From assembly GCF_003946345.1 (NCBI RefSeq), contig NZ_RHNY01000004.1, forward strand, positions 1 through 64,000: DNA of 64,000 bases, read 5' to 3'. Positions 1 to 64,000 of the stretch are shown here, piece after piece (the first letter of the stretch is position 1; each line of letters opens with the position of its first letter). Position numbers and translations under genes: made by a program. The DNA is from Levilactobacillus tongjiangensis. Its GTDB lineage: Bacteria > Bacillota > Bacilli > Lactobacillales > Lactobacillaceae. Below the pieces are notes generated by a model, which saw only the letters and a list, made by a program, of their open reading frames with translations, was not told the origin of the DNA and made no database searches.

Positions 1-148
1 GAATACCGGAATGAGGCCGCTTAGAGACAACATAAAATTATATTATTTCGTATGACAACTTGACAGGGACTAGTACAACTCATAATGGTTTGGCGTTTTT
101 TTAGTTTAATCGTTAAGACACTTGGCTTGCTAAATGTAACTGTGAGTA

Positions 149-165
149 TTACAGTATAACTGTAA
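149..165. promoter_or_regulatory. Palindromic operator overlapping the promoter of the first gene
   Basis: Perfect inverted repeat TTACAGT-ATA-ACTGTAA. A -10-like TATAAC (155-160) lies inside it, so a bound dimer would block RNA polymerase. The geometry suits a winged-helix regulator of the MarR/HxlR type, but none is encoded next to it. The regulator identity is inference. Confidence 0.5.
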
Positions 166-191
166 ACAAAAACGAAAAGGGGTTCTTCAAT

Positions 192-833
192 ATGACAAAC
201 GTATTAGTTCTCGGTGCCAATGGTAAGATTGCCAAGCTGGCTACGGCTCAGTTGTTGGCAGAATCCGACGCTCATTTAACGTTATTTCTTCGGAACGCTA
301 AGCGCTTAGCCAGTGCGGCCAGCGACCGTGTCAAGGTGGTTGACGGTGACGCCAGCAAGCCAACTGATCTGCAGGCAGCCATGGGCGGTATTGACGTGGT
401 ATACGCCAACTTGGCTGGCCACAACATTGAGGCCGAAGCCCAGGCGGTGGTAAGTGCTATGGACGCCGCTGGTGTGAAGCGCTTAGTTTGGATTTCAACG
501 TTGGGCATCTACGATGAAGTTCCTGGCGCTTATGGCAAATGGAACCATCAGATGTTGGATGGTGGCTACCTGGAGACTTACAGTGCCGCGGCTAAGGTCA
601 TTGAAAGCTCCGACTTAGATTACACGTTGATTCGGCCAGCCTGGTTGTCCAACAAGGACGAAGTCAATTACGAGACGACCCAAAAGGGTGAGGCCTTCAA
701 GGGAACTGAGGTTTCTCGGAAGAGTATCGCCGACTTGGTCAACAAGTTAGTGGCTGATCCTAGCCAAGCAATTCGTGCGTCACTAGGGGTCAACAAGCCT
801 AATACGGATGGGGATAAGCCTTCCTGGTACTAA
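192..833 (+). CDS. NAD(P)-binding oxidoreductase, atypical SDR / NmrA-like
   Basis: A 213-residue single Rossmann domain. The N-terminal VLGANGKIAKL is the GxxGxxA-type dinucleotide-binding loop of atypical short-chain dehydrogenases (NmrA/YwnB-like), soluble and without a membrane segment. The ATG at 192 follows an AAAAGGGG ribosome site. It is clearly paralogous to the 215-residue protein at 63263-63910: both share YANL, a WIS..GIY segment and the ending KG.AFKGTEVSRKS. Such proteins are often stress-inducible quinone or flavin reductases or NADPH sensors; the substrate cannot be read from sequence. It appears monocistronic, with a palindromic operator over its promoter. Confidence 0.85.
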   Translation: MTNVLVLGANGKIAKLATAQLLAESDAHLTLFLRNAKRLASAASDRVKVVDGDASKPTDLQAAMGGIDVVYANLAGHNIEAEAQAVVSAMDAAGVKRLVWISTLGIYDEVPGAYGKWNHQMLDGGYLETYSAAAKVIESSDLDYTLIRPAWLSNKDEVNYETTQKGEAFKGTEVSRKSIADLVNKLVADPSQAIRASLGVNKPNTDGDKPSWY

Positions 834-1372
834 TCGAAAACTTATTTTTATCTGTAAACGCCCACCGGTGGGCATTGTCCAAGGGTGGGGGTAAATCAGG
901 CGATTCAAAAAGAGTGCAATGGTTCCGTTTTCGCGGTATAACTATGGTGTGCGTTGAGAAAGACTCCGTACATAGCCAGAAGATCGGAATCACCTAAATT
1001 GGAATCAATTTACTAAAGCTATTCTGTGAAACTTTTCCTCCAAACAAGAACCCATGGATTTGCCGGAAATTGATTCATACGTTGCGGAAATACCGTTGGT
1101 GGCACTGCCACTAGCGGTATTTTTTTTGAGCCTGGCGCCGCCGGAAGCTGCGTTACTGGTTAAGCAAAGTGGGCTTCACGTGCTTGTTTTACGGTTGTTC
1201 TAATAATTAAATTGTCGGTAGCTGACGTGTTCGCAGATAAATTGGGAATTAAAGAAAAATTGAGTGCTGGTCTGCGTAGTTAAAGAGTGTACCGTCTGCT
1301 TGCTTAACCAGAAGGGATGTTGGGAAAGTGTGCTAGACTTAGTGAAAAGTTTGAGGAGGGGTGAGATAAGCA
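834..1372. other. Intergenic region, no convincing gene
   Basis: It holds a 14-bp perfect palindrome GCCCACCGGTGGGC (860-873), a terminator hairpin (1088-1127) and about 240 bp of leader before the next gene. A 49-codon open frame at 1053-1202 runs straight through the terminator and resembles no family, so I do not call it. Confidence 0.6.
1088..1127 (+). terminator. Rho-independent terminator
   Basis: Stem AATACCG..GTGGC / GCCAC..CGGTATT with a short loop, then eight T. It lies 250 bp downstream of the preceding stop codon, so it may belong to a lost or uncalled transcript. Confidence 0.7.
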
Positions 1373-2518
1373 ATGACAGTTTTGAGAGTGCCAGTAGCAA
1401 AATCGGTTATTAGTTGGGCAGTGACTCATGGCGAGAAGTCTCAGGAAGAATTACGGCAGAAGTATCAGCTGCAATCGTGGATCAACCCAGAAACTGATCG
1501 TGATTATCCCACATTTAAGCAATTGCAAAACTTTAGCCGCGATACGCGAATTCCATTCAATTATTTCTTTCAGGCAGAAGTTCCACACGAAAAATATGAG
1601 TTTGCAAGTTTTAGAACAGTTAATAACACGACCGTTCATCCTAGCCGGCGGTTGATTGAAACAATTCATACGATGGCGGCTCGGCAGGAGTGGATGAAGG
1701 ACTATCTGATTGCGCAAGATGATGGTCGCAAATTTAAGCTGATTGGTAGCCTTTCACGACAGTTAAGTCCAGAGGTAGCAGCTACAAAAGTCCATAAGCT
1801 ATTGGAATTAGAGGATAAATTTTCTCAGCCTTCAACCGATGAGGCGTTCTTTAATCAATTACGGAAAAAAATTAGTTCACTAGGAATTATGGTCATGCAA
1901 AATGGGGTGGTTGGCACGAATACGCACCGACCACTAGACGTTGCTGAATTCCGGGCATTTATTTTAGCTGATGAGGTAGTTCCATTAATATTTTTGAATA
2001 GCACTGACAGTAGGAAGGCGAAGATATTCTCTCTAGTACACGAATTTATTCATGCGCTACTCGGTGATGATGAGATTCTTAACGTTTCCCCCGACATGGA
2101 TATTAGCCATGAACGTTGGATCAATCAGGTGACGAGTAATGTGCTGTTACCCGCCAAACGCGTTACTGCGACGTTATCCAACGATTTGTCGAGTGCGGCC
2201 AATCTTAAGCAGTTGAGCCGTATTTTTCATACGAGTCTAGTGACCACGGCAATTCGGTTGAATACATTAGGATTGACAGATAGTCGTGAAATAAATTGGG
2301 CTAAGACTATCCAAGGGCAAAGTGTCGAGTCACGAACGAAAGAATCTGGTGGTGATTTTTATAATACGGCGGTATCACGGGTTGATCGCCAGTTTGCAGA
2401 TGCTGTTATTAGTGATGAAGCCTGCGGGCGTTTACCTGTGAACCAAGCAGCTGAAATGCTAGGCGTGACCTTAAAAACTTACGCTGCCACAGTTGATAAA
2501 TTATGCCAGCACGCATAG
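1373..2518 (+). CDS. ImmA/IrrE-family metallopeptidase, probable antitoxin partner
   Basis: A 381-residue protein. The middle contains HEFIHALLGDDE (about residue 225), the HExxH zinc-protease signature of the ImmA/IrrE (COG2856) family. The N-terminal ~70 residues look like the divergent XRE/HTH-like module common in these proteins, and the C-terminal end (about 340-381) reads as another helical DNA-binding-like segment. ATG follows GGAGGGGTGAGA. The frame overlaps the downstream DUF4411 gene by 16 bases, indicating translational coupling. Large ImmA/IrrE proteins paired with DUF4411 PIN-like proteins are a recurrent two-gene unit in bacterial accessory DNA, usually read as toxin-antitoxin (family knowledge). 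Activity is not shown here. Confidence 0.85.
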   Translation: MTVLRVPVAKSVISWAVTHGEKSQEELRQKYQLQSWINPETDRDYPTFKQLQNFSRDTRIPFNYFFQAEVPHEKYEFASFRTVNNTTVHPSRRLIETIHTMAARQEWMKDYLIAQDDGRKFKLIGSLSRQLSPEVAATKVHKLLELEDKFSQPSTDEAFFNQLRKKISSLGIMVMQNGVVGTNTHRPLDVAEFRAFILADEVVPLIFLNSTDSRKAKIFSLVHEFIHALLGDDEILNVSPDMDISHERWINQVTSNVLLPAKRVTATLSNDLSSAANLKQLSRIFHTSLVTTAIRLNTLGLTDSREINWAKTIQGQSVESRTKESGGDFYNTAVSRVDRQFADAVISDEACGRLPVNQAAEMLGVTLKTYAATVDKLCQHA

Positions 2519-3018
2519 TGGATTATTTGTTGGATACGAATTCGCTGATTGACGCTCATACAAAGTGGTATCGGCCACATGTTTTTCCATCGATCTGGCA
2601 GAGACTGACTACTGATGAAACGTTGGGGATGACGTCGCTAGTTTACGCGGAGCTACGGTATCCAGATACACTTGTAAACTGGGCAGAAACAGCATTTAGC
2701 GGGGACTTGCTTGAACCAACCTCAGAAATTATTTTGGCTTATAGCCAAGTAATGAGTTGGGTGACGACGGCGACACGCTGGAATATCGCTGGCATTGCAC
2801 AATGGCAGAGTCCGGATAAGGCCGATCCGTGGCTGATTGCGACAGCGATGGTGAATCACCAAGCTATTGTAACGTTAGATGGCAATGGTCATGCGTTCAT
2901 GCCAGATGAGCAAGCTTTTTCAAAGCAAGAACCTAAAATATCTGCGGTGGCAGAGCAATTTGGGGTGCCTACCCTAACACTCTATGAGTTACTTGATAAA
3001 TTGCATCTTTCGCTATGA
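2503..3018 (+). CDS. DUF4411 family PIN-like protein, probable toxin
   Basis: A 171-residue protein. It begins with YLLDTNSLIDAHTKWY, the DTNxLI motif with the first acidic ligand of PIN-type ribonucleases. Later KADPWLIATA and IVTLDGNG supply the second and third acidic positions expected of DUF4411/PIN folds. The start overlaps the end of the ImmA/IrrE gene by 16 bases, so the two are co-translated. By analogy with PIN toxins it may cleave RNA, held in check by its partner. It is followed at once by a hairpin that closes the unit. Confidence 0.85.
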   Translation: MPARIVDYLLDTNSLIDAHTKWYRPHVFPSIWQRLTTDETLGMTSLVYAELRYPDTLVNWAETAFSGDLLEPTSEIILAYSQVMSWVTTATRWNIAGIAQWQSPDKADPWLIATAMVNHQAIVTLDGNGHAFMPDEQAFSKQEPKISAVAEQFGVPTLTLYELLDKLHLSL

Positions 3019-3064
3019 CTAATCAAAGCGGTACCTCCAAGCTGTAGGTGTCGTTTTGATTAGT
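3018..3064. terminator. Hairpin closing the ImmA-DUF4411 operon
   Basis: A 19-bp near-perfect stem, ACTAATCAAA at 3018 pairing with TTTGATTAGT ending at 3064, begins at the last base of the DUF4411 stop codon. It lacks a clear T-run, so termination efficiency is uncertain. Confidence 0.5.
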
Positions 3065-3382
3065 TATGGCATGAATCCCATTGAAAATGGTCCATCACCG
3101 ACGATTTATCTCTGCGGCCAGTGATTGGAATTTTCAAACACCCATGAATTTGAAAAATATAACGAATTCAACATGAAAATATTTAAGTCATAATTGTGGT
3201 GGCACAACCGGGCGAGGCACAACCGTTTCAGTCAGAACTGTAACCGAGAATCGCCATTAGCCGGGGTTACCAGCGTCTCACTAACCCTGACCTATCAAGG
3301 ATTACCGGCTATCTAAACGAGCAGTGAAGTAGTGGTTAAAATTCTATTTGTGCGTTTTTGAGCAAAAGTTAACGCTTTTCTA

Positions 3383-3411
3383 TTGCAAACGCTTCCAGCA
3401 CGTGATACTAT
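3383..3411 (+). promoter_or_regulatory. Promoter of the large RNA with an overlapping cre box
   Basis: TTGCAA (3383-3388), 17-bp spacer, TACTAT (3406-3411) with an extended TG at 3403-3404: a strong sigma-A promoter. TTGCAAACGCTTCCA (3383-3397) fits the CcpA operator consensus WTGNAANCGNWNNCW at every fixed position and covers the -35. Catabolite repression of the RNA downstream is therefore predicted. Predicted transcription start is about 3418. Confidence 0.75.
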
Positions 3412-3417
3412 ATGTTT

Positions 3418-4010
3418 GTGGAAAGGAACAAAGAGTTGTGATAGCAACACCAGTTAATCTAAAGAGTCATTGTTTTCAATAGAAACTGATTTCCGTTATT
3501 TGCGCAAATCAGGTTTTTCAGAAACTCCGAGATACTGAATGATATTTAACAACTCCGATAAACCTTCTAACGAACTCTAGCGGTTCCAAACAAAAGGATT
3601 TGGGTCATGTATCATGGTTCACGAATATGGTTCACGAAAAACTGAATAAAGGTTTAACTTAGTGCTTGTTGTAAGCGTAAGTGTTTAAAGACTTGTAAAC
3701 AGTTCCAGATTCAAGCTAGAGCTCGGATGTCACTGCGGCGAGGTTCACAAGGATTTCAAGAAGAATCGTTAATAGCGAGTCTTGGTAAAGTGATGAAGGA
3801 ATTAAGTTCCAAGTAAAACTGAAAACGGCAGCCGGAAGATAAATAGTGAAAGAGTTAAAAGGGCTGTGTCTGCTCAGTGGAAACGACAGTTATGAGGCGA
3901 TTAAGAATTAAAAAGTTTACGCAACGGAAATTTAGTAACAATCACAACCTCCTTTCCATGAGTTAGCGGACTTCAAGTTATTCTCTAAATAAACTTGAAG
4001 CCCGTTTTTG
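3418..4010 (+). ncRNA. Large structured non-coding RNA, ROOL-like (candidate)
   Basis: About 590 nt with no credible reading frame, bounded by a strong promoter and a terminator. The 5' end (GGAAAGGA 3420-3427, GTTGTGAT 3435-3442) is complementary to the 3' end (ATCACAAC 3941-3948, TCCTTTCC 3950-3957), so the whole molecule closes on a long basal stem. Internal helices are visible, for example CTGATTT 3486-3492 with AAATCAG 3506-3512. A 12-nt sequence ATGGTTCACGAA occurs twice, 13 bases apart (3614, 3627). RNase P RNA and tmRNA hallmarks are absent. Length, ornate closing and host group match ROOL RNAs of Firmicutes (average close to 580 nt); GOLLD is longer. Class assignment is inference; being a structured RNA is well supported. 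Confidence 0.7.
3967..4010 (+). terminator. Terminator of the large RNA
   Basis: CGGACTTCAAGTT (3967-3979) pairs with AACTTGAAGCCCG (3992-4004), one mismatch, followed by TTTTT. Confidence 0.85.
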
Positions 4011-4372
4011 ATTTCCAAGGGACTTGTTGTTCGGGTCAACCAGAGATTTACAGTTTTAGACAATGGTCTCGGTATAAATAGTTTAATGGGAAATCCCGTA
4101 GACTAGCCGGGCTATCAGCTCCTTTTTGATCTTTGAAAACTAGGGTAATTGTTAAAGGTAAATCCTTTTAGCAAATTAAAGACGTCGTTCGGAATGCTCC
4201 CGAACAGACGGCTTCCCGTAACTGATTCATCGCCTTAATGTTCGGAAACAGCTGATAAACAGTTTTCCGCAATCGACCATTTACAGGCCGGTTCGGAAAA
4301 GGTATATTATTACTAGACTGAAAAAATTTGTTAAAGAATTTTATGGCACGTTGACCTAAGGAGTGAGAAGTA
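4011..4372 (+). promoter_or_regulatory. Intergenic region with hairpins and promoter of the next gene
   Basis: No gene. A hairpin GTTCGG..CCGAAC lies around 4189-4206. The promoter TTTACA (4280-4285), 17 bp, TATATT (4303-4308) drives the gene starting at 4373. The stretch 4030-4260 is rich in short inverted repeats and might be an extension of the upstream structured RNA locus; I cannot assign it. Confidence 0.5.
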
Positions 4373-5197
4373 GTGGCCTTTCATCGCATTTTTGTGATTG
4401 ATTTTGCTGGATTGGGTCTGGGCGAAGCGTCGGACGCTAACCGCTTTCAATCTGTGGGCGCCGATACGTTGGGTCACGTGGCGGTTAGTTGGCCCGATAA
4501 ACTAAATCTTCCAACATTACAGCAGTTGGGGCTTGGTAATATTCGTGTTGACCATCCCGTCCCCGGAGTTCCTCCGGTAGATCATCCCGCCGGCTTCTTT
4601 GGCCGCTTGCACGTGCAGGCGGAAGGCAACCGACGCGCCACGGGATTACGCGAGATGTGGGATTTCACCGGGCGTGAGCGCACGGAAAGTGTGTTTGACA
4701 CCTTACCCACGGCTGGTTATGACGTCAGTCTAGCCGGACCCTTTCTCAGTTATCTCCAAACGCAGGACCTGGCGCAGCGGTATCAACTTGGGAGTAATCA
4801 GGATGCTTTCCGGATTCTCTACGACCGGTTATATCAGCCAGCTTCAGGATTGACCTACGTGGTTCTACCAGATTTTCGGTTCGCCGGTTCCCAGCAAGAC
4901 CCCCACGCATTTGGGGAATCCCTGGAAAGCGCCGACCGGTATCTCACCCAGGTCAAGCATGATATGGGGGCCAACGATTTATTGATCGTCACCGCCACCC
5001 ATGCCGACGATCCGACCATGGCAGTCACGCCGACTCGTGAGTATTTGCCATTACTGGCGTACTCCCCGTCCCGGCCAAGCGCACACGCGTTGGGCATTCG
5101 CCGGACATTAGCCGACGTGGGGGCCACGGTCCTCGAGAACTTCGGTTTAGCAGCCTACGCTGCCGGACATAGCTTTTTAAATGAAATTACGCAATAA
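4373..5197 (+). CDS. Phosphopentomutase-like protein, degraded active site
   Basis: A 274-residue member of the alkaline phosphatase superfamily, closest to phosphopentomutase DeoB (usually ~390 residues). Recognisable DeoB landmarks: the first metal Asp in VIDFAG (D10), GADTLGH (29-35), LGLGNIR, DP..FGE.L, TREYLPLLAYSPS, LADVGATVLENFG and SFLNE at the C-terminus. The cap domain is cut by over 100 residues. The DeoB segment ADHGND reads ATHADD here, the DHTREY histidine is Pro, the D..FGH metal pair is lost, and the region of the nucleophile threonine reads RRATG. Mutase activity is therefore unlikely. GTG start after AAGGAG. It heads a nucleoside-use cluster, so a regulatory or altered phosphatase role is possible. 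DeoB residue comparison is from memory. Confidence 0.75.
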   Translation: MAFHRIFVIDFAGLGLGEASDANRFQSVGADTLGHVAVSWPDKLNLPTLQQLGLGNIRVDHPVPGVPPVDHPAGFFGRLHVQAEGNRRATGLREMWDFTGRERTESVFDTLPTAGYDVSLAGPFLSYLQTQDLAQRYQLGSNQDAFRILYDRLYQPASGLTYVVLPDFRFAGSQQDPHAFGESLESADRYLTQVKHDMGANDLLIVTATHADDPTMAVTPTREYLPLLAYSPSRPSAHALGIRRTLADVGATVLENFGLAAYAAGHSFLNEITQ

Positions 5198-5341
5198 ATA
5201 AGTGCAGAACGAACCTTGAAAGGGGGTGAGGGAGCGTCATACCGGATAAGTTCGATTGGGTTGCAAAGGTCAGCTGACCACTAAGCTGTAATTTATCAAT
5301 TATTCACCAATTTTTTCCTTGGTGGTCGCTGAGACTCAACC

Positions 5342-5370
5342 GTTACGAACCGGCTTCGTTCGTTCGTAAC
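5342..5370. promoter_or_regulatory. Inverted repeat in the nucleoside transporter leader
   Basis: GTTACGAAC (5342-5350) and GTTCGTAAC (5362-5370), a perfect 9-bp stem with an 11-nt loop, followed by a second hairpin of AAGTTATG..CATAATTT. It may be an operator or leader hairpin for the transporter at 5473. The remaining leader (5198-5472) shows nothing else. Confidence 0.4.
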
Positions 5371-5472
5371 AGAAGTTATGCGTTACATAATTTCTGCAGC
5401 AACATCGTGTCAACTTTTGTGCGGGAACGCTCGTGCATCAAACAATAATATCGGAAAGAGGTATTTTGACCA

Positions 5473-6732
5473 ATGCTAGTCGCAGTCAATATTTTAGGGG
5501 TAATCGTTTACCTCGCTATCGCTTTCTTATTCTCTAAGAATAAGAAGAAAATTAATTGGAAATCAACTGCCATTGTTTTAGTACTTAACTTGATCTTAGC
5601 CTGGTTCTTCACCAGTTTCTCAATCGGACAAGACATTGTTAAGGGTGCCGCAGATGGTTTCAACTGGTTAGTGCAAGTTGCCTACCAAGGGATTGTCTTC
5701 GCCTTACCTAACTGGGTAACGCCACAATTCGGTGGGACTGCTAAGTCCATGAACTTCATTACCAGTTCATTGCTGCCAATCTTATTGGTTGTTCCAATGT
5801 TCGATATCCTGACTTACATCGGGATCTTGCCTTGGATCATCAAGTGGGTTGGTCGTGGCCTTTCCTTCATTACTGGTCAACCTAAGTTCGAATCATTCTT
5901 CTCTGTTGAAATGATGTTCTTAGGTAACACTGAAGCCTTAGCCGTTTCTCAATTACAATTGAAGAGCATGCGTAAAGAACGTAACTTGACGCTTGCCATG
6001 ATGTCCATGTCATGTATCACTGCCTCCATTCTGGGTGCATATACCCAAATGGTTCCTGGGCAATTCGTTTTGACGGCCGTTCCAATTAACATCTTGAACG
6101 CCATCATCGTGACGAACATGTTGAACCCTGTTGAAGTGGCCCCAGAAGAAGATACCATCGCCAAAATCGGTGGGTCTAACTCCGCTGCTGCTGAAGAAGG
6201 CGCCGTTGAAGATGACGGGAAGCGCGAACCATTCTTCTCATTCTTGGGTGACTCCATCTTGGGTGCTGGTCGTCTGATCTTGATCATCGCCGCCAACGTT
6301 ATCGCCTTCGTTGCTTTAGCTGCTTTGATCGACAAGTTGCTTGGCTTGGTATACCCATGGTTATCCCTGGAACACCTTTTGGGGATCATCATGTTCCCAT
6401 TTGCATGGTTAATGGGTCTGAACGTACACGATGCGTTCGGATTCGCACAGTACATGGGTACTAAGTTGGTTACGAACGAATTCGTTGTCATGGGTAAGAT
6501 TTCTTCAACCATCAACACGAATGCTTTCTCACCTCACTACCGGGCAATCCTGACTGTCTTCTTGACTTCATTCGCTAACTTCTCAACTACTGGGATGATT
6601 ATCGGTTGTTTCAAGGGGATCGTTGACCGTGAAAACAACGAACTTATCTCTAAGAACGTTGGTTACATGCTCCTTTCCGGGATTCTGGTTTCCTTGCTAT
6701 CAGCCGGAATTGTAGGACTGTTTGTTTGGTAA
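5473..6732 (+). CDS. NupC-family nucleoside:cation symporter
   Basis: A 419-residue multi-pass membrane protein with about ten hydrophobic helices, typical of concentrative nucleoside transporters (CNT/NupC) and their gate and C-terminal domains. The motif region around GNTEALAVSQLQLK and the late GLNVHDAFGFAQYMGTK segment are characteristic. It imports nucleosides coupled to H+ or Na+. An acidic cytoplasmic loop (VEDDGKREPF) sits near residue 250. ATG after GGAAAGAGG. Neighbours (DeoB-like protein, purine permease, nucleoside hydrolase) support nucleoside scavenging. Purine or pyrimidine preference is not visible. Confidence 0.9.
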   Translation: MLVAVNILGVIVYLAIAFLFSKNKKKINWKSTAIVLVLNLILAWFFTSFSIGQDIVKGAADGFNWLVQVAYQGIVFALPNWVTPQFGGTAKSMNFITSSLLPILLVVPMFDILTYIGILPWIIKWVGRGLSFITGQPKFESFFSVEMMFLGNTEALAVSQLQLKSMRKERNLTLAMMSMSCITASILGAYTQMVPGQFVLTAVPINILNAIIVTNMLNPVEVAPEEDTIAKIGGSNSAAAEEGAVEDDGKREPFFSFLGDSILGAGRLILIIAANVIAFVALAALIDKLLGLVYPWLSLEHLLGIIMFPFAWLMGLNVHDAFGFAQYMGTKLVTNEFVVMGKISSTINTNAFSPHYRAILTVFLTSFANFSTTGMIIGCFKGIVDRENNELISKNVGYMLLSGILVSLLSAGIVGLFVW

Positions 6733-6858
6733 AATTAAACGCTCACTCATGCGAGTAGGCTAAAAATTGGATGGCCCAGGGGCACTAGCTTCCTGGGCCA
6801 TCTGTGTCACTAGGACCTTGGTTTTAGTGGCAAAATGGTGTAAGGATGCCGCTCACTG

Positions 6859-6986
6859 CGGGCCTTGCGGGGCTGGAACGGTGTGCGCGCGTTTGGGAGC
6901 CAAAGAGCGGTCTCCCAAGCCGGCGCTGTCTAACCGACGAAAAGCTCGTCGCCAAGACAGTTCCACGCCTGAGCCCCCGGCCCTCC
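6859..6986 (-). repeat. Palindromic repeat copy A1 (two-hairpin class)
   Basis: Core on the minus strand: H3 hairpin with stem TTGGGAG/CTCCCAA and loop GCTCTTT; H1 hairpin with CTGTCT/AGACAG ends (on + at about 6925-6962). Closing arms GCGGGGCT (6867-6874) and AGCCCC (6972-6977), the least regular of the family. Open frames inside are by-products of the symmetry. Confidence 0.75.
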
Positions 6987-7076
6987 GTTCGCTGGATAGT
7001 GGTTGTTAAAACCATGGTTCTGGTGAAGTGGGGGGCAGCAACAATTGGCCCTGATTTTCAGTGAGACAACAGTGTT

Positions 7077-7131
7077 AACTCAGACTTGCTAGCTCACAAC
7101 CAATAGTGGCCAACTAGCATGCAGTCTGAGT
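7077..7131. repeat. Inverted repeat between copies A1 and A2
   Basis: AACTCAGACT (about 7078) and AGTCTGAGTT (about 7122) with a smaller GCTAG/CTAGC pair inside. It lies between the two divergent palindromic elements. No gene here. Confidence 0.55.
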
Positions 7132-7138
7132 TACGGCC

Positions 7139-7430
7139 GGTTCATGGGCTTAGTTGTGGGTCGCTCACGTGGTTGTGGCGACGCACCAATCGTGAGCCGG
7201 AGGATGGCAGGGACCGCGCAGTGTCGATGTTCTTAGCGGTTTACCGCTTAGAACATGGGCCGACCTTGGAAACTCGCGAACTGAGCGAGGTTGCAAGGCG
7301 CCTGGGAGACCGCTCTTAGGCTCCCAGGTCTGCCCCACAGCGCGGTCCCTGCCAGCCGCAGGCGGGCACCTCAGTTTTTTGACTTTCAGCCCACCCAACA
7401 GGTGACCACCCAACAACTAAGCCCATAACC
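7139..7430 (+). repeat. Palindromic repeat copy A2 (three-hairpin class) in a larger palindrome
   Basis: Closing stem GGCAGGGACCGCGC (7206-7219) with its exact complement at 7340-7353. Inside are H1 GTTCTTAGCGG/CCGCTTAGAAC, H2 CCTTGG..CTCGC/GCGAGG..CAAGG and H3 CCTGGGAG-A-CC/GGCTCCCAGG. It is flanked by conserved ends AGCCGGAGG (left) and CCGCAGGCGG (right). Outer arms ATGGGCTTAGTTG (about 7144) and CAACTAAGCCCAT (about 7414) enclose it, making a ~290-bp nested palindrome. This copy defines the plus orientation used for the family. Confidence 0.85.
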
Positions 7431-7432
7431 TT

Positions 7433-7461
7433 TTGGCAGTAACGAAGGACCATGTTAAAAT
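7433..7461 (+). promoter_or_regulatory. Promoter of the purine permease gene
   Basis: TTGGCA (7433-7438), 17-bp spacer, TAAAAT (7456-7461) with extended TG at 7453-7454. Predicted start about 7468, giving a ~140-nt leader. Confidence 0.7.
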
Positions 7462-7467
7462 ATAAGG

Positions 7468-7609
7468 CGGTTGGCAATTGTCAGCCGTACGGGTGTCCGA
7501 CCTTTCCTCAGCGGGAAAGTGAAACCCAGCCGGAAGTTTGAGACCCTCCGGTTGCAATGCCCGTGAAGTTTGTGCGTCACAGCTGGCGCACCGAAAGATA
7601 GGGATTTTT
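7468..7609 (+). ncRNA. Structured leader RNA / candidate riboswitch of unknown class
   Basis: The 5' leader of the purine permease folds densely. ACGGG near 7489 pairs with CCCGT near 7560 and encloses hairpins CTTTCC/GGGAAAG and CCGGA/TCCGG. A third hairpin GTGCG/CGCAC precedes the AGGGA ribosome site. This multi-stem junction before a purine transporter suggests ligand sensing. It does not match purine, PRPP, preQ1, THF or TPP aptamer consensus sequences as I know them. Confidence 0.5.
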
Positions 7610-8923
7610 ATGGATAAGCAACAGACGCAGGTGGAACGCGCAAACAATATGACGCTACGCGAAGCACTGCGACATAAGGATGTCGTTCGAAATGAGATAA
7701 TCGCCGGGGTGACGGGGTTCTTCGCCATCTCCTACATTATTATCGTGAACCCGTTGATCCTAAAGGACGCGGGGATTCCCACGGACTTGAGCGTCTTCGC
7801 CACCATTTTCTCGTCAGTCATTGGGTGTTTGATGATGGCCTTTTGGGCCAACGCACCGGTGATCTTGACGCCAGGGATGGGGGTCAACGCCTTCTTTACC
7901 TACACCATCGTGGTGAACATGGGTCTGAGTTGGCAAGAAGCACTGGGTATCGCGGCGGTCGCCAGTTTTATTTACATGTTGATTGCCTTCACCAAAGTTT
8001 CGACCATTCTCTCGGAGGCGATTCCAGAATCGCTGAAGAGTGGGATTACCGCGGGAATCGGACTCTTCCTGGTTGAAATCGGCCTGGAAAAAGCGGGCCT
8101 GATTGTCGCCGGTAAAACTTCACTGGTCGTGCTGGGTGATTTGACCAAACCCACGCCGTTACTGGCACTGTTTGGCCTGGTACTCAGCTTGATCCTCTAC
8201 ATCCGCAAGATTAAAGGCAACTTCTTCATCGACATTATTGCCACGAGCTTGCTGGCGTTCTTCCTGGGTGTAAAGGATAGTGACACCCCCACCGTTGATT
8301 TAGCACGGTTGGGCCAATACCACGAAATCGTCTTCAAAAACGACTTCTCTCACTGGTTGAGCACACCGTTCATCTTAGCGGCCTTCTCAATGACCATGAT
8401 TTTGGTCTTTGAGTCGATGGGCCTGCTCCAAGGCCTGTTGCCGAACCACAAGAAGTTCAAGAAGACCTTCGAGGGGAGTGCGGTTACCACGTTCTTGTCT
8501 GGATTCCTAGGAACCAGCCCGACCGTTGCCGCTGCCGAAAGTGCCTCCGGAATTGAGAGCGGGGGTCGGACTGGAATCATGGCCTTAGTGGCCGCAGTCC
8601 TGTTTGCCCTCTCCCTGATTTTCGTGCCACTGCTGGCCTACGTGCCTTCAGCCGCCATTGCACCGGTGATCATTATCACTGGAGCCATTATGATGGCTGC
8701 CATCGGCAACATTGACATGAAGGACTTCTCCGAGTGGTTCCCAGCCTTTCTGATCATCGTGTTAATTTCGTTCACCAATAGTATTGCCACCGGGTTGGCT
8801 TTCGGTTTTGTTTGCTACCCCATCATGAAAGTGGCGTTGGGCAAGGCCAAAGAATTGACCTGGCCAGTTTATCTGCTTGGTGTGTTATTCCTGTGTGACT
8901 TGGTCTTCAGTGCCATGTTATAG
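7610..8923 (+). CDS. NCS2-family (AzgA-like) purine permease
   Basis: A 437-residue protein with about 12-14 membrane helices. The N-terminal segment GVTGFFAISYIIIVNP, the NAPVILTPGMGVNAFF loop and the later LGTSPTVAAAESASGIESG signature identify the AzgA/PbuG branch of nucleobase:cation symporters, which import hypoxanthine, guanine or adenine with H+. I start at ATG 7610, nine bases after AGGGA, because the residues encoded upstream from TTG 7538 lie in structured leader RNA and are not family-like. It fits the cluster by importing bases directly, or recovering those released by the downstream nucleoside hydrolase. Confidence 0.92.
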   Translation: MDKQQTQVERANNMTLREALRHKDVVRNEIIAGVTGFFAISYIIIVNPLILKDAGIPTDLSVFATIFSSVIGCLMMAFWANAPVILTPGMGVNAFFTYTIVVNMGLSWQEALGIAAVASFIYMLIAFTKVSTILSEAIPESLKSGITAGIGLFLVEIGLEKAGLIVAGKTSLVVLGDLTKPTPLLALFGLVLSLILYIRKIKGNFFIDIIATSLLAFFLGVKDSDTPTVDLARLGQYHEIVFKNDFSHWLSTPFILAAFSMTMILVFESMGLLQGLLPNHKKFKKTFEGSAVTTFLSGFLGTSPTVAAAESASGIESGGRTGIMALVAAVLFALSLIFVPLLAYVPSAAIAPVIIITGAIMMAAIGNIDMKDFSEWFPAFLIIVLISFTNSIATGLAFGFVCYPIMKVALGKAKELTWPVYLLGVLFLCDLVFSAML

Positions 8924-8946
8924 CGGGAATTAACCGCCAGCCTAAA

Positions 8947-8961
8947 ACGTAAGCGTTTCCG
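8947..8961 (+). promoter_or_regulatory. cre-like site upstream of nucleoside hydrolase
   Basis: ACGTAAGCGTTTCCG resembles the CcpA operator consensus with two deviations. TATAAA (8965-8970) just downstream may be a -10. Suggests carbon control of nucleoside breakdown. Confidence 0.45.
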
Positions 8962-9004
8962 CTTTATAAAATTACAACTAATTTCATTGGGAGGATATTT
9001 TATT

Positions 9005-9919
9005 ATGACTATCAAAATTATTATGGATACAGACCCAGGTATTGACGATGCAGCTGCTTTGACCATGGCTATCAACGACCCTAAGATCGACTTGAAGTTG
9101 ATCACCACGGTTGCTGGTAACGTTACGGTCGACAAGACCACCATCAACGCCTTGAAGATCGTTCGGTTCTTCAACCAAGACATTCCAGTTGCCGGTGGTG
9201 CTGAACAACCACTGTTCAAGGACTTTGAAGACGCTGCTCGGATTCACGGCGCTTCCGGGATGCCTGGCTACGAATTCCCAACTGATTTGCCAACACCATT
9301 ACACAAGACGGCCGTTGAAGCGTTGCATGACGAAATCATGGCTAGCCCAGATCCAATCACGTTGGTGCCAACTGGTTCATACACCAACATTGCCTTACTC
9401 TTCTCTGAATACCCAGAAGTTAAGAGCCACATCGAACGGATCGTTGCCATGGGTGGTTCATTAGGCATGGGGAACATGACGAGTGCTGCTGAATTCAACG
9501 TCTTCACCGACCCAGATGCTGCCGCTATCGTTTACAAGTCTGGTGTGCCAATCGTGATGGTTGGTTTGGACATCACCATGAAGGCTTTGCTGACACACGA
9601 AAGTATCGAAGAACTGCCTAAGATCAGTGAAACTGGGAAGATGTTACACGACATCATCGTTAACGATGGTGACAACAGTGATGCTGGGATCGCCATGCAT
9701 GACGTGAACACCATCTTCTACCTGTTGCACCCAGAAGCAATCACGACCAAGGACATGTGGATCGATGTTGTGACCGATGGCCCATCTATCGGTGAAACGG
9801 TCGGCGATATTCGTGGGGCTTACCATGATGGCAAGACCAACGCGAAGGTTTCTGTCGACATTGACGACGCAGCCTTCAACAAGTGGTTCCTTGAAGAAGT
9901 TCGGGCCATTAAGAACTAG
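9005..9919 (+). CDS. Inosine-uridine-type nucleoside hydrolase
   Basis: A 304-residue cytosolic enzyme hydrolysing the N-glycosidic bond of ribonucleosides to base and ribose. The N-terminal MDTDPGIDDAAAL holds the DxDxxxDD calcium/ribose-binding cluster; VPTGSYTNIALL, the EFNVFTDPDAAAIV segment and the late catalytic-site histidine region (HDVNTIFYLLHP) are diagnostic of IU-NH (RihA/B/C). Start at ATG 9005, preceded by TTGGGAGG. Codon use is strongly biased to preferred codons, implying high expression. It completes a salvage route with the upstream transporters. Substrate preference is not assigned. Confidence 0.93.
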   Translation: MTIKIIMDTDPGIDDAAALTMAINDPKIDLKLITTVAGNVTVDKTTINALKIVRFFNQDIPVAGGAEQPLFKDFEDAARIHGASGMPGYEFPTDLPTPLHKTAVEALHDEIMASPDPITLVPTGSYTNIALLFSEYPEVKSHIERIVAMGGSLGMGNMTSAAEFNVFTDPDAAAIVYKSGVPIVMVGLDITMKALLTHESIEELPKISETGKMLHDIIVNDGDNSDAGIAMHDVNTIFYLLHPEAITTKDMWIDVVTDGPSIGETVGDIRGAYHDGKTNAKVSVDIDDAAFNKWFLEEVRAIKN

Positions 9920-9958
9920 TTTCGCAAAGTGAATGTTGTTTAATATAACGACGATAAA

Positions 9959-9994
9959 GGTAGTGCCAGGCTGCGGTCTGACGCTACCTTTTTT
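9959..9994 (+). terminator. Rho-independent terminator
   Basis: GGTAGTGCCAG (9959-9969) pairs with CTGACGCTACC (9978-9988), then a T-run. Ends the nucleoside hydrolase transcript. Confidence 0.9.
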
Positions 9995-10092
9995 GGTAGC
10001 AAAAACTTTACAGAAACGAGTGGTCTTTCCATACAGAATCGTTACATGAGCCTGATATGATGGGGTCAAAATTAGGGGAAGAGGATGGTCCC

Positions 10093-10185
10093 ATGTCAGC
10101 CACGGATATGGATACGTTGATCTTGTTGATTTTAACCTGGCTCCCCATGCTATGGTTCGTGCGGAAGCCGAAGAACCGCTACTGA
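10093..10185 (+). CDS. Small hydrophobic peptide (30 residues)
   Basis: ATG 10093 to TGA 10183-10185 encodes a 30-residue peptide with one membrane span (TLILLILTWLPMLWFV) and a basic tail (RKPKNRY). An extended -10 promoter TGATATGAT (10053-10061), a GGGGAAGAGGA ribosome site and a following hairpin (10201-10226) frame it as its own short transcription unit. The layout resembles type I toxin or holin-like peptides of lactobacilli, but no antisense RNA is evident. Function unknown. Confidence 0.5.
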   Translation: MSATDMDTLILLILTWLPMLWFVRKPKNRY

Positions 10186-10200
10186 TTGAAAATAAAGCTG

Positions 10201-10229
10201 GGCCCTCAGAGTTGTTTCTGGGGGCCTTG
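10201..10229 (+). terminator. Hairpin after the small peptide gene
   Basis: GGCCCTCAGA and TCTGGGGGCC form a 10-bp stem with a 6-nt loop, followed by a weak TTGATT tail. Confidence 0.6.
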
Positions 10230-10461
10230 ATTAGTTATGTGATGAAAAGAAATTGAATCGGTAATTTTGGCGGACTAGAATCGGGTGGCTCGGTAAGTTT
10301 GCTCAGTGTTTGCGGAAAATTTACAAGATGTTGACAGAGACCACATCAATTATTTACAAGAATCCGCTATGCTAGGGAGTAACTTAGTGATAGTCGGGGT
10401 TCTGCTGTCGCCGGGTGCTGTCCCGGTGGCCGCAAGTTTATTTGATGGGGGCAACGGGGGC

Positions 10462-11334
10462 ATGAATAAATTCACAATCGTTCACATATCTGATCCACAG
10501 TTAACCACGGCGGAACCGCAGTACCACCAGCAGCTCCCGCCAACGGCCAAACTACAACGCATTTTTGACGATGTTTTAGCGCACGACCTCCGACCGGACT
10601 TAGTGGTGGTGGGGGGCGACCTGCTACAGGAGGGGACCTCACAGGACTATGCGTGGTTTCGGCAGTACCTGGCCCAACAGGCGAAGCGCTTAGGAGCACC
10701 GATCAACGTTATCTTAGGGGATGGCGACGACCGGGAAGCCTTTAACACCGGCTACTTAGAACAAGCACACCAACCGTATTATGCGTACAAGCAAATGTAT
10801 CAGAACATGGATTTTTACTTTCTGGATTCCAAATGGGAACCGAATAAAGAGGCCGGCTGGCTGGATCGTCAGCAACTAGACTGGCTGAACAAGAATCTTC
10901 ACCTAGCGCCCCGGCGGCGAGCCTTTATTTTTCTCCACCACCCGTTGGATGCGCCGGCTTTGCACAATATGCGCTACGCCTTGCTCCAGAATAACCGCGA
11001 ACTGCTAGCGATTCTGCATGGTCACAACATTGGCGGTATCTTTGCCGGGCACCTGCACTTTGATGCCAGTTATCTGGTCGATTTGACCATTCCAGTAACG
11101 GCGGTGGGATCGGCGTCCACCTATATTGATTGTCAGGATCCGAACCGTCACGAGGTCCACGACGGCTGTAGTTACAACGTCATTACGATTCAACGGGGGA
11201 TGGCGAGCGTAACCCACCAGCCGCTATATTTGGGCCAGACCATCATCGACACCATCGACGTCAACAGCACGGGCTTCGTCAAGCATCGCCCCAGGCTAAC
11301 CCTCTCAAAGAGAGCGGCGGGGCCGTCGATGTAG
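10462..11334 (+). CDS. Calcineurin-like metallophosphoesterase (CpdA-like)
   Basis: A 290-residue cytosolic phosphoesterase. Motifs in order: HISDPQL (DxH block with the first Asp, His replaced by Gln), VVGGDLLQEG (GD block), ILGDGDD where the family has GNHD, FLHHPL (H), and FAGHLHFD (GHxH). The layout fits cyclic-nucleotide phosphodiesterases of the CpdA/Icc type. The changes in the first and third motifs could weaken one metal site. ATG 10462 is preferred; an in-frame extension to 10306 adds 52 residues with no family resemblance and overlaps promoter-like sequence. The natural substrate is not evident. Confidence 0.8.
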   Translation: MNKFTIVHISDPQLTTAEPQYHQQLPPTAKLQRIFDDVLAHDLRPDLVVVGGDLLQEGTSQDYAWFRQYLAQQAKRLGAPINVILGDGDDREAFNTGYLEQAHQPYYAYKQMYQNMDFYFLDSKWEPNKEAGWLDRQQLDWLNKNLHLAPRRRAFIFLHHPLDAPALHNMRYALLQNNRELLAILHGHNIGGIFAGHLHFDASYLVDLTIPVTAVGSASTYIDCQDPNRHEVHDGCSYNVITIQRGMASVTHQPLYLGQTIIDTIDVNSTGFVKHRPRLTLSKRAAGPSM

Positions 11335-11471
11335 GGTGAATAACCCAAGATTCTCGTAGGCAGCGGGCAGTCTAGCAGCAAGTGATCTCAATTCTAGAAG
11401 AATAACCAACCAGAGTTGCTAACAATTAATCTGAATGAAGAATTACAATCAACGGCTAATCTTAGCCGAGA

Positions 11472-11613
11472 GGTCACAGCAGATGGGCTCAGGCGCCTCG
11501 TTATTCTTAGCGCCGGTGGGTTACCGACGCTTAGAATAAGACCAAGTTTTAAGACTCGGGGTTTTCGAGGCTTAAAATTGTGTCGGCACCGTTCCAGCCC
11601 ATCTGCTGTGACC
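11472..11613 (+). repeat. Palindromic repeat copy B1 (two-hairpin class)
   Basis: Closing stem GGTCACAGCAGATGGGCT (11472-11489) with an exact 18-bp complement at 11596-11613. Inside: H1 TTATTCTTAGCG/CGCTTAGAATAA and H3 TTTTAAG-A-C/GGCTTAAAA. Conserved ends AGCCGAGAGG at the left and CCGGTAAGGCG at the right. Plus orientation. Confidence 0.85.
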
Positions 11614-11653
11614 GGTAAGGCGAGCATTAAAGTAAATTGAAAAGAGTTCATGG

Positions 11654-11700
11654 AGGGGTGATTCCCAGTAGGTCAACGGGAATCACCCCTCATCTTATTT
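11654..11700. terminator. Strong bidirectional hairpin terminator
   Basis: GAGGGGTGATTCCC (11654-11667) and GGGAATCACCCCTC (11679-11692), perfect 14-bp stem, then ATCTTATTTT. Confidence 0.75.
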
Positions 11701-11717
11701 TCCGTGGGCAATTGCCG

Positions 11718-11849
11718 TTTCATGTGACGCCGCTTTTCGGTATAATAGGAAACGACGTGAAGGCGAACCCCAATTGAACCGTCAGTTCGGTTGCGTTTCG
11801 CCTGTAAGTAAGGTAAAGTATAAATAAGCGTGAAACAATTGTGTTTCAC
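11718..11849 (+). promoter_or_regulatory. Promoter and hairpin leader of the rsmG-parB operon
   Basis: TTTCAT (11718-11723), 17 bp, TATAAT (11741-11746). The leader then contains a hairpin with AGGCGAA/TTCGCCT ends (about 11760-11802), a second -10-like TATAAA (11819-11824), and an inverted repeat GTGAAACA-ATTG-TGTTTCAC (11830-11849). The arms of that repeat equal the two half-sites of the ParB site parS but in reversed order. Confidence 0.6.
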
Positions 11850-11872
11850 AGAAGTGAACTGGGAGATATTGC

Positions 11873-12601
11873 ATGAATCCTGAAGAATTTCGTGCCGCGC
11901 TCGCTGCGCAGGGCATTGCGTTAAACGACACACAGCAACAACAATTCGCTGACTACTACCAATTCTTGGTGGCGACCAACGAACACGTTAATTTAACCAC
12001 GATTACCGCGGAGCCCGACGTCTACTTGAAACATTTTTATGACTCGGTGACCCCCGCTTTTTACGTGCCTGCAATGCGGACGGAACCGTTGACGCTCTGT
12101 GACGTAGGAGCCGGAGCTGGCTTTCCTTCGTTACCGTTGAAGATTTTGTTCCCGCAACTGCAGATCACCATCGTGGATTCGTTGAACAAACGGATCACCT
12201 TCCTGAACGAACTGGCAGCCAAACTGAACTTGACCGGCGTCGCGTTTCATCACGCTCGGGCCGAAGAGTTCGGTGGCAAGCGGGCCGATTCCCGAGAAGC
12301 GTTTGACCTCGTGACGGCCCGCGCCGTTGCCCGGATGTCCGTGCTGAGTGAGCTGTGCCTGCCACTAGTTAAGGTCGGCGGTCAGTTCGTGGCGTTAAAG
12401 GCGGCTCAGACGGAAAATGAATTGGCTGTCAGCCAGACGGCGATCACCACGTTGGGCGGGAAGCTGAACGCGGACCATGCTTTTAATTTGCCTGAATCCA
12501 ACGACCCACGGCACATCGTGGTCATTGATAAGGTCAAGCACACACCTAAGCGGTACCCACGTAAGGCGGGAACACCGAACCGGGAGCCGTTAGAAGATTA
12601 A
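11873..12601 (+). CDS. rsmG: 16S rRNA (guanine-527-N7)-methyltransferase
   Basis: A 242-residue SAM-dependent methyltransferase modifying G527 of 16S rRNA. The SAM-binding loop reads [16 protein letters not shown], followed by [14 protein letters not shown] and [12 protein letters not shown], all RsmG/GidB hallmarks. Length is normal. ATG follows GGGAGATATT. It is the first gene of the chromosome-segregation block, 19 bases ahead of noc, an arrangement typical of Firmicutes near oriC. Confidence 0.97.
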
Positions 12602-12620
12602 TGGGATGGGGGTAAGATAA

Positions 12621-13454
12621 TTGCCATTTTCATTATTTGGAAATAATCGGGAAAAAGCCACGCATCCGGCACATCCTGTGAAACAAAACGTGGTGATGAT
12701 TCCGGTTGCGCAGATCATTCCCAACCGGTTTCAACCGCGGCGTCGCTTCGATGTCACGGGCATTACGGAGCTGGCCCAAACTATTCAAGAGCACGGGCTC
12801 TTACAGCCCATCGTGCTCCGGGAATACGAGACCGACCATTACGAATTGATCGCCGGTGAACGGCGGTTTCGGGCCGTCTCGTATTTGAAATGGGAAACAG
12901 TGCCAGCCATTATCGAATCCATGAACGACGACGAAACGGCCTCTATGGCGCTGATCGAAAACCTTCAGCGTGAAGAATTGACCGCCGTTGAAGAGGCCCA
13001 TGCCTATCAACAGTTGATGGAACTCAACCACATGACGCAGGCACAACTGGCAGAAGGCATTGGAAAGTCCCAAGGCTTTGTGGCCAATAAGTTGCGGCTG
13101 CTCAAGCTGAGTGCCCCCGTGACCGACGCGATTTTAGATCATAAGATTACGGAACGGCATGGCCGGGCGTTATTGGCCGTGCCCACTGAGAAACAGGGTG
13201 CCGTGCTGAAGACGGTGATCGATGAGGGCCTTACGGTCAAGGAGACCGAGGCACTGATTGCCAAACAAAAGCAACCCAAGAAGAAGCGTCGCCGGGTGAC
13301 AAAGCGTAGCGTAACGGGAGATACCCGCATCGCCGTGAACACCATTCGTAAGTCAGTCAAGATGGTTACCGACGCCGGAATGACGTTGACGACCAAGGAA
13401 GAGGAGACGGCTGACGGTTACCGCATCACAATAGATATTCCCAAAGAAAGCTAG
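12621..13454 (+). CDS. noc: Nucleoid occlusion protein Noc (ParB family)
   Basis: A 277-residue ParB/Spo0J paralogue. The N-terminal ParB/Srx domain shows IIPNRFQPRR, the CTP-binding GERRFRA motif and ENLQREELT, followed by a helix-turn-helix (MTQAQLAEGIGKSQGFVANKLRLL) and a lysine-rich linker. Noc binds chromosomal sites and the membrane to stop division over the nucleoid. Its position between rsmG and parA separates it from parB proper. TTG start after GGGGGT. Confidence 0.92.
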   Translation: MPFSLFGNNREKATHPAHPVKQNVVMIPVAQIIPNRFQPRRRFDVTGITELAQTIQEHGLLQPIVLREYETDHYELIAGERRFRAVSYLKWETVPAIIESMNDDETASMALIENLQREELTAVEEAHAYQQLMELNHMTQAQLAEGIGKSQGFVANKLRLLKLSAPVTDAILDHKITERHGRALLAVPTEKQGAVLKTVIDEGLTVKETEALIAKQKQPKKKRRRVTKRSVTGDTRIAVNTIRKSVKMVTDAGMTLTTKEEETADGYRITIDIPKES

Positions 13455-13468
13455 AGGTGGAACGACAT

Positions 13469-14236
13469 ATGGGCTACATCATTGCATTAGCCAATCAAAA
13501 GGGCGGTGTGGGTAAGACCACGACCGGGGTCAACTTAGGAGCCGCTTTGGCTTCAGCTGGCCAAAAAGTCCTGCTGGTGGATACCGATGCACAGGGTAAC
13601 GCTACCAGTGGGGTCGGCATTCAAAAGGCCACCATTGAGCGTGAAATTTACGACGTCTTGGTCAACGAAACACCCATCCAGGAGGCCATTTTACACACGG
13701 AACACCCTGGGTTGGACGTCGTGCCAGCAACCATCCAGCTTTCTGGGGCCGAAATTGAACTGACCCCTATGATGGCGCGGGAGACGCGGTTGAAGGCCGC
13801 GCTCGACGACGTGCAGGACAGCTACGATTACATTCTGATCGACTGCCCGCCATCGCTGGGACTGTTGACCATCAACGCGTTTACGGCGGCCAACTCGATC
13901 CTGATCCCCGTGCAGAGTGAATACTATGCGCTGGAAGGATTAACGCAGCTGTTGAACACGGTCAAGCTGGTCCAGAAACACTTTAACCGCGACCTGAAGA
14001 TCGAAGGCGTGCTGTTGACGCTGTACGATGCCCGGACGAACTTGGGTAAGCAGGTCAACGAAGAAGTCAAAAAGTATTTCCAAAACAAGGTTTACGCCAC
14101 GATTATTCCGCGGAACGTTCAGTTAGCGGAAGCACCTAGTCACGGCATGCCAATTATTGATTACGCACCGAAATCTAAAGGCGCGGAAGTTTACTCTGAA
14201 CTCGCAAAGGAAGTGCTAGCTGCCCATGGCAAGTAA
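13469..14236 (+). CDS. parA: Chromosome partitioning ATPase ParA/Soj
   Basis: A 255-residue P-loop ATPase. The deviant Walker A KGGVGKTTT follows IALANQ; later VDTDAQGNAT (Walker A') and YILIDCPPSLG (Walker B) are present. ATG 13469 is chosen because AGAGGTGG lies eight bases upstream and homologues start with MG.II..ANQKGG. It acts with ParB in origin segregation and DnaA control. Its last 11 bases overlap parB. Confidence 0.96.
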   Translation: MGYIIALANQKGGVGKTTTGVNLGAALASAGQKVLLVDTDAQGNATSGVGIQKATIEREIYDVLVNETPIQEAILHTEHPGLDVVPATIQLSGAEIELTPMMARETRLKAALDDVQDSYDYILIDCPPSLGLLTINAFTAANSILIPVQSEYYALEGLTQLLNTVKLVQKHFNRDLKIEGVLLTLYDARTNLGKQVNEEVKKYFQNKVYATIIPRNVQLAEAPSHGMPIIDYAPKSKGAEVYSELAKEVLAAHGK

Positions 14237-15110
14237 GAAAGAGAAAAGTTTAGGACGGGGAATCGACGCGCTGTTTGCGGAAAACGGCGTGGACACCGGC
14301 GAAGAGACCGTTGCTGACCTGACGTTAGCCGATATCCGGCCCAACCCGTATCAGCCACGGCAGAAGTTTGATAAGAAGGGGTTAGACGACCTGGCCGCTT
14401 CCATTCAAAAGGCGGGCGTCTTTCAACCGATCATCGTGCGTCAACCGGACAAGCAGGTCCAACGCTATGAAATCCTAGCTGGCGAACGGCGTTTCAGAGC
14501 GTCCAAGCTGGCGGGCAAGGACACGATTCCTGGCATTGTCAGAGACGTGACCGAGGAACAGATGATGGAGATCGCCGTGTTGGAAAACCTCCAGCGCGAA
14601 GACTTGACGCCACTGGAAGAGGCCGAAGCCTACGATACGTTGATGACTAAATTAACGTTGACGCAGGCCCAAGTTTCCGAACGGTTGGGGAAGAGTCGGC
14701 CATATATTGCCAACTACCTGCGTTTGCTGGGACTGCCTAAGGCTGTGAAGGACATGCTCCAACACAACGAGCTCTCAATGGGACAGGCCCGGACGCTGTT
14801 GTCCTTGAAGGATAAGAGTAAATTGGTCGCCTTGGCTAAGAAGGCAATTGCAGACGGTATGACCGTGCGGACGTTGGAAGCCGAAGTTGGCAAGTTGAAT
14901 GGTGCAGCGAAGAAGCTCGCCAAGAAGCCGGCCAAGAAGAAGTCCCCATTCCTCCGGTCGACTGAGAATCAACTACAAGAGCGGTTCGGCACGCAAGTCT
15001 CCATCAACGAGGCCGCGAACAAGGATCATCAGGGACACATTGAGATCGAATACATGTCTAACGATGATTTGAACCGAATCTTGGACCTACTGGATATCCA
15101 CTTGGATTAG
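14226..15110 (+). CDS. parB: Chromosome partitioning protein ParB/Spo0J
   Basis: A 294-residue ParB CTPase. It shows LGRGIDALF at the N-terminus, IRPNPYQPRQ, GERRFRASK, ENLQREDLTPLEEA, the HTH around LTQAQVSERLGKSRPYIANYLRLL, a Lys/Ala-rich linker (about 225-245) and a C-terminal dimer domain. It overlaps parA by 11 bases, indicating coupled translation. No canonical parS (TGTTTCACGTGAAACA) was found in this window; the nearest relative is the reversed half-site repeat upstream of rsmG. Confidence 0.96.
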   Translation: MASKKEKSLGRGIDALFAENGVDTGEETVADLTLADIRPNPYQPRQKFDKKGLDDLAASIQKAGVFQPIIVRQPDKQVQRYEILAGERRFRASKLAGKDTIPGIVRDVTEEQMMEIAVLENLQREDLTPLEEAEAYDTLMTKLTLTQAQVSERLGKSRPYIANYLRLLGLPKAVKDMLQHNELSMGQARTLLSLKDKSKLVALAKKAIADGMTVRTLEAEVGKLNGAAKKLAKKPAKKKSPFLRSTENQLQERFGTQVSINEAANKDHQGHIEIEYMSNDDLNRILDLLDIHLD

Positions 15111-15130
15111 CGAACATTGGAGGGAAAGCC

Positions 15131-15337
15131 ATGTACGATTTAGGTGATTTGGTAGAAATGAAGAAGCCCCATCCTTGCGGCACAAACCGTTGGGAAATTA
15201 CCCGGATGGGTGCGGACATCAAAATCAAGTGTACCAACTGCGGGCACGTGGTAATGCTCTCGCGGCGTGATTTCGAAAAAAAACTTAAAAAGGTGCTGGT
15301 CCGTAAGGCCGACGCTGACAATGGAAAGAGTGAATAA
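15131..15337 (+). CDS. DUF951 small zinc-ribbon-like protein
   Basis: A 68-residue protein of the DUF951 (YyzM) family. HPCG and CTNCGH place three cysteines and a histidine for a possible zinc ribbon, and a basic C-terminal stretch suggests nucleic-acid contact. It almost always sits between parB and ychF in Lactobacillales and Bacilli, as here. Function is not established. Confidence 0.9.
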   Translation: MYDLGDLVEMKKPHPCGTNRWEITRMGADIKIKCTNCGHVVMLSRRDFEKKLKKVLVRKADADNGKSE

Positions 15338-15342
15338 TTTTT

Positions 15343-16443
15343 ATGTCATTAACTGCAGGGATCGTCGGACTGCCCAACGTCGGTAAGTCCACTTTATTTA
15401 ACGCGATTACAAAGGCCGGAGCCGAAATGGCGAACTACCCATTCGCAACCATTGACCCGAACGTGGGGATGGTGGAAGTTCCAGATAGCCGGCTCGACCG
15501 GATTCAAGAACTGATTCCAGCCAAAAAGGTTGTGCCAACCACGTTTGAATTTACGGATATTGCCGGGATCGTTAAGGGGGCCAGCAAGGGTGAAGGTTTA
15601 GGGAACCAATTCCTGGAAAACATTCGCCAAGTGGACGCTATCGTTCACGTTGTGCGGGCATTTGACGACGACAACATCACCCACGTTTCAGGGAAGATCG
15701 ACCCAATCGATGATATCGAAACCATCAACTTGGAACTCGGTCTCTCCGACTTGGAAGCCGTTAACAAGCGGTTGGCCAAGGTTGAACGGGCGGCTAAGGG
15801 GAGTGACAAGGAAGCCAAGGCTGAATTGTCCGTTCTCGAAAAAATCAAGCCAGTGCTCGAAGCCGGCGGTGCCGTTCGGACCATTGACTTCGATGAAGAA
15901 GAAACCAAGATCGTTAAGGGCCTCTTCTTATTGACGTCTAAGCCAGTCTTATACGTGGCTAACATTGCCGAAGACGACATGGCTGATCCAGAGGATTCTA
16001 AGTACTTTGGCCTCATCAAGGATTACGCTGCTAAGGAAGGCGCCGAAGCCATTGCCGTAGCCGCTGAAGCCGAAGAAGAAATCGCCCAATTGGACGATGA
16101 CGAGAAGCAAGACTTCTTGGAAGCTGAAGGTGTCGAGGAACCTGGGTTGAACCGGTTGATTCGGGCCTCATACACGCTGTTAGGCCTGCAAACGTTCTTT
16201 ACGGCTGGTGGTAAGGAAACGCGTGCCTGGACGTTTAAGAAGGGTACTAAGGCCCCTCAAGCAGCCGGGATTATTCACTCCGACTTTGAACGTGGGTTTA
16301 TCCGTGCTGAAGTGATGGCCTTTGATTCTTTGGATAAATTTGAATCTGAAAGTGCCGTTAAGGAAGCTGGTAAACTCCGGGTCGAAGGGAAAGACTACGT
16401 GATGGAAGACGGCGACATCGTCGAATTCCGTTTCAACGTTTAG
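15343..16443 (+). CDS. ychF: Redox-regulated ATPase YchF (Obg-like)
   Basis: A 366-residue OBG-family P-loop protein that prefers ATP. GLPNVGKSTLFNA is the P-loop; DIAGIVKGASKGEGLGN is the switch region; LYVANIAEDD replaces the NKxD specificity motif, as in YchF; the C-terminal TGS-like domain contains FTAGGKETRAWT and HSDFERGFIRAEV. It associates with ribosomes and influences stress responses. ATG lies five bases after the DUF951 stop. Confidence 0.96.
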   Translation: MSLTAGIVGLPNVGKSTLFNAITKAGAEMANYPFATIDPNVGMVEVPDSRLDRIQELIPAKKVVPTTFEFTDIAGIVKGASKGEGLGNQFLENIRQVDAIVHVVRAFDDDNITHVSGKIDPIDDIETINLELGLSDLEAVNKRLAKVERAAKGSDKEAKAELSVLEKIKPVLEAGGAVRTIDFDEEETKIVKGLFLLTSKPVLYVANIAEDDMADPEDSKYFGLIKDYAAKEGAEAIAVAAEAEEEIAQLDDDEKQDFLEAEGVEEPGLNRLIRASYTLLGLQTFFTAGGKETRAWTFKKGTKAPQAAGIIHSDFERGFIRAEVMAFDSLDKFESESAVKEAGKLRVEGKDYVMEDGDIVEFRFNV

Positions 16444-16459
16444 AAGGGAAACTGTATAG

Positions 16460-17188
16460 ATGAGTGATAACAAAGAAACGCCACGGAACGCGGGCGTTCA
16501 CCAAAACCGCAATACCGTTGCGTCTAACGAACGGGCAGCCTTTGACAACGTCGGGCTGACCAAGCGGAACGCTGACTACATGTTCCGGTTCAATAAGGCC
16601 TTGGAAAAGACCAAGTTGACGCCGGAAAAGAAGGCGGCCGCTGTCCAAAAGATGGTCGCAGAATTAGTTGACGGCCAAAAGAGTGGAGCAACCGCTAAGA
16701 ACCTGTACGGGGATGTCGATGCGCGGGTCAAGGAAGTCGTTGAAGGGCCTGAACGTGAGGTTCAAGTCTTTGGCGGTCCTGATTACTGGCCAAACATGAT
16801 TTACAACGCGCTGTCATTCTTCATGATCTTTAACCTGATGTTCGGGGTACTCTACCTGTTTAGCCCGAACCTGGTCAAGGAAAGCAACAGCCCAATTGGG
16901 ATTTCAGCTATCATTATTAGTGCGATCGGTGCCGGGTTCATTATGCCGATCATGCCTAAGCTGTTCGATCCAAAGATCAAGCACAAGTACAACGGGTGGA
17001 TTCGCCTGTTGATCGTTCTAGGTGGGTTCTTGATCTGGATGGTGCTGTTCTTCTTCGCACAGCTGATGCCACGGACGATCAACCCAGTTCTGGGTGGTTG
17101 GCCTAGCTTGATGCTGGCAGTGTTCTCTGGTATCGGTATGTACTGGATTCGCCGGCATTACAAGATTACTGGTGGGTTCTTCGGTTAA
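16460..17188 (+). CDS. DUF1129 family membrane protein
   Basis: A 242-residue protein with a charged, soluble N-terminal half (about 1-110) and four hydrophobic helices in the second half, ending YWIRRHYKITGGFFG. This matches DUF1129, which follows ychF in lactobacilli. Function unknown. The region downstream of the stop enters the palindromic repeat array rather than a simple terminator. Confidence 0.85.
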   Translation: MSDNKETPRNAGVHQNRNTVASNERAAFDNVGLTKRNADYMFRFNKALEKTKLTPEKKAAAVQKMVAELVDGQKSGATAKNLYGDVDARVKEVVEGPEREVQVFGGPDYWPNMIYNALSFFMIFNLMFGVLYLFSPNLVKESNSPIGISAIIISAIGAGFIMPIMPKLFDPKIKHKYNGWIRLLIVLGGFLIWMVLFFFAQLMPRTINPVLGGWPSLMLAVFSGIGMYWIRRHYKITGGFFG

Positions 17189-17242
17189 ATCTTTGGGGTA
17201 AACCTAAGCTTTTGACAAGGTGGATGGTGGCCGCCTGCGGCT

Positions 17243-17390
17243 GCCAGAGACTGCGCTGTGGGGCGAACCTGGGAGCCAAAAAGCGGTCTCCCAGGCGCCT
17301 TGAAACCTCGCTAAGTTCGCGAGTTTCCAAGGTCGGCCCATGTTCTAAGCGGTAAACCGCTAAGAACATCGACACAGCGCAGTCCCTGGC
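17243..17390 (-). repeat. Palindromic repeat copy C1 (three-hairpin class)
   Basis: Closing arms GCCAGAGACTGCGCTGTG (17243-17260) and CACAGCGCAGTCCCTGGC (17373-17390) differ at one base, an A/C on plus that is a G-U on the minus strand. Core hairpins match copy A2 in reverse. Conserved ends CCGCCTGCGG and CCTCCGGCTC flank it. Confidence 0.85.
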
Positions 17391-17465
17391 TTCCTCCGGC
17401 TCACGTCGGTGGTTAGCTGGTCCACTCTGGTTGCCGAGTACCAGTTATATTTTAATTTGTCATGG

Positions 17466-17493
17466 GGTCGGGACGTTTTGTTCCGGCCTTTTT
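17466..17493 (+). terminator. Rho-independent terminator between repeats
   Basis: GGTCGGGAC (17466-17474) with GTTCCGGCC (17480-17488) followed by a T-run. It may end the ychF-DUF1129 transcript after the first repeat. Confidence 0.6.
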
Positions 17494-17562
17494 GTTGCAG
17501 TGAATGCCAATTATCGCCACCTGCGGCTGACTGGGGCAACGCACTGCTGGTATCGCCGCCTG

Positions 17563-17702
17563 CGGTTGACTGGGACCACGCTGTGGGGCGAACCTGAGAG
17601 CCAAAAAGCGGTCTCTCAGGCGCCTCGGAACTTCACTAAATTCGCGAGTTTCCAAGGTCGGCCCATGTTCTAAGCAAAGACCGCTAAGAACATCGACACG
17701 CA
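17563..17702 (-). repeat. Palindromic repeat copy C2 (core with one normal arm)
   Basis: Same three-hairpin core as C3, 160 bp upstream in tandem. The left arm GGTTGACTGGGACCACGCT (17563-17581) has no true partner because the right arm is replaced by the junction to C3. A further partial arm occurs at about 17525-17544, so the array grew by tandem duplication. Confidence 0.75.
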
Positions 17703-17722
17703 CCACTGGTATTGCCGCCTGC

Positions 17723-17877
17723 GGCTGACCGGGGCCACGCTATGGGGCGAACCTGAGAGCCAAAGGGCGGTCTCTCAGGCGCCTTGAAACCTCGCTAAGT
17801 TCGCGAGTTTCCAAGGTCGGCCCATGTTCTAAGCGAAGACCGCTAAGAACATCGACACAGCGTGGCCCCGGTCAGCC
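17723..17877 (-). repeat. Palindromic repeat copy C3 (three-hairpin class)
   Basis: Perfect 19-bp closing stem: GGCTGACCGGGGCCACGCT (17723-17741) and its complement at 17859-17877. Core hairpins as in C1. Flanked by GCCGCCTGCGG and CCTCCGGCTC. Confidence 0.85.
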
Positions 17878-18050
17878 TCCGGCTCTAAATTGTGGTGACC
17901 TGTTCTGTTGGTGGCCGTATTTCACGGTCGACTAATACGGGAGACTAATTCGTGTTATCTAGGATATCAATTTAATGTTAGTTAGATAGGAACTGCATTG
18001 TGGCATGACTTTACCAGACTAATGGGTGCCAGCCATGTTAGCCGAGAGGT

Positions 18051-18177
18051 CGTCAAATATAGGCTCAGCCGTGGAACTGTCTTAGCGGAGTGGTCTGCTC
18101 CGGTTAGACAGCGCCGGCTTGAGAGACCGCTCTTTGGCTCTCAAACGCGCGCACAGCGTTCCAGCCTATATTTGACG
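18051..18177 (+). repeat. Palindromic repeat copy D1 (two-hairpin class)
   Basis: Closing stem CGTCAAATATAGGCT (18051-18065) with a perfect complement at 18163-18177. H1 CTGTCTTAGCGGAG/CTCCGGTTAGACAG; H3 TTGAGAG-A-CC/GGCTCTCAA. Left end AGCCGAGAGG, right end CCGGCAGGCGGC. Confidence 0.85.
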
Positions 18178-18214
18178 GCCGGCAGGCGGCACACAACCGA
18201 CAATCCCATCAGGT

Positions 18215-18341
18215 CGTCAAATATAGGCTCAGCCGTGGAACTGTCTTAGCGGAGTGGTCTGCTCCGGTTAGACAGCGCCGGCTTGGGAGACCGCTCTTTG
18301 GCTCCCAAACGCGCGCACCGCGTTCCAGCCTATATTTGACG
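18215..18341 (+). repeat. Palindromic repeat copy D2, tandem duplicate of D1
   Basis: Identical arms to D1 exactly 164 bp downstream. H3 differs: its stem is TTGGGAG/CTCCCAA instead of TTGAGAG/CTCTCAA, a compensated change between two otherwise near-identical copies. Region 18342-18657 beyond shows nothing recognisable. Confidence 0.85.
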
Positions 18342-18711
18342 GCCGGTAGGCGGTACACAACCGACAATCTCACAATCCCATCAGACCAGTAAATGCAAGC
18401 CTGAACACTCGCTTAGTTTTAGTCGGAATAATAGAAAAAAGTTTTTTCGGATGGTCTTTTTCAATAAATGGGCGTAGTAGTACAGGGGCGCACCTGCTTG
18501 TGAAAAGATGGCTGGTATTGGCGGACGTACAGTCTGGAATTTTGGCGCTAAATGTTGGCCCGTAGCGGTTAATGGGCGCACTCACAAATCGGGTAGAACC
18601 TGTGAAAAGTTGGTGCTTGACCCGGCAAGCGGATGGCCCTATTATGCAACCAAGTAGTTGAGCTGCTTCCGGGCCCGACGAAAAAATCCATATTCTCGGG
18701 GAGGATTTTTT

Positions 18712-19341
18712 ATGAAAAAAGTCTTTGGATATGTTTTAGGGTTGGTTGCCGCGTTGACGCTTGCCGGGGGGATTGCCACGACCGCTAACGCTGATGGAAG
18801 TAGTGCTGATGCTGCGAGTGGTAGTGGCAGCGGGAGTGCTCCTGCTAGTGCCATTGTGCCTTCGGGACCTTCTGATACGATTGCCCCAGCTGCTGGGATG
18901 TCGAGTAGCAGTTCTAGCAGTGCATCCAGCAGCAGTTCCAGCAGTGCTGCCAACAGTAGTAGCGCCGTTGATAGCTCCAGCACCGCCAGCTCATCATCCA
19001 GTTCCGCAACGCAAAAACCACAGAAACCAGAAAAGCCTGCGAAGAAGCCTGCTAAGGAAAAGGAAATGAGCGCTGCCAAGAAGATGCGTGGGCGTTTACA
19101 CTACAAGAAGGATTCTCGCGTCATTCTCTTCCAGAAGGTCCGCAAGGGTGCTGAAGTAACGTTACGCAACCGTGAAGGCAAGTTTGTTAAGAAGTTCCGG
19201 GTCAAGAAGAACGGCAAGTTTGAAGTTCGCTTGACTGCCAAGGAAGCTAAGGAATTGAACAAGGGCGGCAAGTACTTCAAGTTCACTGTTGTGGAAAAGG
19301 GCTACAAGGCCTACACTATCCACTACTTGATCAAGAAGTAG
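18712..19341 (+). CDS. Secreted Ser/Ala-rich protein with basic C-terminal domain
   Basis: A 209-residue protein. A signal peptide (KKVFGYVLGLVAALTLAGG) with probable cleavage after TANA is followed by a low-complexity Ser/Ala linker (about 30-100), a Pro/Lys stretch (QKPQKPEKPAKKPAK) and a basic, probably beta-rich C-terminal domain of ~85 residues ending YTIHYLIKK. Start ATG 18712 because GGGGAGG lies just upstream and the signal peptide begins there. No anchor motif, so it is released or bound by charge to the wall. Family not recognised. The membrane glycosyltransferase downstream could in principle modify it (speculative). Confidence 0.7.
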   Translation: MKKVFGYVLGLVAALTLAGGIATTANADGSSADAASGSGSGSAPASAIVPSGPSDTIAPAAGMSSSSSSSASSSSSSSAANSSSAVDSSSTASSSSSSATQKPQKPEKPAKKPAKEKEMSAAKKMRGRLHYKKDSRVILFQKVRKGAEVTLRNREGKFVKKFRVKKNGKFEVRLTAKEAKELNKGGKYFKFTVVEKGYKAYTIHYLIKK

Positions 19342-19353
19342 CCGATTAGTTTC

Positions 19354-19380
19354 AAAAAGACGTGGGTGACCACGCCTTTT
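19354..19380 (+). terminator. Rho-independent terminator
   Basis: AAAAAGACGTGG / CCACGCCTTTT with a GTGA loop, immediately after the secreted protein gene. Confidence 0.7.
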
Positions 19381-19432
19381 CTTATGCAGAGAGATTGATT
19401 GTTCACCGAATTAATGGGGAGGGGCAATTATT

Positions 19433-21070
19433 ATGAAGCGAATAGGGACACACCTGCATAGTAAAAATAGTCAGGTCCTGGGGTTGTTGACGATTGTGGG
19501 CGTGTTTATCATGACCTTCTGCTCTTACACCTCCCCGGCATTTTATTTTGACACGTCACCGGATAACAACGCGTTCTTCACGGTCGGCAAGGCCATGATG
19601 CACGGCATCGTTCCCTATAAGGATATTTTTGAACAGAAGGGACCGTACGTCTACTTCCTCCACGGGTTGGCCTACCTGGTCAGCAATCGCAGTTTCTTGT
19701 TGATATTTGTCTATGAAATTGCGACGCTGGTGGCGGCCATGTTTCTGGTCTACAAGTTGGGTCAGCTACTCAGGGTCAGCCAGCTGGGCGCGTTATTGAT
19801 TGCGTTGTTATCGCCATTACTTTTTCTGTATCACCCGTACTACGATTACGGCGACACGGTGGAATTCTTCACGTTGCCACTATTGATTTCGCTGATTTAT
19901 CTGTTGGTCTTACTGGACCAACGGGGGTTAACGGTCAGTCACTGGTGGTTCTTCGCGCAGGGCGCCATCGTGGGGGTCGTGTTCCTGTCGAAGTATACGT
20001 TGCTAGGCGCTTGGATCGTCTTTTATTTGGGACTAGTGGGTGTCTTGCTGGCAAAGCGTCAGTGGCGGCAACTAGGACGCGTGGTGGGCTGGAGTGCCGG
20101 CGGGTTCCTGTTGACGACCGTCCCGTGGCTGATTTACTTCCTGGTCACGGGCGGATTGAGCGCGTTCATCAACGTGTATATTCTGTTCAACACCAAGGTT
20201 TACCTGACCTCGTCAGTCGCCGCGTTTTCCAACCTGGTGCAGTCGATGACGGTCGTTTCCCAATTTTTCCAGAACAACGTCCTGTTCTTCTTACTGGGCG
20301 TGGTGGGAACGCTGCTGGTGACGTTCCAGCGCGATGTATTCCAGCACAACTTTACGCGCGGCCTGTACTTGTTGACGATACTGGGTTGTGACCTCTTTGC
20401 GCTGTACGGGTACCAGGCGGGGGCGGTGTACCAGTATTATGAGCTGATTTATTTCGCGGGCTTTGTTCTACCTTTCGTGTACCTGGGCAAGCTGTTCTTT
20501 GCGCGGGTCCAGTTGCCAAATGAAAATGAAGACACGTTTGTGATTTTGGCGACGCTGCTCATCAGCCTGTTCCTGGTGCTGGGCGTGAACAATAACGTGA
20601 CGAATTCCAAGATATTTCCGAACAATGCGTCCATCACGGAGAAGGCAACGGCCAAGCCGCAACAGCCCGCGCAACTTGTCTTTGGACACATGATGCGTGC
20701 GGCTCACGCTCCGCTGACGATGTTGAATTATGGCTCGATCGATATGGGGTTTTATACCGCATCGGGCGCCGTACCGTCGACGTATTTCTTTCAGAATTAC
20801 AACATTTCCCAGGCCTCAGCGCCACAAATTCTGCAGTCGCAGGTTAATCTGATCAAGCAGGGCCAGGTGGAATGGGTCGTGCTGAATACGCCGGCCGGCA
20901 AGACGGTCAAGCAGTGGCAGGGCGGGGGCGGCCGCATTAGTAGCGGTAACCTGAACCCTGGGACGGCGAAATTGGCGAAACCGCTCAATGAGAATTACCG
21001 GGAAGTGGCGCAGCACACCCAGATGTTTGAAGGGGTCAGTGTGACCTACTGGTTGTATCGGCTTCGGTAG
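19433..21070 (+). CDS. Membrane glycosyltransferase, GT39/ArnT-like (GT-C fold)
   Basis: A 545-residue protein with about ten or more membrane helices and a C-terminal extracytoplasmic part of ~150 residues. The first external loop has FDTSPDNNAFFTVGKAMMHG followed by PYKDIFEQKGP, the acidic catalytic loop typical of GT-C enzymes using polyprenyl-phosphate sugars (GT39/PMT-like). It likely transfers a sugar to a wall polymer or secreted protein outside the membrane. ATG follows GGGGAGGGG. The secreted protein gene lies just upstream. Donor and acceptor unknown. Confidence 0.8.
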   Translation: MKRIGTHLHSKNSQVLGLLTIVGVFIMTFCSYTSPAFYFDTSPDNNAFFTVGKAMMHGIVPYKDIFEQKGPYVYFLHGLAYLVSNRSFLLIFVYEIATLVAAMFLVYKLGQLLRVSQLGALLIALLSPLLFLYHPYYDYGDTVEFFTLPLLISLIYLLVLLDQRGLTVSHWWFFAQGAIVGVVFLSKYTLLGAWIVFYLGLVGVLLAKRQWRQLGRVVGWSAGGFLLTTVPWLIYFLVTGGLSAFINVYILFNTKVYLTSSVAAFSNLVQSMTVVSQFFQNNVLFFLLGVVGTLLVTFQRDVFQHNFTRGLYLLTILGCDLFALYGYQAGAVYQYYELIYFAGFVLPFVYLGKLFFARVQLPNENEDTFVILATLLISLFLVLGVNNNVTNSKIFPNNASITEKATAKPQQPAQLVFGHMMRAAHAPLTMLNYGSIDMGFYTASGAVPSTYFFQNYNISQASAPQILQSQVNLIKQGQVEWVVLNTPAGKTVKQWQGGGGRISSGNLNPGTAKLAKPLNENYREVAQHTQMFEGVSVTYWLYRLR

Positions 21071-21103
21071 TGTTCTTGTTGCTTTATTTGCCGCCTCCGG
21101 CGC

Positions 21104-21265
21104 CCAGAAATTTGGCCCGCTGTGGGGACCGGGGCAAGCCTGAGAAGCGGTCTTGCCCCTCGACTTGAAGCCTCGGTAACCCGCCGAGTCTCCAAGCTCG
21201 TCCCACGGACTAGGTCGGCCAAGAACGCCAACCAATTCCGTCGACACCGCGGGCCAAATTTCTGG
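21104..21265 (-). repeat. Palindromic repeat copy E1 (three-hairpin class)
   Basis: Perfect 17-bp closing stem CCAGAAATTTGGCCCGC (21104-21120) with its complement at 21249-21265. H3 (minus) GGGGCAAG-A-CC/GGCTTGCCCC. Ends CCGCCTCCGG and CCTGCGGCTAC flank it. Confidence 0.85.
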
Positions 21266-21577
21266 TCACCTGCGGCTACGATGGCGGGTGACCACTACCT
21301 GGCCGATGCAACCTGTGGCGTCACTGGGCCTGGCATAGGGTATGCTGACCATTTGACCGCTGTTTGGATTGGATCAGCTGATTTATGTAGTAGGCTGGCT
21401 GTGCGGGGACGGCTACGCCAATGGTTTTGTCGTTTTGATGATGGATTAATTGAAGCGTCAAAATAGCTAGCTCACTCAGTATCTAAGTTATGGCTAACGA
21501 CGAAAGATTTAGTGGTTAAGACTATGATTGAAATTTCAAACTAAACCGATGGTGATTAGCGGACGATGTAGCCGGAG
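21266..21577. other. Spacer between divergent repeats E1 and E2
   Basis: About 310 bp without a supported gene. Short open frames here are extensions of the palindrome symmetry. Nothing else recognised. Confidence 0.5.
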
Positions 21578-21749
21578 AAAGTTAGGAGTGGTGCCGGCCG
21601 TGTCGGTGGTCTTAGCTCGGCGAAATTTGCCGAGGTTAGAGCACGGGACGAGCTTGGAGACTCAGAGTTCTTCTGAGGCTTCAAGTCGAGCTGGCGAACT
21701 GTTTCTCAGGCCGAAAGCGGTCCCCACGGCAGGCGCCGCTCCTGACTTT
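21578..21749 (+). repeat. Palindromic repeat copy E2 (three-hairpin class)
   Basis: Arms AAAGTTAGGAGTGGTGCC (from 21578) and GGCGCCGCTCCTGACTTT (from 21732) differ at three positions, each giving a U-G pair on the plus strand. Hairpins CTCGGC/GCCGAG and GCTTGGAGACTC/GAGGCTTCAAG are visible; H3 is degraded. Left end GTAGCCGGAG. Confidence 0.75.
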
Positions 21750-21810
21750 TGTAGGCGGCAATTTTGTCGAAGCCAGATATTTTTTAACCAATTAATGATA
21801 TGACAACTCT

Positions 21811-21852
21811 AATATAAGGGGCGTTGGAGACTACTCTAACGCCCTTTATATT
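21811..21852. terminator. Hairpin upstream of guaB
   Basis: AATATAAGGGGCGTTGGAG (21811-21829) pairs with CTCTAACGCCCTTTATATT (21834-21852), two mismatches. Probably a bidirectional terminator isolating guaB from the repeats. Confidence 0.65.
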
Positions 21853-21937
21853 GGATTGGGTACACAGCGGGAAATGGCGTGGTTGCTTTGAAATTTGCCC
21901 AAAACGATGATAGTTCAATGAGAGTCCTTGACCTGAC

Positions 21938-21966
21938 TGGCCTAGACTGGTAAATTAAGAAACAAT
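21938..21966 (+). promoter_or_regulatory. guaB promoter
   Basis: TTGACC (21938-21943), 17-bp spacer, TAAATT (21961-21966) with extended TG at 21958-21959. Confidence 0.7.
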
Positions 21967-21984
21967 ATCTCCCAGGATTCCTAA

Positions 21985-23163
<1,179 letters not shown>

Positions 23164-23183
23164 ACAGATTTTTTAAATTGCAG

Positions 23184-23218
23184 GGACTGACCGTTGCTTA
23201 ACGGTTGGTCCTTTTTTT
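23184..23218 (+). terminator. guaB terminator
   Basis: GGACTGACCGTT (23184-23195) pairs with AACGGTTGGTCC (23200-23211), followed by seven T. Confidence 0.92.
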
Positions 23219-23243
23219 GTTGGTGCTTTGTTGGCGCCTTGCC

Positions 23244-23376
23244 GGGCGAGAAAAATAAGCTGGAACGCTGTGAACGCGATTTCGAGCCAAGGAGCGGTCT
23301 CGAAACTCGGTTCTGCCTAACCACGGAAGAACGCCGTGCTAAGGCAGTGCCACGGCTGAGCCTATTTTTCTCGCCC
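23244..23376 (-). repeat. Palindromic repeat copy F1 (two-hairpin class)
   Basis: Closing arms GGGCGAGAAAAATAAGCT (23244-23261) and AGCCTATTTTTCTCGCCC (23359-23376), one A/C mismatch that is G-U on minus. H3 (minus) TTCGAG-A-CC/GGCTCGAA. Confidence 0.85.
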
Positions 23377-23475
23377 TCACGGCTGATACAGATGTACGAC
23401 TATGTTCAGCGACGATGAACCGGGCGGCCAAGTCAGGGTGAACCTGTGTTGCAGTTGGTGTGATGTCAGCCGTGA

Positions 23476-23612
23476 GGGCGGGCCTGTAGGTGCTCAGCCA
23501 TGAAATTTCTCTTAGCTGAGCGGGCTTCTCAGGTTAGAGAAAGGTCGGTCTTTGAGACCGCCCTTTGGCTCAAAGCCGTGCCCATGGCGTTCCAGCACCT
23601 ACAGGCCCGCCC
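23476..23612 (+). repeat. Palindromic repeat copy F2 (two-hairpin class)
   Basis: Perfect 19-bp closing stem: GGGCGGGCCTGTAGGTGCT (23476-23494) and its complement at 23594-23612. H1 TTTCTCTTAGCTGAG/CTCAGGTTAGAGAAA; H3 CTTTGAG-A-CC/GGCTCAAAG. Left end AGCCGTGAGG, right end CCGGTAAGGCG. Confidence 0.87.
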
Positions 23613-23841
23613 GGTAAGGCGTAAACAAGGCGCCAACAAAGCGCCAACCCAGTCACAAACCCTAAGTTGGTCAGGAGCGGGTAAATAGTGTAAGATTAAG
23701 GAATGGTAAAGTGCCTTACGCCCGACTAAAGGTTCGGGTTTTCGGGCCGCGCTCCGGCGTTTATTTGCTAAAATAGACAGTAAACCTACGGGGAAAGACC
23801 GCTAGTGAAGTTGCCTAGCTGTTAAAGGAGATTAGCACACG

Positions 23842-24531
23842 ATGAAAATTTTAGTTGTCGATGACGATAAAGAAATTGCTCAGTTACTTGAAATCTACAT
23901 TAAAAATGAAGGTTACGAACCCCTGACCGCTTATGACGGTAAGGAAGCGCTGACCAAATTGCACACCACGCCTGATATCTCACTGATGATTTTGGACATT
24001 ATGATGCCCGAAATGAGTGGAATCGAAGTCATGAAAGAAGTTCGGAAGGACTCACAGATTCCAATTTTGATTCTGTCCGCCAAGACCGGTGACATGGATA
24101 AGATTCAGGGGCTGATTTCTGGTGCCGATGATTATGTCACCAAGCCATTTAACCCCTTAGAAGTTATGGCCCGGGTCAAGTCTCTGTTACGGCGGAGCCA
24201 AGACCAAGTGACCGACGATGCGCCAGACGTTCTGGACATCGGGACGTTGACGATCAACAAGGATTCCCATGAAGTTAAGACGATTGCCGGCAAGACCATT
24301 TCGCTGACGGCGCTGGAATTTGGGATTCTCTACCTACTGGCGAGTCACCCTAACCGGGTCTTTTCAGCCGATGAGATCTTTGAACGCGTTTGGCGTCAAG
24401 AAAGCATTGTTTCGGCCAAGACCGTCATGGTCCACGTGAGTCACTTGCGGGACAAGATTGAAGAAGCCACGAACGGCGAAAAGGTTATTCAGACCGTTTG
24501 GGGCGTCGGTTACAAGATTGAATCACACTAA
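23842..24531 (+). CDS. OmpR/PhoB-family response regulator
   Basis: A 229-residue two-domain regulator. The receiver has the acidic pair DDD (residues 8-10), phospho-accepting Asp in MILDIMMPEMSG, Thr/Ser in LILSAKT and Lys in VTKPFNP. The C-terminal winged helix (about 130-227) contains ALEFGILYLLASHPNRVFS and ends VQ/IQTVWGVGYKIE. It forms a two-component pair with the kinase at 24619. A -10-like TGCTAAAAT lies at about 23766-23774. Confidence 0.94.
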   Translation: MKILVVDDDKEIAQLLEIYIKNEGYEPLTAYDGKEALTKLHTTPDISLMILDIMMPEMSGIEVMKEVRKDSQIPILILSAKTGDMDKIQGLISGADDYVTKPFNPLEVMARVKSLLRRSQDQVTDDAPDVLDIGTLTINKDSHEVKTIAGKTISLTALEFGILYLLASHPNRVFSADEIFERVWRQESIVSAKTVMVHVSHLRDKIEEATNGEKVIQTVWGVGYKIESH

Positions 24532-24568
24532 GCCAACAAGTTTCGGCTATTGGAGAGGGAAGTTACCA

Positions 24569-24622
24569 TTGGAAAATTTACACACATCCCAATTAAATAG
24601 CGGACTGGGGGCCGCCGCATGA
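24569..24622 (+). CDS. Candidate 17-residue leader peptide coupled to the kinase gene
   Basis: TTG 24569 lies nine bases after GGAGAGGG and opens a 17-codon frame (LENLHTSQLNSGLGAAA). Its TGA (24620-24622) overlaps the kinase ATG as ATGA. The good ribosome site and exact overlap suggest the kinase is translated by coupling. It could also be an accident of spacing. Confidence 0.35.
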   Translation: MENLHTSQLNSGLGAAA

Positions 24623-25794
24623 AGTTAACGACACGAGAAAAAAGCGCGCTCTTCATGGAAGGTGTCGTGACGGTCATCCTCCTGTTGATGCTGAACCTGG
24701 CATTGCTGGTGCTGATCAGTCAGGCTATCGAAAGCAACCCCGGACTGCGTGATGGGATCTTTATCATCAAACGGTCTGTGGTATTTGGCCCCAACCATTT
24801 TCAACTATGGAGTTGGGAAAACGTCTTCGTGACCTTCATGGTACTGGCCGACGGGGTCGTTGTTTGGTGGCGCCTGATTCGGCGGTATCACCAGATGCAG
24901 TTACACCACATCATTGACGAATTACACTACATTGCCAACGGCCACTTTGACCACCGGATTCCGTTTCGGGTCAGTGGGGACGTGCAACGGGTAGTGGATT
25001 CCGTCAACGCTCTAGTGGATTCCGTGATCAATTCAATGGATGAAGAACGGGCCATCGAGAAGTCGAAAGATGAGCTGATCACGAACGTTAGTCATGATAT
25101 CCGGACGCCATTGACCTCGATTATTGGCTACTTAGGTTTGATTGAAGACCAGCAGTATCACACGAAAGACGATTTGTTAAAATACACGCATACGGCCTTT
25201 TTGAAATCGAAACAGATGAAGTCCCTGGTGGATGATTTGTTTGAATACACCAAGGTGCGGCAGACCGATACGCCGTTGAGTCTGAACAACATTGACTTAG
25301 CAGCCATGTTGGAACAGCTTGGCGCTAGCTTTGAGCTGGAGGCCCAGAAGAAGGGCATGACGATTGGCTCGACCAGTGAACCAGCGACCCTCATGATGGA
25401 GGCTGACCCGGAGAAATTAGTCCGGGTATTTAACAACTTGGTCTCTAATGCGTTGAAGTATGGCGACGGCGGTAAGGAAATCAACCTGAACGCCAAGCGC
25501 CTGAGCGACAACGAGTTGGAGGTTCGGGTCACGAACGATGGGCCGAAGATTCCTAAAGAGTCCCTGGCGTTGATCTTCGAACGGTTTTACCGGGTTGAAG
25601 AATCGCGTTCCAAGGAAACCGGTGGGACCGGGCTGGGACTCGCCATTGCGCAGAGCATTGTGGCCTTGCACGGCGGCTACATTTTCGTGGAGTCGGACGA
25701 CGAACTCACCAGCTTTGTGATTCATTTGCCAGTCAAACACGACCACCCGTTGGAGATTCCGCAACGGTTGAAGGGTCCAGTTACGCGCAAGTAA
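24619..25794 (+). CDS. Sensor histidine kinase (VanS/ResE-like)
   Basis: A 391-residue membrane kinase. Two N-terminal helices (about 15-40 and 70-90) bracket a short external loop of ~30 residues. A HAMP-like linker (RIPFRVSGDVQRVVDSVNAL) precedes the phospho-accepting His in NVSHDIRTPLTSIIGY. The ATPase part shows NLVSNALKYG (N box), VTNDGPKIP (G1), FERFYRVEESRSKETGGTGL (F and G2). The short sensor loop suggests sensing in or at the membrane, possibly wall stress given the neighbouring D,D-carboxypeptidase. It acts with the regulator at 23842. Confidence 0.93.
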   Translation: MKLTTREKSALFMEGVVTVILLLMLNLALLVLISQAIESNPGLRDGIFIIKRSVVFGPNHFQLWSWENVFVTFMVLADGVVVWWRLIRRYHQMQLHHIIDELHYIANGHFDHRIPFRVSGDVQRVVDSVNALVDSVINSMDEERAIEKSKDELITNVSHDIRTPLTSIIGYLGLIEDQQYHTKDDLLKYTHTAFLKSKQMKSLVDDLFEYTKVRQTDTPLSLNNIDLAAMLEQLGASFELEAQKKGMTIGSTSEPATLMMEADPEKLVRVFNNLVSNALKYGDGGKEINLNAKRLSDNELEVRVTNDGPKIPKESLALIFERFYRVEESRSKETGGTGLGLAIAQSIVALHGGYIFVESDDELTSFVIHLPVKHDHPLEIPQRLKGPVTRK

Positions 25795-25845
25795 GTCAGC
25801 GTCGGTTCACGCCGACACTACATAAGATAGAGGAGTTTTAATTCA

Positions 25846-27174
25846 ATGAAACGATTAAAGCAAGTTGTCATGGGCCTGGTAACGGCGGTTACGCTGTTTG
25901 CCGGGGGTATGAGCACGGCCGTGACGGCGCCGGTAACGGCCCAGGCGGCAACGACCAGTAAGACCAGCACGACCGTTAACTTGAAGGCCAAGGCGGGGAT
26001 TGCCGTTGACGCCAAGACCGGCCAGATTTTGTACGAAAAGAACGGCGACCAAGCGTTACCCGTCGCTTCCATGACGAAGCTGTTGTCCATCTACCTGGTT
26101 CTCCAGGCGATTCACAATGGTAAGTTGAAATGGGACCAAAAAATCACTGTCAACAAGGACATTGCTAAGATTGCTCAGAACACCAAGTTGTCCAACGTCC
26201 CACTGCGGGCGGGTCACAGCTACACGGTGAAGTCCCTGTACCAGGCGTCATTGATCTACTCCGCTAACGGGGCGATTGAGGCGTTAGGTGGGGCCGTAGC
26301 TGGGTCACCACACGCGTTCGTTGACCAGATGAAGGCGCAAGCTAAAAAATTGGGCATGACCGACGTGGCCATTTACAACGCCTGTGGGCTGACCAACAAA
26401 CAGGTTGGTAACCTGGGGTACGACAACGTGAGTGGTTCCACGGAAAACAAGTGGTCTGCCGCTGACCAAGCTAAGCTGACAGTGGCCTTGTTGAATAAAT
26501 ATCCAGAAGTCTTACAGACGACAAAGATTTCTAAGCAGTGGTTTGAAAAGGGCACCGCTGATGCCACGAAGATGGAAAACTGGAACTGGATGTTGAAAGG
26601 TTTATCCGCAGCCTATTCTAAGCTCCACGTTGATGGGTTGAAGACGGGGACGTCCGACGCTGCCGGGGCCAACTTTACTGGGACCGCCAACAACAATGGA
26701 AATCGGATCGTGACGGTGGTCTTACACGCCGCTCACAAGTCTGAGACCGACCCATCTCGTTTCAAGCAAACGCAAAAGATGATGTCGTACGTTTACAACA
26801 ATTTCAAGACGGTCGACGTTAAGGCAGACAGCCAGGTGGCTGGGGCCAAGTCCGTGAAGACGAACGATGCGAAACAACCAACTGCTAAGACGGTGGTGAC
26901 GCGTGGCGTTAAGCTCTGGATTCGTAACGACCAAGTGGCCAGCAACGTGCAGGCCAAGGCCCAGTTGAAGGGGAATCTGACCAAGAACAACGCCTTGGAA
27001 GCACCCGTTTCAAAGAATTCAACTATTGGAACGGCCAACATTTCCTTGAAGGGTGACCAGTTAGGTTTCTTGGGCAATACCAAGACGACGAAGGTACCGT
27101 TGAAGGTGACGCAAACCGTTGAGAAAGCCAACATCTTTGTTCGGCTGTGGCGGTCCATCGTCGCGTTATTCTAA
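25846..27174 (+). CDS. dacA: Serine D-alanyl-D-alanine carboxypeptidase (PBP5-like)
   Basis: A 442-residue secreted and membrane-anchored enzyme. The signal peptide ends near AQAATT. Catalytic motifs: SMTK (SxxK), SANGA (SxN) and KTGTSDAAG (KTG). A C-terminal PBP5_C-like beta domain (about 330-415) precedes an amphipathic anchor helix (NIFVRLWRSIVALF). It trims the terminal D-Ala of peptidoglycan stem peptides. It lies 51 bases after the kinase gene, with a small hairpin GTCGG/CCGAC between, so it may be cotranscribed and part of the regulon. Confidence 0.94.
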   Translation: MKRLKQVVMGLVTAVTLFAGGMSTAVTAPVTAQAATTSKTSTTVNLKAKAGIAVDAKTGQILYEKNGDQALPVASMTKLLSIYLVLQAIHNGKLKWDQKITVNKDIAKIAQNTKLSNVPLRAGHSYTVKSLYQASLIYSANGAIEALGGAVAGSPHAFVDQMKAQAKKLGMTDVAIYNACGLTNKQVGNLGYDNVSGSTENKWSAADQAKLTVALLNKYPEVLQTTKISKQWFEKGTADATKMENWNWMLKGLSAAYSKLHVDGLKTGTSDAAGANFTGTANNNGNRIVTVVLHAAHKSETDPSRFKQTQKMMSYVYNNFKTVDVKADSQVAGAKSVKTNDAKQPTAKTVVTRGVKLWIRNDQVASNVQAKAQLKGNLTKNNALEAPVSKNSTIGTANISLKGDQLGFLGNTKTTKVPLKVTQTVEKANIFVRLWRSIVALF

Positions 27175-27188
27175 TTTAGATGGTAGAG

Positions 27189-27215
27189 TCGCTCACTGAT
27201 GGTGGGCGATTTTTT
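27189..27215 (+). terminator. dacA terminator
   Basis: TCGCTCAC / GTGGGCGA (one G-U) with a five-base loop and six T. The following ~260 bp hold only the next gene's promoter region, including an inverted repeat TTGAC-AA-GTCAA at about 27384-27395. Confidence 0.8.
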
Positions 27216-27480
27216 AATGCGACAATTGATATGGATCAAGTTGCTTGGTGAGATTATTCAGTTAGTCCCCTTAACTGCTAGATTCCTAATGTAAATTTTA
27301 TTTTAGGCGAAAAATTAGTGATTAAGACCGGCCGCTAGCGGTTGACGGCGATTTCATTGATTAATGAATGCCGTGTTGTGTTTTTGACAAGTCAAGTAAT
27401 AGTGTGCGAAGATACTTTTATTATTAGCTGAGAACGCGCAATTTTAAGGATATTTTGAGGATAAAAGGGAGTTGGAATTC

Positions 27481-30400
27481 GTGAACATGATTAAAGGCGA
27501 GTGGAATTACATTCGGCACAACCGGTTGATCTTGATCTCTGTGTTGGCCATTATGTTTATTCCATTCCTCTACTGTATCTTCTTTCTGAAGTCTGTCTGG
27601 GATCCATATGGACAGACCGGTTCATTACCCGTTGCGGTCGTCAACCAAGACCAACCAGTGACGTATCAGGGACAGAAGCTAAACGTTGGTGACCAAACGG
27701 TGACTAATTTGAAGAAGAACCATCAATTAGGATGGAAGTTTGTCTCCGCGAAGACCGCGGCAGATGGGTTGAAGCATCACAAGTACTACACGGTGATCAC
27801 TTTCCCTAAGAACTTCTCGGCCAACGCCGCTACGGCGCTGAACGAACATCCTAAGAAGATGACGTTTAGCTACAAGACGAACGGGTCAGCCAACTACATC
27901 GCGCAAGTTATGAGTGAAGTGGGTTCATCGCAACTCGACAGTCAGATTCGCTCTAAGGTAACGAAGGCTTACGCCCAAGCTACCTTTAAGCAGATCTACT
28001 CTGTTGGTAAGGGGATGGAAAAGGCTGCTACCGGTTCCGCTAAGTTAAAGGACGGAACGGTCACCTTGACTGATGGCCTGAACACCTACACGACCGGGGT
28101 TCACACGTTGAACAATGGTCTGCAACAAATGAAGACCTCCGTGGGACCACTGGCGACTGGGATTCAGAAGTTGAACACTGGTGCACAGAAATTGAATTCC
28201 GGTCTGGGTGAGTACACAAGTAAAGTTAATACGTATGCTAGTGGGACAAGCAAATACGTCAGTGGAGTTAATCAATTTACTGGCGGTGTTAGCAAGTTGA
28301 GTGCTGGTATGCCAAAATTGACTTCCGGTGCTAATCAAGTGGCTGCGGGAACCAAGTCATTGAACTCGGGTGTATATCAGTATGTAAATGGTGTTTACAC
28401 GCTGAAGACTGGTGTTAAGCAATTAGGCAGCGGAGTTGGTCCATTAGCTAACGGTGTCTCGAAACTTTACACTGGAAGTAAGTCGTTGAATTCTGGCTTG
28501 TCGGAACTTAGTGGTAAGTCGAAAGACTTGAACTCTGGTGCAAGTACAGTCGCTGCTGGTGCTTCTAAGCTGAGCCAAGGGGTTAGTTCTGTGAAGTCTG
28601 AGCTGAATGGCTTAACGGAACCTAATGCAGCTGGTCAGAGTGTTTCAGATCAAATTGTAGCTGCACAAGCATTAGTTAAAAATATGCAGGCATTGCAAGC
28701 TAATCCTGGCCTACAGAACATTGCCTCAGACTTAACGCCAGCTTTGCAAGATTTGACGAAGGCAGAAGTACAATTGAATGCAGCTTTAGCTAATCAAAAG
28801 GCTGCTGCCAAGACTCTGAAACAGGATGCATCCCAAGGGCAAACGACCACTAAGAGTAGTGGTTCGACTGATCTCAGCAGTAAAATAAAGGCAGCTCAGT
28901 CTACCGCTGCCAAAATTGCCGCTGAAAAGGGCGATAGTGACGGGGTTGGCACTGACACCGCAACGTTGCAAAAGCAATTAGCTGAACTGCAGGATGCTGC
29001 GGGCAGTGGGTCGTCTAACACTGTGACGACTAAGTCCAATAGTGATGTTACTGGTGACGCGACAGAGTTAGAACAGGCAACTCAGGCGGTTCAAACAGCA
29101 ACCGCTGCGTTACAAACAGCACTTGGTAAAGTTATGGCGGGGTTGAATACAACCGGACTTGATGCTACAACTGCACAACAACTTCAAGCTGTTGTTGCCG
29201 GGGCAAAGGGCGCCAATCTTACTGATTTGCAAAACAAATTGGGGAGTTTAAAGACGTTAGCCGATAATTCCGGCCAATTATCTGATCTTATCGATGGTGC
29301 TAATGAATTAAGCGCCGGTGCTTCGACGTTAAGTAATGGTGTTGGGCAATATACATCAGGTGTTGACTTAGCATTTGCTGGATCAACTCAATTGAACAGT
29401 GGGATTTCTAGTTTGAACGCACAAGTTCCTACTTTGCAAAATGGTGTAACTAAGATTGTGAATGGGACTGCTAAGTTAGCCAAGAAGGGAACTACTTTGA
29501 AGAGTGGTTCCTCTAAGGTTGCTAGCGGGGCATCTCAAGTCAGTGGTGGTCTTCAAAAGGCAGCTGCTGGGGTTAATCAGTTGACTGCTGGTACACCTAA
29601 GCTTGCTGCTGCTGGTAGTAAGCTGCAGGCTGGTACGCCTAAATTGGTGGCTGGTGGTAATCAGCTGAACCAAGGAGCTAGCCAGGTGGCTAGTGGTTTG
29701 ACCCAACTGAACAGCAAGGTACCAGCATTGACTAGTGGGGTTACCCAACTAGCTGATGGTTCACAAAAGCTGGACGACAACAGTGGCCAGTTGATGAGCG
29801 GTGCCAAGAAACTTTCTGATGGGAATGGCACGTTAGCTAAGTCCTTGAAGTCAGGTGCTGATCAGATTCAGGCACAACCATTGACTAACAAGACGGCCGA
29901 CATGTTTGCCGCACCAACTAAGCTGAAGCATGAAAGCTACAGTTACGTGCCTAACTATGGTCACGCATTGGCACCTTACGTGCTGTCCGTTGCCCTCTAC
30001 GTTGGGGCCTTGGTCTTCAACTTTGCCTTCCCAATTCGGAAGGTCTCTCGTAAAGACGGGACCGCTACCGGTTGGTTCTTTAGTAAGGTTTCCATTGGTG
30101 CCGTTGAAGCATTGGCAATGGGGCTGATTGAACCAGCCTTGATGATGTTAGGTGGTTTGAGTGTTGATCACCCAGGACAAATGATGCTGGTTTCAGTACT
30201 CTTTGCCGAGGCGTCGATGTTCATTGTGATGTTCCTGTCGATGTTACTGGATAACCCTGGTCGTTTCATTGCCATGGTGCTCTTGATGCTACAACTTGGT
30301 GGTTCCGGTGGGACGTTCCCTATGGAAGTTACCAACCACTTCTACAACGTTGTTCACCCATTCCTGCCAATGACTTACTCAATCCTCGGATTCCGTCAAG

Positions 30401-30594
30401 CCATTACGTCAGGGATGACGGGCATGGTCGGACAAGCGGTTTGGGTCCTGATTCTGTTTACGATCTTGGCATTGGCACTTCTCTGGCCAACTATGATCTG
30501 GTTACAGAAGAAACGCTTGATGGGTATCTCGCAATTGGATAACAACCAAGAGTTACAGGCGGTTGAAGATCCAAACGCCAAGAACCATTCATAA
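27481..30594 (+). CDS. YhgE/Pip family membrane protein
   Basis: A ~1037-residue protein with one N-terminal helix (LILISVLAIMFIPFLYCIFF), a very long extracellular region and about five C-terminal helices (from ~residue 840), the layout of YhgE/Pip proteins related to phage-infection protein and ABC-2-type exporters. The extracellular part (about 190-800) is built of short repeats of the form LxSGxxxL..GxxxLxxG, predicted as a long coiled or helical rod. A Gln/Ala/Ser-rich middle (about 380-560) has different codon use from the ends, hinting at recombination of repeats. Start GTG 27481, nine bases after AAGGGAG. Confidence 0.87.
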   Translation: MNMIKGEWNYIRHNRLILISVLAIMFIPFLYCIFFLKSVWDPYGQTGSLPVAVVNQDQPVTYQGQKLNVGDQTVTNLKKNHQLGWKFVSAKTAADGLKHHKYYTVITFPKNFSANAATALNEHPKKMTFSYKTNGSANYIAQVMSEVGSSQLDSQIRSKVTKAYAQATFKQIYSVGKGMEKAATGSAKLKDGTVTLTDGLNTYTTGVHTLNNGLQQMKTSVGPLATGIQKLNTGAQKLNSGLGEYTSKVNTYASGTSKYVSGVNQFTGGVSKLSAGMPKLTSGANQVAAGTKSLNSGVYQYVNGVYTLKTGVKQLGSGVGPLANGVSKLYTGSKSLNSGLSELSGKSKDLNSGASTVAAGASKLSQGVSSVKSELNGLTEPNAAGQSVSDQIVAAQALVKNMQALQANPGLQNIASDLTPALQDLTKAEVQLNAALANQKAAAKTLKQDASQGQTTTKSSGSTDLSSKIKAAQSTAAKIAAEKGDSDGVGTDTATLQKQLAELQDAAGSGSSNTVTTKSNSDVTGDATELEQATQAVQTATAALQTALGKVMAGLNTTGLDATTAQQLQAVVAGAKGANLTDLQNKLGSLKTLADNSGQLSDLIDGANELSAGASTLSNGVGQYTSGVDLAFAGSTQLNSGISSLNAQVPTLQNGVTKIVNGTAKLAKKGTTLKSGSSKVASGASQVSGGLQKAAAGVNQLTAGTPKLAAAGSKLQAGTPKLVAGGNQLNQGASQVASGLTQLNSKVPALTSGVTQLADGSQKLDDNSGQLMSGAKKLSDGNGTLAKSLKSGADQIQAQPLTNKTADMFAAPTKLKHESYSYVPNYGHALAPYVLSVALYVGALVFNFAFPIRKVSRKDGTATGWFFSKVSIGAVEALAMGLIEPALMMLGGLSVDHPGQMMLVSVLFAEASMFIVMFLSMLLDNPGRFIAMVLLMLQLGGSGGTFPMEVTNHFYNVVHPFLPMTYSILGFRQAITSGMTGMVGQAVWVLILFTILALALLWPTMIWLQKKRLMGISQLDNNQELQAVEDPNAKNHS

Positions 30595-30610
30595 AAACAA
30601 GTCCTAAATG

Positions 30611-30646
30611 AAGCGTCGCGAAGCCACTGGTTTCGCGACGCTTTTT
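30611..30646 (+). terminator. Rho-independent terminator
   Basis: AAGCGTCGCGAA / TTTCGCGACGCTT with a short loop, then T-run. Ends the YhgE gene. Confidence 0.92.
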
Positions 30647-30687
30647 GCGTATAATTGATTTCATAATGAGAAAAGAGGGAATTGCTA

Positions 30688-31203
30688 ATGTCCGTAACCT
30701 TTCGTTTAGCCACACCGGCTGACCAACCGAGAATCGTGGCCATCTATAACGAGGCCATTGCCACTAAGCAGAGTACGGCAGACCTCACGCCCATGACGGT
30801 GGCGGAACGCCAACCGTGGTTTCGGGAGTTTGATTCTCACCATTTTTCACTCTGGGTCATCGTCCATGAAAATCAGGTCGTTGGTTACGTGGGCCTGGAG
30901 CCCTACAGCGACCGTGCAGCGTACAGCCAAACGGCCGAAATTGCCCTCTATTTGGCCGCAGAAGCGCAGGGAATGCACGTGGGCAGTCAGACACTCGACT
31001 GGGTGGCTAAAGTCGCTCCTGACCGTCAAATTACGACAATTATTTCTCGCATCTTTGGGCATAACCAGGCGAGCCGCCGATTATTTGAGAAGAAGGGCTA
31101 TGAACGGTGGGGCCACTTGCCAGCCATCGCTGATATGGCGGGATTTTCAGCGGACTTGGAAGTCTACGGTCGGCATTTCGTGAAATCGAGCGGGGATGAA
31201 TAG
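30688..31203 (+). CDS. GNAT N-acetyltransferase, phosphinothricin-acetyltransferase-like
   Basis: A 171-residue acetyltransferase. The N-terminal RLATPADQPRIVAIYNEAI, the central VVGYVGLEPYSDR, the acetyl-CoA loop region AAEAQGMHVGSQTL and NQASRRLFEKKGYERWG match the PAT/YncA branch of GNATs, which acetylate small amines or amino-acid analogues. ATG 30688 is eight bases after GAGGGA. Stands alone between a terminator and azlC. Confidence 0.85.
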   Translation: MSVTFRLATPADQPRIVAIYNEAIATKQSTADLTPMTVAERQPWFREFDSHHFSLWVIVHENQVVGYVGLEPYSDRAAYSQTAEIALYLAAEAQGMHVGSQTLDWVAKVAPDRQITTIISRIFGHNQASRRLFEKKGYERWGHLPAIADMAGFSADLEVYGRHFVKSSGDE

Positions 31204-31310
31204 ACATGAAAACTGCCTTTGGATTTTCACAAACATTTAATCAAAGCAGACCCAATGCAGGATTACCTTTGCTAAATATCACATCTGTTATATGAAAATA
31301 GCCTGAAACA

Positions 31311-31319
31311 TGTTAAAAT
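31311..31319 (+). promoter_or_regulatory. Extended -10 promoter of azlCD
   Basis: TGTTAAAAT at 31311-31319; the -35 position reads TATGAA. Predicted leader ~75 nt to the TTG start. Confidence 0.5.
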
Positions 31320-31401
31320 ATCCTCGTGTGGTTTTATGGATGACGGGTCTCACCCGTTAACTCGCTTCATATCTCAGAGTATTCGACGGAGGCAAACATT
31401 T

Positions 31402-32202
31402 TTGAATAAACGACGGCCAAACCCCAAGCAGGTGCCTGACCCCAATGAACCCTTATGGCGGTCGACACTGCGGGTAGCCATGCCCCTTAACTTAAGTTAC
31501 ATCCCAATCGGGCTGGCTTGTGGGATTTTGCTTCACGCGGCAGGGTTCAATACCTTACTGACTGGATTAGTTTCGTTATTGATCTTTTCCGGTGGGGCAC
31601 AATTTTTAATTGCCACGATGTTGACTATTAATTCCCCTCTACTTTCAATTGTCTTGATGCTATTCTTCTTGGAATTACGGTATGCGTTATTAAGTTCGAG
31701 TCTATCCCCTTACTTAAAGGGCCAATCCAACCGCTTTCTATTTATCTTCGCGGTCTCTCTTAACGATGAAAATTACGCCATCAATTACTTAAAATTTGCC
31801 ACTGATAAAAAGTGGACGGGTAAGGAAGCTCTGATGGTGGAGCATTATTCCTTACTATTTTGGGCAGTCAGCAACGTTATCGGCAGTTTGATCGGTAGCG
31901 CCTTGAAGATTGACCTAGGCATCGTCAACTTTGCGTTAACGGCTTTGTTCATCTACATGATTGTGATGCAGATCAAGAACCGACTGACCATTGTGATTTG
32001 TTTGATTTCCGGTGTGCTTGCAGCACTGTGCATGATGTTGACTAAGAGTACGTTAGGGTTAGTTATTTCGACCCTGATTGCCTCTCTGATCGGGTTCTTA
32101 CTTGAGTCAACGTTGCGCAACCGTTTGCCGGATAGCCATTGGTTGTGGCGTTTGCACAGCCCTGGATCAAAGAAATCGGCAGTCGAGAATACGGATAATT
32201 AG
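31402..32202 (+). CDS. azlC: Branched-chain amino acid exporter large subunit AzlC
   Basis: A 266-residue membrane protein with about seven helices. LSYIPIGLACGILLHAAGF and the FSGGAQF segment followed by FFLELRYALLSSSLSPYL are AzlC (LIV-E family) signatures. With AzlD it exports branched-chain amino acids or analogues. I choose TTG 31402 because GGAGG lies nine bases upstream and the length then suits the family; an in-frame ATG at 31336 lacks a ribosome site. azlD follows 17 bases after. Confidence 0.88.
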   Translation: MNKRRPNPKQVPDPNEPLWRSTLRVAMPLNLSYIPIGLACGILLHAAGFNTLLTGLVSLLIFSGGAQFLIATMLTINSPLLSIVLMLFFLELRYALLSSSLSPYLKGQSNRFLFIFAVSLNDENYAINYLKFATDKKWTGKEALMVEHYSLLFWAVSNVIGSLIGSALKIDLGIVNFALTALFIYMIVMQIKNRLTIVICLISGVLAALCMMLTKSTLGLVISTLIASLIGFLLESTLRNRLPDSHWLWRLHSPGSKKSAVENTDN

Positions 32203-32219
32203 GACACAGGAGACGCTAT

Positions 32220-32567
32220 ATGAGTACAGTTAATACGTGGACCAGTACGCAACACTTTTGGCTAATCATTCTAGGCTTTTTCGTTGCCTTCGTACCGCGC
32301 TTTCTTCCCCTGATGTTGTTCACCAAGCGGGCAATTCCCGAATGGTTCAACGAATGGATGAAGTATGTGCCGGTATCGTTATTTACGGCACTGGTGGTCA
32401 AGGATATCTTTATCAATAGCGAAAGCTATCAATTCATGTTCACCAAGTTCTCTGAAATGCTTGCAGCCATTATTGTGGTGTTCATTGCGTACAGGACGCG
32501 GTCAATGGCACTTTCCGTAGTTGTCGGATTAATTGCTGTTTTCCTGTTGTCGCTGGTTATTGCGTGA
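32220..32567 (+). CDS. azlD: Branched-chain amino acid exporter small subunit AzlD
   Basis: A 115-residue protein with about four helices. FVPRFLPLMLFTKRAIPEW and YVPVSLFTALVVKDIF match the AzlD family. It partners with AzlC upstream in a two-subunit exporter. ATG preceded by AGGAGACG. Confidence 0.9.
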   Translation: MSTVNTWTSTQHFWLIILGFFVAFVPRFLPLMLFTKRAIPEWFNEWMKYVPVSLFTALVVKDIFINSESYQFMFTKFSEMLAAIIVVFIAYRTRSMALSVVVGLIAVFLLSLVIA

Positions 32568-32588
32568 CTAAATTTAACAAATATGACG

Positions 32589-32617
32589 AAGGCGGAGCTG
32601 CTGGCTCCGTCTTTTTT
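32589..32617 (+). terminator. azlCD terminator
   Basis: AAGGCGGAG / CTCCGTCTT (one G-U) with a six-base loop, then T-run. Confidence 0.85.
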
Positions 32618-32872
32618 GAGGCCTTTTTTATTGATAAAGTTATCTTTGAAATTAAGTTAATGATGTTCACCATCTCTGATGGAGGCCAAGCATAACACGT
32701 TTTTCCCCCGAGAAACAGGAGAGATGAAAAGCACGCGAATCGGTTTAGGGGCGACGCTACATTGGCAGATTTTTTGAGTAGAATTTTGCGTAGTTATTTA
32801 AATCGGAAGACCTTTATCTAGTTCAAAGGATGATGTTGCAGTACATTTGTCGATAGATTAGGGGGCGTCTCT

Positions 32873-33106
32873 GTGGGACAAGTTATTTCGATTCAGTTTG
32901 ATGCAGAACTTGATGCGTTACTGACTACGTATACAGAAAATCATGGAATGAGTAAAGCGGCATACATTCAACAAGTTGTGAGTGAAAGACTTGTTGAATG
33001 GGAGAGTGAGCTAGTTTTGAGGCAAGCACTGAAAGATTGGCAGGCTGACGGTTTTAGAACGAAATCGTGGCAAGAGACACTACAAGAGTTACATTTAGAT
33101 GATTAA
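32873..33106 (+). CDS. RelB/DUF6290-like ribbon-helix-helix antitoxin, orphan
   Basis: A 77-residue protein. The N-terminal strand VISIQFDAELDALL and helix GMSKAAYIQQVVSERL fit a ribbon-helix-helix DNA-binding antitoxin; the acidic C-terminus would bind a toxin. GTG start. No RelE/ParE toxin gene follows; instead there is a short spacer and palindromic copy H. Probably a degenerate or stand-alone antitoxin. Confidence 0.75.
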   Translation: MGQVISIQFDAELDALLTTYTENHGMSKAAYIQQVVSERLVEWESELVLRQALKDWQADGFRTKSWQETLQELHLDD

Positions 33107-33176
33107 GAAAAACGAGACAATTTTGAAGGTAAATATGTAGGTGATGATAAGGTTTGGTGCAGTACATTGCGATATA

Positions 33177-33351
33177 GTTGTCGGTCGGCCGGTACAGAGT
33201 CCGGTGGCGGTAGTCTTAGGCGGGGGGGCTTCCGGCCTTAGAGTACGGGTCAATCTTTGAAACTCGTTCTTTGAGGTTCAAAGTTGCCCTGAAGACCGGA
33301 CCATAGGCTTCAGGTCTACCCCACGGGACGGCGTACCGGCCGACCGACAAC
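33177..33351 (+). repeat. Palindromic repeat copy H (three-hairpin class)
   Basis: Perfect 19-bp closing stem GTTGTCGGTCGGCCGGTAC (33177-33195) with its complement at 33333-33351. H2 TCTTTGAA..CTC/GAGGTTCAAAG; H3 CCTGAAG-A-CC/GGCTTCAGG. It lacks the conserved outer ends of other copies. Confidence 0.82.
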
Positions 33352-33378
33352 GGAATTACACAACCATAATTCAAAACA

Positions 33379-33426
33379 AAAAGCACCTCTTCAACCAGTG
33401 ATCAATCCGGTTGAAACGGTGCTTTT
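33379..33426. terminator. Bidirectional terminator, serves cfa
   Basis: AAAAGCACC..TTCAACC pairs with GGTTGAA..GGTGCTTTT; A-run on one side and T-run on the other. Confidence 0.88.
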
Positions 33427-33469
33427 AACATTCATATCGAGTGATCCGCGGTCACCCGATCTATTTGGC

Positions 33470-34666
33470 TTAGTCTGCTACCTTGGCGTGGGTTTCATCG
33501 TACATGTAATCACGCGTCATAGGTAACATCCGGGCTGAAGGGCCCTTAGAAATCAAATACTGAATCACGTCAATATTACCAGATTTGAAGGACGCAGCGC
33601 AAGCCTGTAGGTAAAGATCCCACATGCGAACGAAACGTTCGTCAAACATCTTGGTAACTTCATCGCGGTGTTCGTTAAAGTTCTTGTCCCAAATTTCGAC
33701 CGTCTTTTGGTAGTGACGACGAAGGGGTTCCATATCATCGATTTGTAAACCGCTCTCGATGATGTGGGTGGTGTTTTCAATCAAGCCAGGAACGTAGCCA
33801 CCTGGGAAGATCCATTTGTTCAACCAACCGTTGTTAGCGCCACCTTGTTGACGGGTGATCCCGTGAATCAAGGCAACCCCGTCGCTCATCAGGTACTTTT
33901 GAACGCAGTCGAAGTATTGGCCCAAGTTTTCTTGGCCCACGTGTTCAAACATCCCAACGGAGGTGATGTAATCCCACTTTTCGTTGCCTAATTCCCGGTA
34001 GTCTTCCAACCGGACTTCAGCAACGTCTTCCAGGCCTTCATCAGCGATACGTTGGTTCACGTAGTCGTATTGTTCCTGACTCAACGTGATCCCGGTAACG
34101 TGCAGACCATATTCCTTGGCAGCCGTTAACATCAAGGTTCCCCAGCCACAGCCAATATCAAGTAACGTCTTGCCCGGTTGGGGGTTCAACTTCTTGATGA
34201 TGTGGTGGACCTTGTTGACTTGGGCCGTGTACAGGTCGTCGTCTGGCGTTTCGAAGTAGGCACAGGAATAAGTCATGGTGTCGTCCAACCAGAGATTGTA
34301 GAAGTTATTCCCAATGTCGTAATGGTTTTGAACGTCAGTCTTACTTTCCTTTTCGGTATGCTTTTGTTTAGGCAGGAAGTGGATAAACTTCTTGTTGTGG
34401 AAGAAACTGTCGGCGTTTTCGTAAGCGGCCGTCAGTAAGTCTTCAATACTGCCATCGATCTCGATCTTACCGTCCATGATGGCTTCCCCCAGCGCAATGG
34501 ATGCGTTGCGAGAAATTTCCTTAATTGGAATGGCCTCATGAATTGTGATGGTGACTTCGGGAGTGCCAGTCCCATATACATCAGATGATCCGTCCCAATA
34601 GTTAACGCGAACGGGGATGTTAAAGGTGTGACTCAGAAACGTTTTGTAAAAAGTTTTTTCAAGCAT
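33470..34666 (-). CDS. cfa: Cyclopropane-fatty-acyl-phospholipid synthase
   Basis: A ~398-residue SAM-dependent enzyme that adds a methylene bridge to unsaturated fatty acids of membrane phospholipids, raising acid and ethanol tolerance. [22 protein letters not shown], the SAM loop [12 protein letters not shown] and SVGMFEHVG are characteristic; the C-terminus includes PGGYVPGL. I take the ATG at 34666, eight bases after AAAGGA, rather than an upstream frame adding ten residues. Convergent with the RelB region and divergent from the gene at 34873. Confidence 0.95.
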
Positions 34667-34834
34667 GTCTGGAGTCCTTTCCGGTTTCGGTGTCAATGAC
34701 AGAGAAACAAAATTACTTAGCCATTATACGCCAATTACCCCCCTTAACGTAAGGGTGACGACTTAATGTAAGCGATTAACCTTTACTTTTGGTGAGAGTA
34801 TTTTCAAATGTAGGCGGACACCGGGTCAGCATGG

Positions 34835-34840
34835 TATAAT
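34835..34840 (+). promoter_or_regulatory. Extended -10 promoter
   Basis: TGGTATAAT (34832-34840) about 30 bases before the TTG start at 34873; no good -35, as expected for an extended -10. Confidence 0.55.
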
Positions 34841-34872
34841 GAAAGTACAATTAACCAGCGGAGGTCTTCATT

Positions 34873-35769
34873 TTGAAAAAATGGGTATGGGTCGTGGCAA
34901 CAATCGTGGTGGCACTGCTGATTGGTGGTTACGCATATTCGAATCATCATGCGACAGCCAAAGAGTACCAGGCGGCAATGGCCAACGGGCGGACAGCCAT
35001 TCAAAGTAAACACTACACGCAAGCGGAAAGTTACTTCCAGAACGCTTTAAAGCGTCGGTTGAACGATAAGACCGCACAGACGTATTTGACACAGACACAA
35101 CGGTACGTGGCCGCTGATAGCGCCATGGATTCCTTGAAGTTTGATAACGCTGAGAAGCACTACCAAGACGTCAAGGGCATGACCGGTGGGTCCAAGGTCT
35201 TAGTTACCAGAGCCAAGGCGGCGTACAAGAACGTCAAAGTGGTTCGCAATAACGCTAAGCAATTTAAGAAGATTTTGAGTAAAGCCCAGGGTGAGAACAA
35301 AGCCTTGAACTACGGGCAATCGAACACGACGTTGGATGAATTATTCACGAACACTAAGTTCAAGCAGAAGTACTACAAGGACATCTACGCTCAGGCGTTG
35401 GCTCTACGTAAGGCCAACAATGCTGGTCAAACGAGTCAAGTGACGTCCGATGCAACGACGGATGCGTCGTCCAGCAACCAAAGCGGTAGTGATACAGCTA
35501 CTAGCAGTTCCAGTGCTGGCTTGACGTCTGCTGAACAGGCTGCGGCGAACAACTACTCTGGTACCAACGAGTACACCGTGACGAAGAAGCAAAAGGAATT
35601 GAACGGTAAGGTAATTACGGCCGGGCAGATTAGTAGTGCCCGGAAGACTATCAACGCAGCTGGGGGCCAGGCAAACGCCATGAGTGATCAGGACGTGCGG
35701 GTCGCGTTACAATCAGCTAGCAAGAAGGGCATGTCTTTAACTAAGTACGCCCAACAATATTTGAAATAG
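34873..35769 (+). CDS. Membrane-anchored TPR-like protein
   Basis: A 298-residue protein. An N-terminal anchor helix (VWVVATIVVALLIGGYAYS) is followed by TPR-like helices (YQAAMANGRTAIQSKHYTQA, YFQNAL; about 30-110), a further helical part to ~180, a Ser/Thr/Asp-rich linker (about 185-220) and a C-terminal domain with ITAGQISSARKTINAAGG and LTKYAQQYLK. It is probably extracellular, attached by the N-terminal helix. TTG start after GGAGG. Conserved in lactobacilli to my knowledge, but function unknown. Confidence 0.7.
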   Translation: MKKWVWVVATIVVALLIGGYAYSNHHATAKEYQAAMANGRTAIQSKHYTQAESYFQNALKRRLNDKTAQTYLTQTQRYVAADSAMDSLKFDNAEKHYQDVKGMTGGSKVLVTRAKAAYKNVKVVRNNAKQFKKILSKAQGENKALNYGQSNTTLDELFTNTKFKQKYYKDIYAQALALRKANNAGQTSQVTSDATTDASSSNQSGSDTATSSSSAGLTSAEQAAANNYSGTNEYTVTKKQKELNGKVITAGQISSARKTINAAGGQANAMSDQDVRVALQSASKKGMSLTKYAQQYLK

Positions 35770-35777
35770 AGTCAGCG

Positions 35778-35828
35778 ATAGACGCCACATCAGTTAACGC
35801 AGTTTAGCTGGTGCGGGCGTCTATTTTT
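35778..35828 (+). terminator. Rho-independent terminator
   Basis: ATAGACGCC and GGCGTCTAT with inner pairing CAG/CTG, followed by a T-run. Confidence 0.75.
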
Positions 35829-36086
35829 AGTCAAAACTTACCTTTTTGAACGAAACAGTCCCGGAACTTAACCCGATTGGTAAGTTAGCAAACAAATAGT
35901 TTCGGTGGGTGTATAATTAATTTGGTTGGTGGATTAGTTATTTTAATGACATAAACCCCACAGTGACGCTGGTTTCCCGGACATTCAACGTTTAAACCAG
36001 TAAAAAAGTTCACGAGTCATTATTTATAACAAATTGGTATGGTTGGCTTACTATAGACTTAGAATCAGAATCTACAAAGGGGGTGG

Positions 36087-36196
36087 GTAACACGGCCCCC
36101 GAAAAATAGCGGGTGAGCACCAATCTTGGGGGATGGGCGACCTAATAACTGATTTGATTCCCGAATCACCAAAGCTATTTGGGGGAGCAGTGTTAC
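36087..36196 (+). repeat. Large inverted repeat spanning the start region of the ROK gene
   Basis: Arms GTAACACGGCCCCCG..AAATAGC (36087-36110) and GCTATTTGGGGGAGCAGTGTTAC (about 36174-36196; given in two parts GCTATTTGGGGG and AGCAGTGTTAC) are complementary with small bulges. A smaller GATTC-CC-GAATC palindrome lies inside. Upstream (35829-36086) a -10 TATAAT at 35912-35917 is visible and no gene. Confidence 0.65.
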
Positions 36197-36205
36197 CAGA
36201 AAATT

Positions 36206-37390
36206 ATGATTATCAACAAACACATCATGCGTACAACCAATGAGAAACAGGTTTTGCAGCAGATCGTGAATGCTGGGCCAATTTCTCGTAGTCAAATTTC
36301 AAGAAATCTCTGTCTGAATAAGGTGACGGTCTCTGACATTTATAGTCAATTACTCAGTGAAGGGTTGATCCGTGAGGTTGGTCACGGGGTCAGCACCCGG
36401 AACGGTGGTAGAAAACCAGTTATGGCATTACTAAACGTGGGGTATGGTTATGTCATTAGTATTAACATTTTGCGGTCACGCTTCTCGATGATTACCTGTC
36501 GGTTAGATGGGCGGTCTGAGAATTATCAAAGTGTGTCGACCCGCGACGTTGATCTGACGACCGTGTTGGACATGATCGACGAACGAATCGCGGCCACCAT
36601 TGCGGCCAGCGAGACTAAGCTATTGGGTATCTCGTTTGGGCTGGACGGTGTCATTTACGACAACCAGATTCTGGGTGCCTCACTGAAGGGCTTTAAGAAC
36701 TTTGATTTAGCGAAATACTTCAGTGACAAGTTCCAGGTACCGGTCGTGTTGGAAAACTTGGCGAACGAGTCCGCTATCTACGAGCGTGACTTCTCCGGCA
36801 AGGGCGTTTACAACAACCTGATTTCCGTAACGATTCGGGATCAGGTCTCCGCCGGCATCATTACCGAGGGTCACCTGTACCGTGGCCATAACGGCGAGGC
36901 CGGTAACATCGGTTCCTGCCCATTGGCGGACCGTTATGAGGAAAAGACGTCGGACACCGTCAACCATTACGTGGCGGAGCGGCCGGTCCTTCAGAAAATT
37001 ATGGCGTACCAGAAACTCGACCGGGTCGACGTGAACCGAATCCGGCGTGACTACCTGGGGCATCGGCCAGAGTTGTTGGCAATTCTTGATGAATTTGCCT
37101 TCTACCTGGCGAAAGTGTTGGGCAACCTGTCCAATACCTTTGCGCCGGACGCCATCGTGGTCAACGCACCAATCTTGGAACTCCTGCCAGAAATCATGGA
37201 TAAGGTGCGGACTTACGTGGACAGCATGGCCATCATGCGTAAGGCACCGATGATTTTAACGAAGAACGCGAAGGAAGCCTCCCTGATGGGTGGGGCCTCC
37301 GCTATCATCCACAAGGCTTTGGCCTTAGACGACCTGCAACTGACGTTTGGCAATCAGCGGTCGGCGGTTCTAGAAGAAGTTGAATCTTAA
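36206..37390 (+). CDS. ROK-family transcriptional regulator (NagC/XylR-like)
   Basis: A ~394-residue protein. The N-terminal winged helix (VLQQIVNAGPISRSQISRNL, LNKVTVSDIYSQLL, GRKPVMALLN) is followed by a ROK kinase-fold domain (about 80-390) with the GHNGEAGNIGSCPL region, equivalent to the family's ExGH/GHNGExGH sugar-binding segment. The CxCGxxGCxE zinc motif is not obvious. It should bind a sugar or sugar-phosphate and control transcription, but no sugar operon lies next to it. Start uncertain: ATG 36206 fits XylR-type N-termini; TTG 36179 would lie within the inverted repeat. Confidence 0.85.
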   Translation: MIINKHIMRTTNEKQVLQQIVNAGPISRSQISRNLCLNKVTVSDIYSQLLSEGLIREVGHGVSTRNGGRKPVMALLNVGYGYVISINILRSRFSMITCRLDGRSENYQSVSTRDVDLTTVLDMIDERIAATIAASETKLLGISFGLDGVIYDNQILGASLKGFKNFDLAKYFSDKFQVPVVLENLANESAIYERDFSGKGVYNNLISVTIRDQVSAGIITEGHLYRGHNGEAGNIGSCPLADRYEEKTSDTVNHYVAERPVLQKIMAYQKLDRVDVNRIRRDYLGHRPELLAILDEFAFYLAKVLGNLSNTFAPDAIVVNAPILELLPEIMDKVRTYVDSMAIMRKAPMILTKNAKEASLMGGASAIIHKALALDDLQLTFGNQRSAVLEEVES

Positions 37391-37433
37391 AATAAGAGAA
37401 TGAGCAGAATGCTCGCATGAATGAGAAAATGGG

Positions 37434-37467
37434 GAAGCTGAGTCCGTTGGGACTGAGCTTCTTTTTT
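37434..37467 (+). terminator. Rho-independent terminator
   Basis: GAAGCTGAGTCC / GGGACTGAGCTTC with a short loop and six T, after the ROK gene. Confidence 0.88.
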
Positions 37468-37608
37468 GGTGACTGGCCTCAAAATTAGCTGACCGAGGCG
37501 GCTAAGAATGATGGTTGGCAAACACGCTGGGTTGCCTGACAAAAATACTAGGGAATCTGACCCCTTAGGGTATAATGAGGGTATTGAGGAACAGAGGGAG
37601 GACCACAA

Positions 37609-38691
37609 GTGAGTTTATGGCAACGCTTCGTTGAAAACGTCCAGCTCCGGCGATTTACGGTGCTGGCACTATTGATATTTGTCCTATGGTTGATTCGGTC
37701 GGAAATGAACATGATTCTATTGACGTTCATTTTTACTTTTCTGGTGCTACAGCTGGTTAAGGCGATTCGTAAGGTGGTTAAATTGCCGCCTGCGCTGATT
37801 GTGACGGTGACCTACGTGTTAGTCATTGGTGGCCTGTACTGGGCGGTAACGACCTATCTGCCGCAGATTATGACGTCGTCGATCCACGGGGTCGAGAACT
37901 TGTATAAGTTCTACCAGAAACCGGGGAACGATAATAACGAGATCATTCGTTACGTGACCAATTACATTAACAATACCAACTTCATGAGCCAGCTCCAGAG
38001 TGGGGCCAAGATTGTCTTGACCTACATCTCAACGATTGGGTCGTTTGGGGTCACGCTGTTCATGTCGATGATCCTGAGTTTCTTCTTCACCATCGAGAGC
38101 AAACAGATGACGGCGTTCTCCAAGCGCTTCCTGACGAGTACGTACGGCTGGTTCTTTGAAGATATCAATTTCTTTGCAACTAAATTCGTGAATACGTTTG
38201 GGGTTGTGCTGGAAGCGCAGTTCTTCATTGCCCTGTGCAACACGGTGATTACGACGGTGGTGCTGGCAATTATGGGGATGCCTCAGTTGCCGACGTTGGC
38301 CATCATGATCTTTATCCTGAGCCTGATTCCTGTGGCCGGGGTCATCGTGTCCATCGTCCCGTTGTCAATTCTGGGGTACTCAGTTGGTGGCTTCCGCTAC
38401 GTGGTCTACATTTTGGTTATGATGGTGGTCGTTCACGCGTTAGAAGCCTATGTGCTGAATCCCAAATTCATGTCGAGTCGAACGGAACTGCCCATCTTCT
38501 ACACCTTCGTGGTGCTGTTGGCGGGGGAACAACTCTTTGGCGTTTGGGGTCTGATCGTTGGGGTCCCAATCTTTACGTTCTTCCTGGATATCCTGGGGGT
38601 ACGGCCGGTGCATGGGCTGCACCAGGCACCGCATGTCGATGTTAAAAAGCTCAAGGAGTATCGGCGGAACCATAGTAACGACGAACATTAG
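37609..38691 (+). CDS. AI-2E family (UPF0118/YdiK-like) transporter
   Basis: A 360-residue membrane protein with about seven or eight helices. The pattern of two N-terminal helices, an amphipathic middle (about 80-150), and the C-terminal signature LSLIPVAGVIVSIVPL, ALEAYVLNPKFMSSRTELP and LFGVWGLIVGVPIFTFFLDIL identify the AI-2E family. Members export quorum signal AI-2 or act as Na+/H+ antiporters; which applies is not visible. GTG start after GGAGGACCACAA. Confidence 0.9.
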   Translation: MSLWQRFVENVQLRRFTVLALLIFVLWLIRSEMNMILLTFIFTFLVLQLVKAIRKVVKLPPALIVTVTYVLVIGGLYWAVTTYLPQIMTSSIHGVENLYKFYQKPGNDNNEIIRYVTNYINNTNFMSQLQSGAKIVLTYISTIGSFGVTLFMSMILSFFFTIESKQMTAFSKRFLTSTYGWFFEDINFFATKFVNTFGVVLEAQFFIALCNTVITTVVLAIMGMPQLPTLAIMIFILSLIPVAGVIVSIVPLSILGYSVGGFRYVVYILVMMVVVHALEAYVLNPKFMSSRTELPIFYTFVVLLAGEQLFGVWGLIVGVPIFTFFLDILGVRPVHGLHQAPHVDVKKLKEYRRNHSNDEH

Positions 38692-38705
38692 TCGTTGCGT
38701 GGGAT

Positions 38706-38899
38706 GGCCGCCTGTGGCCGCCAGGGATGGTGCTACTGCTGTGGGGACCGGAGCAAGCCTGAGGAGCGGTCTTGCTCCTCGACTTGAAACCTCGGGAGGT
38801 CACCGAGTTTCCAAGCTCGTCCCGTGGCCTAACCTCGGGAGGTCGCCGAGGCAATGCCACCGTCACATCCGGTCACCATCCCTAGCGACCTCCGGCTAC
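38706..38899 (-). repeat. Palindromic repeat copy I (three-hairpin class)
   Basis: Closing arms CCAGGGATGGTG (38721-38732) and CACCATCCCTAG (38874-38885), one C/A mismatch that is G-U on minus. H3 (minus) GGAGCAAG-A-CC/GGCTTGCTCC. Ends CCGCCTGTGG and CCTCCGGC flank it. Confidence 0.8.
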
Positions 38900-38999
38900 G
38901 TTAGTGGGGTGGAGTGATACTAGCGTTGTGCCGGTGCTGTTGCGACTGTGGGTTGGTCGTACAAGTGGTTTAACTTTTAGAAATTTAAATAACTTGAAC

Positions 39000-39031
39000 G
39001 GGTTTGGGACAAAAGTCTCAAACCCTTTTTT
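39000..39031 (+). terminator. Rho-independent terminator
   Basis: GGGTTTGGGAC / GTCTCAAACCC with an AAAA loop and six T, downstream of repeat I. The next ~270 bp up to gpmA show only promoter-like TAAAAT near 39263. Confidence 0.85.
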
Positions 39032-39306
39032 GTGCTCTGAACGTAAATAGTCGAAACGTGCGACAAAAGGCAGTCAATTCCGCTTAGCCCCGATAGACAA
39101 ACAATCCAAGACCGGGATTATTCGTCTGTCGACGTTAATGCTCATTGACTAACCGCCTTGTGGCTCACTCTCGTTTCTTAGCAGTTGTTAATTAATTCCA
39201 AGAAGAAAGCGGATACATGAAAATGCCGCGACAATTAGGCTGAAATTTGCCGGTAGATGGTGTAAAATAAGACGAATAATACAAGAAAAGAAAGAGGTCA
39301 TAAGTG

Positions 39307-39999
39307 ATGGCAAAATTAGTATTGATTCGCCACGGCCAAAGTGAATGGAACTTAGCTAACAAGTTCACTGGCTGGGTTGACGTTGATTTAAGCGAAAAGG
39401 GTGTCGAAGAAGCCAAGGCTGCTGGTCAAAAGATCAAGGAATCTGGCATGAAGTTCGACTACGCTTACACGTCAGTTCTGAAGCGGGCAATCAAGACGTT
39501 ACACTACGTCTTGGAAGAATCTGACCAACTTTGGATTCCAGAAACCAAGACTTGGCGTTTGAACGAACGTCACTACGGTGCTTTACAAGGCCTGAACAAG
39601 AAGGAAACCGCTGAGAAGTACGGTGATGACCAAGTTCACATCTGGCGTCGTTCATACGATGTTTTGCCTCCACTTTTGGATGCAGATGCTGAAGGTTCAG
39701 CTGTTAAGGACCCACGTTACGCTAACTTGGACCCTAACATCGTACCCGGTGGTGAAAACTTGAAGGTTACCCTGGAACGCGTTATGCCTTTCTGGGAAGA
39801 CCAAATCGCACCTAAGTTACTTGACGGCAAGAACGTTATCATCGCTGCCCACGGTAACTCATTACGTGCTTTAAGCAAGTACATCGAACGGATCTCCGAC
39901 GATGACATCATGAACCTCGAAATGGCTACTGGTGAACCAGTTGTCTACGACTTTGATGACAAGTTAAACATGACTAACAAGACGAAGTTGGGTAAGTAA
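39307..39999 (+). CDS. gpmA: 2,3-bisphosphoglycerate-dependent phosphoglycerate mutase
   Basis: A 230-residue glycolytic enzyme interconverting 3- and 2-phosphoglycerate. [10 protein letters not shown] carries the phospho-histidine; [21 protein letters not shown] and [10 protein letters not shown] complete the active site. ATG 39307 is nine bases after AGAGG. Codon use is strongly optimised, as for a highly expressed gene. The last 215 bases recur at 43174-43388. Confidence 0.97.
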
Positions 40000-40016
40000 T
40001 TACCTGATTGACTCAG

Positions 40017-40046
40017 AGCCGCCTCGTTTGTGGGGGCGGCTTTTTC
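40017..40046 (+). terminator. gpmA terminator
   Basis: GAGCCGCC / GGGCGGCT with TTTTTC; the same hairpin follows the gpmA fragment at about 43400-43435. Confidence 0.85.
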
Positions 40047-40124
40047 GTGGAAAAAAATGTCACTAGCGGTCACTAGAGGGGCCGCTGTTGACCGAAAATT
40101 TAGCATAGAGAAAAGAGATTGGCA

Positions 40125-40370
40125 TTGGCAGATAAAGAAGTAACGCAACTTGAAAAGATGAAGATTATTGGTTTGTTCCGCAAAGAAGGTTTCACTGGCG
40201 AGTACGAAAGCTTCCAACGCGTCAGTGGCACTGATCGGGAATTCTTCGTTGTCATGAGCAATGAACAGGGTATCAAGGCACTGTTTCGGGCTAGCTTGAT
40301 GTTGAACGCCGTGGAGTTCCAGTATGTATTGGATGACAAGCATGTGTTTGTGACGGAAAAAGCTGAATAG
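40125..40370 (+). CDS. Conserved small protein downstream of gpmA, copy 1
   Basis: An 81-residue soluble protein of unknown family: an N-terminal acidic/basic helix (DKEVTQLEKMKIIGLFRKEG) and a C-terminal strand-rich part (REFFVVMSNEQGIKALFRAS). TTG 40125 is preferred because copy 2 at 43501 begins at the equivalent codon. The two copies share 78 of 81 residues but differ at roughly 35 of 246 bases, nearly all synonymous, so both have been under protein-level selection. Its terminator stem (about 40378-40412) is degraded relative to copy 2, marking the island junction. Confidence 0.75.
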   Translation: MADKEVTQLEKMKIIGLFRKEGFTGEYESFQRVSGTDREFFVVMSNEQGIKALFRASLMLNAVEFQYVLDDKHVFVTEKAE

Positions 40371-40687
40371 TCAATGTAAGGTGGTTGGCTCTTATCAATG
40401 GAGTTAACCCAAAAAAGAAACTAAAATCATCGTTCTGGCATTGAACATCCTCAAGCTGGTCTCCACTAGGAGAAAGTGGTTCGAGAATCAAGAGCATGGA
40501 AAGGTTTCGTGTCTTATTTTTGTTCTACAGAGGCTAGTTATGTCGCAGCCTTCATCATAGAACCAAAACACTAGGGGATAAAGTTCCTCTAGTGTTTTTT
40601 TTGAAACTAATATCGGCTATAATTACATGTAAAAGGATAATAAACTAAATTGATTAGTGGATGATAAAAATATTGTGGGGGCGCTTC

Positions 40688-42436
40688 ATGAATAAAGAAG
40701 TTATTGAACGAAGTGCAATTAGCTCATTAAACAACAAGCTCGGTAGGATGCACGTCAAAGCTGAAATCGATTTCAACGATAAAACGCCAGTGGAGGATGG
40801 TGCTGTTTTCTTATATAGTTCGGATAAAGATGCAGAATACGCCGTAAAGGATTTGGCAGGTCGAATGCCGGTTCAGGTTAAGGGAACAACCCGTGCTCCC
40901 AAAGATAAGATGACTTATTCAGCAACTAGAAAGATGTTAGATGGAATTAGACGATATGGTGGATTGTTTCTTTTTGTTGTTTTTGTGGATAGTGTGGATG
41001 ATACAAAGAACAAAATTTACTTCCGAGAATTGTCTAAATTAGTTGTTGATAGGATTTTGAGAAATATGCATGGAAAGAATTCTAAAAGTATTTGGGTACA
41101 CGAGTTTCCAAAGGATAACCATGAGGCACTTTTGCAGTTGTGCAGATCAGCCGACCAGATTGAGAGACAAGGAACAACATTAAATGTTGAAGCGGATGAT
41201 AGGCCTAAGCAACTTCAACTACGAACATATGGTGATGAAAAATTAGAAGATGTTTTAAAACGATCGGATGTCACAATGTACAAGGTGGTTGACGGAACAC
41301 CTATCCCATACTCAACAATTGATCCAGATACTGTGGAAGTTTATGGACTACAATCAGCCAGAATTAGGTTCAAAGAGGAATCGGAAGAATTTATTTCCGA
41401 AGTTAAGGGTCGTAAGGGGTATCTTGAAATTAATACAGGTGTAGAAAATAAAATTCAGATTATCATCAAAGACAACAAGGTTACTGTAACCTTTCATGAT
41501 TCGGATGATTTTACTACACAGGTAAGAAATACAAATACATTAATAACGTTTTTGGATACTAAAGGTACTTTCTTCTTAAATGACCATGAAGAATACTTTG
41601 GATGGAATAAAGATGATCCAGATGTTACAAAACTACGAAAAACAATGATTGAACTTCGAGATAGGCTTCAAATCGTCAGGATATTGGAGAGAGAGACACA
41701 TCTTCCTTTTTTTATGAAGAATCCTCCTGAAGATGTTAACAAGCTTCTACATGCTGTGATATACAAATATAAGCATCCTAATAAAAAGGAACATGGTGTA
41801 TACCGGGTCGTGGCAGATGGGAAAGTGTTCTATCTTATGATTATTCCAGTGAAGGATCAGAATAGGAAGGTAATAATACGAAGCATTTTTCAGAAGGCTA
41901 CGATCGATTCTTTATCGATGGTTTATAATCACAGCGGAGTTAAGTTTAAAATGAATCCTTATACGTATGGTGATGATCCAATTGAAGAGATTGGTGATTA
42001 CGATCCCAAACTAGTACAGACATGGTTTGAAGAAACTGGAGTCAATTCAGATGTTGAGGAAAGGTACGCAAACGATTATAGTTTTCAATTACTTCGTGCT
42101 TATGAAAAAACTCAGAATAATAGTTTCCGGGATCTGGCGATTTATATAACCAAGATGACTTTTGAGTATGATTCCGATGAAAATGTTTCATTTTTGAACT
42201 ATATGCAAGCGCTTAAGAGACGCGATAGAGTTAGCCTTTCTAAGATGAAGAGGTTATTTGAGATATCGAAAGACGGAGAATCCCGTGAGCGTTTTGCAGC
42301 TAAGCTACTGTTAGAGGCATCGGATGAAGATGTTTTAGAAGCATGGGGTGAAGTTGACGATATTGAAAAGAAGCAATTACAAAAATTCCCGATCTTTGAT
42401 TTTGTTAAGGGCAGTTTACGTCAAAAGATAAGTTAA
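40688..42436 (+). CDS. DUF4365-like putative nuclease with long helical C-terminal region
   Basis: A 582-residue protein. The N-terminal ~150 residues resemble DUF4365, a PD-(D/E)xK-type nuclease fold: RSAISSLNNKLG helix, VEDGAVFLYSSD with an acidic site, then PVQVKGTT giving the Q/ExK catalytic motif. Residues ~200-400 form a mixed domain with no family I know, and ~410-580 look like TPR-type helical repeats. ATG 40688 is six bases after a GGGGG ribosome site. AT-rich composition, the companion gene 28 bases downstream and the island setting suggest an anti-phage unit in which the helical part senses and the N-terminal part cuts nucleic acid. The role is inference. Confidence 0.65.
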   Translation: MNKEVIERSAISSLNNKLGRMHVKAEIDFNDKTPVEDGAVFLYSSDKDAEYAVKDLAGRMPVQVKGTTRAPKDKMTYSATRKMLDGIRRYGGLFLFVVFVDSVDDTKNKIYFRELSKLVVDRILRNMHGKNSKSIWVHEFPKDNHEALLQLCRSADQIERQGTTLNVEADDRPKQLQLRTYGDEKLEDVLKRSDVTMYKVVDGTPIPYSTIDPDTVEVYGLQSARIRFKEESEEFISEVKGRKGYLEINTGVENKIQIIIKDNKVTVTFHDSDDFTTQVRNTNTLITFLDTKGTFFLNDHEEYFGWNKDDPDVTKLRKTMIELRDRLQIVRILERETHLPFFMKNPPEDVNKLLHAVIYKYKHPNKKEHGVYRVVADGKVFYLMIIPVKDQNRKVIIRSIFQKATIDSLSMVYNHSGVKFKMNPYTYGDDPIEEIGDYDPKLVQTWFEETGVNSDVEERYANDYSFQLLRAYEKTQNNSFRDLAIYITKMTFEYDSDENVSFLNYMQALKRRDRVSLSKMKRLFEISKDGESRERFAAKLLLEASDEDVLEAWGEVDDIEKKQLQKFPIFDFVKGSLRQKIS

Positions 42437-42464
42437 ACTTATATAAAGTCGGGAGTGAATCGTA

Positions 42465-43064
42465 ATGGCGTATAAAGTTAAATTTTACAGGTTAGCAAGT
42501 GAAGTGTTCCAAGGAAATGACTCTTTTGAGTTCTCATATAATAGTTTAAGGTTTACATTGTTATATGGTATTAATCCTCATAACGAGGAGAAACATTGTT
42601 TGATTTTTATAAAGTTCAATACTCAGCAGGAATTACTATTAGATATTGATGGAATGTTCCGTGTCGAAACTTCCTTGCCTACTAGATTTAAGGAAATTAG
42701 AGAATTTTTTGAAGTTCCATATTCAAGAAATGGCAATGGATTTAACTTATTTAACCTGTATAAAGATATTGATGCAAATATTCGTGTGGCCTCTAAAAGA
42801 AAACAAAATCGTAGTCAGGTGACGCATAGTTATCACTTTCCAAATCCAGATGCTATTTACTACCATGGCTTAATTCGACATGACGTTAATGGTGATGGTC
42901 ATAATGTATCAGTCGGAAACCGGGATAAAACGCGACATCTATTGCCTGATTTGTATGAAATGATTAAGACTAAAAATGTTAGTGTTCGGTATACTGATGA
43001 AAGGAATGATGCTTTTTCTGAAACAAAAACACGATTTTTACAAGATATTAATAAGCATAAATAA
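42465..43064 (+). CDS. Unknown protein, partner of the DUF4365-like gene
   Basis: A 199-residue soluble protein, not recognised. The first ~100 residues look beta-rich (FEFSYNSLRFTLLYG, HCLIFIKFNTQQELLLDIDGMF); the second half contains HFPNPDAIYYHGLIRHD, a Cys-free His/Asp/Tyr-rich stretch, and RYTDERNDAFSETKTRFL. GGGAG ribosome site before ATG. It follows the upstream gene by 28 bases, so the two form an operon. Composition is AT-rich as in the upstream gene. Could be an effector or regulator of the pair. Confidence 0.6.
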   Translation: MAYKVKFYRLASEVFQGNDSFEFSYNSLRFTLLYGINPHNEEKHCLIFIKFNTQQELLLDIDGMFRVETSLPTRFKEIREFFEVPYSRNGNGFNLFNLYKDIDANIRVASKRKQNRSQVTHSYHFPNPDAIYYHGLIRHDVNGDGHNVSVGNRDKTRHLLPDLYEMIKTKNVSVRYTDERNDAFSETKTRFLQDINKHK

Positions 43065-43173
43065 AAGAGTAGCATTATATTTTTAATTATTATCTCGTCA
43101 CTAATATGACCTGAACATACTAGTGTAAAATTTGACGTTGATGACTTTATATGACTTTGCACTGTCATCAGAG

Positions 43174-43388
43174 TGCCTTTCTGGGAAGACCAAATCGCAC
43201 CTAAGTTACTTGACGGCAAGAACGTTATCATCGCTGCCCACGGTAACTCATTACGTGCCTTAAGCAAGTACATCGAACGGATCTCCGACGATGACATCAT
43301 GGACCTCGAAATGGCTACTGGTGAACCAGTTGTCTACGACTTCGATGACAAGTTAAACATGACTAGCAAGACGAAGATGGGCAAGTAG
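43174..43388 (+). pseudogene. gpmA: gpmA 3' fragment (duplicated C-terminal 71 residues)
   Basis: 215 bases colinear, without indels, with 39785-39999 of the intact gpmA, with only about seven substitutions (for example one Asn to Asp). It begins abruptly within the codon before PFWEDQ and has no ribosome site. It is the right boundary of island 1. Confidence 0.9.
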
Positions 43389-43500
43389 TCCTTCTGACTC
43401 AGAGCCGCCTCGCACATGGGGGGCGGCTTTTTCGTGGCCTGAAACTGGCTGGTAGCGTTAATAATTAGCAGCATACTTATAAGAGAAAAGAGATTGTATT

Positions 43501-43746
43501 TTGGCAGATAAAGAAGTAACACAACTGGAAAAGATGAAGATCATTGGTTTATTCCGTAAAGAAGGGTTCTCTGGGGATTACGAGAGCTTTCAACGGGTCA
43601 GCGGTACCGACCGGGAGTTTTTCGTGGTCATGAGTAATGAGCAGGGGATCAAGGCGTTGTTCCGGGCTAGTTTGATGTTGAACGCTGTGGAGTTCCAGTA
43701 TGTGTTGGATGATAAGCATACGTTTGTGACGGAAAAAGCTGAATAG
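43501..43746 (+). CDS. Conserved small protein downstream of gpmA, copy 2
   Basis: An 81-residue homologue of the protein at 40125-40370, with three substitutions (Thr to Ser, Glu to Asp, Val to Thr). TTG start with AAAGAGA upstream. Its terminator is intact. The ~14% nucleotide divergence compared with ~3% in the adjacent gpmA tail indicates that the module came from a related strain and recombined within gpmA. Confidence 0.75.
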   Translation: MADKEVTQLEKMKIIGLFRKEGFSGDYESFQRVSGTDREFFVVMSNEQGIKALFRASLMLNAVEFQYVLDDKHTFVTEKAE

Positions 43747-43756
43747 TAAGCAATAT

Positions 43757-43796
43757 AAGGTGACTAGCTCTTATCAATGGAGCTAGTCACTTTTTT
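43757..43796 (+). terminator. Terminator of small-gene copy 2
   Basis: AAGGTGACTAGCTC / GAGCTAGTCACTT followed by a T-run. The counterpart after copy 1 has the stem weakened and the T-run replaced by A. Confidence 0.88.
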
Positions 43797-44330
43797 AAAA
43801 TCTCTTTGAAAAATATGTGATTTTCTTTTGCTATGGAGCACCCTTTCATGGGTTGTGGTTTACATGTATGGCGCTCTAAAATGAAATGGTTGGGTACAAT
43901 CTGGCCAGTGAAGAACTTGATGTGATGTGCGTAGCTGGTGCATTAGGGGATGGTAGGTTAAATTGATCCGAGTTGGAAGTTGAGACTGAATGATGTTTGA
44001 TTGGTATTTAGCAAAACGAATTATGCTGAAGATTGGAATAACGGTGATTATGGAGTTGATAAGAATTGTGGATATTCGGACTAAGGAAGTGCGGAAGTGG
44101 TGTGCGTGTGAAGTAGATAGGTGATTGGAAGTATTTGGTGCCACTGTGGTACTCAGCATTTTTTTGATGCAATGGGTAGAGACAACAGCTGAAATGAACA
44201 TTACGTATAGTTCGATATTGAATTTCAAAAGAGTATTTGTTCGAGTTATATGGAACTTGCAATAATATAGCAGTTAATTGTACAATTCTAGAAAAAATAG
44301 CTCGGATTGAGCTGACAAGAAAGAGGCGTG
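43797..44330. other. AT-rich non-coding stretch before the HEPN gene
   Basis: About 530 bp with many stop codons in all frames and no recognisable gene. Possibly decayed island DNA or a long leader. A GAAAGAGG ribosome site marks its end. Confidence 0.45.
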
Positions 44331-45584
44331 ATGTTCGTAATGTCTAAAAAGGACGAACTATCGACTGAAAAATTAGAGACGCTAGTACGCGAAGTTGTGA
44401 AAAGTGTTGAGCCTGTTACAAGGGAGAATATTGGTCAAGCGACTGTTATGGGAACCAAGGTAAGCTATAGATATTCTTCAGAACGTTTACTTGAGCTAAA
44501 GGAGGAAGTTATTGGTAGCAAGAACTTCCATTTTTTTGAGGCTGGCTCTTTGGGACAAGATGTACTTAATAAGATAACTGAAGTATTAGGGGATTATTGT
44601 GAACGCAAAAATGAAGAGAAGTTTGACCAACAGAATCTTGATAAAACATTAACTAGCAAAATTATTGAGATGATTTCAGCGGACGATCAAGAGTTTGATT
44701 GTATCATTCCAGTTACTGGAATAATGCTAACTGAAAAGTGTACCATAGGTCCGATCATCTTCTATCCTGCAAGCAGTAAAGAGGGTGTTGTGTCTGAACT
44801 AAAGCAAAAAAATGAAATTGACAATGCAGATGACCCCCTGTTCCAAAGTAATTTTGCCGTTTTAAAAGTAAGGGCCAGCAATCCACGAGGAGCTGCAGAG
44901 TGGGCAGCTAATATTGTGGAATCAATGTTGAATGCGTTCCAAACCTTGTGGGGACAAGTTGATCAGCCACGAGGACTGTACATTGGTGACTTCCCTTCAC
45001 AACGTAATTCAGAAAGAATAGCTCTTACAAAGTCAAATGGGATTTTTGCATATGCGGCAGATAGGTCAGTGTTTAAGGTAAAATTAGATGAAGATGTTAC
45101 GAGAAATAAGTATCTGAAAATTATTGCGGAATATGAAAATAGACTAATTATGTTTGGGGAAAATGAGTCCACGAAGTTAGAGAGAAACTTTTTTAATGCA
45201 AATAAGTTAATTGCGGAAGGTATTGCGAGTGATAAAGCGGACACTAAATTCACTAAGATGATGTCTGCTGTGGAGTCATTAGTGGAAGAGAAAACAATGA
45301 CGCAAAGTATTACAACTCAGGTGTCAGAGAATGTAGCATTTTTAATTGGTAGAGATGCTGAAGAGAGAATAGAAATTTTTGATAAAATGAAGAAGTTATA
45401 TAGCCGTCGGTCAATTTTCTCTCATGGTGAGTTGACCACTGTATCCTCTAGAGATTTGAACATACTGTTGACTTATATTCGCCGGCTTATTGTTGCGATA
45501 GTTAATGATTTTGAAGATTTGAATAAAGTCGGCGTGCAAAATCAAGTGAAATTGCTTAAATTTGGAAGCAAGGGGAGTGAGTAA
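44331..45584 (+). CDS. ApeA-like HEPN domain protein, putative defence ribonuclease
   Basis: A ~417-residue protein. The C-terminal third ends with KKLYSRRSIFSHGE, the RxxxxH arrangement plus trailing GE of ApeA-like HEPN domains, whose Arg and His form a metal-independent RNase site. The N-terminal ~250 residues (KLETLVREVVKSVEPVTRE, CIIPVTGIML, RASNPRGAAEWAANIVESML) are a probable sensor region. AT-rich. The start is either ATG 44331 or ATG 44340. The downstream small membrane gene starts immediately at the stop. Together these suggest abortive-infection-type defence; activity is inferred. Confidence 0.7.
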   Translation: MFVMSKKDELSTEKLETLVREVVKSVEPVTRENIGQATVMGTKVSYRYSSERLLELKEEVIGSKNFHFFEAGSLGQDVLNKITEVLGDYCERKNEEKFDQQNLDKTLTSKIIEMISADDQEFDCIIPVTGIMLTEKCTIGPIIFYPASSKEGVVSELKQKNEIDNADDPLFQSNFAVLKVRASNPRGAAEWAANIVESMLNAFQTLWGQVDQPRGLYIGDFPSQRNSERIALTKSNGIFAYAADRSVFKVKLDEDVTRNKYLKIIAEYENRLIMFGENESTKLERNFFNANKLIAEGIASDKADTKFTKMMSAVESLVEEKTMTQSITTQVSENVAFLIGRDAEERIEIFDKMKKLYSRRSIFSHGELTTVSSRDLNILLTYIRRLIVAIVNDFEDLNKVGVQNQVKLLKFGSKGSE

Positions 45585-45851
45585 TTGGGAGAAGCGATTG
45601 GTTTGATTCAAAAACTAGGTAAAGAAATTCAGAAGCTTTTTAAGATTCCAGTATCGTATGTAATCTTTGCTGTGGTCTTAGTGAAGTATTTGTATTCGTC
45701 AGAGCTTAGTGCTGTCTTTGACCGTGCCTTCAAGGACCGTCAAAAGGTTAACCACATCGTTGCTTCCAAGCAACCTCGTCAACAATGGTTCTCCGTTGCC
45801 GAAGCCGAAGAACTGGCTTACACCGGTTTGAAGATTATCGACTGGGGCTGA
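45585..45851 (+). CDS. Chimeric ORF: small membrane protein start fused to phosphoketolase tail
   Basis: TTG 45585 directly follows the HEPN stop codon with AGGGGAGTG upstream. Residues 1-40 have a basic amphipathic start and one membrane helix (PVSYVIFAVVLVKYLY), reminiscent of superinfection-exclusion-type membrane proteins. From about residue 42 (AVFDRAFKDRQKVNHIVA) the sequence is phosphoketolase until a frameshift stop at 45851. The native C-terminus of the membrane protein is therefore lost. Confidence 0.65.
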   Translation: MGEAIGLIQKLGKEIQKLFKIPVSYVIFAVVLVKYLYSSELSAVFDRAFKDRQKVNHIVASKQPRQQWFSVAEAEELAYTGLKIIDWG

Positions 45852-46230
45852 AGGCGAAGATGCTGATATCGTCTTTGCTTCCGCTGGTATTGAACCAACC
45901 ATCGAAACGTTGGCTGCCATTGACTTGCTCAATGCTGAATTCAGTTCATTCTTCGGCGAATCCAGGACTCCTGTTGTCTTTGGTTTCCACGGTTATGAAG
46001 ACTTGATCGAATCATTCTTCTACGAACGTCAACACTTAGGCTTGAACGTTCATGGTTACCGCGAAGATGGTGATATCACGACTGCTTACGACATACGTGT
46101 ATACTCCGAACTTGACCGTTTCCACCAAGCCAAGGATGCTGTTAACACCTTGATTTCCAAGGGTGTTATTGACGAAGCTCACGATATTGAAGAATTCACT
46201 AAGTGGGCATGGACCCCACTGAAGAAGTAA
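45708..46230 (+). pseudogene. xpkA: Phosphoketolase 3' remnant (frameshifted, internally deleted)
   Basis: Reads as the C-terminal part of xylulose-5-phosphate/fructose-6-phosphate phosphoketolase: FDRAFKDRQKVNHIVASKQP, then after a frameshift near 45848 EGEDADIVFASAGIEPTIET, then after loss of roughly 35 codons FGFHGYEDLIESFFYERQ and HGYREDGDITT. The N-terminal ~75% is missing. High-expression codon use contrasts with the adjoining island gene. The remnant is the right edge of island 2. Confidence 0.9.
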
Positions 46231-46292
46231 TTCTTTAGTTAAATCAAAACTTAAATGCATGACTTATGATTCTTTCGTAAGTGGTGTGATGA

Positions 46293-46324
46293 AAGGTCAA
46301 TCCAGTGATGGGTTGGCCTTTTTT
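46293..46324 (+). terminator. Terminator following the phosphoketolase remnant
   Basis: AAGGTCAATCC / GGGTTGGCCTT with G-U pairs and a T-run; presumably the original phosphoketolase terminator. Region 46325-46645 holds a TATAAT (46512-46517) and the leader of the next gene. Confidence 0.8.
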
Positions 46325-46645
46325 ATTTGCAATGGCAATAGAAAAATCCGCAGCCAACTGGTCACGGATTTTTTGCGTAACAATTTAAACTAAATTAGTT
46401 AGCGATGCTTGTCGCACTGAGGCTGCCAGGAATTCCGCTAGTAGTATTCAAAGTATCAAGCGTTTTTTCGTGGTAGCATTTAAAACGACATATTGTGTCA
46501 CCACCGTTTTGTATAATAAGACCTATGAATTAGCAATAACTACTAATGGAAACATTAGGAGGAGAGTTATCTGGACAAAAGGAATTTACAAAAGTTGTCC
46601 CAAAGTATGTCCAATTAAGAAAAAACAAAAGGAGAGATACATAGT

Positions 46646-47350
46646 ATGAAAAAAATCGTTAAGGCAAGTGCTTTGGCTGCATTGAGTTTGGCTCTAGTTG
46701 TTCCAGCTGAATCGACATCGGCTAGTGCCAAGAGCCGTGTGAAGGTTATTTCAACGACTAGCGTGGCTAAGCGGGCTTATCATGGAAAAAAAGGAAATAT
46801 TTATACGAGTGCTAAACTGAGCAAGCGTCACTATGTGATGAAGCATTATAAGCACACGACCTGGTACATGACGAAGAAAGCTGTCATTAAGAACAAGGGT
46901 AAGAGGGGCACTTTGGCCTACATCAAGGCTGGTAACAAGTCTGGCTGGATCTACAAAAAGTATTTGACGGCTGGCAAGGCACCAGTGAACAAGGCTAAGA
47001 TTTTAGAAAATGATTCTATTTCGTTTAACCGGGCGATGATGTCGGCTAGTTCACAGCTCCAGGACGAAGCAACTGGAAGCTATGATGGATACAAAGATAT
47101 GGGTAGTCGACTAACATATGGGTATGTATACGGCAATGAAGTAGATGAAATTAAGATGGACAGAACAGCACTGTTAAGGGTTTATAAGCTGTTTAAGGGT
47201 CGGTTTAACAAATCTCAAAATGCAGATTTAGCTGCAATGGCTAGCCAAATAAAGAACTTACAAGTTACTGGGGATAACTGGCAACTGGCAACGACTAAAA
47301 TGGCGACGTTTGGAGCAACGCTGGGAAACTTAATTGAGAGCCTGGCTTAG
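46646..47350 (+). CDS. Secreted protein with SH3-like surface repeat
   Basis: A 234-residue protein. The signal peptide (KKIVKASALAALSLALVVPA) is followed by a basic module (about 40-110) with YHGKKGNIYTSAKLSKRHYV, TTWYMTKKAVIKNKGKRG and SGWIYKKYL, the SH3-like/SLAP-type wall-binding pattern common in lactobacillar surface proteins. The C-terminal ~120 residues are helical and not recognised. ATG after AAAGGAGAG. Confidence 0.72.
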   Translation: MKKIVKASALAALSLALVVPAESTSASAKSRVKVISTTSVAKRAYHGKKGNIYTSAKLSKRHYVMKHYKHTTWYMTKKAVIKNKGKRGTLAYIKAGNKSGWIYKKYLTAGKAPVNKAKILENDSISFNRAMMSASSQLQDEATGSYDGYKDMGSRLTYGYVYGNEVDEIKMDRTALLRVYKLFKGRFNKSQNADLAAMASQIKNLQVTGDNWQLATTKMATFGATLGNLIESLA

Positions 47351-47401
47351 CTAGAAGTAAACTCAAGGTGCTCAAAGAAGTCGCCTTAAACTCAGCCCGG
47401 T

Positions 47402-47469
47402 TATTCCGGGCTAGCTTGAGGTTGAACGCCGTTGAGTTGTAGATGATAAGCATGTGTTTGTGACGGAAG
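47402..47469 (+). pseudogene. Third, decayed copy of the gpmA-downstream small gene
   Basis: About 68 bases from TTATTCCGGGCTAGCTTGA through GATGATAAGCATGTG to GTGACGGAA match the 3' end of the genes at 40125 and 43501, with an internal deletion and an in-frame stop. Confidence 0.75.
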
Positions 47470-47545
47470 CTGCGGACGCTAGCTAAGATTGTTAGTGCCT
47501 CACTAATCAAAGTGTTGTTACCAAATAGCTGATTTAAATCAATAG

Positions 47546-47592
47546 AAAAGGCATCACCACGTGCAATTTAAACATGTGGTGGTGCTTTTTTT
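47546..47592. terminator. Bidirectional terminator
   Basis: AAAAGGCATCACCAC pairs with GTGGTGGTGCTTTT. On the minus strand it closes the MFS transporter transcript. 47593-47681 has no gene. Confidence 0.85.
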
Positions 47593-47681
47593 ACAATAGC
47601 ACGATGGTTTCGTCAGGAGTTAGACCGCCAATTTGGGCACCAATCTTTACTACTGAAGGAGTCGTTAAATTCAAGCAATCA

Positions 47682-48839
47682 TCAGGCCAACGACCGGTGA
47701 TCAATCCAATAAACGGCCACAATCACTGGCAATGTCAGCCCCATAACTGGGTAGAGCCATGCCCAGGGGAGAATGGCAGTAATGAGTCCCGCCAGCATCG
47801 GTCCACCAGACATCCCGAGGTCGATACCAATGTAGAAGGTGCTGTTGGCTAAGCCACGATCCGATTTTGGCACGAGCGATAGCGCCTTGGCTTGGCAAAT
47901 TGAAAACATCAAGCCATAACCAGCAGCGAAGCCAAAGGCCCCCAGGAACAACATAAGCCAATTGTTTAAATCAGTTAAGCCGATTATGCCCACCAAATTA
48001 AAGCCTAAACATAGCCAGAAGAATTTCTTGAATGGCACGTGGTCAAACGCATCGCGTAATGTCATCCGCATCACCAATAAAATAATGGCGTAGGTAGGGA
48101 AGAAGACGCCCGCTGGCACGGCAAAGTGGCGGTGAGCAATGTAACTCACGATGTAGTTTTCTGTGGCAAAATAGGGTAACGAAAATAACAGTAAAATGAC
48201 TGCCAGGGGAACGACCTTGGGTTGAACCAACTGAACTTTTTTAGCAGGGGTCGTACTCGTTTGGCGTGGGGAAACGGGACGGCCATGGTTGCCGACAAAC
48301 TGAATGACGATCAGCATGAGGATACTGAACAGGGCGGCGACCCAAAAGACGCTTTGGTAACTGTAGCGTTGGTATAAATACACACTAACTGCCGGGCCCA
48401 CGGCCATTCCTAAGGCGCTGGCCAACCCATAAATTCCCATCCCAGAACCAATTCGGTCGGCTGGCAAGAGGTCAGCCATCCAAGTGGCCATACAGACGGA
48501 ACATAACGTATAGCCAACCCCACTAATCACTCGAGCAATCAGAACTAACGCCACGTTGGTGGTCAACGTGTAGCCTAAGCTCGCTAGTAAGAGCAAGATG
48601 CCGCCAATCAGCGTGAGCGTGTATTTGGACACGCGGTCGGTTAAATTTCCGGCTAATGGCCGCAAGACTAGCGCGGTCAAGTTCATTGCCCCGGCGATGA
48701 CACCAGCTAAAATACTGCTAGCACCGATATTAGCTGAAAATCCGGCAATAATTGGATTGATTAACATTGGCCCCATTAAGTAAAAGAAACTGGCCACTAA
48801 AACTAAGGTCACATCTTTGGTATATAAGCGTGTGTGCAC
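47682..48839 (-). CDS. MFS transporter
   Basis: A 385-residue major facilitator with about 12 helices. LRPLAGNLTDRVSKYTLTLIGG is the conserved loop 2-3 motif (GxLaDrxGrk type), and GSGMGIYGLASALGMAVGPA in helix 5 resembles the antiporter motif of drug:H+ exporters. The MarR gene lies directly upstream in the same direction with a six-base gap, so it is probably an efflux pump induced when MarR releases its operator. Substrate unknown. Confidence 0.88.
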   Translation of the reverse strand: MHTRLYTKDVTLVLVASFFYLMGPMLINPIIAGFSANIGASSILAGVIAGAMNLTALVLRPLAGNLTDRVSKYTLTLIGGILLLLASLGYTLTTNVALVLIARVISGVGYTLCSVCMATWMADLLPADRIGSGMGIYGLASALGMAVGPAVSVYLYQRYSYQSVFWVAALFSILMLIVIQFVGNHGRPVSPRQTSTTPAKKVQLVQPKVVPLAVILLLFSLPYFATENYIVSYIAHRHFAVPAGVFFPTYAIILLVMRMTLRDAFDHVPFKKFFWLCLGFNLVGIIGLTDLNNWLMLFLGAFGFAAGYGLMFSICQAKALSLVPKSDRGLANSTFYIGIDLGMSGGPMLAGLITAILPWAWLYPVMGLTLPVIVAVYWIDHRSLA

Positions 48840-48845
48840 GCCAAA

Positions 48846-49271
48846 TCATTTCCCTTCTAAGTTGGCATTAGCGCGGCGGGCTAATGCTAGAAATTGTTGT
48901 TGTTCTTCCGGTGTAAAGCCAGCGAAAAGTTCTGCACTCGTTTGCCAGCCGTGCTTATCAAGTTGATCGTATTTGGTGGACCCTAGCGGCGTCACCACGA
49001 CGAGCTTTGATCGGCCGTCGTCGGGATTGGGTACTAGCTGCACGACCTTTGCCTTTACCATGTGTTGGACGATTACGCGGGCGGTTTGGTGGGTAATTCC
49101 TTGATAGTCCTTAAACATTGCGACTGTTTGATGGGGATGTTCCGCAAAGTACCGCAAGGCATCCCCTTGCTCCGTGGTTAAATTCAAATTCTTAATGTGA
49201 AGATTTCGTCGCTGCTTAATTCTGCGAGCCAACAGTAGCAGCTGGCGTGAAATCATGTCGTCTCTATTCAT
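48846..49271 (-). CDS. MarR-family transcriptional regulator
   Basis: A 141-residue winged-helix repressor. LTTEQGDALRYFAEHPHQTV is the start of the DNA-binding domain and DDGRSKLVVVTPLG is the DxRxxxxxLT wing signature. It heads the operon with the MFS transporter. A perfect 14-bp palindrome (49295-49308) lies 24 bases before its start, the expected autoregulatory site. Confidence 0.92.
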   Translation of the reverse strand: MNRDDMISRQLLLLARRIKQRRNLHIKNLNLTTEQGDALRYFAEHPHQTVAMFKDYQGITHQTARVIVQHMVKAKVVQLVPNPDDGRSKLVVVTPLGSTKYDQLDKHGWQTSAELFAGFTPEEQQQFLALARRANANLEGK

Positions 49272-49294
49272 GTGATCACCTCATGCGTATATTG

Positions 49295-49308
49295 TACAGT
49301 ATACTGTA
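49295..49308. promoter_or_regulatory. Probable MarR operator
   Basis: TACAGTATACTGTA, perfect dyad, immediately upstream of the MarR gene. Confidence 0.7.
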
Positions 49309-49827
49309 TAGTTTGGGTAGACCTATTTTTTTAAAATGAGGATCGGTTGATTCATGAAATAGGCTCGACCTTTGGAGTGTGGTGATTGTCCATTTTTACG
49401 TGGTCACGAAGAGCAAGCAAGGCATCAAGGCTTTTCTCTGAGAAAATAGCGATACTACTCAAAAAGTACGGCCAGTCCGTGATTAGGGCCAACCGTACTT
49501 TTGGAATTAACTATAGATTAAAGCAACCAATCGCTCCCCAAAAGTTGCTTGGCCGAGTTCTTTAACTATTTTGCAGTTTACGGTAATTCGATGGACCTGA
49601 ATGACAGCTTGAAAGTTTAGACGTTTTCAGTGGACCACCAGTCGCTCCGATGAAATTTCGTGGAAAATCTGGACACGCCATAATTAGCTCAGCAATCATA
49701 GTAGCGAATTTTCTTTTGATAATTTTGACCTTCAGTTGGGGCTGAATACAATAGGAAATGTTAGCAACAACCAAACCGGGTTACGCGATTATTTAACGCA
49801 GCGTTAACAATAAGGGCAGGTGATTGC
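49309..49827. other. Intergenic region with a bidirectional terminator
   Basis: AAAAGTACGG (49462-49471) and CCGTACTTTT (49493-49502) form a terminator-like hairpin. A 70-codon minus frame at 49562-49774 has no ribosome site or family features. Otherwise nothing. Confidence 0.5.
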
Positions 49828-50139
49828 ATGGGCTGGTATCGAAGAATCACTGAACGCTATGGTCGGACGTACACGCGGACCACGGTGAACCGAGTGATCC
49901 CCATTACTGGACTGGTTTTGCTTGTTGCTAGTCTGATTCTATTGGCGGTCACCAAATTACATGATTGGGGGTTTGGTTTGTACGGAATGTCAATTCTAGC
50001 GTGGGCCGATTATATCTCAGTAAAACTGGTACAACACAGAGTGGGGATTATCGGCAGTTTCTTCATCGCCTTCGGATTATTTGCAGTTGTCCTGGGTGGT
50101 GCTGGCATGATTCTACTTGCACTAATTTTTGGCGAATAG
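49828..50139 (+). CDS. Small membrane protein, three helices
   Basis: A 103-residue protein with a basic N-terminus (GWYRRITERYGRTYTRTT) and three hydrophobic helices (about 25-42, 50-65, 72-100). ATG after GGGCAGGTG. Not recognised. A terminator hairpin GGGGTAGG/CCTACTCC with a T-run follows at 50173-50206, so it is monocistronic. Confidence 0.6.
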   Translation: MGWYRRITERYGRTYTRTTVNRVIPITGLVLLVASLILLAVTKLHDWGFGLYGMSILAWADYISVKLVQHRVGIIGSFFIAFGLFAVVLGGAGMILLALIFGE

Positions 50140-50206
50140 TAGGCGTTTAGTCAAAATAGGTTGATTTTAGCCGGGGTAGGTCCTTTTATAAAGAGCCTAC
50201 TCCTTT

Positions 50207-50910
50207 TCTATACTGTCATTTTTGAAATTATCCCGGTGAAATCCAGGAATCCTTGGATGACCCTATATTCAGGAACTCTATGACAGAACCTAATAATTTT
50301 TAAGTGGTGGACGAGTCTTATAAAAGCGGCCAACACGGCTATTGACGGGAACTCAATTATTAATTTTGGGACTGTGGAAAGTTTGATAACTTAACTGTCG
50401 TATACACGGCTCTGTATAAACGTTGGTAACACAAAATATTATTTGTGGTTATTAACAAAATCAAAGCATAAACGTCTTGAATGTTAGCCTTGTCACACTT
50501 ATAATGAGATTGCGATTAAAATAACCGCGAAAAGGTTGGTAGTCAAAACGGTTTTTGAATTTTACATTAGCAACACAGTCATTTAACTGTGAGACACTAT
50601 TTTCTGGCCTATGTATAATTCGGCTAGTCTGATGACTAGATAATTTATTTTGACAAGTTACTTCTGAGCGGGTAAAACTCTGGATTATACATCGCGAAGA
50701 TTTACTGGCAGGCGTTGACTAAACTTTGCCAGTAAGATGAATCCACTAGATGCTGTGATTATAGGTAGGTTAACCTGTGAAAGGTAATTTTACTAACTGA
50801 TTGTGACTGGTTGTGTCAGGAAGCAATCTTTTTTTGGTTGTGGATTGGGATATAGATGAAGTGGTACTGAACACATGAGGGTTCAATATCGTTAAAAGGA
50901 GAGGTCAAGC
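50207..50910 (+). promoter_or_regulatory. Long upstream region of the adhesin gene with tandem promoters
   Basis: No gene. Promoter candidates: TTGAAT (50477-50482), 17 bp, TATAAT (50500-50505); GAGACA (50591-50596), 17 bp, TATAAT (50614-50619); TTGACA (50650-50655), 17 bp, TAAAAC (50673-50678). The untranslated leader would be about 230-400 nt, with AAAGGAGAGG just before the TTG start. Confidence 0.6.
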
Positions 50911-52482
50911 TTGAGACAAAAGGTTGCGAATCAAAATGCAAAAAAGAACTTTATTTTATACAAGGGACATACGGGCTGGAAGATTAAGACCCGTTTATTT
51001 GGGACACTGCTAGTTGGTCTTTCTGCAGTAGCCATCGCTGAAAGTACGGGAACGGTTGATGTGCATGCAGCAACGGGGGATGCCCCAGTGACGGACACGT
51101 CTTCATCATCAGCGCCAGAAATGTCTGGGAGTGCGAAACTTAACTCCGACAAGACTGGTGGAACGACGCCCACAGGTACGGCACCAACAAATTCAGTACC
51201 AGCAACGCAATCATATTCTCCAGCGTCTATTAGCACTGAATCAGCGGATATTTCTGCTAGAGAAGTAGCTGCAAGCGCAACTGCTGACGCGGCTACGTCT
51301 CCTAAACAGTATCAAACCTTAACGCCAGATCAATCAATGTCAGTTGGTAAGACGGATGGATCCAGCGTGACGCTATCCGGTAGCCAGGTTCAGGACCACT
51401 TTACGGATACTGTCCGAAACTATAATTCTAAGGGCGACACCAGCCCTCAAGCCACTGAACTGAATACATTGTCATCCGCGGCTAATGAGCAGGGTGTTTG
51501 GCAGTTGACGAATAATGGATCGCATCCTTATGTATCTGTTACGTCTACGGGTGATACCTTTAAATCGACGGCTACTGGTCCCCAAACTGCCCATGTTTCT
51601 TTTGAACACGAAATTGATTTTGGCCATAATTTTTCGATGACTGGTGCCTTAGGCATTGGGTCGAAAGCTGACGGCGGGGCTGATGGTGTTGGCATTGTCT
51701 TCGCACCTGGTGATCCAAGTTATGCAACGCAAGGTAAAACCGGTGGTAACTTAGGAGTAGGCGGTTTGAAAAACGCCTTTGCTTTCGTTTACGATGACAT
51801 TCATAATGATGGCTCGGATGATAGCAAAGTTGTTGACCCAGGTACAGGTGCTTACTTTGGCTGGCGGTCAACTGATGCTAACGGTGTTATGCAAAATGTT
51901 ACCAGTTCAACGGACTGGAAAGCTGCTAGTGGCCTTACCTTAAATCGGGCGACCGATAATTCACTTAATAACTTCACGATGACCTATGATGCAATGTTAA
52001 AAAAGTTAAGCGTCACGATTGCTGGTCAAACATTTGAGCGAACACTTACTAACATCGACACAAAACAGGGATATTCAATTTCAATTGCTGCTTCCACTGG
52101 ATCTCAGACTAATGATTACTCCGCCAGAATCGACAGCTTTACCTACACACCAAAGACAGCTACAGTATCTGTCAATGTGGCAGATGCTACGGCCGGAGAC
52201 ACCCCTGTAAGTACCACTACGCCAGTTACTGCTAACATCGGGGATACCATTTCTGTGTTCTCTACGAAGGAAGCAGCGGAACGGGCAGTGGCTGCAGATC
52301 CAACCCTGGATCCTAGCCTGGTTACAGTAATCCCTGCAAGTACGACTAGCAATGTTTATGTTGTTGATGGTGACCAAGCCACTGCTAGCAATGGGACGGT
52401 TCATTATTCTGGTGACAAGAGTCTTGCTGATGCAGCGTACTACAGCTACAAGGTGACCGGGGATGGCTACCCAAGCATTTAG
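50911..52482 (+). CDS. LPxTG adhesin, N-terminal part (signal and L-type lectin domain), frameshifted
   Basis: 523 codons before a premature stop. Begins with a KxYKxGKxW-type signal (KNFILYKGHTGWKIKTRLFG) and cleavage region VHAAT, then a Ser/Thr-rich stretch to ~150 and a legume L-type lectin-like domain (about 185-420): VSFEHEIDFGHNFSMTGALG, GADGVGIVFAPGD, NAFAFVYDDIHNDG and FTMTYDAMLKKLSVTIAG. It probably binds glycans on mucus, plants or other cells. The reading continues one frame over at about 52463-52482 into the repeat and anchor region. TTG start. Confidence 0.85.
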   Translation: MRQKVANQNAKKNFILYKGHTGWKIKTRLFGTLLVGLSAVAIAESTGTVDVHAATGDAPVTDTSSSSAPEMSGSAKLNSDKTGGTTPTGTAPTNSVPATQSYSPASISTESADISAREVAASATADAATSPKQYQTLTPDQSMSVGKTDGSSVTLSGSQVQDHFTDTVRNYNSKGDTSPQATELNTLSSAANEQGVWQLTNNGSHPYVSVTSTGDTFKSTATGPQTAHVSFEHEIDFGHNFSMTGALGIGSKADGGADGVGIVFAPGDPSYATQGKTGGNLGVGGLKNAFAFVYDDIHNDGSDDSKVVDPGTGAYFGWRSTDANGVMQNVTSSTDWKAASGLTLNRATDNSLNNFTMTYDAMLKKLSVTIAGQTFERTLTNIDTKQGYSISIAASTGSQTNDYSARIDSFTYTPKTATVSVNVADATAGDTPVSTTTPVTANIGDTISVFSTKEAAERAVAADPTLDPSLVTVIPASTTSNVYVVDGDQATASNGTVHYSGDKSLADAAYYSYKVTGDGYPSI

Positions 52483-55400
52483 CGTTCCCGTTGCCCAAGC
52501 CTTTACAGCCAAAGTCACACCAGTCGATTCCGTGACCAAGGAGCCTATTCCTGGCATGGATCCTATCCAAGTGACCACGGTTGCCGGTAAATCAGTCGTT
52601 GTTCAAGTGCCTGGTTATACCCCAGTGACCGTTACTCTGGCCGCCCCCACAGCCGGCAAAACGGTCGCCAATGATACTGTGCTGATTAACACGAGTACAA
52701 CGCCGTCAACAGCAACGGATGTTGCTAACCCAATCAACCACTATTACACGGCTACCGGTGAAACGATTGATGGGACCCCAGTTACGGCCAATGTAACTGT
52801 AGGGACGAATCAATCTGTCACGGATGCCCTCAACGCTACGCCAATCGGTGAAGATGGCAAAGCTATCACTGACGGTAGTACGCCAGCCTACACTTGGTCG
52901 ACGGTTCCTAATGCCGCTGGGACGGATTCCACGGATTCCACGACGCTCCAGGATAGTAAGAGTATCTTGGTTCCAACGAAGTCGACGCTAGATAAGTGGA
53001 TTCAACAGGCGACTGACAATCAAACTAAGGCCGATACTGAGAAGGCTGCGGCGCAAGATATCTATGATAAGTTTGTGGCTTCACCCGACATCACGGCTGA
53101 TCAAAAGACTGCCGCAAAGAGTTTGCTGGATTCCGTGAACGCGGTCTACGAGAATCTATCGAAGACCAATGCGGATGCTAAAGCGTCTCTGGAGGATGCG
53201 GAGAATTCAACTGATCCTGCAACCATTGTTACAGACAGTCAGGCTGGTTATGCCGGCATCAGTGGCATGGATACGTCACTCAGTGAATTTAAAAACGATG
53301 TAGATAATATGTCGACGACTAACGCCGCAACCCAAGCTAGCATGGTGAGCTTTAAGTCTTGGTCACAGGACTACGGTACGCCATTAAAAAATCCTGAAGC
53401 TGTCTTTGGTGACGGGTTTGGTGTTACAGTCTCTGCTGACCAATTGGCGGGCTTATTTGCCGATCCAAATAACTTCTATTACGTTGATGCACTTGCTTCA
53501 GATACACCGGTTACGCCTAAAAACGTGGGTACCTATTACTTCAAGTTAACGGACGCCGGGCGGAGCTATATTAAGAGCTTAACGCCAGATAACCCAAATG
53601 CTGGGCTCTACGTTTCTGGAACGGTCACGATTAACCCCGTAGCTGTGGCACCAACTATTCAAGATACTAGTGTGGTGTACGGTGCAGAACCAACAATCGT
53701 GGGTAGCTTAGGATCGAAATTAGCAAATACAGACGATCCACTTACTCAGGATGATTTTGAAATTGTTGATAATGCTACTAAAGAGGTTGTTTCGAGTAAT
53801 CAGCTACAAGCTGGTGGCGACTACACGATTCAATATACCACTGATGCACAGAACACTTTGAAGGAAGATACGAATTATACTTTTGGTGATTTTGGAACGG
53901 CCAAGTTAACCGTGACGCCACGAGACATCACCGTAACCGCACCAACACTTACGAAGACTTATGGTGAGAGTGATCCTAAATTTGAGCTTACCGGTGTCTC
54001 AAGCGGTGAGCTAGCCAATAAGGACCAACTGTCTGATTTGGGTGTGACGCTCGAACGGGTTGCTGGTGAAAATGTTAAAGCTGGGCCATATACAATCAGT
54101 GCTGACCCTGCGTCAAATCTGAACAAGAATTACACCATTACCGTTACTCCAGGAAGCTTAACTATCAACAAGAAGCCCGTTACAGTAACAGCAAATAACG
54201 TTACGGCTACTTACAATGGTTCTACGCCTGAGACCAATGGCTTCAGCGTACCCGATGGTGCTTTGGTCGGGGACGATACGCCTACTAATCTGGGGGTTAC
54301 GTTGGACCCAATTTCCCAAGTCAACGCTGGAACGTATCCGGATGCTGTTACCGGGACTGCAACTTCAGATAACTATAACGTTACCGTTGTTCCGGGCAAG
54401 TTGACGATTGCGCAAGCAGATAGTTCTGTGGACTTAGGTGCCGCTACCATGGTTTATGGCGATAAATTCCCTACGTTCACGTCCACAGACAACGTGCCAG
54501 GAACCACTAGTAACATTACTCAAGCTGACTTTGAAATTGTGGATACTACTGGTAATACAGTTGGCGCATCCAAAGTACAAGCTAATGGCAAGTACACGCT
54601 ACAATTGTCCCAGACTGCCAAAAATCGACTGATTTCGGAAAATCCTAACTATGCTATTACGTTTGGGACGAGTACCCTGACTGTAACCCCACGGCCAGTT
54701 TCAGTGACAGCGAAAAATATTGATAAGACTTATGGCGATGCAGATCCTGACCTAGAGTTAACCGATACCAGTACTGGCGCAAGCACTGGTTTAGTTGCTG
54801 TTGATGATCTCGGCGTGAAGCTTACTCGGACGTCAGGAGAAAGTGTTGGCTCGTATGATATCACGATGGATTCGTCTTCAAAACTGAACCCGAATTACGC
54901 AGTCACCTTTACTCCAGGAACCTTTACGATTAACCCAGCGGATGGCAACGTGGCTGTCACGGGGACCACTATGACTTATGGTGATCCATTACCAAGTTTG
55001 TCAGTCTCAGTTAACGGGGCACCTGCTAGTGAACTTAGTGCGGACAATTTCGAGTTTGTTGATACAACGACAAAATCAGTGGTAACTGCTGCTAAATTAC
55101 CAGCCGGTAGCTACACGGTACAATTAACCAAAGCTGCTCAGGATACTTTGAGCAAGGCCAATGGCAACTTCACACTTACTTTTGGGACAGGTACATTGAC
55201 CGTGAATAAGCGGCCAATTACGGTGAAGATTAATGATGTCACTACTGATTACGACGGCTCGGCACATGGTGCGAATGGCTTTAGCATTTCAGCGGGTGAT
55301 AAGTTAGTCGATGGCGAATCGAGTGATGAGCTCGGTGTTACACTGGACCCAATCTCTGAGACTGAAATTGGGACGTACACAATTACTGGAAAGTCTGATT

Positions 55401-58400
55401 CAGCAAACTATGCCGTTACCGTTAACAATGGGACACTGAAGATTTTGGGTCAGACTGATGATGGTAAGGGTAATAAGACAACCACTGAAAAAGATGCAGC
55501 TGGTAACGTGCGGATTGATAAGCAGTGGGCTGATGGCAGCGAAACAATTTATACGGATGACAATGGTAAGCTGACAGTAACGGATAAAAAGGGCGACAAA
55601 ACGCTTGACCAGCAGACGTTTAACCCTGCTGGTGATCCGCTTACGCTGACTGACGACCCGAATACGAACACTATCGTTGCCCTTGATCCTACGTCTAAAC
55701 TGCCAACGTTCTCGCATGAGACAACGGCGACAAATGAGGCTGGTGATACTACTACGACGACGGACGCTGAAGGCAACGTTGTTAAAGTCGTTAAGCAGTG
55801 GCCAGATGGTACCCAAACGACGTACAAGTCTGATCCTTTGAATAATGGAGAGCAGACGGTTACGGAAGTGAAAGATGGCAAGACGGTTGACGAAAAGACA
55901 TTTGCTACCGACCCTAAGACCGGGAAGCCTGAAACAACTGCAACTGTGTCGAATGGTGATGACATTCAAACCATCGTTAACGTAAGCGAACCAGGGGCAG
56001 TACCAACGTTTGAACATGATACGACGCAGACATCGAAAGATGATTCTGGAACCGTTACTGCTACAACGAAGGACGATGCTGGTAATATCGTCAAGGTCGT
56101 TAAGACGTGGCCAAGTGATGATAATACGACCAGTACGACGACGTACACGTATGATCCAAGCACTAATGTCCAGACGGTAACTGAAGAAAAAGATGGTAAG
56201 CAGGTTGACCAAAAAACACTCGTTGCCGATCCCACGACCAAAATCACTGCTAAGGCAACGTTGAACAGTGGTGCTGCTGCTCAAACCATTGTTAACCCTG
56301 TCGAACCAGGTCAGATGCCAACGTTTGAACACGATACGACGGTGACGTCGAAAGATGATTCTGGAACCGTTACTGCTACAACGAAGGACGATGCTGGTAA
56401 TACTGTCCAAGTCGTTAAGCAGTGGCCCGATGGTACTCAAACGATTTACACGGATGACAATGGTACGCGGACGGTAACGGAGAAGCAGGGCGACAAGACG
56501 CTTGACCAGCAGACGTTTAACCCTGCTGGTGATCCGCTTACGCTGACTGACGATGCGAATACGAACACTATCGTTGCACTTGATCCTACGTCTAAACTGC
56601 CAACGTTCTCGCATGAAACAACAAAGACGGATGGTGATACCACCACAACGACGGACGCTGAAGGCAACGTTGTTAAAGCAGTTAAGAAGTGGCCCGATGA
56701 TACCCAAACGACGTACACGTATAATCCAGTCACTAAGGCTCAGACAGTAACTGGAGAAAAAGATGGTAGTAAACAAAAGTCACTTGTTGCCAACCCTAAG
56801 CCTGGAACCACTGATTCAACTGCAACTGTGTCGAATGGTGATGACATTCAAACCGTCGTTAACGTAAGCAAACCAGGGGCAGCACCAACGTTTGAACACG
56901 ATACGACGGACACGGTGACTGATAATGATATCACTACTGCTACAACGAAGGACGATGCTGGTAATGTCGTCAAGGTCGTTAAGACGTGGCCAAATGATGA
57001 TAATACGACCAGTACGACGACGTACACGTATGATCCAGGCACTAAGGTCCAGACGGTAACTGAAGAAAAAGATGGTAAGCAGGTTGACCAAGCGACACTC
57101 GTTGCCGATCCTACGACCAAAATCACTGCTAAGACAACGTTGAAGAGTGGTGATGCTGCTCAAACCATTGTTAACCCTGTCGAACCAGGTCAGATGCCAA
57201 CGTTTGAACACGATACGACGGACACGGTGACTGATAATGATATCACTACTGCTACAACGAAGGACGATGCTGGTAATACTGTCAAAGTCGTTAAGAATTG
57301 GCCCGATGGTACCCAAACCACGTACAAGCTTGATCCGTCCACAGGAAAAGGTGATGTGAGTGAACAAAAGAACGGGAAAACAATCGTCGACTCACAGGAG
57401 ATTCCCGCTGATTCTCATAAGGTAACTATTACTGATGATGATAAGACGAGCACTATCGTTACCTATGATCCTACGACCAAACTGGCAACGTTTGAACATG
57501 ACACGACGGATACAACGACAGATGATTCTGGAATTGTTACGACTGTGACAAAGGACGATGCTGGTAACGTTATCAAGGTTGTTAAGACGTGGCCAAAGGA
57601 TAATAGTACGACGACGTACACGTATGATCCAACCAGTAGTAAAGCAATGATAACTGAGGTAAACAACGGGAAAGAGATTGATCGGCAGGAAGAAGTTTCT
57701 TCTCCTTCGACGACCACGTTGAAGAGTGGTGATGGCGTTGAAACCATCGTTAACACGGGGCAACCAGGCGACATGCCAACGTTTGCGCATGATACGACGG
57801 TGACCGTGACTGATAAACTTGGTAACGTTACTGCCACGACGAAAAATGTTGCTGGCGATATCGTCAAAGTAGACCAGAAGTGGAAAGATGGTAGCGAGAC
57901 AATCTACACCAACGACAATGGCAAACAGCTGGTAAGCGAACTGAGAAACGGGAAGTCCGTTGCTCAGAAGCCACTTGAGCAGCAACCTGTTGATCCCAAA
58001 AATCCCGATGCTCCTAGAGTTTCAGAAGTAACACTGTCGGATGGTGCCGGTGGTACAGTAACTGTCAAACTTGATCAACCCGATGCAGCGCCAACGTTTA
58101 CGCATGCGCCAGCAGTCTTCAGTGCGGGCGTTAATGCACCAGCTAAGGACGCCGATAAGGTCGTGAAGATTACCAAGAAGTGGTCTGATGGTCTTAAGGT
58201 AGTTTATACGTATGATCCAGTAAGCGGCCAACGGATTATTAGTGAGCTGAAGAATGGTAAACTCATTGAGCAACGCGCGATTGAACCAGGTGCTGTACAG
58301 GCAGCTCTGCCTGACGGTAAGGGTGGTTCGACCATCGTTAAGTTTGATAAGACTGGCACAGTTCCAACCTTCACGCGTCAACTTGCTGACAAAGCAACTA

Positions 58401-58732
58401 GTCGCAAGGGAACGTCAGGAAAGAAAGCAGTGAAGAAAGCAGTAAAGAAAGCCACTGCAAACAAGGGTCAGAACCTGCGTAAGCAATCGGCTGCTGTGAA
58501 GCCACTGGCTCAAAGTGGAACAACTCATCGTGGTGTTAATCAAGCAGTTGCGGGTGATACTGTTGCAACTGAACCTGTTCAGTCTCAACAGCTGACCAAG
58601 GAACAACAAGCAAATCAACAGGAAACAGAATTACCACAAACGGGCCAAAAGAATGAAAGTTTCTTGGCACAATTAGGGGCAATCTTGTTGGCACTGTTGG
58701 TAACGCCATTTGTTCGTCGGCGCTCACATTAA
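52463..58732 (+). CDS. LPxTG adhesin, C-terminal part (MBG domains, repeats, sortase anchor)
   Basis: 2089 codons in frame +1 relative to the upstream part, lacking its own signal and a clear ribosome site, so it continues the same ancestral gene. Order: spacer and helical segment (about 180-270), four or more MBG-type domains (about 390-980; repeats of VVYGAEP, KTYGESDP, MVYGDKF, KTYGDADP, MTYGDPLP), about ten ~90-residue acidic repeats (about 995-1940; GNVVKVVK.WPDGTQTTY type), a Lys-rich stretch (KKAVKKAVKKATANKG) and a sortase signal LPQTG with hydrophobic helix and RRRSH tail. Intact, the gene would encode about 2600 residues. Confidence 0.88.
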   Translation: MATQAFSVPVAQAFTAKVTPVDSVTKEPIPGMDPIQVTTVAGKSVVVQVPGYTPVTVTLAAPTAGKTVANDTVLINTSTTPSTATDVANPINHYYTATGETIDGTPVTANVTVGTNQSVTDALNATPIGEDGKAITDGSTPAYTWSTVPNAAGTDSTDSTTLQDSKSILVPTKSTLDKWIQQATDNQTKADTEKAAAQDIYDKFVASPDITADQKTAAKSLLDSVNAVYENLSKTNADAKASLEDAENSTDPATIVTDSQAGYAGISGMDTSLSEFKNDVDNMSTTNAATQASMVSFKSWSQDYGTPLKNPEAVFGDGFGVTVSADQLAGLFADPNNFYYVDALASDTPVTPKNVGTYYFKLTDAGRSYIKSLTPDNPNAGLYVSGTVTINPVAVAPTIQDTSVVYGAEPTIVGSLGSKLANTDDPLTQDDFEIVDNATKEVVSSNQLQAGGDYTIQYTTDAQNTLKEDTNYTFGDFGTAKLTVTPRDITVTAPTLTKTYGESDPKFELTGVSSGELANKDQLSDLGVTLERVAGENVKAGPYTISADPASNLNKNYTITVTPGSLTINKKPVTVTANNVTATYNGSTPETNGFSVPDGALVGDDTPTNLGVTLDPISQVNAGTYPDAVTGTATSDNYNVTVVPGKLTIAQADSSVDLGAATMVYGDKFPTFTSTDNVPGTTSNITQADFEIVDTTGNTVGASKVQANGKYTLQLSQTAKNRLISENPNYAITFGTSTLTVTPRPVSVTAKNIDKTYGDADPDLELTDTSTGASTGLVAVDDLGVKLTRTSGESVGSYDITMDSSSKLNPNYAVTFTPGTFTINPADGNVAVTGTTMTYGDPLPSLSVSVNGAPASELSADNFEFVDTTTKSVVTAAKLPAGSYTVQLTKAAQDTLSKANGNFTLTFGTGTLTVNKRPITVKINDVTTDYDGSAHGANGFSISAGDKLVDGESSDELGVTLDPISETEIGTYTITGKSDSANYAVTVNNGTLKILGQTDDGKGNKTTTEKDAAGNVRIDKQWADGSETIYTDDNGKLTVTDKKGDKTLDQQTFNPAGDPLTLTDDPNTNTIVALDPTSKLPTFSHETTATNEAGDTTTTTDAEGNVVKVVKQWPDGTQTTYKSDPLNNGEQTVTEVKDGKTVDEKTFATDPKTGKPETTATVSNGDDIQTIVNVSEPGAVPTFEHDTTQTSKDDSGTVTATTKDDAGNIVKVVKTWPSDDNTTSTTTYTYDPSTNVQTVTEEKDGKQVDQKTLVADPTTKITAKATLNSGAAAQTIVNPVEPGQMPTFEHDTTVTSKDDSGTVTATTKDDAGNTVQVVKQWPDGTQTIYTDDNGTRTVTEKQGDKTLDQQTFNPAGDPLTLTDDANTNTIVALDPTSKLPTFSHETTKTDGDTTTTTDAEGNVVKAVKKWPDDTQTTYTYNPVTKAQTVTGEKDGSKQKSLVANPKPGTTDSTATVSNGDDIQTVVNVSKPGAAPTFEHDTTDTVTDNDITTATTKDDAGNVVKVVKTWPNDDNTTSTTTYTYDPGTKVQTVTEEKDGKQVDQATLVADPTTKITAKTTLKSGDAAQTIVNPVEPGQMPTFEHDTTDTVTDNDITTATTKDDAGNTVKVVKNWPDGTQTTYKLDPSTGKGDVSEQKNGKTIVDSQEIPADSHKVTITDDDKTSTIVTYDPTTKLATFEHDTTDTTTDDSGIVTTVTKDDAGNVIKVVKTWPKDNSTTTYTYDPTSSKAMITEVNNGKEIDRQEEVSSPSTTTLKSGDGVETIVNTGQPGDMPTFAHDTTVTVTDKLGNVTATTKNVAGDIVKVDQKWKDGSETIYTNDNGKQLVSELRNGKSVAQKPLEQQPVDPKNPDAPRVSEVTLSDGAGGTVTVKLDQPDAAPTFTHAPAVFSAGVNAPAKDADKVVKITKKWSDGLKVVYTYDPVSGQRIISELKNGKLIEQRAIEPGAVQAALPDGKGGSTIVKFDKTGTVPTFTRQLADKATSRKGTSGKKAVKKAVKKATANKGQNLRKQSAAVKPLAQSGTTHRGVNQAVAGDTVATEPVQSQQLTKEQQANQQETELPQTGQKNESFLAQLGAILLALLVTPFVRRRSH
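55440..58380 (+). repeat. Tandem coding repeats of the adhesin
   Basis: Acidic repeat units with near-identical DNA. For example the ~125 bases from about 55599 recur at about 56498, and the stretch 56052-56300 recurs at about 56892-57200. Such identity favours copy-number change by recombination and can mislead assembly. Confidence 0.85.
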
Positions 58733-58770
58733 CTTGATCGATTAGAGTTATCAGAAATAGTCTAGATCCA

Positions 58771-58806
58771 CTAAAAAGCCGTCTCGAGCCAGAGACGGCT
58801 TTTTAG
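58771..58806. terminator. Adhesin terminator
   Basis: CTAAAAAGCCGTCTC pairs perfectly with GAGACGGCTTTTTAG. Confidence 0.92.
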
Positions 58807-58912
58807 TATTCGTAGATGATGAGTGATCTTTTCGTGGATTGTCCGGTAATAGGGGCTGACTGTAGGGAGCGGCGACGTCGGTTAAAAAGAATGAGCGATT
58901 TTCAGTCCAAAC

Positions 58913-58941
58913 TTGACTGTAACGTTACAGGATAGTTTAGA
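58913..58941 (+). promoter_or_regulatory. Promoter with embedded palindromic operator for the UvrA-like gene
   Basis: TTGACT (58913-58918), 17 bp, TTTAGA (58936-58941). The spacer contains the perfect dyad CTGTAACGTTACAG (58917-58930), overlapping the -35. Repression by a TetR/MarR-type factor encoded elsewhere is likely. Confidence 0.65.
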
Positions 58942-58985
58942 ATGAAAGATAACATAAACGAAACTAAAGGCAAAGGTGGGCAAGT

Positions 58986-61526
58986 ATGACAACGAGTGAA
59001 AAACAACGTGAACATATTAGTGTACGTGGTGGTAACGTCCATAATTTAAAAAATATTGACGTGGACATTCCGTTGAATCAGTTTGTGGCAATCTCAGGTC
59101 CCTCGGGCTCCGGGAAGAGTTCGCTGGCCATGGGGATTTTATATGCGGAGGGGTCGCGACGGTACTTGGAGGCGCTATCCACCTACACTAGACGGCGAAT
59201 CGGTCAAAGCAAGCGGTCACAGGTCCAGGAGGTTCGGCACATTCCATCCGCGATTGCCCTGCGGCAACGGCCGGGAGTCCCTTCCGAACGCTCAACGGTG
59301 GGGTCGATGAGTGAGCTGTTCAACGTCGTGCGCCTCATCTTCTCACGGCTCGGCTCGATGGTGTGTCCCAACGGCCACCGGATTGCGCCTAGCCTGAAAG
59401 TTGCCCAAGCCATGGATCTACCGGGTGGCTCAGACAGTAAGATGGGAATTGTGACCTGTCCGGAGTGTGGGGTCGAATTCATGGCAAGATCAGCTGAAGA
59501 CTTTGCCTTCAACTCCGGCGGTGCCTGCCCAGAATGTCATGGGACGGGGACGGTTCAGACCTTAGACGAGGATAAACTGATCGGTGATGAGAATCTCAGT
59601 CTGGCCGAAGGGGTCGTGGCTTCATGGCATCTGCCCGGCCGAAACTTTATGCCGACGGTGGCGGAAACGTTGGGTGTCCGCATCGACGTGCCCTACAAGG
59701 ACCTCAGTGACCGGGAGAAGGACATTGTGCTCAACGGTGCCAAGAAGCAGTATCCCGTGGACTTTCGGACTTCTACTGGTCGGGTCTTTCATACCGACAA
59801 CACGTTGTATGAGAACGCCCACGAAGCCGTTTACGATTCCTTAAAGACGGTGAAGAGTGACCGAGCCATCAAGAAGGTCAACGAATTTTTCCACTTTTCC
59901 GTGTGCCCGACCTGTCACGGGACGCGGTTGAATCCAGAGCTCTTGACACAATTAGTTGGGGGTAAAAATATTGCTGAAGTTTCTGACCTGACCCTGGGAT
60001 CATTAGCCGGGTGGCAAGCTGCGGCGCAAAGTGAGTTGCCTACTGAGATGAAGGCCATGGCTGACGTACTCTTCAAGAACTTGACGGATACGTTGCGGCC
60101 CCTGCTGGAGCTGGGACTAGATTACCTGACCTTATCGCGGAATGGGAATACGCTGTCGACCGGAGAACTCCAACGGCTCCAACTAGCTAAGACCATTCGG
60201 ACCGAGACGACGGGCGTCTTGTACGTATTGGATGAACCCTCCATTGGGTTACACCCCGATAACGTTAAGGGACTCATTCGGATCTTTCGGGAACTGATTG
60301 CCCAAGGAAACTCGTTGGTCGTGGTCGACCATGAAGTCGACATCATTTCAGCTGCCGACTGGGTGATTGAGATTGGTCCTGGGTCGGGAGATGCCGGCGG
60401 TCAAATCATTGCCGAGGGAACGCCTCACGATTTAGTGGGCAATCCCCAGTCACTGATTGGGCCTTACATTTCGGGACAAGCTAACATCATGCATGATAAG
60501 GTGCCCACTAGTCGGAAGGCCAGCGAGCTCACCACACAGTTTGAGGTGCAGGATTACTTTAATCTACACGATGTAGCCGTGGCCATTCCAGGAAATGAGA
60601 TTACCGCCGTCACTGGGTTCTCTGGTGCCGGCAAGACGAGTTTGATTTTGGACAGCTTAGTCCCAGCCATTCAGGCGGCAAACAGTCAGGCTGCCCTGCC
60701 CAAGCAGGTGACGACCTTGAAGACTCATTTGAAGGACGTGGTGTCCGTGGATGCCAAGCCAATCGGGAAGAATGCCCGCTCAACGATTGCCACCTATACC
60801 ACCATCATGGATAATTTGCGGCGGATGTTTGCCAATTTACCGGAAGCCAAGGCCAAGAAGTTTGGCCTCGCTTACTTCTCGTACAATAACAAGCAGGGGG
60901 CCTGTGAACAGTGTGGCGGACTGGGCACCATTACCCTGGATATTCAATACTTGCCGGACATGGAAGAGGTATGCCCATACTGCCACGGTGCACGCTATAA
61001 GGATGAGATTCAACAGATTCGGTGGCACGGCTACAGTATTGTCGACCTGTTGAACTTGTCGGTCCGTGAGGCGTTAGCCGTCTTTGAAACGGTGCCTAAG
61101 ATTGAAAAGCAGCTTCAGTTGCTGGATGAAATGGGGCTGGGCTACCTGCACTTAGGTGAGAGCACGCCAAGCCTGTCCGGTGGGGAAGCCCAACGGCTAA
61201 AGCTCATGAGTCACTTGAACAAGCGTCAGAGCAAGACCCTGTTTATCTTTGACGAACCATCCGTCGGCCTACATCCTCAAGACGTGCAAACGCTGCTGGG
61301 TGTGATCAACAGTCTGAAGGCCAAGGGAGCCACGATTATCATCATCACACATGACCTCGACCTGATGACCAACGCCGATTACCTGATTGATCTCGGTCCC
61401 AAGGGTGGGCAAGCTGGTGGCCGGTTGATGGCTAGCGGTGAGCCACAGCAGTTGATCAAGACGGACAAGAGTCTGACACTGGATTATCTGAAGGCCCATT
61501 TTGAAAAATTCCATTTAGTTGATTAA
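58986..61526 (+). CDS. UvrA-family ABC ATPase, UvrA2-like short form
   Basis: An 846-residue excinuclease A homologue. Two ABC ATPase halves: Walker A GPSGSGKSSLAMG (about 35) and GFSGAGKTSL (about 545); signatures LSTGELQRLQLA and LSGGEAQRLKLM; Walker B VLDEPSIGLH and IFDEPSVGLH. Zinc modules CPECGVEF..CPECHGTG and CEQCGGLG..CPYCHG are present. It is about 100 residues shorter than housekeeping UvrA (~940), with a reduced insertion in the first half, as in the UvrA2/DrrC group linked to resistance to DNA-binding drugs. ATG after AAAGGTGGG. The operator-bearing promoter supports inducible resistance. Confidence 0.9.
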   Translation: MTTSEKQREHISVRGGNVHNLKNIDVDIPLNQFVAISGPSGSGKSSLAMGILYAEGSRRYLEALSTYTRRRIGQSKRSQVQEVRHIPSAIALRQRPGVPSERSTVGSMSELFNVVRLIFSRLGSMVCPNGHRIAPSLKVAQAMDLPGGSDSKMGIVTCPECGVEFMARSAEDFAFNSGGACPECHGTGTVQTLDEDKLIGDENLSLAEGVVASWHLPGRNFMPTVAETLGVRIDVPYKDLSDREKDIVLNGAKKQYPVDFRTSTGRVFHTDNTLYENAHEAVYDSLKTVKSDRAIKKVNEFFHFSVCPTCHGTRLNPELLTQLVGGKNIAEVSDLTLGSLAGWQAAAQSELPTEMKAMADVLFKNLTDTLRPLLELGLDYLTLSRNGNTLSTGELQRLQLAKTIRTETTGVLYVLDEPSIGLHPDNVKGLIRIFRELIAQGNSLVVVDHEVDIISAADWVIEIGPGSGDAGGQIIAEGTPHDLVGNPQSLIGPYISGQANIMHDKVPTSRKASELTTQFEVQDYFNLHDVAVAIPGNEITAVTGFSGAGKTSLILDSLVPAIQAANSQAALPKQVTTLKTHLKDVVSVDAKPIGKNARSTIATYTTIMDNLRRMFANLPEAKAKKFGLAYFSYNNKQGACEQCGGLGTITLDIQYLPDMEEVCPYCHGARYKDEIQQIRWHGYSIVDLLNLSVREALAVFETVPKIEKQLQLLDEMGLGYLHLGESTPSLSGGEAQRLKLMSHLNKRQSKTLFIFDEPSVGLHPQDVQTLLGVINSLKAKGATIIIITHDLDLMTNADYLIDLGPKGGQAGGRLMASGEPQQLIKTDKSLTLDYLKAHFEKFHLVD

Positions 61527-61537
61527 AGCTATGTAGA

Positions 61538-61572
61538 CTAAAAGCCGTCCCGATTTTGGGGACGGCTTTTAG
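61538..61572. terminator. Bidirectional terminator
   Basis: CTAAAAGCCGTCCC pairs with GGGGACGGCTTTTAG after the UvrA-like gene. Confidence 0.9.
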
Positions 61573-61586
61573 TGTGCACTGGCTAT

Positions 61587-61672
61587 TTAGCCGCTCTCCG
61601 GCGGACAGGGATGTAGCCTGCTGTGGGGACGCTTCAGACTGGCAGAACACCAGTCTTCAAAGTCGCCAGTGG
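61587..61672 (-). repeat. Truncated palindromic repeat
   Basis: GCCGC..TCCGGCGGACAGGGATG followed by CTGTGGGGACG reproduces the left end, arm and core edge of copy I at 38706. The rest is replaced by unrelated sequence ending at the hydrolase stop codon; about half the element is lost. Confidence 0.6.
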
Positions 61673-62419
61673 TTAGTTTTTAATAAAATCAGTCGCTAGC
61701 CGAAGTACATCGTCACGGGCAGCACCATCCAGTCCATGACTTGCGCCGGGCAAGAGGTGCAAAGTGCTGTGTTGGTAAATGGCATCATAACGTTGTGAAG
61801 CGCTGTAAGCCACAATCTGATCAGCGTCACCGTGAATTAGGCAGACGGGACCAGAGAAGTTCTGGGCAGTTTCGTAGATTGGCAGCAGTTGCGCCGTCCG
61901 TAGGTAGAAGCCCCCCAGTGCCTTCCCCTGGCCGAGCGGAAGCTGAGCGGGGATATGTTGCGGATCATAGACTAACCCCCGCGTATGGCCAGCCAGGGCG
62001 TCATCCTTGAGGGTGGCGGCCGGGGCCATCAAGACGACCTTGTGAATTAAATCAGCGTTGTAACCGGCCAACATGCTGGCGACGACACCGCCTTGCGAAT
62101 GGCCTAAAAGGTCAATTTGTTTTGGCGCGAGGCGGGTCTGAACCGCAGTCAACACGGCCTGGGCGTCAGCAATCTCGTTCAGAACGGTCATGTTGGCGAA
62201 GTCACCATCGCTGTGACCGCAACCGTTGAAGTCGAAGCGGACCGTCCCCACACCAACCGTCCGTAAGCGTTGAGCCAGCTGTTCCAGCAGGGCGGTCGGT
62301 GTATAGCCGCGGTCACTAATGAAACCGTGAAAGAGGATCGCAATCGTTCCGTTTGGTTCAGGTGCGGGCTCATAAATACCAGCTAGGGTGAGGCCATCTC
62401 TGATAACATTAAATTCCAT
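61673..62419 (-). CDS. Alpha/beta hydrolase (serine esterase/lipase-like)
   Basis: A 248-residue cytosolic hydrolase. Oxyanion region ILFHGFISDRG, FDFNGCGHSDG, nucleophile elbow GHSQGG, acid in LIHGDADQIV and base histidine in GASHGLDG complete the triad. It resembles feruloyl-esterase/acyl-hydrolase types of lactobacilli (cinnamoyl esterase-like), a tentative substrate guess. Separated by ~140 bp from the upstream NAD(P)-binding gene. Confidence 0.88.
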   Translation of the reverse strand: MEFNVIRDGLTLAGIYEPAPEPNGTIAILFHGFISDRGYTPTALLEQLAQRLRTVGVGTVRFDFNGCGHSDGDFANMTVLNEIADAQAVLTAVQTRLAPKQIDLLGHSQGGVVASMLAGYNADLIHKVVLMAPAATLKDDALAGHTRGLVYDPQHIPAQLPLGQGKALGGFYLRTAQLLPIYETAQNFSGPVCLIHGDADQIVAYSASQRYDAIYQHSTLHLLPGASHGLDGAARDDVLRLATDFIKN

Positions 62420-62560
62420 TCTAAAAACCTCCCAGTCAAATTGACGCTACGTCTAGGATAGTTGAAGATTTAAGGATTGTCACAACTTTTTTAATTAGTA
62501 TTTAACGGGGTCAAAGAAAAGGCGCATGATATTTTACTGGTATTTCAACGTTCAATCTGG

Positions 62561-63241
62561 TTAATAACGCTGTGTTGGGTGAGGATTGTTTCCAGTAAAC
62601 AGCGTAATCTGCTGTCGAATGTACTGATTCCCGGCAATGATGTCTAGCATGCCCTTAGCAAAATCAGCGTACGTGATATAGTCTTGTTGGCCATCATCCG
62701 GGTTCCCAGAGTTAGCAGCATGAAAAACCTCACAGGTTACGTGGTAAGTCCCGGTACTCTGGCCGTTAGGGTCAAAGTTATAGGTAGGCGTCACGTACGT
62801 CCAGTTGATGTCATTAGCGCTTTGCAAAATTGCCAACCCTTCAGCGTGTGCGTTGCAGAGATCCTGCATGTAATCGGGGTAGTAGTCCGGTAGCTCTTGC
62901 AAGGTGTACGTGTGGGCCGTGTTGGTGAAGAGGGTGCTACTTGCGCCCACCTTGAGGTAGTGAATGGGTGTCCCGCGCAGCAGTGAGACAATGTGTGCGA
63001 GACCAGCGGTGTGGACGTACTCTGTTGCCGGTGTCCAGGCGCCTACAGCATCTACGATTGCGTCGATTCCTGTGAGGTCTGCTGATGTTAGATCTAACAT
63101 ATCTTTGATCTGGACGGGTGATAGGTTTGAATTAGCATGTTGTCGGTGGGCGATGCCAACGACTTGGTATCCGCGCCTGCTAGCAGCGCCCATAACCAGT
63201 CGGCCTAACCGACCGTACGCACCAATGATCATAATTTTCAA
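62561..63241 (-). CDS. NAD(P)-binding protein, NmrA/SDR-like
   Basis: A 226-residue Rossmann protein with IGAYGRLGRLVMGAA (GxxGxxG) at the start and AIVDAVGAWTPA downstream. A YxxxK catalytic pair is not evident, so it is an atypical SDR. It lies 21 bases after the related gene at 63263-63910, in an operon that begins beyond the window with an SMR-like transporter. Confidence 0.82.
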   Translation of the reverse strand: MKIMIIGAYGRLGRLVMGAASRRGYQVVGIAHRQHANSNLSPVQIKDMLDLTSADLTGIDAIVDAVGAWTPATEYVHTAGLAHIVSLLRGTPIHYLKVGASSTLFTNTAHTYTLQELPDYYPDYMQDLCNAHAEGLAILQSANDINWTYVTPTYNFDPNGQSTGTYHVTCEVFHAANSGNPDDGQQDYITYADFAKGMLDIIAGNQYIRQQITLFTGNNPHPTQRY

Positions 63242-63262
63242 ACTAACACCTTCTTTGAAATC

Positions 63263-63910
63263 TTAATAAAAGCTGGGCTTGGCCCCCGCTGTGTCGGGCT
63301 CGCTGATACCGATAGATTGTTTGATTGCTTGGCTGTCATCAAGGATTAGGGTAGTTAGGTAGGCGGCCACACTCTTGCGGGAGACCTCGGTCCCCTTAAA
63401 GGCTTGGCCCTTTTGTGTGAGCTCATAGCTCACCATATCTTTATCGGAGAACCAGGCTGGCCGAACGATGGTGTACGCTAAGCGACTGGATTCGATGACT
63501 TTAGCCCCAGCAGCGTACGCAGTTAGTGTGCTCCCTAACATTTGGGCGTTCCATTGGCCGTACTTACCAGGAATTTCGTTGTAAATTCCGTTGGCAGAAA
63601 TCCAGATGATTCGGTTGACCTTGGCTGCTGTCATGGCTGCGACGACGGCTGCACCTTGTTGCTTGAGATTAGCGCCATAAAGGTTGGCGTAGACCAAGTC
63701 TTGCCCCTGTAACGCAGCAGCCAACTGGGCGGTGTCCTTAACGACGTCAGCAACGACGACGGTCACGCGACTATCAATTCTAATGTCAGTGGCCAAACGT
63801 TCAGGATGGCGTACCAATAGGGTGAGTTGCACCCGTGAGTCATCTAGTAAGTTACGGGTAACTAACGTGGCAATGGAACCAGATGCACCAAGAATTAAAA
63901 CTTTTTTCAT
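63263..63910 (-). CDS. NAD(P)-binding oxidoreductase, paralogue of the first gene in the window
   Basis: A 215-residue atypical SDR with LGASGSIATLVTRNLL as the dinucleotide loop. It closely resembles the 213-residue protein at 192-833 over its whole length, including WIS.NGIYNEIPGKYGQWNAQM and KGTEVSRKS. GGAGGATATATC before the ATG. Middle gene of the SMR-SDR-SDR operon on the minus strand. Confidence 0.87.
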   Translation of the reverse strand: MKKVLILGASGSIATLVTRNLLDDSRVQLTLLVRHPERLATDIRIDSRVTVVVADVVKDTAQLAAALQGQDLVYANLYGANLKQQGAAVVAAMTAAKVNRIIWISANGIYNEIPGKYGQWNAQMLGSTLTAYAAGAKVIESSRLAYTIVRPAWFSDKDMVSYELTQKGQAFKGTEVSRKSVAAYLTTLILDDSQAIKQSIGISEPDTAGAKPSFY

Positions 63911-63923
63911 GTGATATATCCTC

Positions 63924-64000
63924 CTAGAATGTAATGACTTTAACGGTTAAGACACCAACGAACATAATAACTAAACCGATTATTTTGGAACGCGTAATAC
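63924..64000 (-). CDS. C-terminal end of an SMR-like small membrane transporter (partial)
   Basis: The last 25 codons before TAG (minus strand, 63924-63926) read ITRSKIIGLVIMFVGVLTVK then VITF: a final transmembrane helix of the kind that ends EmrE/QacC-type small multidrug resistance proteins (family assignment by pattern only). The gene continues beyond the window and its stop lies 13 bases before the next start. Confidence 0.5.
   Translation of the reverse strand, partial: ITRSKIIGLVIMFVGVLTVKVITF

Follow-up and report, generated by a model that had tools for sequence, protein, structure and literature searches.

The closest described counterparts of the repeats reported here are the REP, REPIN and BIME sequences that occur with RAYT (TnpA-REP). 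Enterobacterial BIMEs are cruciforms of double-stranded DNA to which nucleoid proteins or gyrase bind, and the BOX elements of Streptococcus pneumoniae are modular, structured intergenic repeats of a Gram-positive organism. For E. coli, it is established that folded REP DNA is recognized in a strand-specific way (PMC8266576). Reports of families with a GTAG tag concern Proteobacteria, Cyanobacteria, Chloroflexi and the PVC group (PMC3733652); the text of that paper contains neither lactobacill- nor Firmicutes. A further structured multi-copy motif with strong covariation, MRSC-65-2, is one of the mobile/repeat sequence candidates and is thought to be a selfish element according to PMC11109978.

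The repeats in the window, by which we mean the whole 64,000-nucleotide stretch of Levilactobacillus tongjiangensis DNA analyzed, resemble REP and REPIN sequences as numerous imperfect palindromes between genes, with bulges that are conserved, inverted dimers and a strand-specific shape. A tag like that of the GTAG families may be present: GTAG lies close to the 5′ end in 18 of the 58 copies that model searches found in 411 kb of the genome. However, REP palindromes measure 20–40 nt, whereas the modules here measure about 120–190 nt and consist, on the outward strand, of an outer stem bearing two or three hairpins whose internal loops are conserved. By description they can also be likened to BOX elements, as modular, structured and intergenic repeats of a Gram-positive host. 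Their likeness to MRSC-65-2, a structured multi-copy motif with strong covariation, ends at the fold: going by the excerpted description, a single long stem there contrasts with a branched fold in outward pairs here.

The first-pass annotation listed 14 full copies, and all of them are real: each was read, folds into the described shape and was recovered in the window by covariance model R1, which was trained on 24 copies. Nine of the listed copies match R1 at E 1.8e-7 or better, the training copies at 21110 and 38727 included. Those at 11482, 23259, 18060, 18224 and 6874 match R1 at E 8.5e-7 to 7.5e-5 and R2, a model of the GGAAC/TG subtype trained on 25 copies, at E 2.3e-20 or better in every case, four of the five being R2 training copies. 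The modules, with the basis of each assignment, are as follows.

6868–6984, minus strand: GGAAC/TG-subtype module, left partner of 7196–7363 (read, fold, R1, R2)
7196–7363, plus strand: H1, H2, H3 module, right partner of 6868–6984 (read, fold, R1)
11472–11613, plus strand: GGAAC/TG subtype, no H3; in G010 both arms of the outer-stem block are different (read, fold, R2, comparison)
17233–17400, minus strand: H1, H2, H3 module, left side of a five-copy cluster (read, fold, R1)
17537–17710, minus strand: damaged extra copy in the cluster, this side having three modules here and two in G010 and G028 (fold, R1, comparison)
17717–17883, minus strand: H1, H2, H3 module (fold, R1)
18048–18180, plus strand: GGAAC/TG-subtype module, right side of the five-copy cluster (fold, R1, R2)
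18212–18344, plus strand: GGAAC/TG-subtype module, directly adjoining that at 18048–18180 (fold, R1, R2)
21093–21276, minus strand: H1, H2, H3 module, left partner of an intergenic pair that precedes the IMP dehydrogenase gene (read, fold, R1)
21571–21747, plus strand: H1, H2, H3 module, right partner of 21093–21276 (read, fold, R1)
23244–23376, minus strand: GGAAC/TG subtype, 97% match to the right module of G010 at the same site (read, R2, comparison)
23476–23612, plus strand: GGAAC/TG subtype, 96% match to the left module of G010 at the same site (read, R2, comparison)
33177–33351, plus strand: H1, H2, H3 module (read, fold, R1)
38710–38896, minus strand: H1, H2, H3 module, the model match beginning 36 bp past a stop codon (read, fold, R1)
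61587–61680, no strand assigned: possible truncated module (motif by eye; no R1 match at E up to 1)

The last of these had been called a truncated copy; its start, CTGTGGGGAC, is visible by eye, but it is absent from the R1 matches. The family extends far outside the window, into other genomes as well as through its own, where covariance model searches gave 58 copies in 411 kb (overlaps dropped) and a genome-wide total of at least 150. None of the 58 copies overlaps a called gene. The stem versions first described and the bulged A in H3 are correct on the strand that reads H1-H2-H3. The single shared architecture that had been proposed comprises two related subtypes, with or without the GGAAC/TG internal loop, and slots are sometimes absent, as at 11472, which lacks H3.

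The copies are not independent palindromes but are arranged as outward pairs. Neighbors no more than 700 bp apart point outward in 35 cases and inward in none in the genome itself (24 and 0 in relatives), and outward pairs were found in five of seven loci of other genera (L344 and L347–L350; genera g24 and g25). One 2-kb outward pair, in C3, encloses two small reading frames of 122 and 168 aa.

One subfamily (CTAAAGG) has spread as a MITE of about 594 bp that holds a left and a right module and in which no gene was seen. Its ends are 14-bp terminal inverted repeats (TIRs), with 73 matches against 0 and 1 in reversed-pattern controls, and its clearest units are flanked by perfect 7–9-bp target duplications. 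Of the 24 rows compared, which represent 22 distinct units, 12 have such duplications, whereas permuted flanks gave a mean of 0.81 and a maximum of 5. An autonomous partner was not evident as a TIR pair 1–3 kb apart with at most one mismatch per TIR. The likeness to MITEs was seen in this subfamily; the others were not found in such units, and no target duplications were seen by eye outside it. Its modules differ from an ordinary MITE in having a structure and in showing less divergence than the remainder of the unit. The tips GCCGCC/GGCGGC are alike in many modules outside the MITE subfamily.

Beyond what loop composition predicts, purine-purine mismatches exceed their pyrimidine complements (GG:CC 11.2 versus 2.8 expected, AG:CT 3.6 versus 0.8, AA:TT 2.1 versus 0.24), and the unpaired module positions are G/T-rich, while the flanks are not. 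The module therefore has polarity. This bears on the proposal that the repeats are double-stranded DNA cruciforms binding nucleoid proteins or gyrase in the manner of BIMEs, which would fit many palindromic intergenic copies in inverted pairs; both strands of a cruciform extrude, so mismatches and loops would not be expected to show a consistent polarity, and we consider this explanation very improbable. Two other candidate proofs of strand were rejected. An excess of G.U is predicted by unpaired composition (3.13 versus 3.43), and G.U against A.C in 14 MITE copies, with each event counted once, stands at 18:11 (p 0.26, not significant). The difference in fold energy between the strands, with greater stability in 139 of 144 copies, is mostly compositional (-9.4 versus -8.0 in shuffles).

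The covariation noted at first in the hairpins is borne out, with 90% of 7,932 cells paired, two-sided changes in 49 of 56 pairs, and a covariation score of 0.502 against 0.169 in shuffles, none of which reached it in 500, and no more than 0.083 in slid controls. The accompanying claim, that compensatory pairs are strong evidence for selection on structure, needs qualification: double changes alone are no proof, because template switching and element replacement alter both arms together. Both processes have left candidate traces. The outer-stem block at 11472 is changed on both arms in G010, the junction at C10:23443 holds a copied H1 segment (by eye), and H1 stems are perfect in some copies (by eye). 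Copies are also replaced at fixed sites: at 23244/23476 the G010 pair has left and right exchanged around an unrelated spacer, and at the 6859 site G028 has a swapped interior within a retained outer stem.

These traces and replacements fit an explanation without selection on the fold, in which template switching in palindromes, together with recombination between copies, keeps the arms complementary. Such correction should, however, erase mismatches and internal loops, which survive in many copies, and arm correction alone does not account for the purine-mismatch polarity. In the MITE copies, moreover, unpaired module positions have changed less from consensus (0.053–0.063) than the spacer (0.124). 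We therefore regard the absence of selection as distinctly unlikely. Constraint on the modules is supported by their slower divergence in 14 MITE copies (0.07–0.09, against 0.21–0.22 for spacer and tails of the same copies), to which gene conversion could contribute. When all window modules are averaged and replacement is counted, the comparison with G010 shows no higher conservation of modules than of the other DNA between genes (8.2% against 5.3% divergence); only the comparison with G028 does (5.8% against 8.0%).

A functional RNA at gene ends, with modules serving as 3′-end barriers, terminators or insulators needed by neighboring genes, is an alternative that we consider rather unlikely. 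Within 150 bp of gene 3′ ends, 24 modules point toward the gene and two away. Among the 28 modules directed at the 3′ end of a gene no more than 250 bp away, a scan found an intervening intrinsic terminator for 12; of the 16 others, 11 have a model match beginning only 23–58 bp past the stop codon, where a terminator would hardly fit. The lower divergence of modules than of spacer in the MITE copies is likewise consistent with this explanation. However, a transcript from the upstream gene would carry not the strand that has the G/T-rich loops and purine mismatches but its complement, and orientation tracks the edges of intergenic regions rather than gene direction, the gene on the 3′ side lying on the module's strand in 23 of 58 cases. 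No conserved promoter motif was found before the 5′ end and no 3′ T-run of a discrete RNA was seen; the 3′ flanks of 73 copies share little (2 matches).

No transposase was found for the family. RAYT/IS200 as the mover is unsupported and, in a further difference from REP and REPIN, RAYT is not required here: the Y1 domain (PF01797) is absent in 12 of 35 genus genomes, 11 of which hold at least 23 matches among the 53 candidates scored. The Y1 gene of the genome itself, in C2, has one module about 870 bp away, and a Y1 fragment in C42 has a weak module match (25 bits) about 400 bp away, while four Y1 loci in other genomes have no module nearby.

A first sample (33 of 35 genus genomes positive, 0 of 23 outside) suggested a genus-specific family, a conclusion refuted by a wider one, in which 103 of 397 genomes of the bacterial family and 11 of 40 genera contain it. 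The repeats thus occur in many genera of a single bacterial family, probably the Lactobacillaceae. From a pattern scan of named genomes, three Levilactobacillus yonginensis rows were used among the 80 listed of 113 stretches; the remaining rows listed, from unrelated bacteria and archaea, are taken for chance. In agreement with the initial impression of an unrecognized family, Rfam 15 gave no matches in the window at gathering score and only tRNA and the TPP riboswitch in 10 further loci; at E up to 10, an RNaseP-T match overlaps a module (17.6 bits against a cut-off of 60, E 8.7). Two queries of a plasmid collection and one of a phage collection gave no match, and the family is undescribed in the titles and abstract openings of the open-licence literature searched.

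The reading that we prefer, and to which we give about an even chance, is that these repeats are long-lived non-autonomous mobile DNA of REPIN-like organization, with folding ends of fixed polarity, partly spread inside MITEs and exchanged by recombination. The unit is two outward-pointing modules that form both ends of an intergenic block, and an enzyme of recombination or transposition acting in trans may recognize the folded strand of each end, presumably single-stranded, in the manner of REP/REPIN systems. Copies already inserted would be exchanged by recombination while the fold is retained. In favor of this reading are the outward pairs, the position of the copies outside called genes, the MITE subfamily, the scarcity of shared 3′ flank, the lack of a conserved promoter, the replacements at the 6859 and 23244/23476 sites and the polarity of the module. 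Against it stand the failure to find a transposase, the genus genomes that lack Y1, the lack of target duplications by eye outside the MITE subfamily, the averaged comparison with G010 and the rejected arguments from G.U excess and fold energy; nor was any clean new insertion seen among this genome, G010 and G028 over the window's first 39 kb. We infer mobility for the subfamilies other than the MITE. A bolder proposal, which we judge unlikely, is a class of folding DNA elements with two ends, not described before and of long standing in one bacterial family, whose outward modules would be moved by a non-Y1 enzyme reading folded single strands and kept by hosts in large numbers as insulators or 3′-end barriers, sometimes replacing terminators.

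If confirmed, these sequences would form a major repeat family, absent from the collections searched, in a bacterial family of industrial importance. It would matter for annotation because at least 150 copies, and probably several hundred, lie between genes in the L. tongjiangensis genome alone. The branched shape has been kept in 11 of 40 sampled genera despite turnover of the letters, and the persistence of the repeats can therefore be tested as selection in place, recombination between copies or transposition of a folded strand.

The 14 intergenic palindromes listed in the first-pass annotation are all real repeats, and each, folded singly, forms an outer stem enclosing two or three hairpins. 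R1, a covariance model trained on 24 copies in the strand reading H1-H2-H3, finds 14 of these 14 in the window. On contigs C34 and C1 of the same genome it finds 58 copies at E ≤ 0.01 (of 68 rows, 10 were removed because they were overlaps between stretches, a fragment, or the weaker hit on the opposite strand), none of which overlaps a gene predicted by a simple caller written for the analysis. The whole genome contains at least 150 R1 matches; since all 150 scored of 889 first-look candidates matched (weakest E 2.7e-12), the total is probably several hundred. The weaker window copies were confirmed by R2, a second model trained on 25 copies of the subtype with a GGAAC/TG internal loop, most of the confirmed copies being themselves R2 training copies. 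By eye, hairpin H1 lacks its usual internal loop and pairs perfectly at five loci (L059, L063, L038, L121 and L156), as though one arm had templated the other. L052 (C10:23443-23596), again by eye, carries a junction insertion that is the reverse complement of a stretch of its own H1, a template-switch footprint.

The proposal that the hairpins covary was upheld. R1 was applied to 82 loci of the genus and the best 150 of 174 matches at E 1e-8 were aligned, giving 144 distinct copies that include R1 training copies and some orthologs. In this alignment, which leans toward structure because it was fitted to the model, 90.0% of 7,932 cells are paired; shuffles reach 70.7% and slid controls no more than 42.3%. 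Two-sided changes occur at 49 of 56 pairs, and the covariation score of 0.502 compares with 0.169 for shuffles. When 51 copies were aligned with MAFFT and the structure was predicted on the other strand, 33 of 41 pairs showed two-sided changes.

The module has polarity, with weaker support than first appeared, as indicated by an excess of purine-purine mismatches beyond what composition explains and by unpaired positions that are G/T-rich where the 100-base flanks are not. Among non-Watson-Crick cells of the 144-copy alignment, G.G outnumbers C.C by 157 to 14 and G.U outnumbers A.C by 326 to 104. The G.U ratio and the difference in fold energy between strands were both rejected as strand evidence, because composition accounts for each. 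For 14 copies of the CTAAAGG (MITE) subfamily, pairs common to both-strand folds give G.U to A.C of 29:13, or 18:11 as distinct events (p 0.26).

This subfamily resides in a unit of ~594 bp with terminal inverted repeats (TIRs) CTAAAGGTTGAAAG/CTTTCAACCTTTAG, in which a GGAAC/TG module on the left and an H1-H2-H3 module on the right both face outward. The TIR has 73 matches genome-wide at ≤1 mismatch (reversed-pattern controls, 0 and 1). Target duplications of 7–10 bp with ≤1 mismatch flank 12 of 24 TIR-bounded rows (22 distinct units), four of them perfect over at least 8 bp; permuted flanks gave a mean of 0.81 and a maximum of 5. Pairwise divergence among the 14 copies is 0.218 in the left tail, 0.211 in the spacer, 0.214 in the right tail, and 0.164 and 0.131 in the TIRs. 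It falls to 0.094 in the left module and 0.068 in the right, which means that the modules are under constraint or conversion.

Among 180 copies in the genome, neighbors within 700 bp form 35 outward, 0 inward and 7 same-direction pairs. The relatives have 24, 0 and 5, respectively, from 81 of 99 rows kept after removal of overlaps, the pairs of the close relatives G010 and G028 being partly orthologs of window pairs. Inward neighbors occur only at greater spacing (2 within 1,500 bp, 18 within 6,000 bp). In other genera outward pairs occur at five of seven loci, four of the five from one genus. Close to gene 3′ ends (≤150 bp), 24 modules are directed toward the gene and 2 away. Twenty-eight modules face a gene 3′ end no more than 250 bp away. 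A scan that missed one site seen by eye at C1:216381 placed a terminator-like site between module and gene for 12 of them; in eleven of the remaining 16, the model match begins 23–58 bp past the stop codon.

Comparison with G010 and G028 gave a mixed picture. Several window modules differ by 0–5%, their flanks by more; modules 21589 and 38727, at 6–9%, are only slightly below their flanks; and differences of 16–27% turn up in four comparisons. Mean module difference from G010 is 8.2%, against 5.3% for the remaining intergenic DNA and 9.3% for third codon positions; the corresponding figures for G028 are 5.8%, 8.0% and 15.3%. The high values reflect replacement in place. The entire module at 11472 is replaced in G010, and only the module interior at 6859 in G028. 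At 23244/23476, left and right modules are exchanged in G010 (identity 97% and 96% crosswise, 69% and 68% straight) around an unrelated spacer; G028 agrees here with the genome under study. A damaged module lies near 1126 in G028, where the genome under study and G010 have a scar-like remnant alone. Two more distant relatives (~80% identity) have a different set of intergenic regions occupied.

Other features of the window were noticed. At 32900-33240, G028 (piece ~36060-36360) appears by eye to keep, after the gene preceding the 33177 module, a second small reading frame resembling a toxin-antitoxin partner and lost in the genome under study. A segment of ~0.55 kb is apparently duplicated in the window, since 39832-40366 and 43174-43742 align to the same segments in the relatives. 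A 2089-residue reading frame at 52463-58732 is internally repeated, with many overlapping BLAST diagonals against the relatives.

R1 matches are found in 33 of 35 genomes of the genus, own genome included. The genus is probably Levilactobacillus, because three Levilactobacillus yonginensis loci, among the matches listed, align over long stretches at ~85–93%. With up to 53 candidates scored per genome, G022 and G031 have no R1 match. These two genomes carry one and five Y1 (IS200/RAYT-type) transposases, respectively, contrary to the prediction for a Y1 mover. In the family sample at least 103 of 397 genomes (24 from the same genus) and at least 11 of 40 genera are positive, lower bounds given that seven candidates were scored per genome; one genus, g22, is positive by a single match (E 2.3e-6). 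In the order sample, 4 of 198 genomes are positive, own genome included.

The first-pass annotation recognized no known family, and the modules of the window and of further loci match none in Rfam at the gathering score, weak hits of up to E 10 lying far under the cut-off. Two queries of a plasmid collection and one of a phage collection returned no match. The portions of the literature consulted on structured motifs and stem-loop families contain no description of the modules, and lactobacilli occupy a single table row there (L. johnsonii). As far as the sections consulted go, modules and REPs have an organisation in common, and for some REPs the recognized form is a folded single strand bearing conserved bulges (PMC8266576, PMC3733652); when REP criteria were applied to the modules, however, the size, tag and enzyme tests failed or were mixed. 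The modules are of a kind already known, that of structured, dispersed, mobile repeats, and what is new to the sources searched is their branched form, their outward pairs and their presence in many genera.
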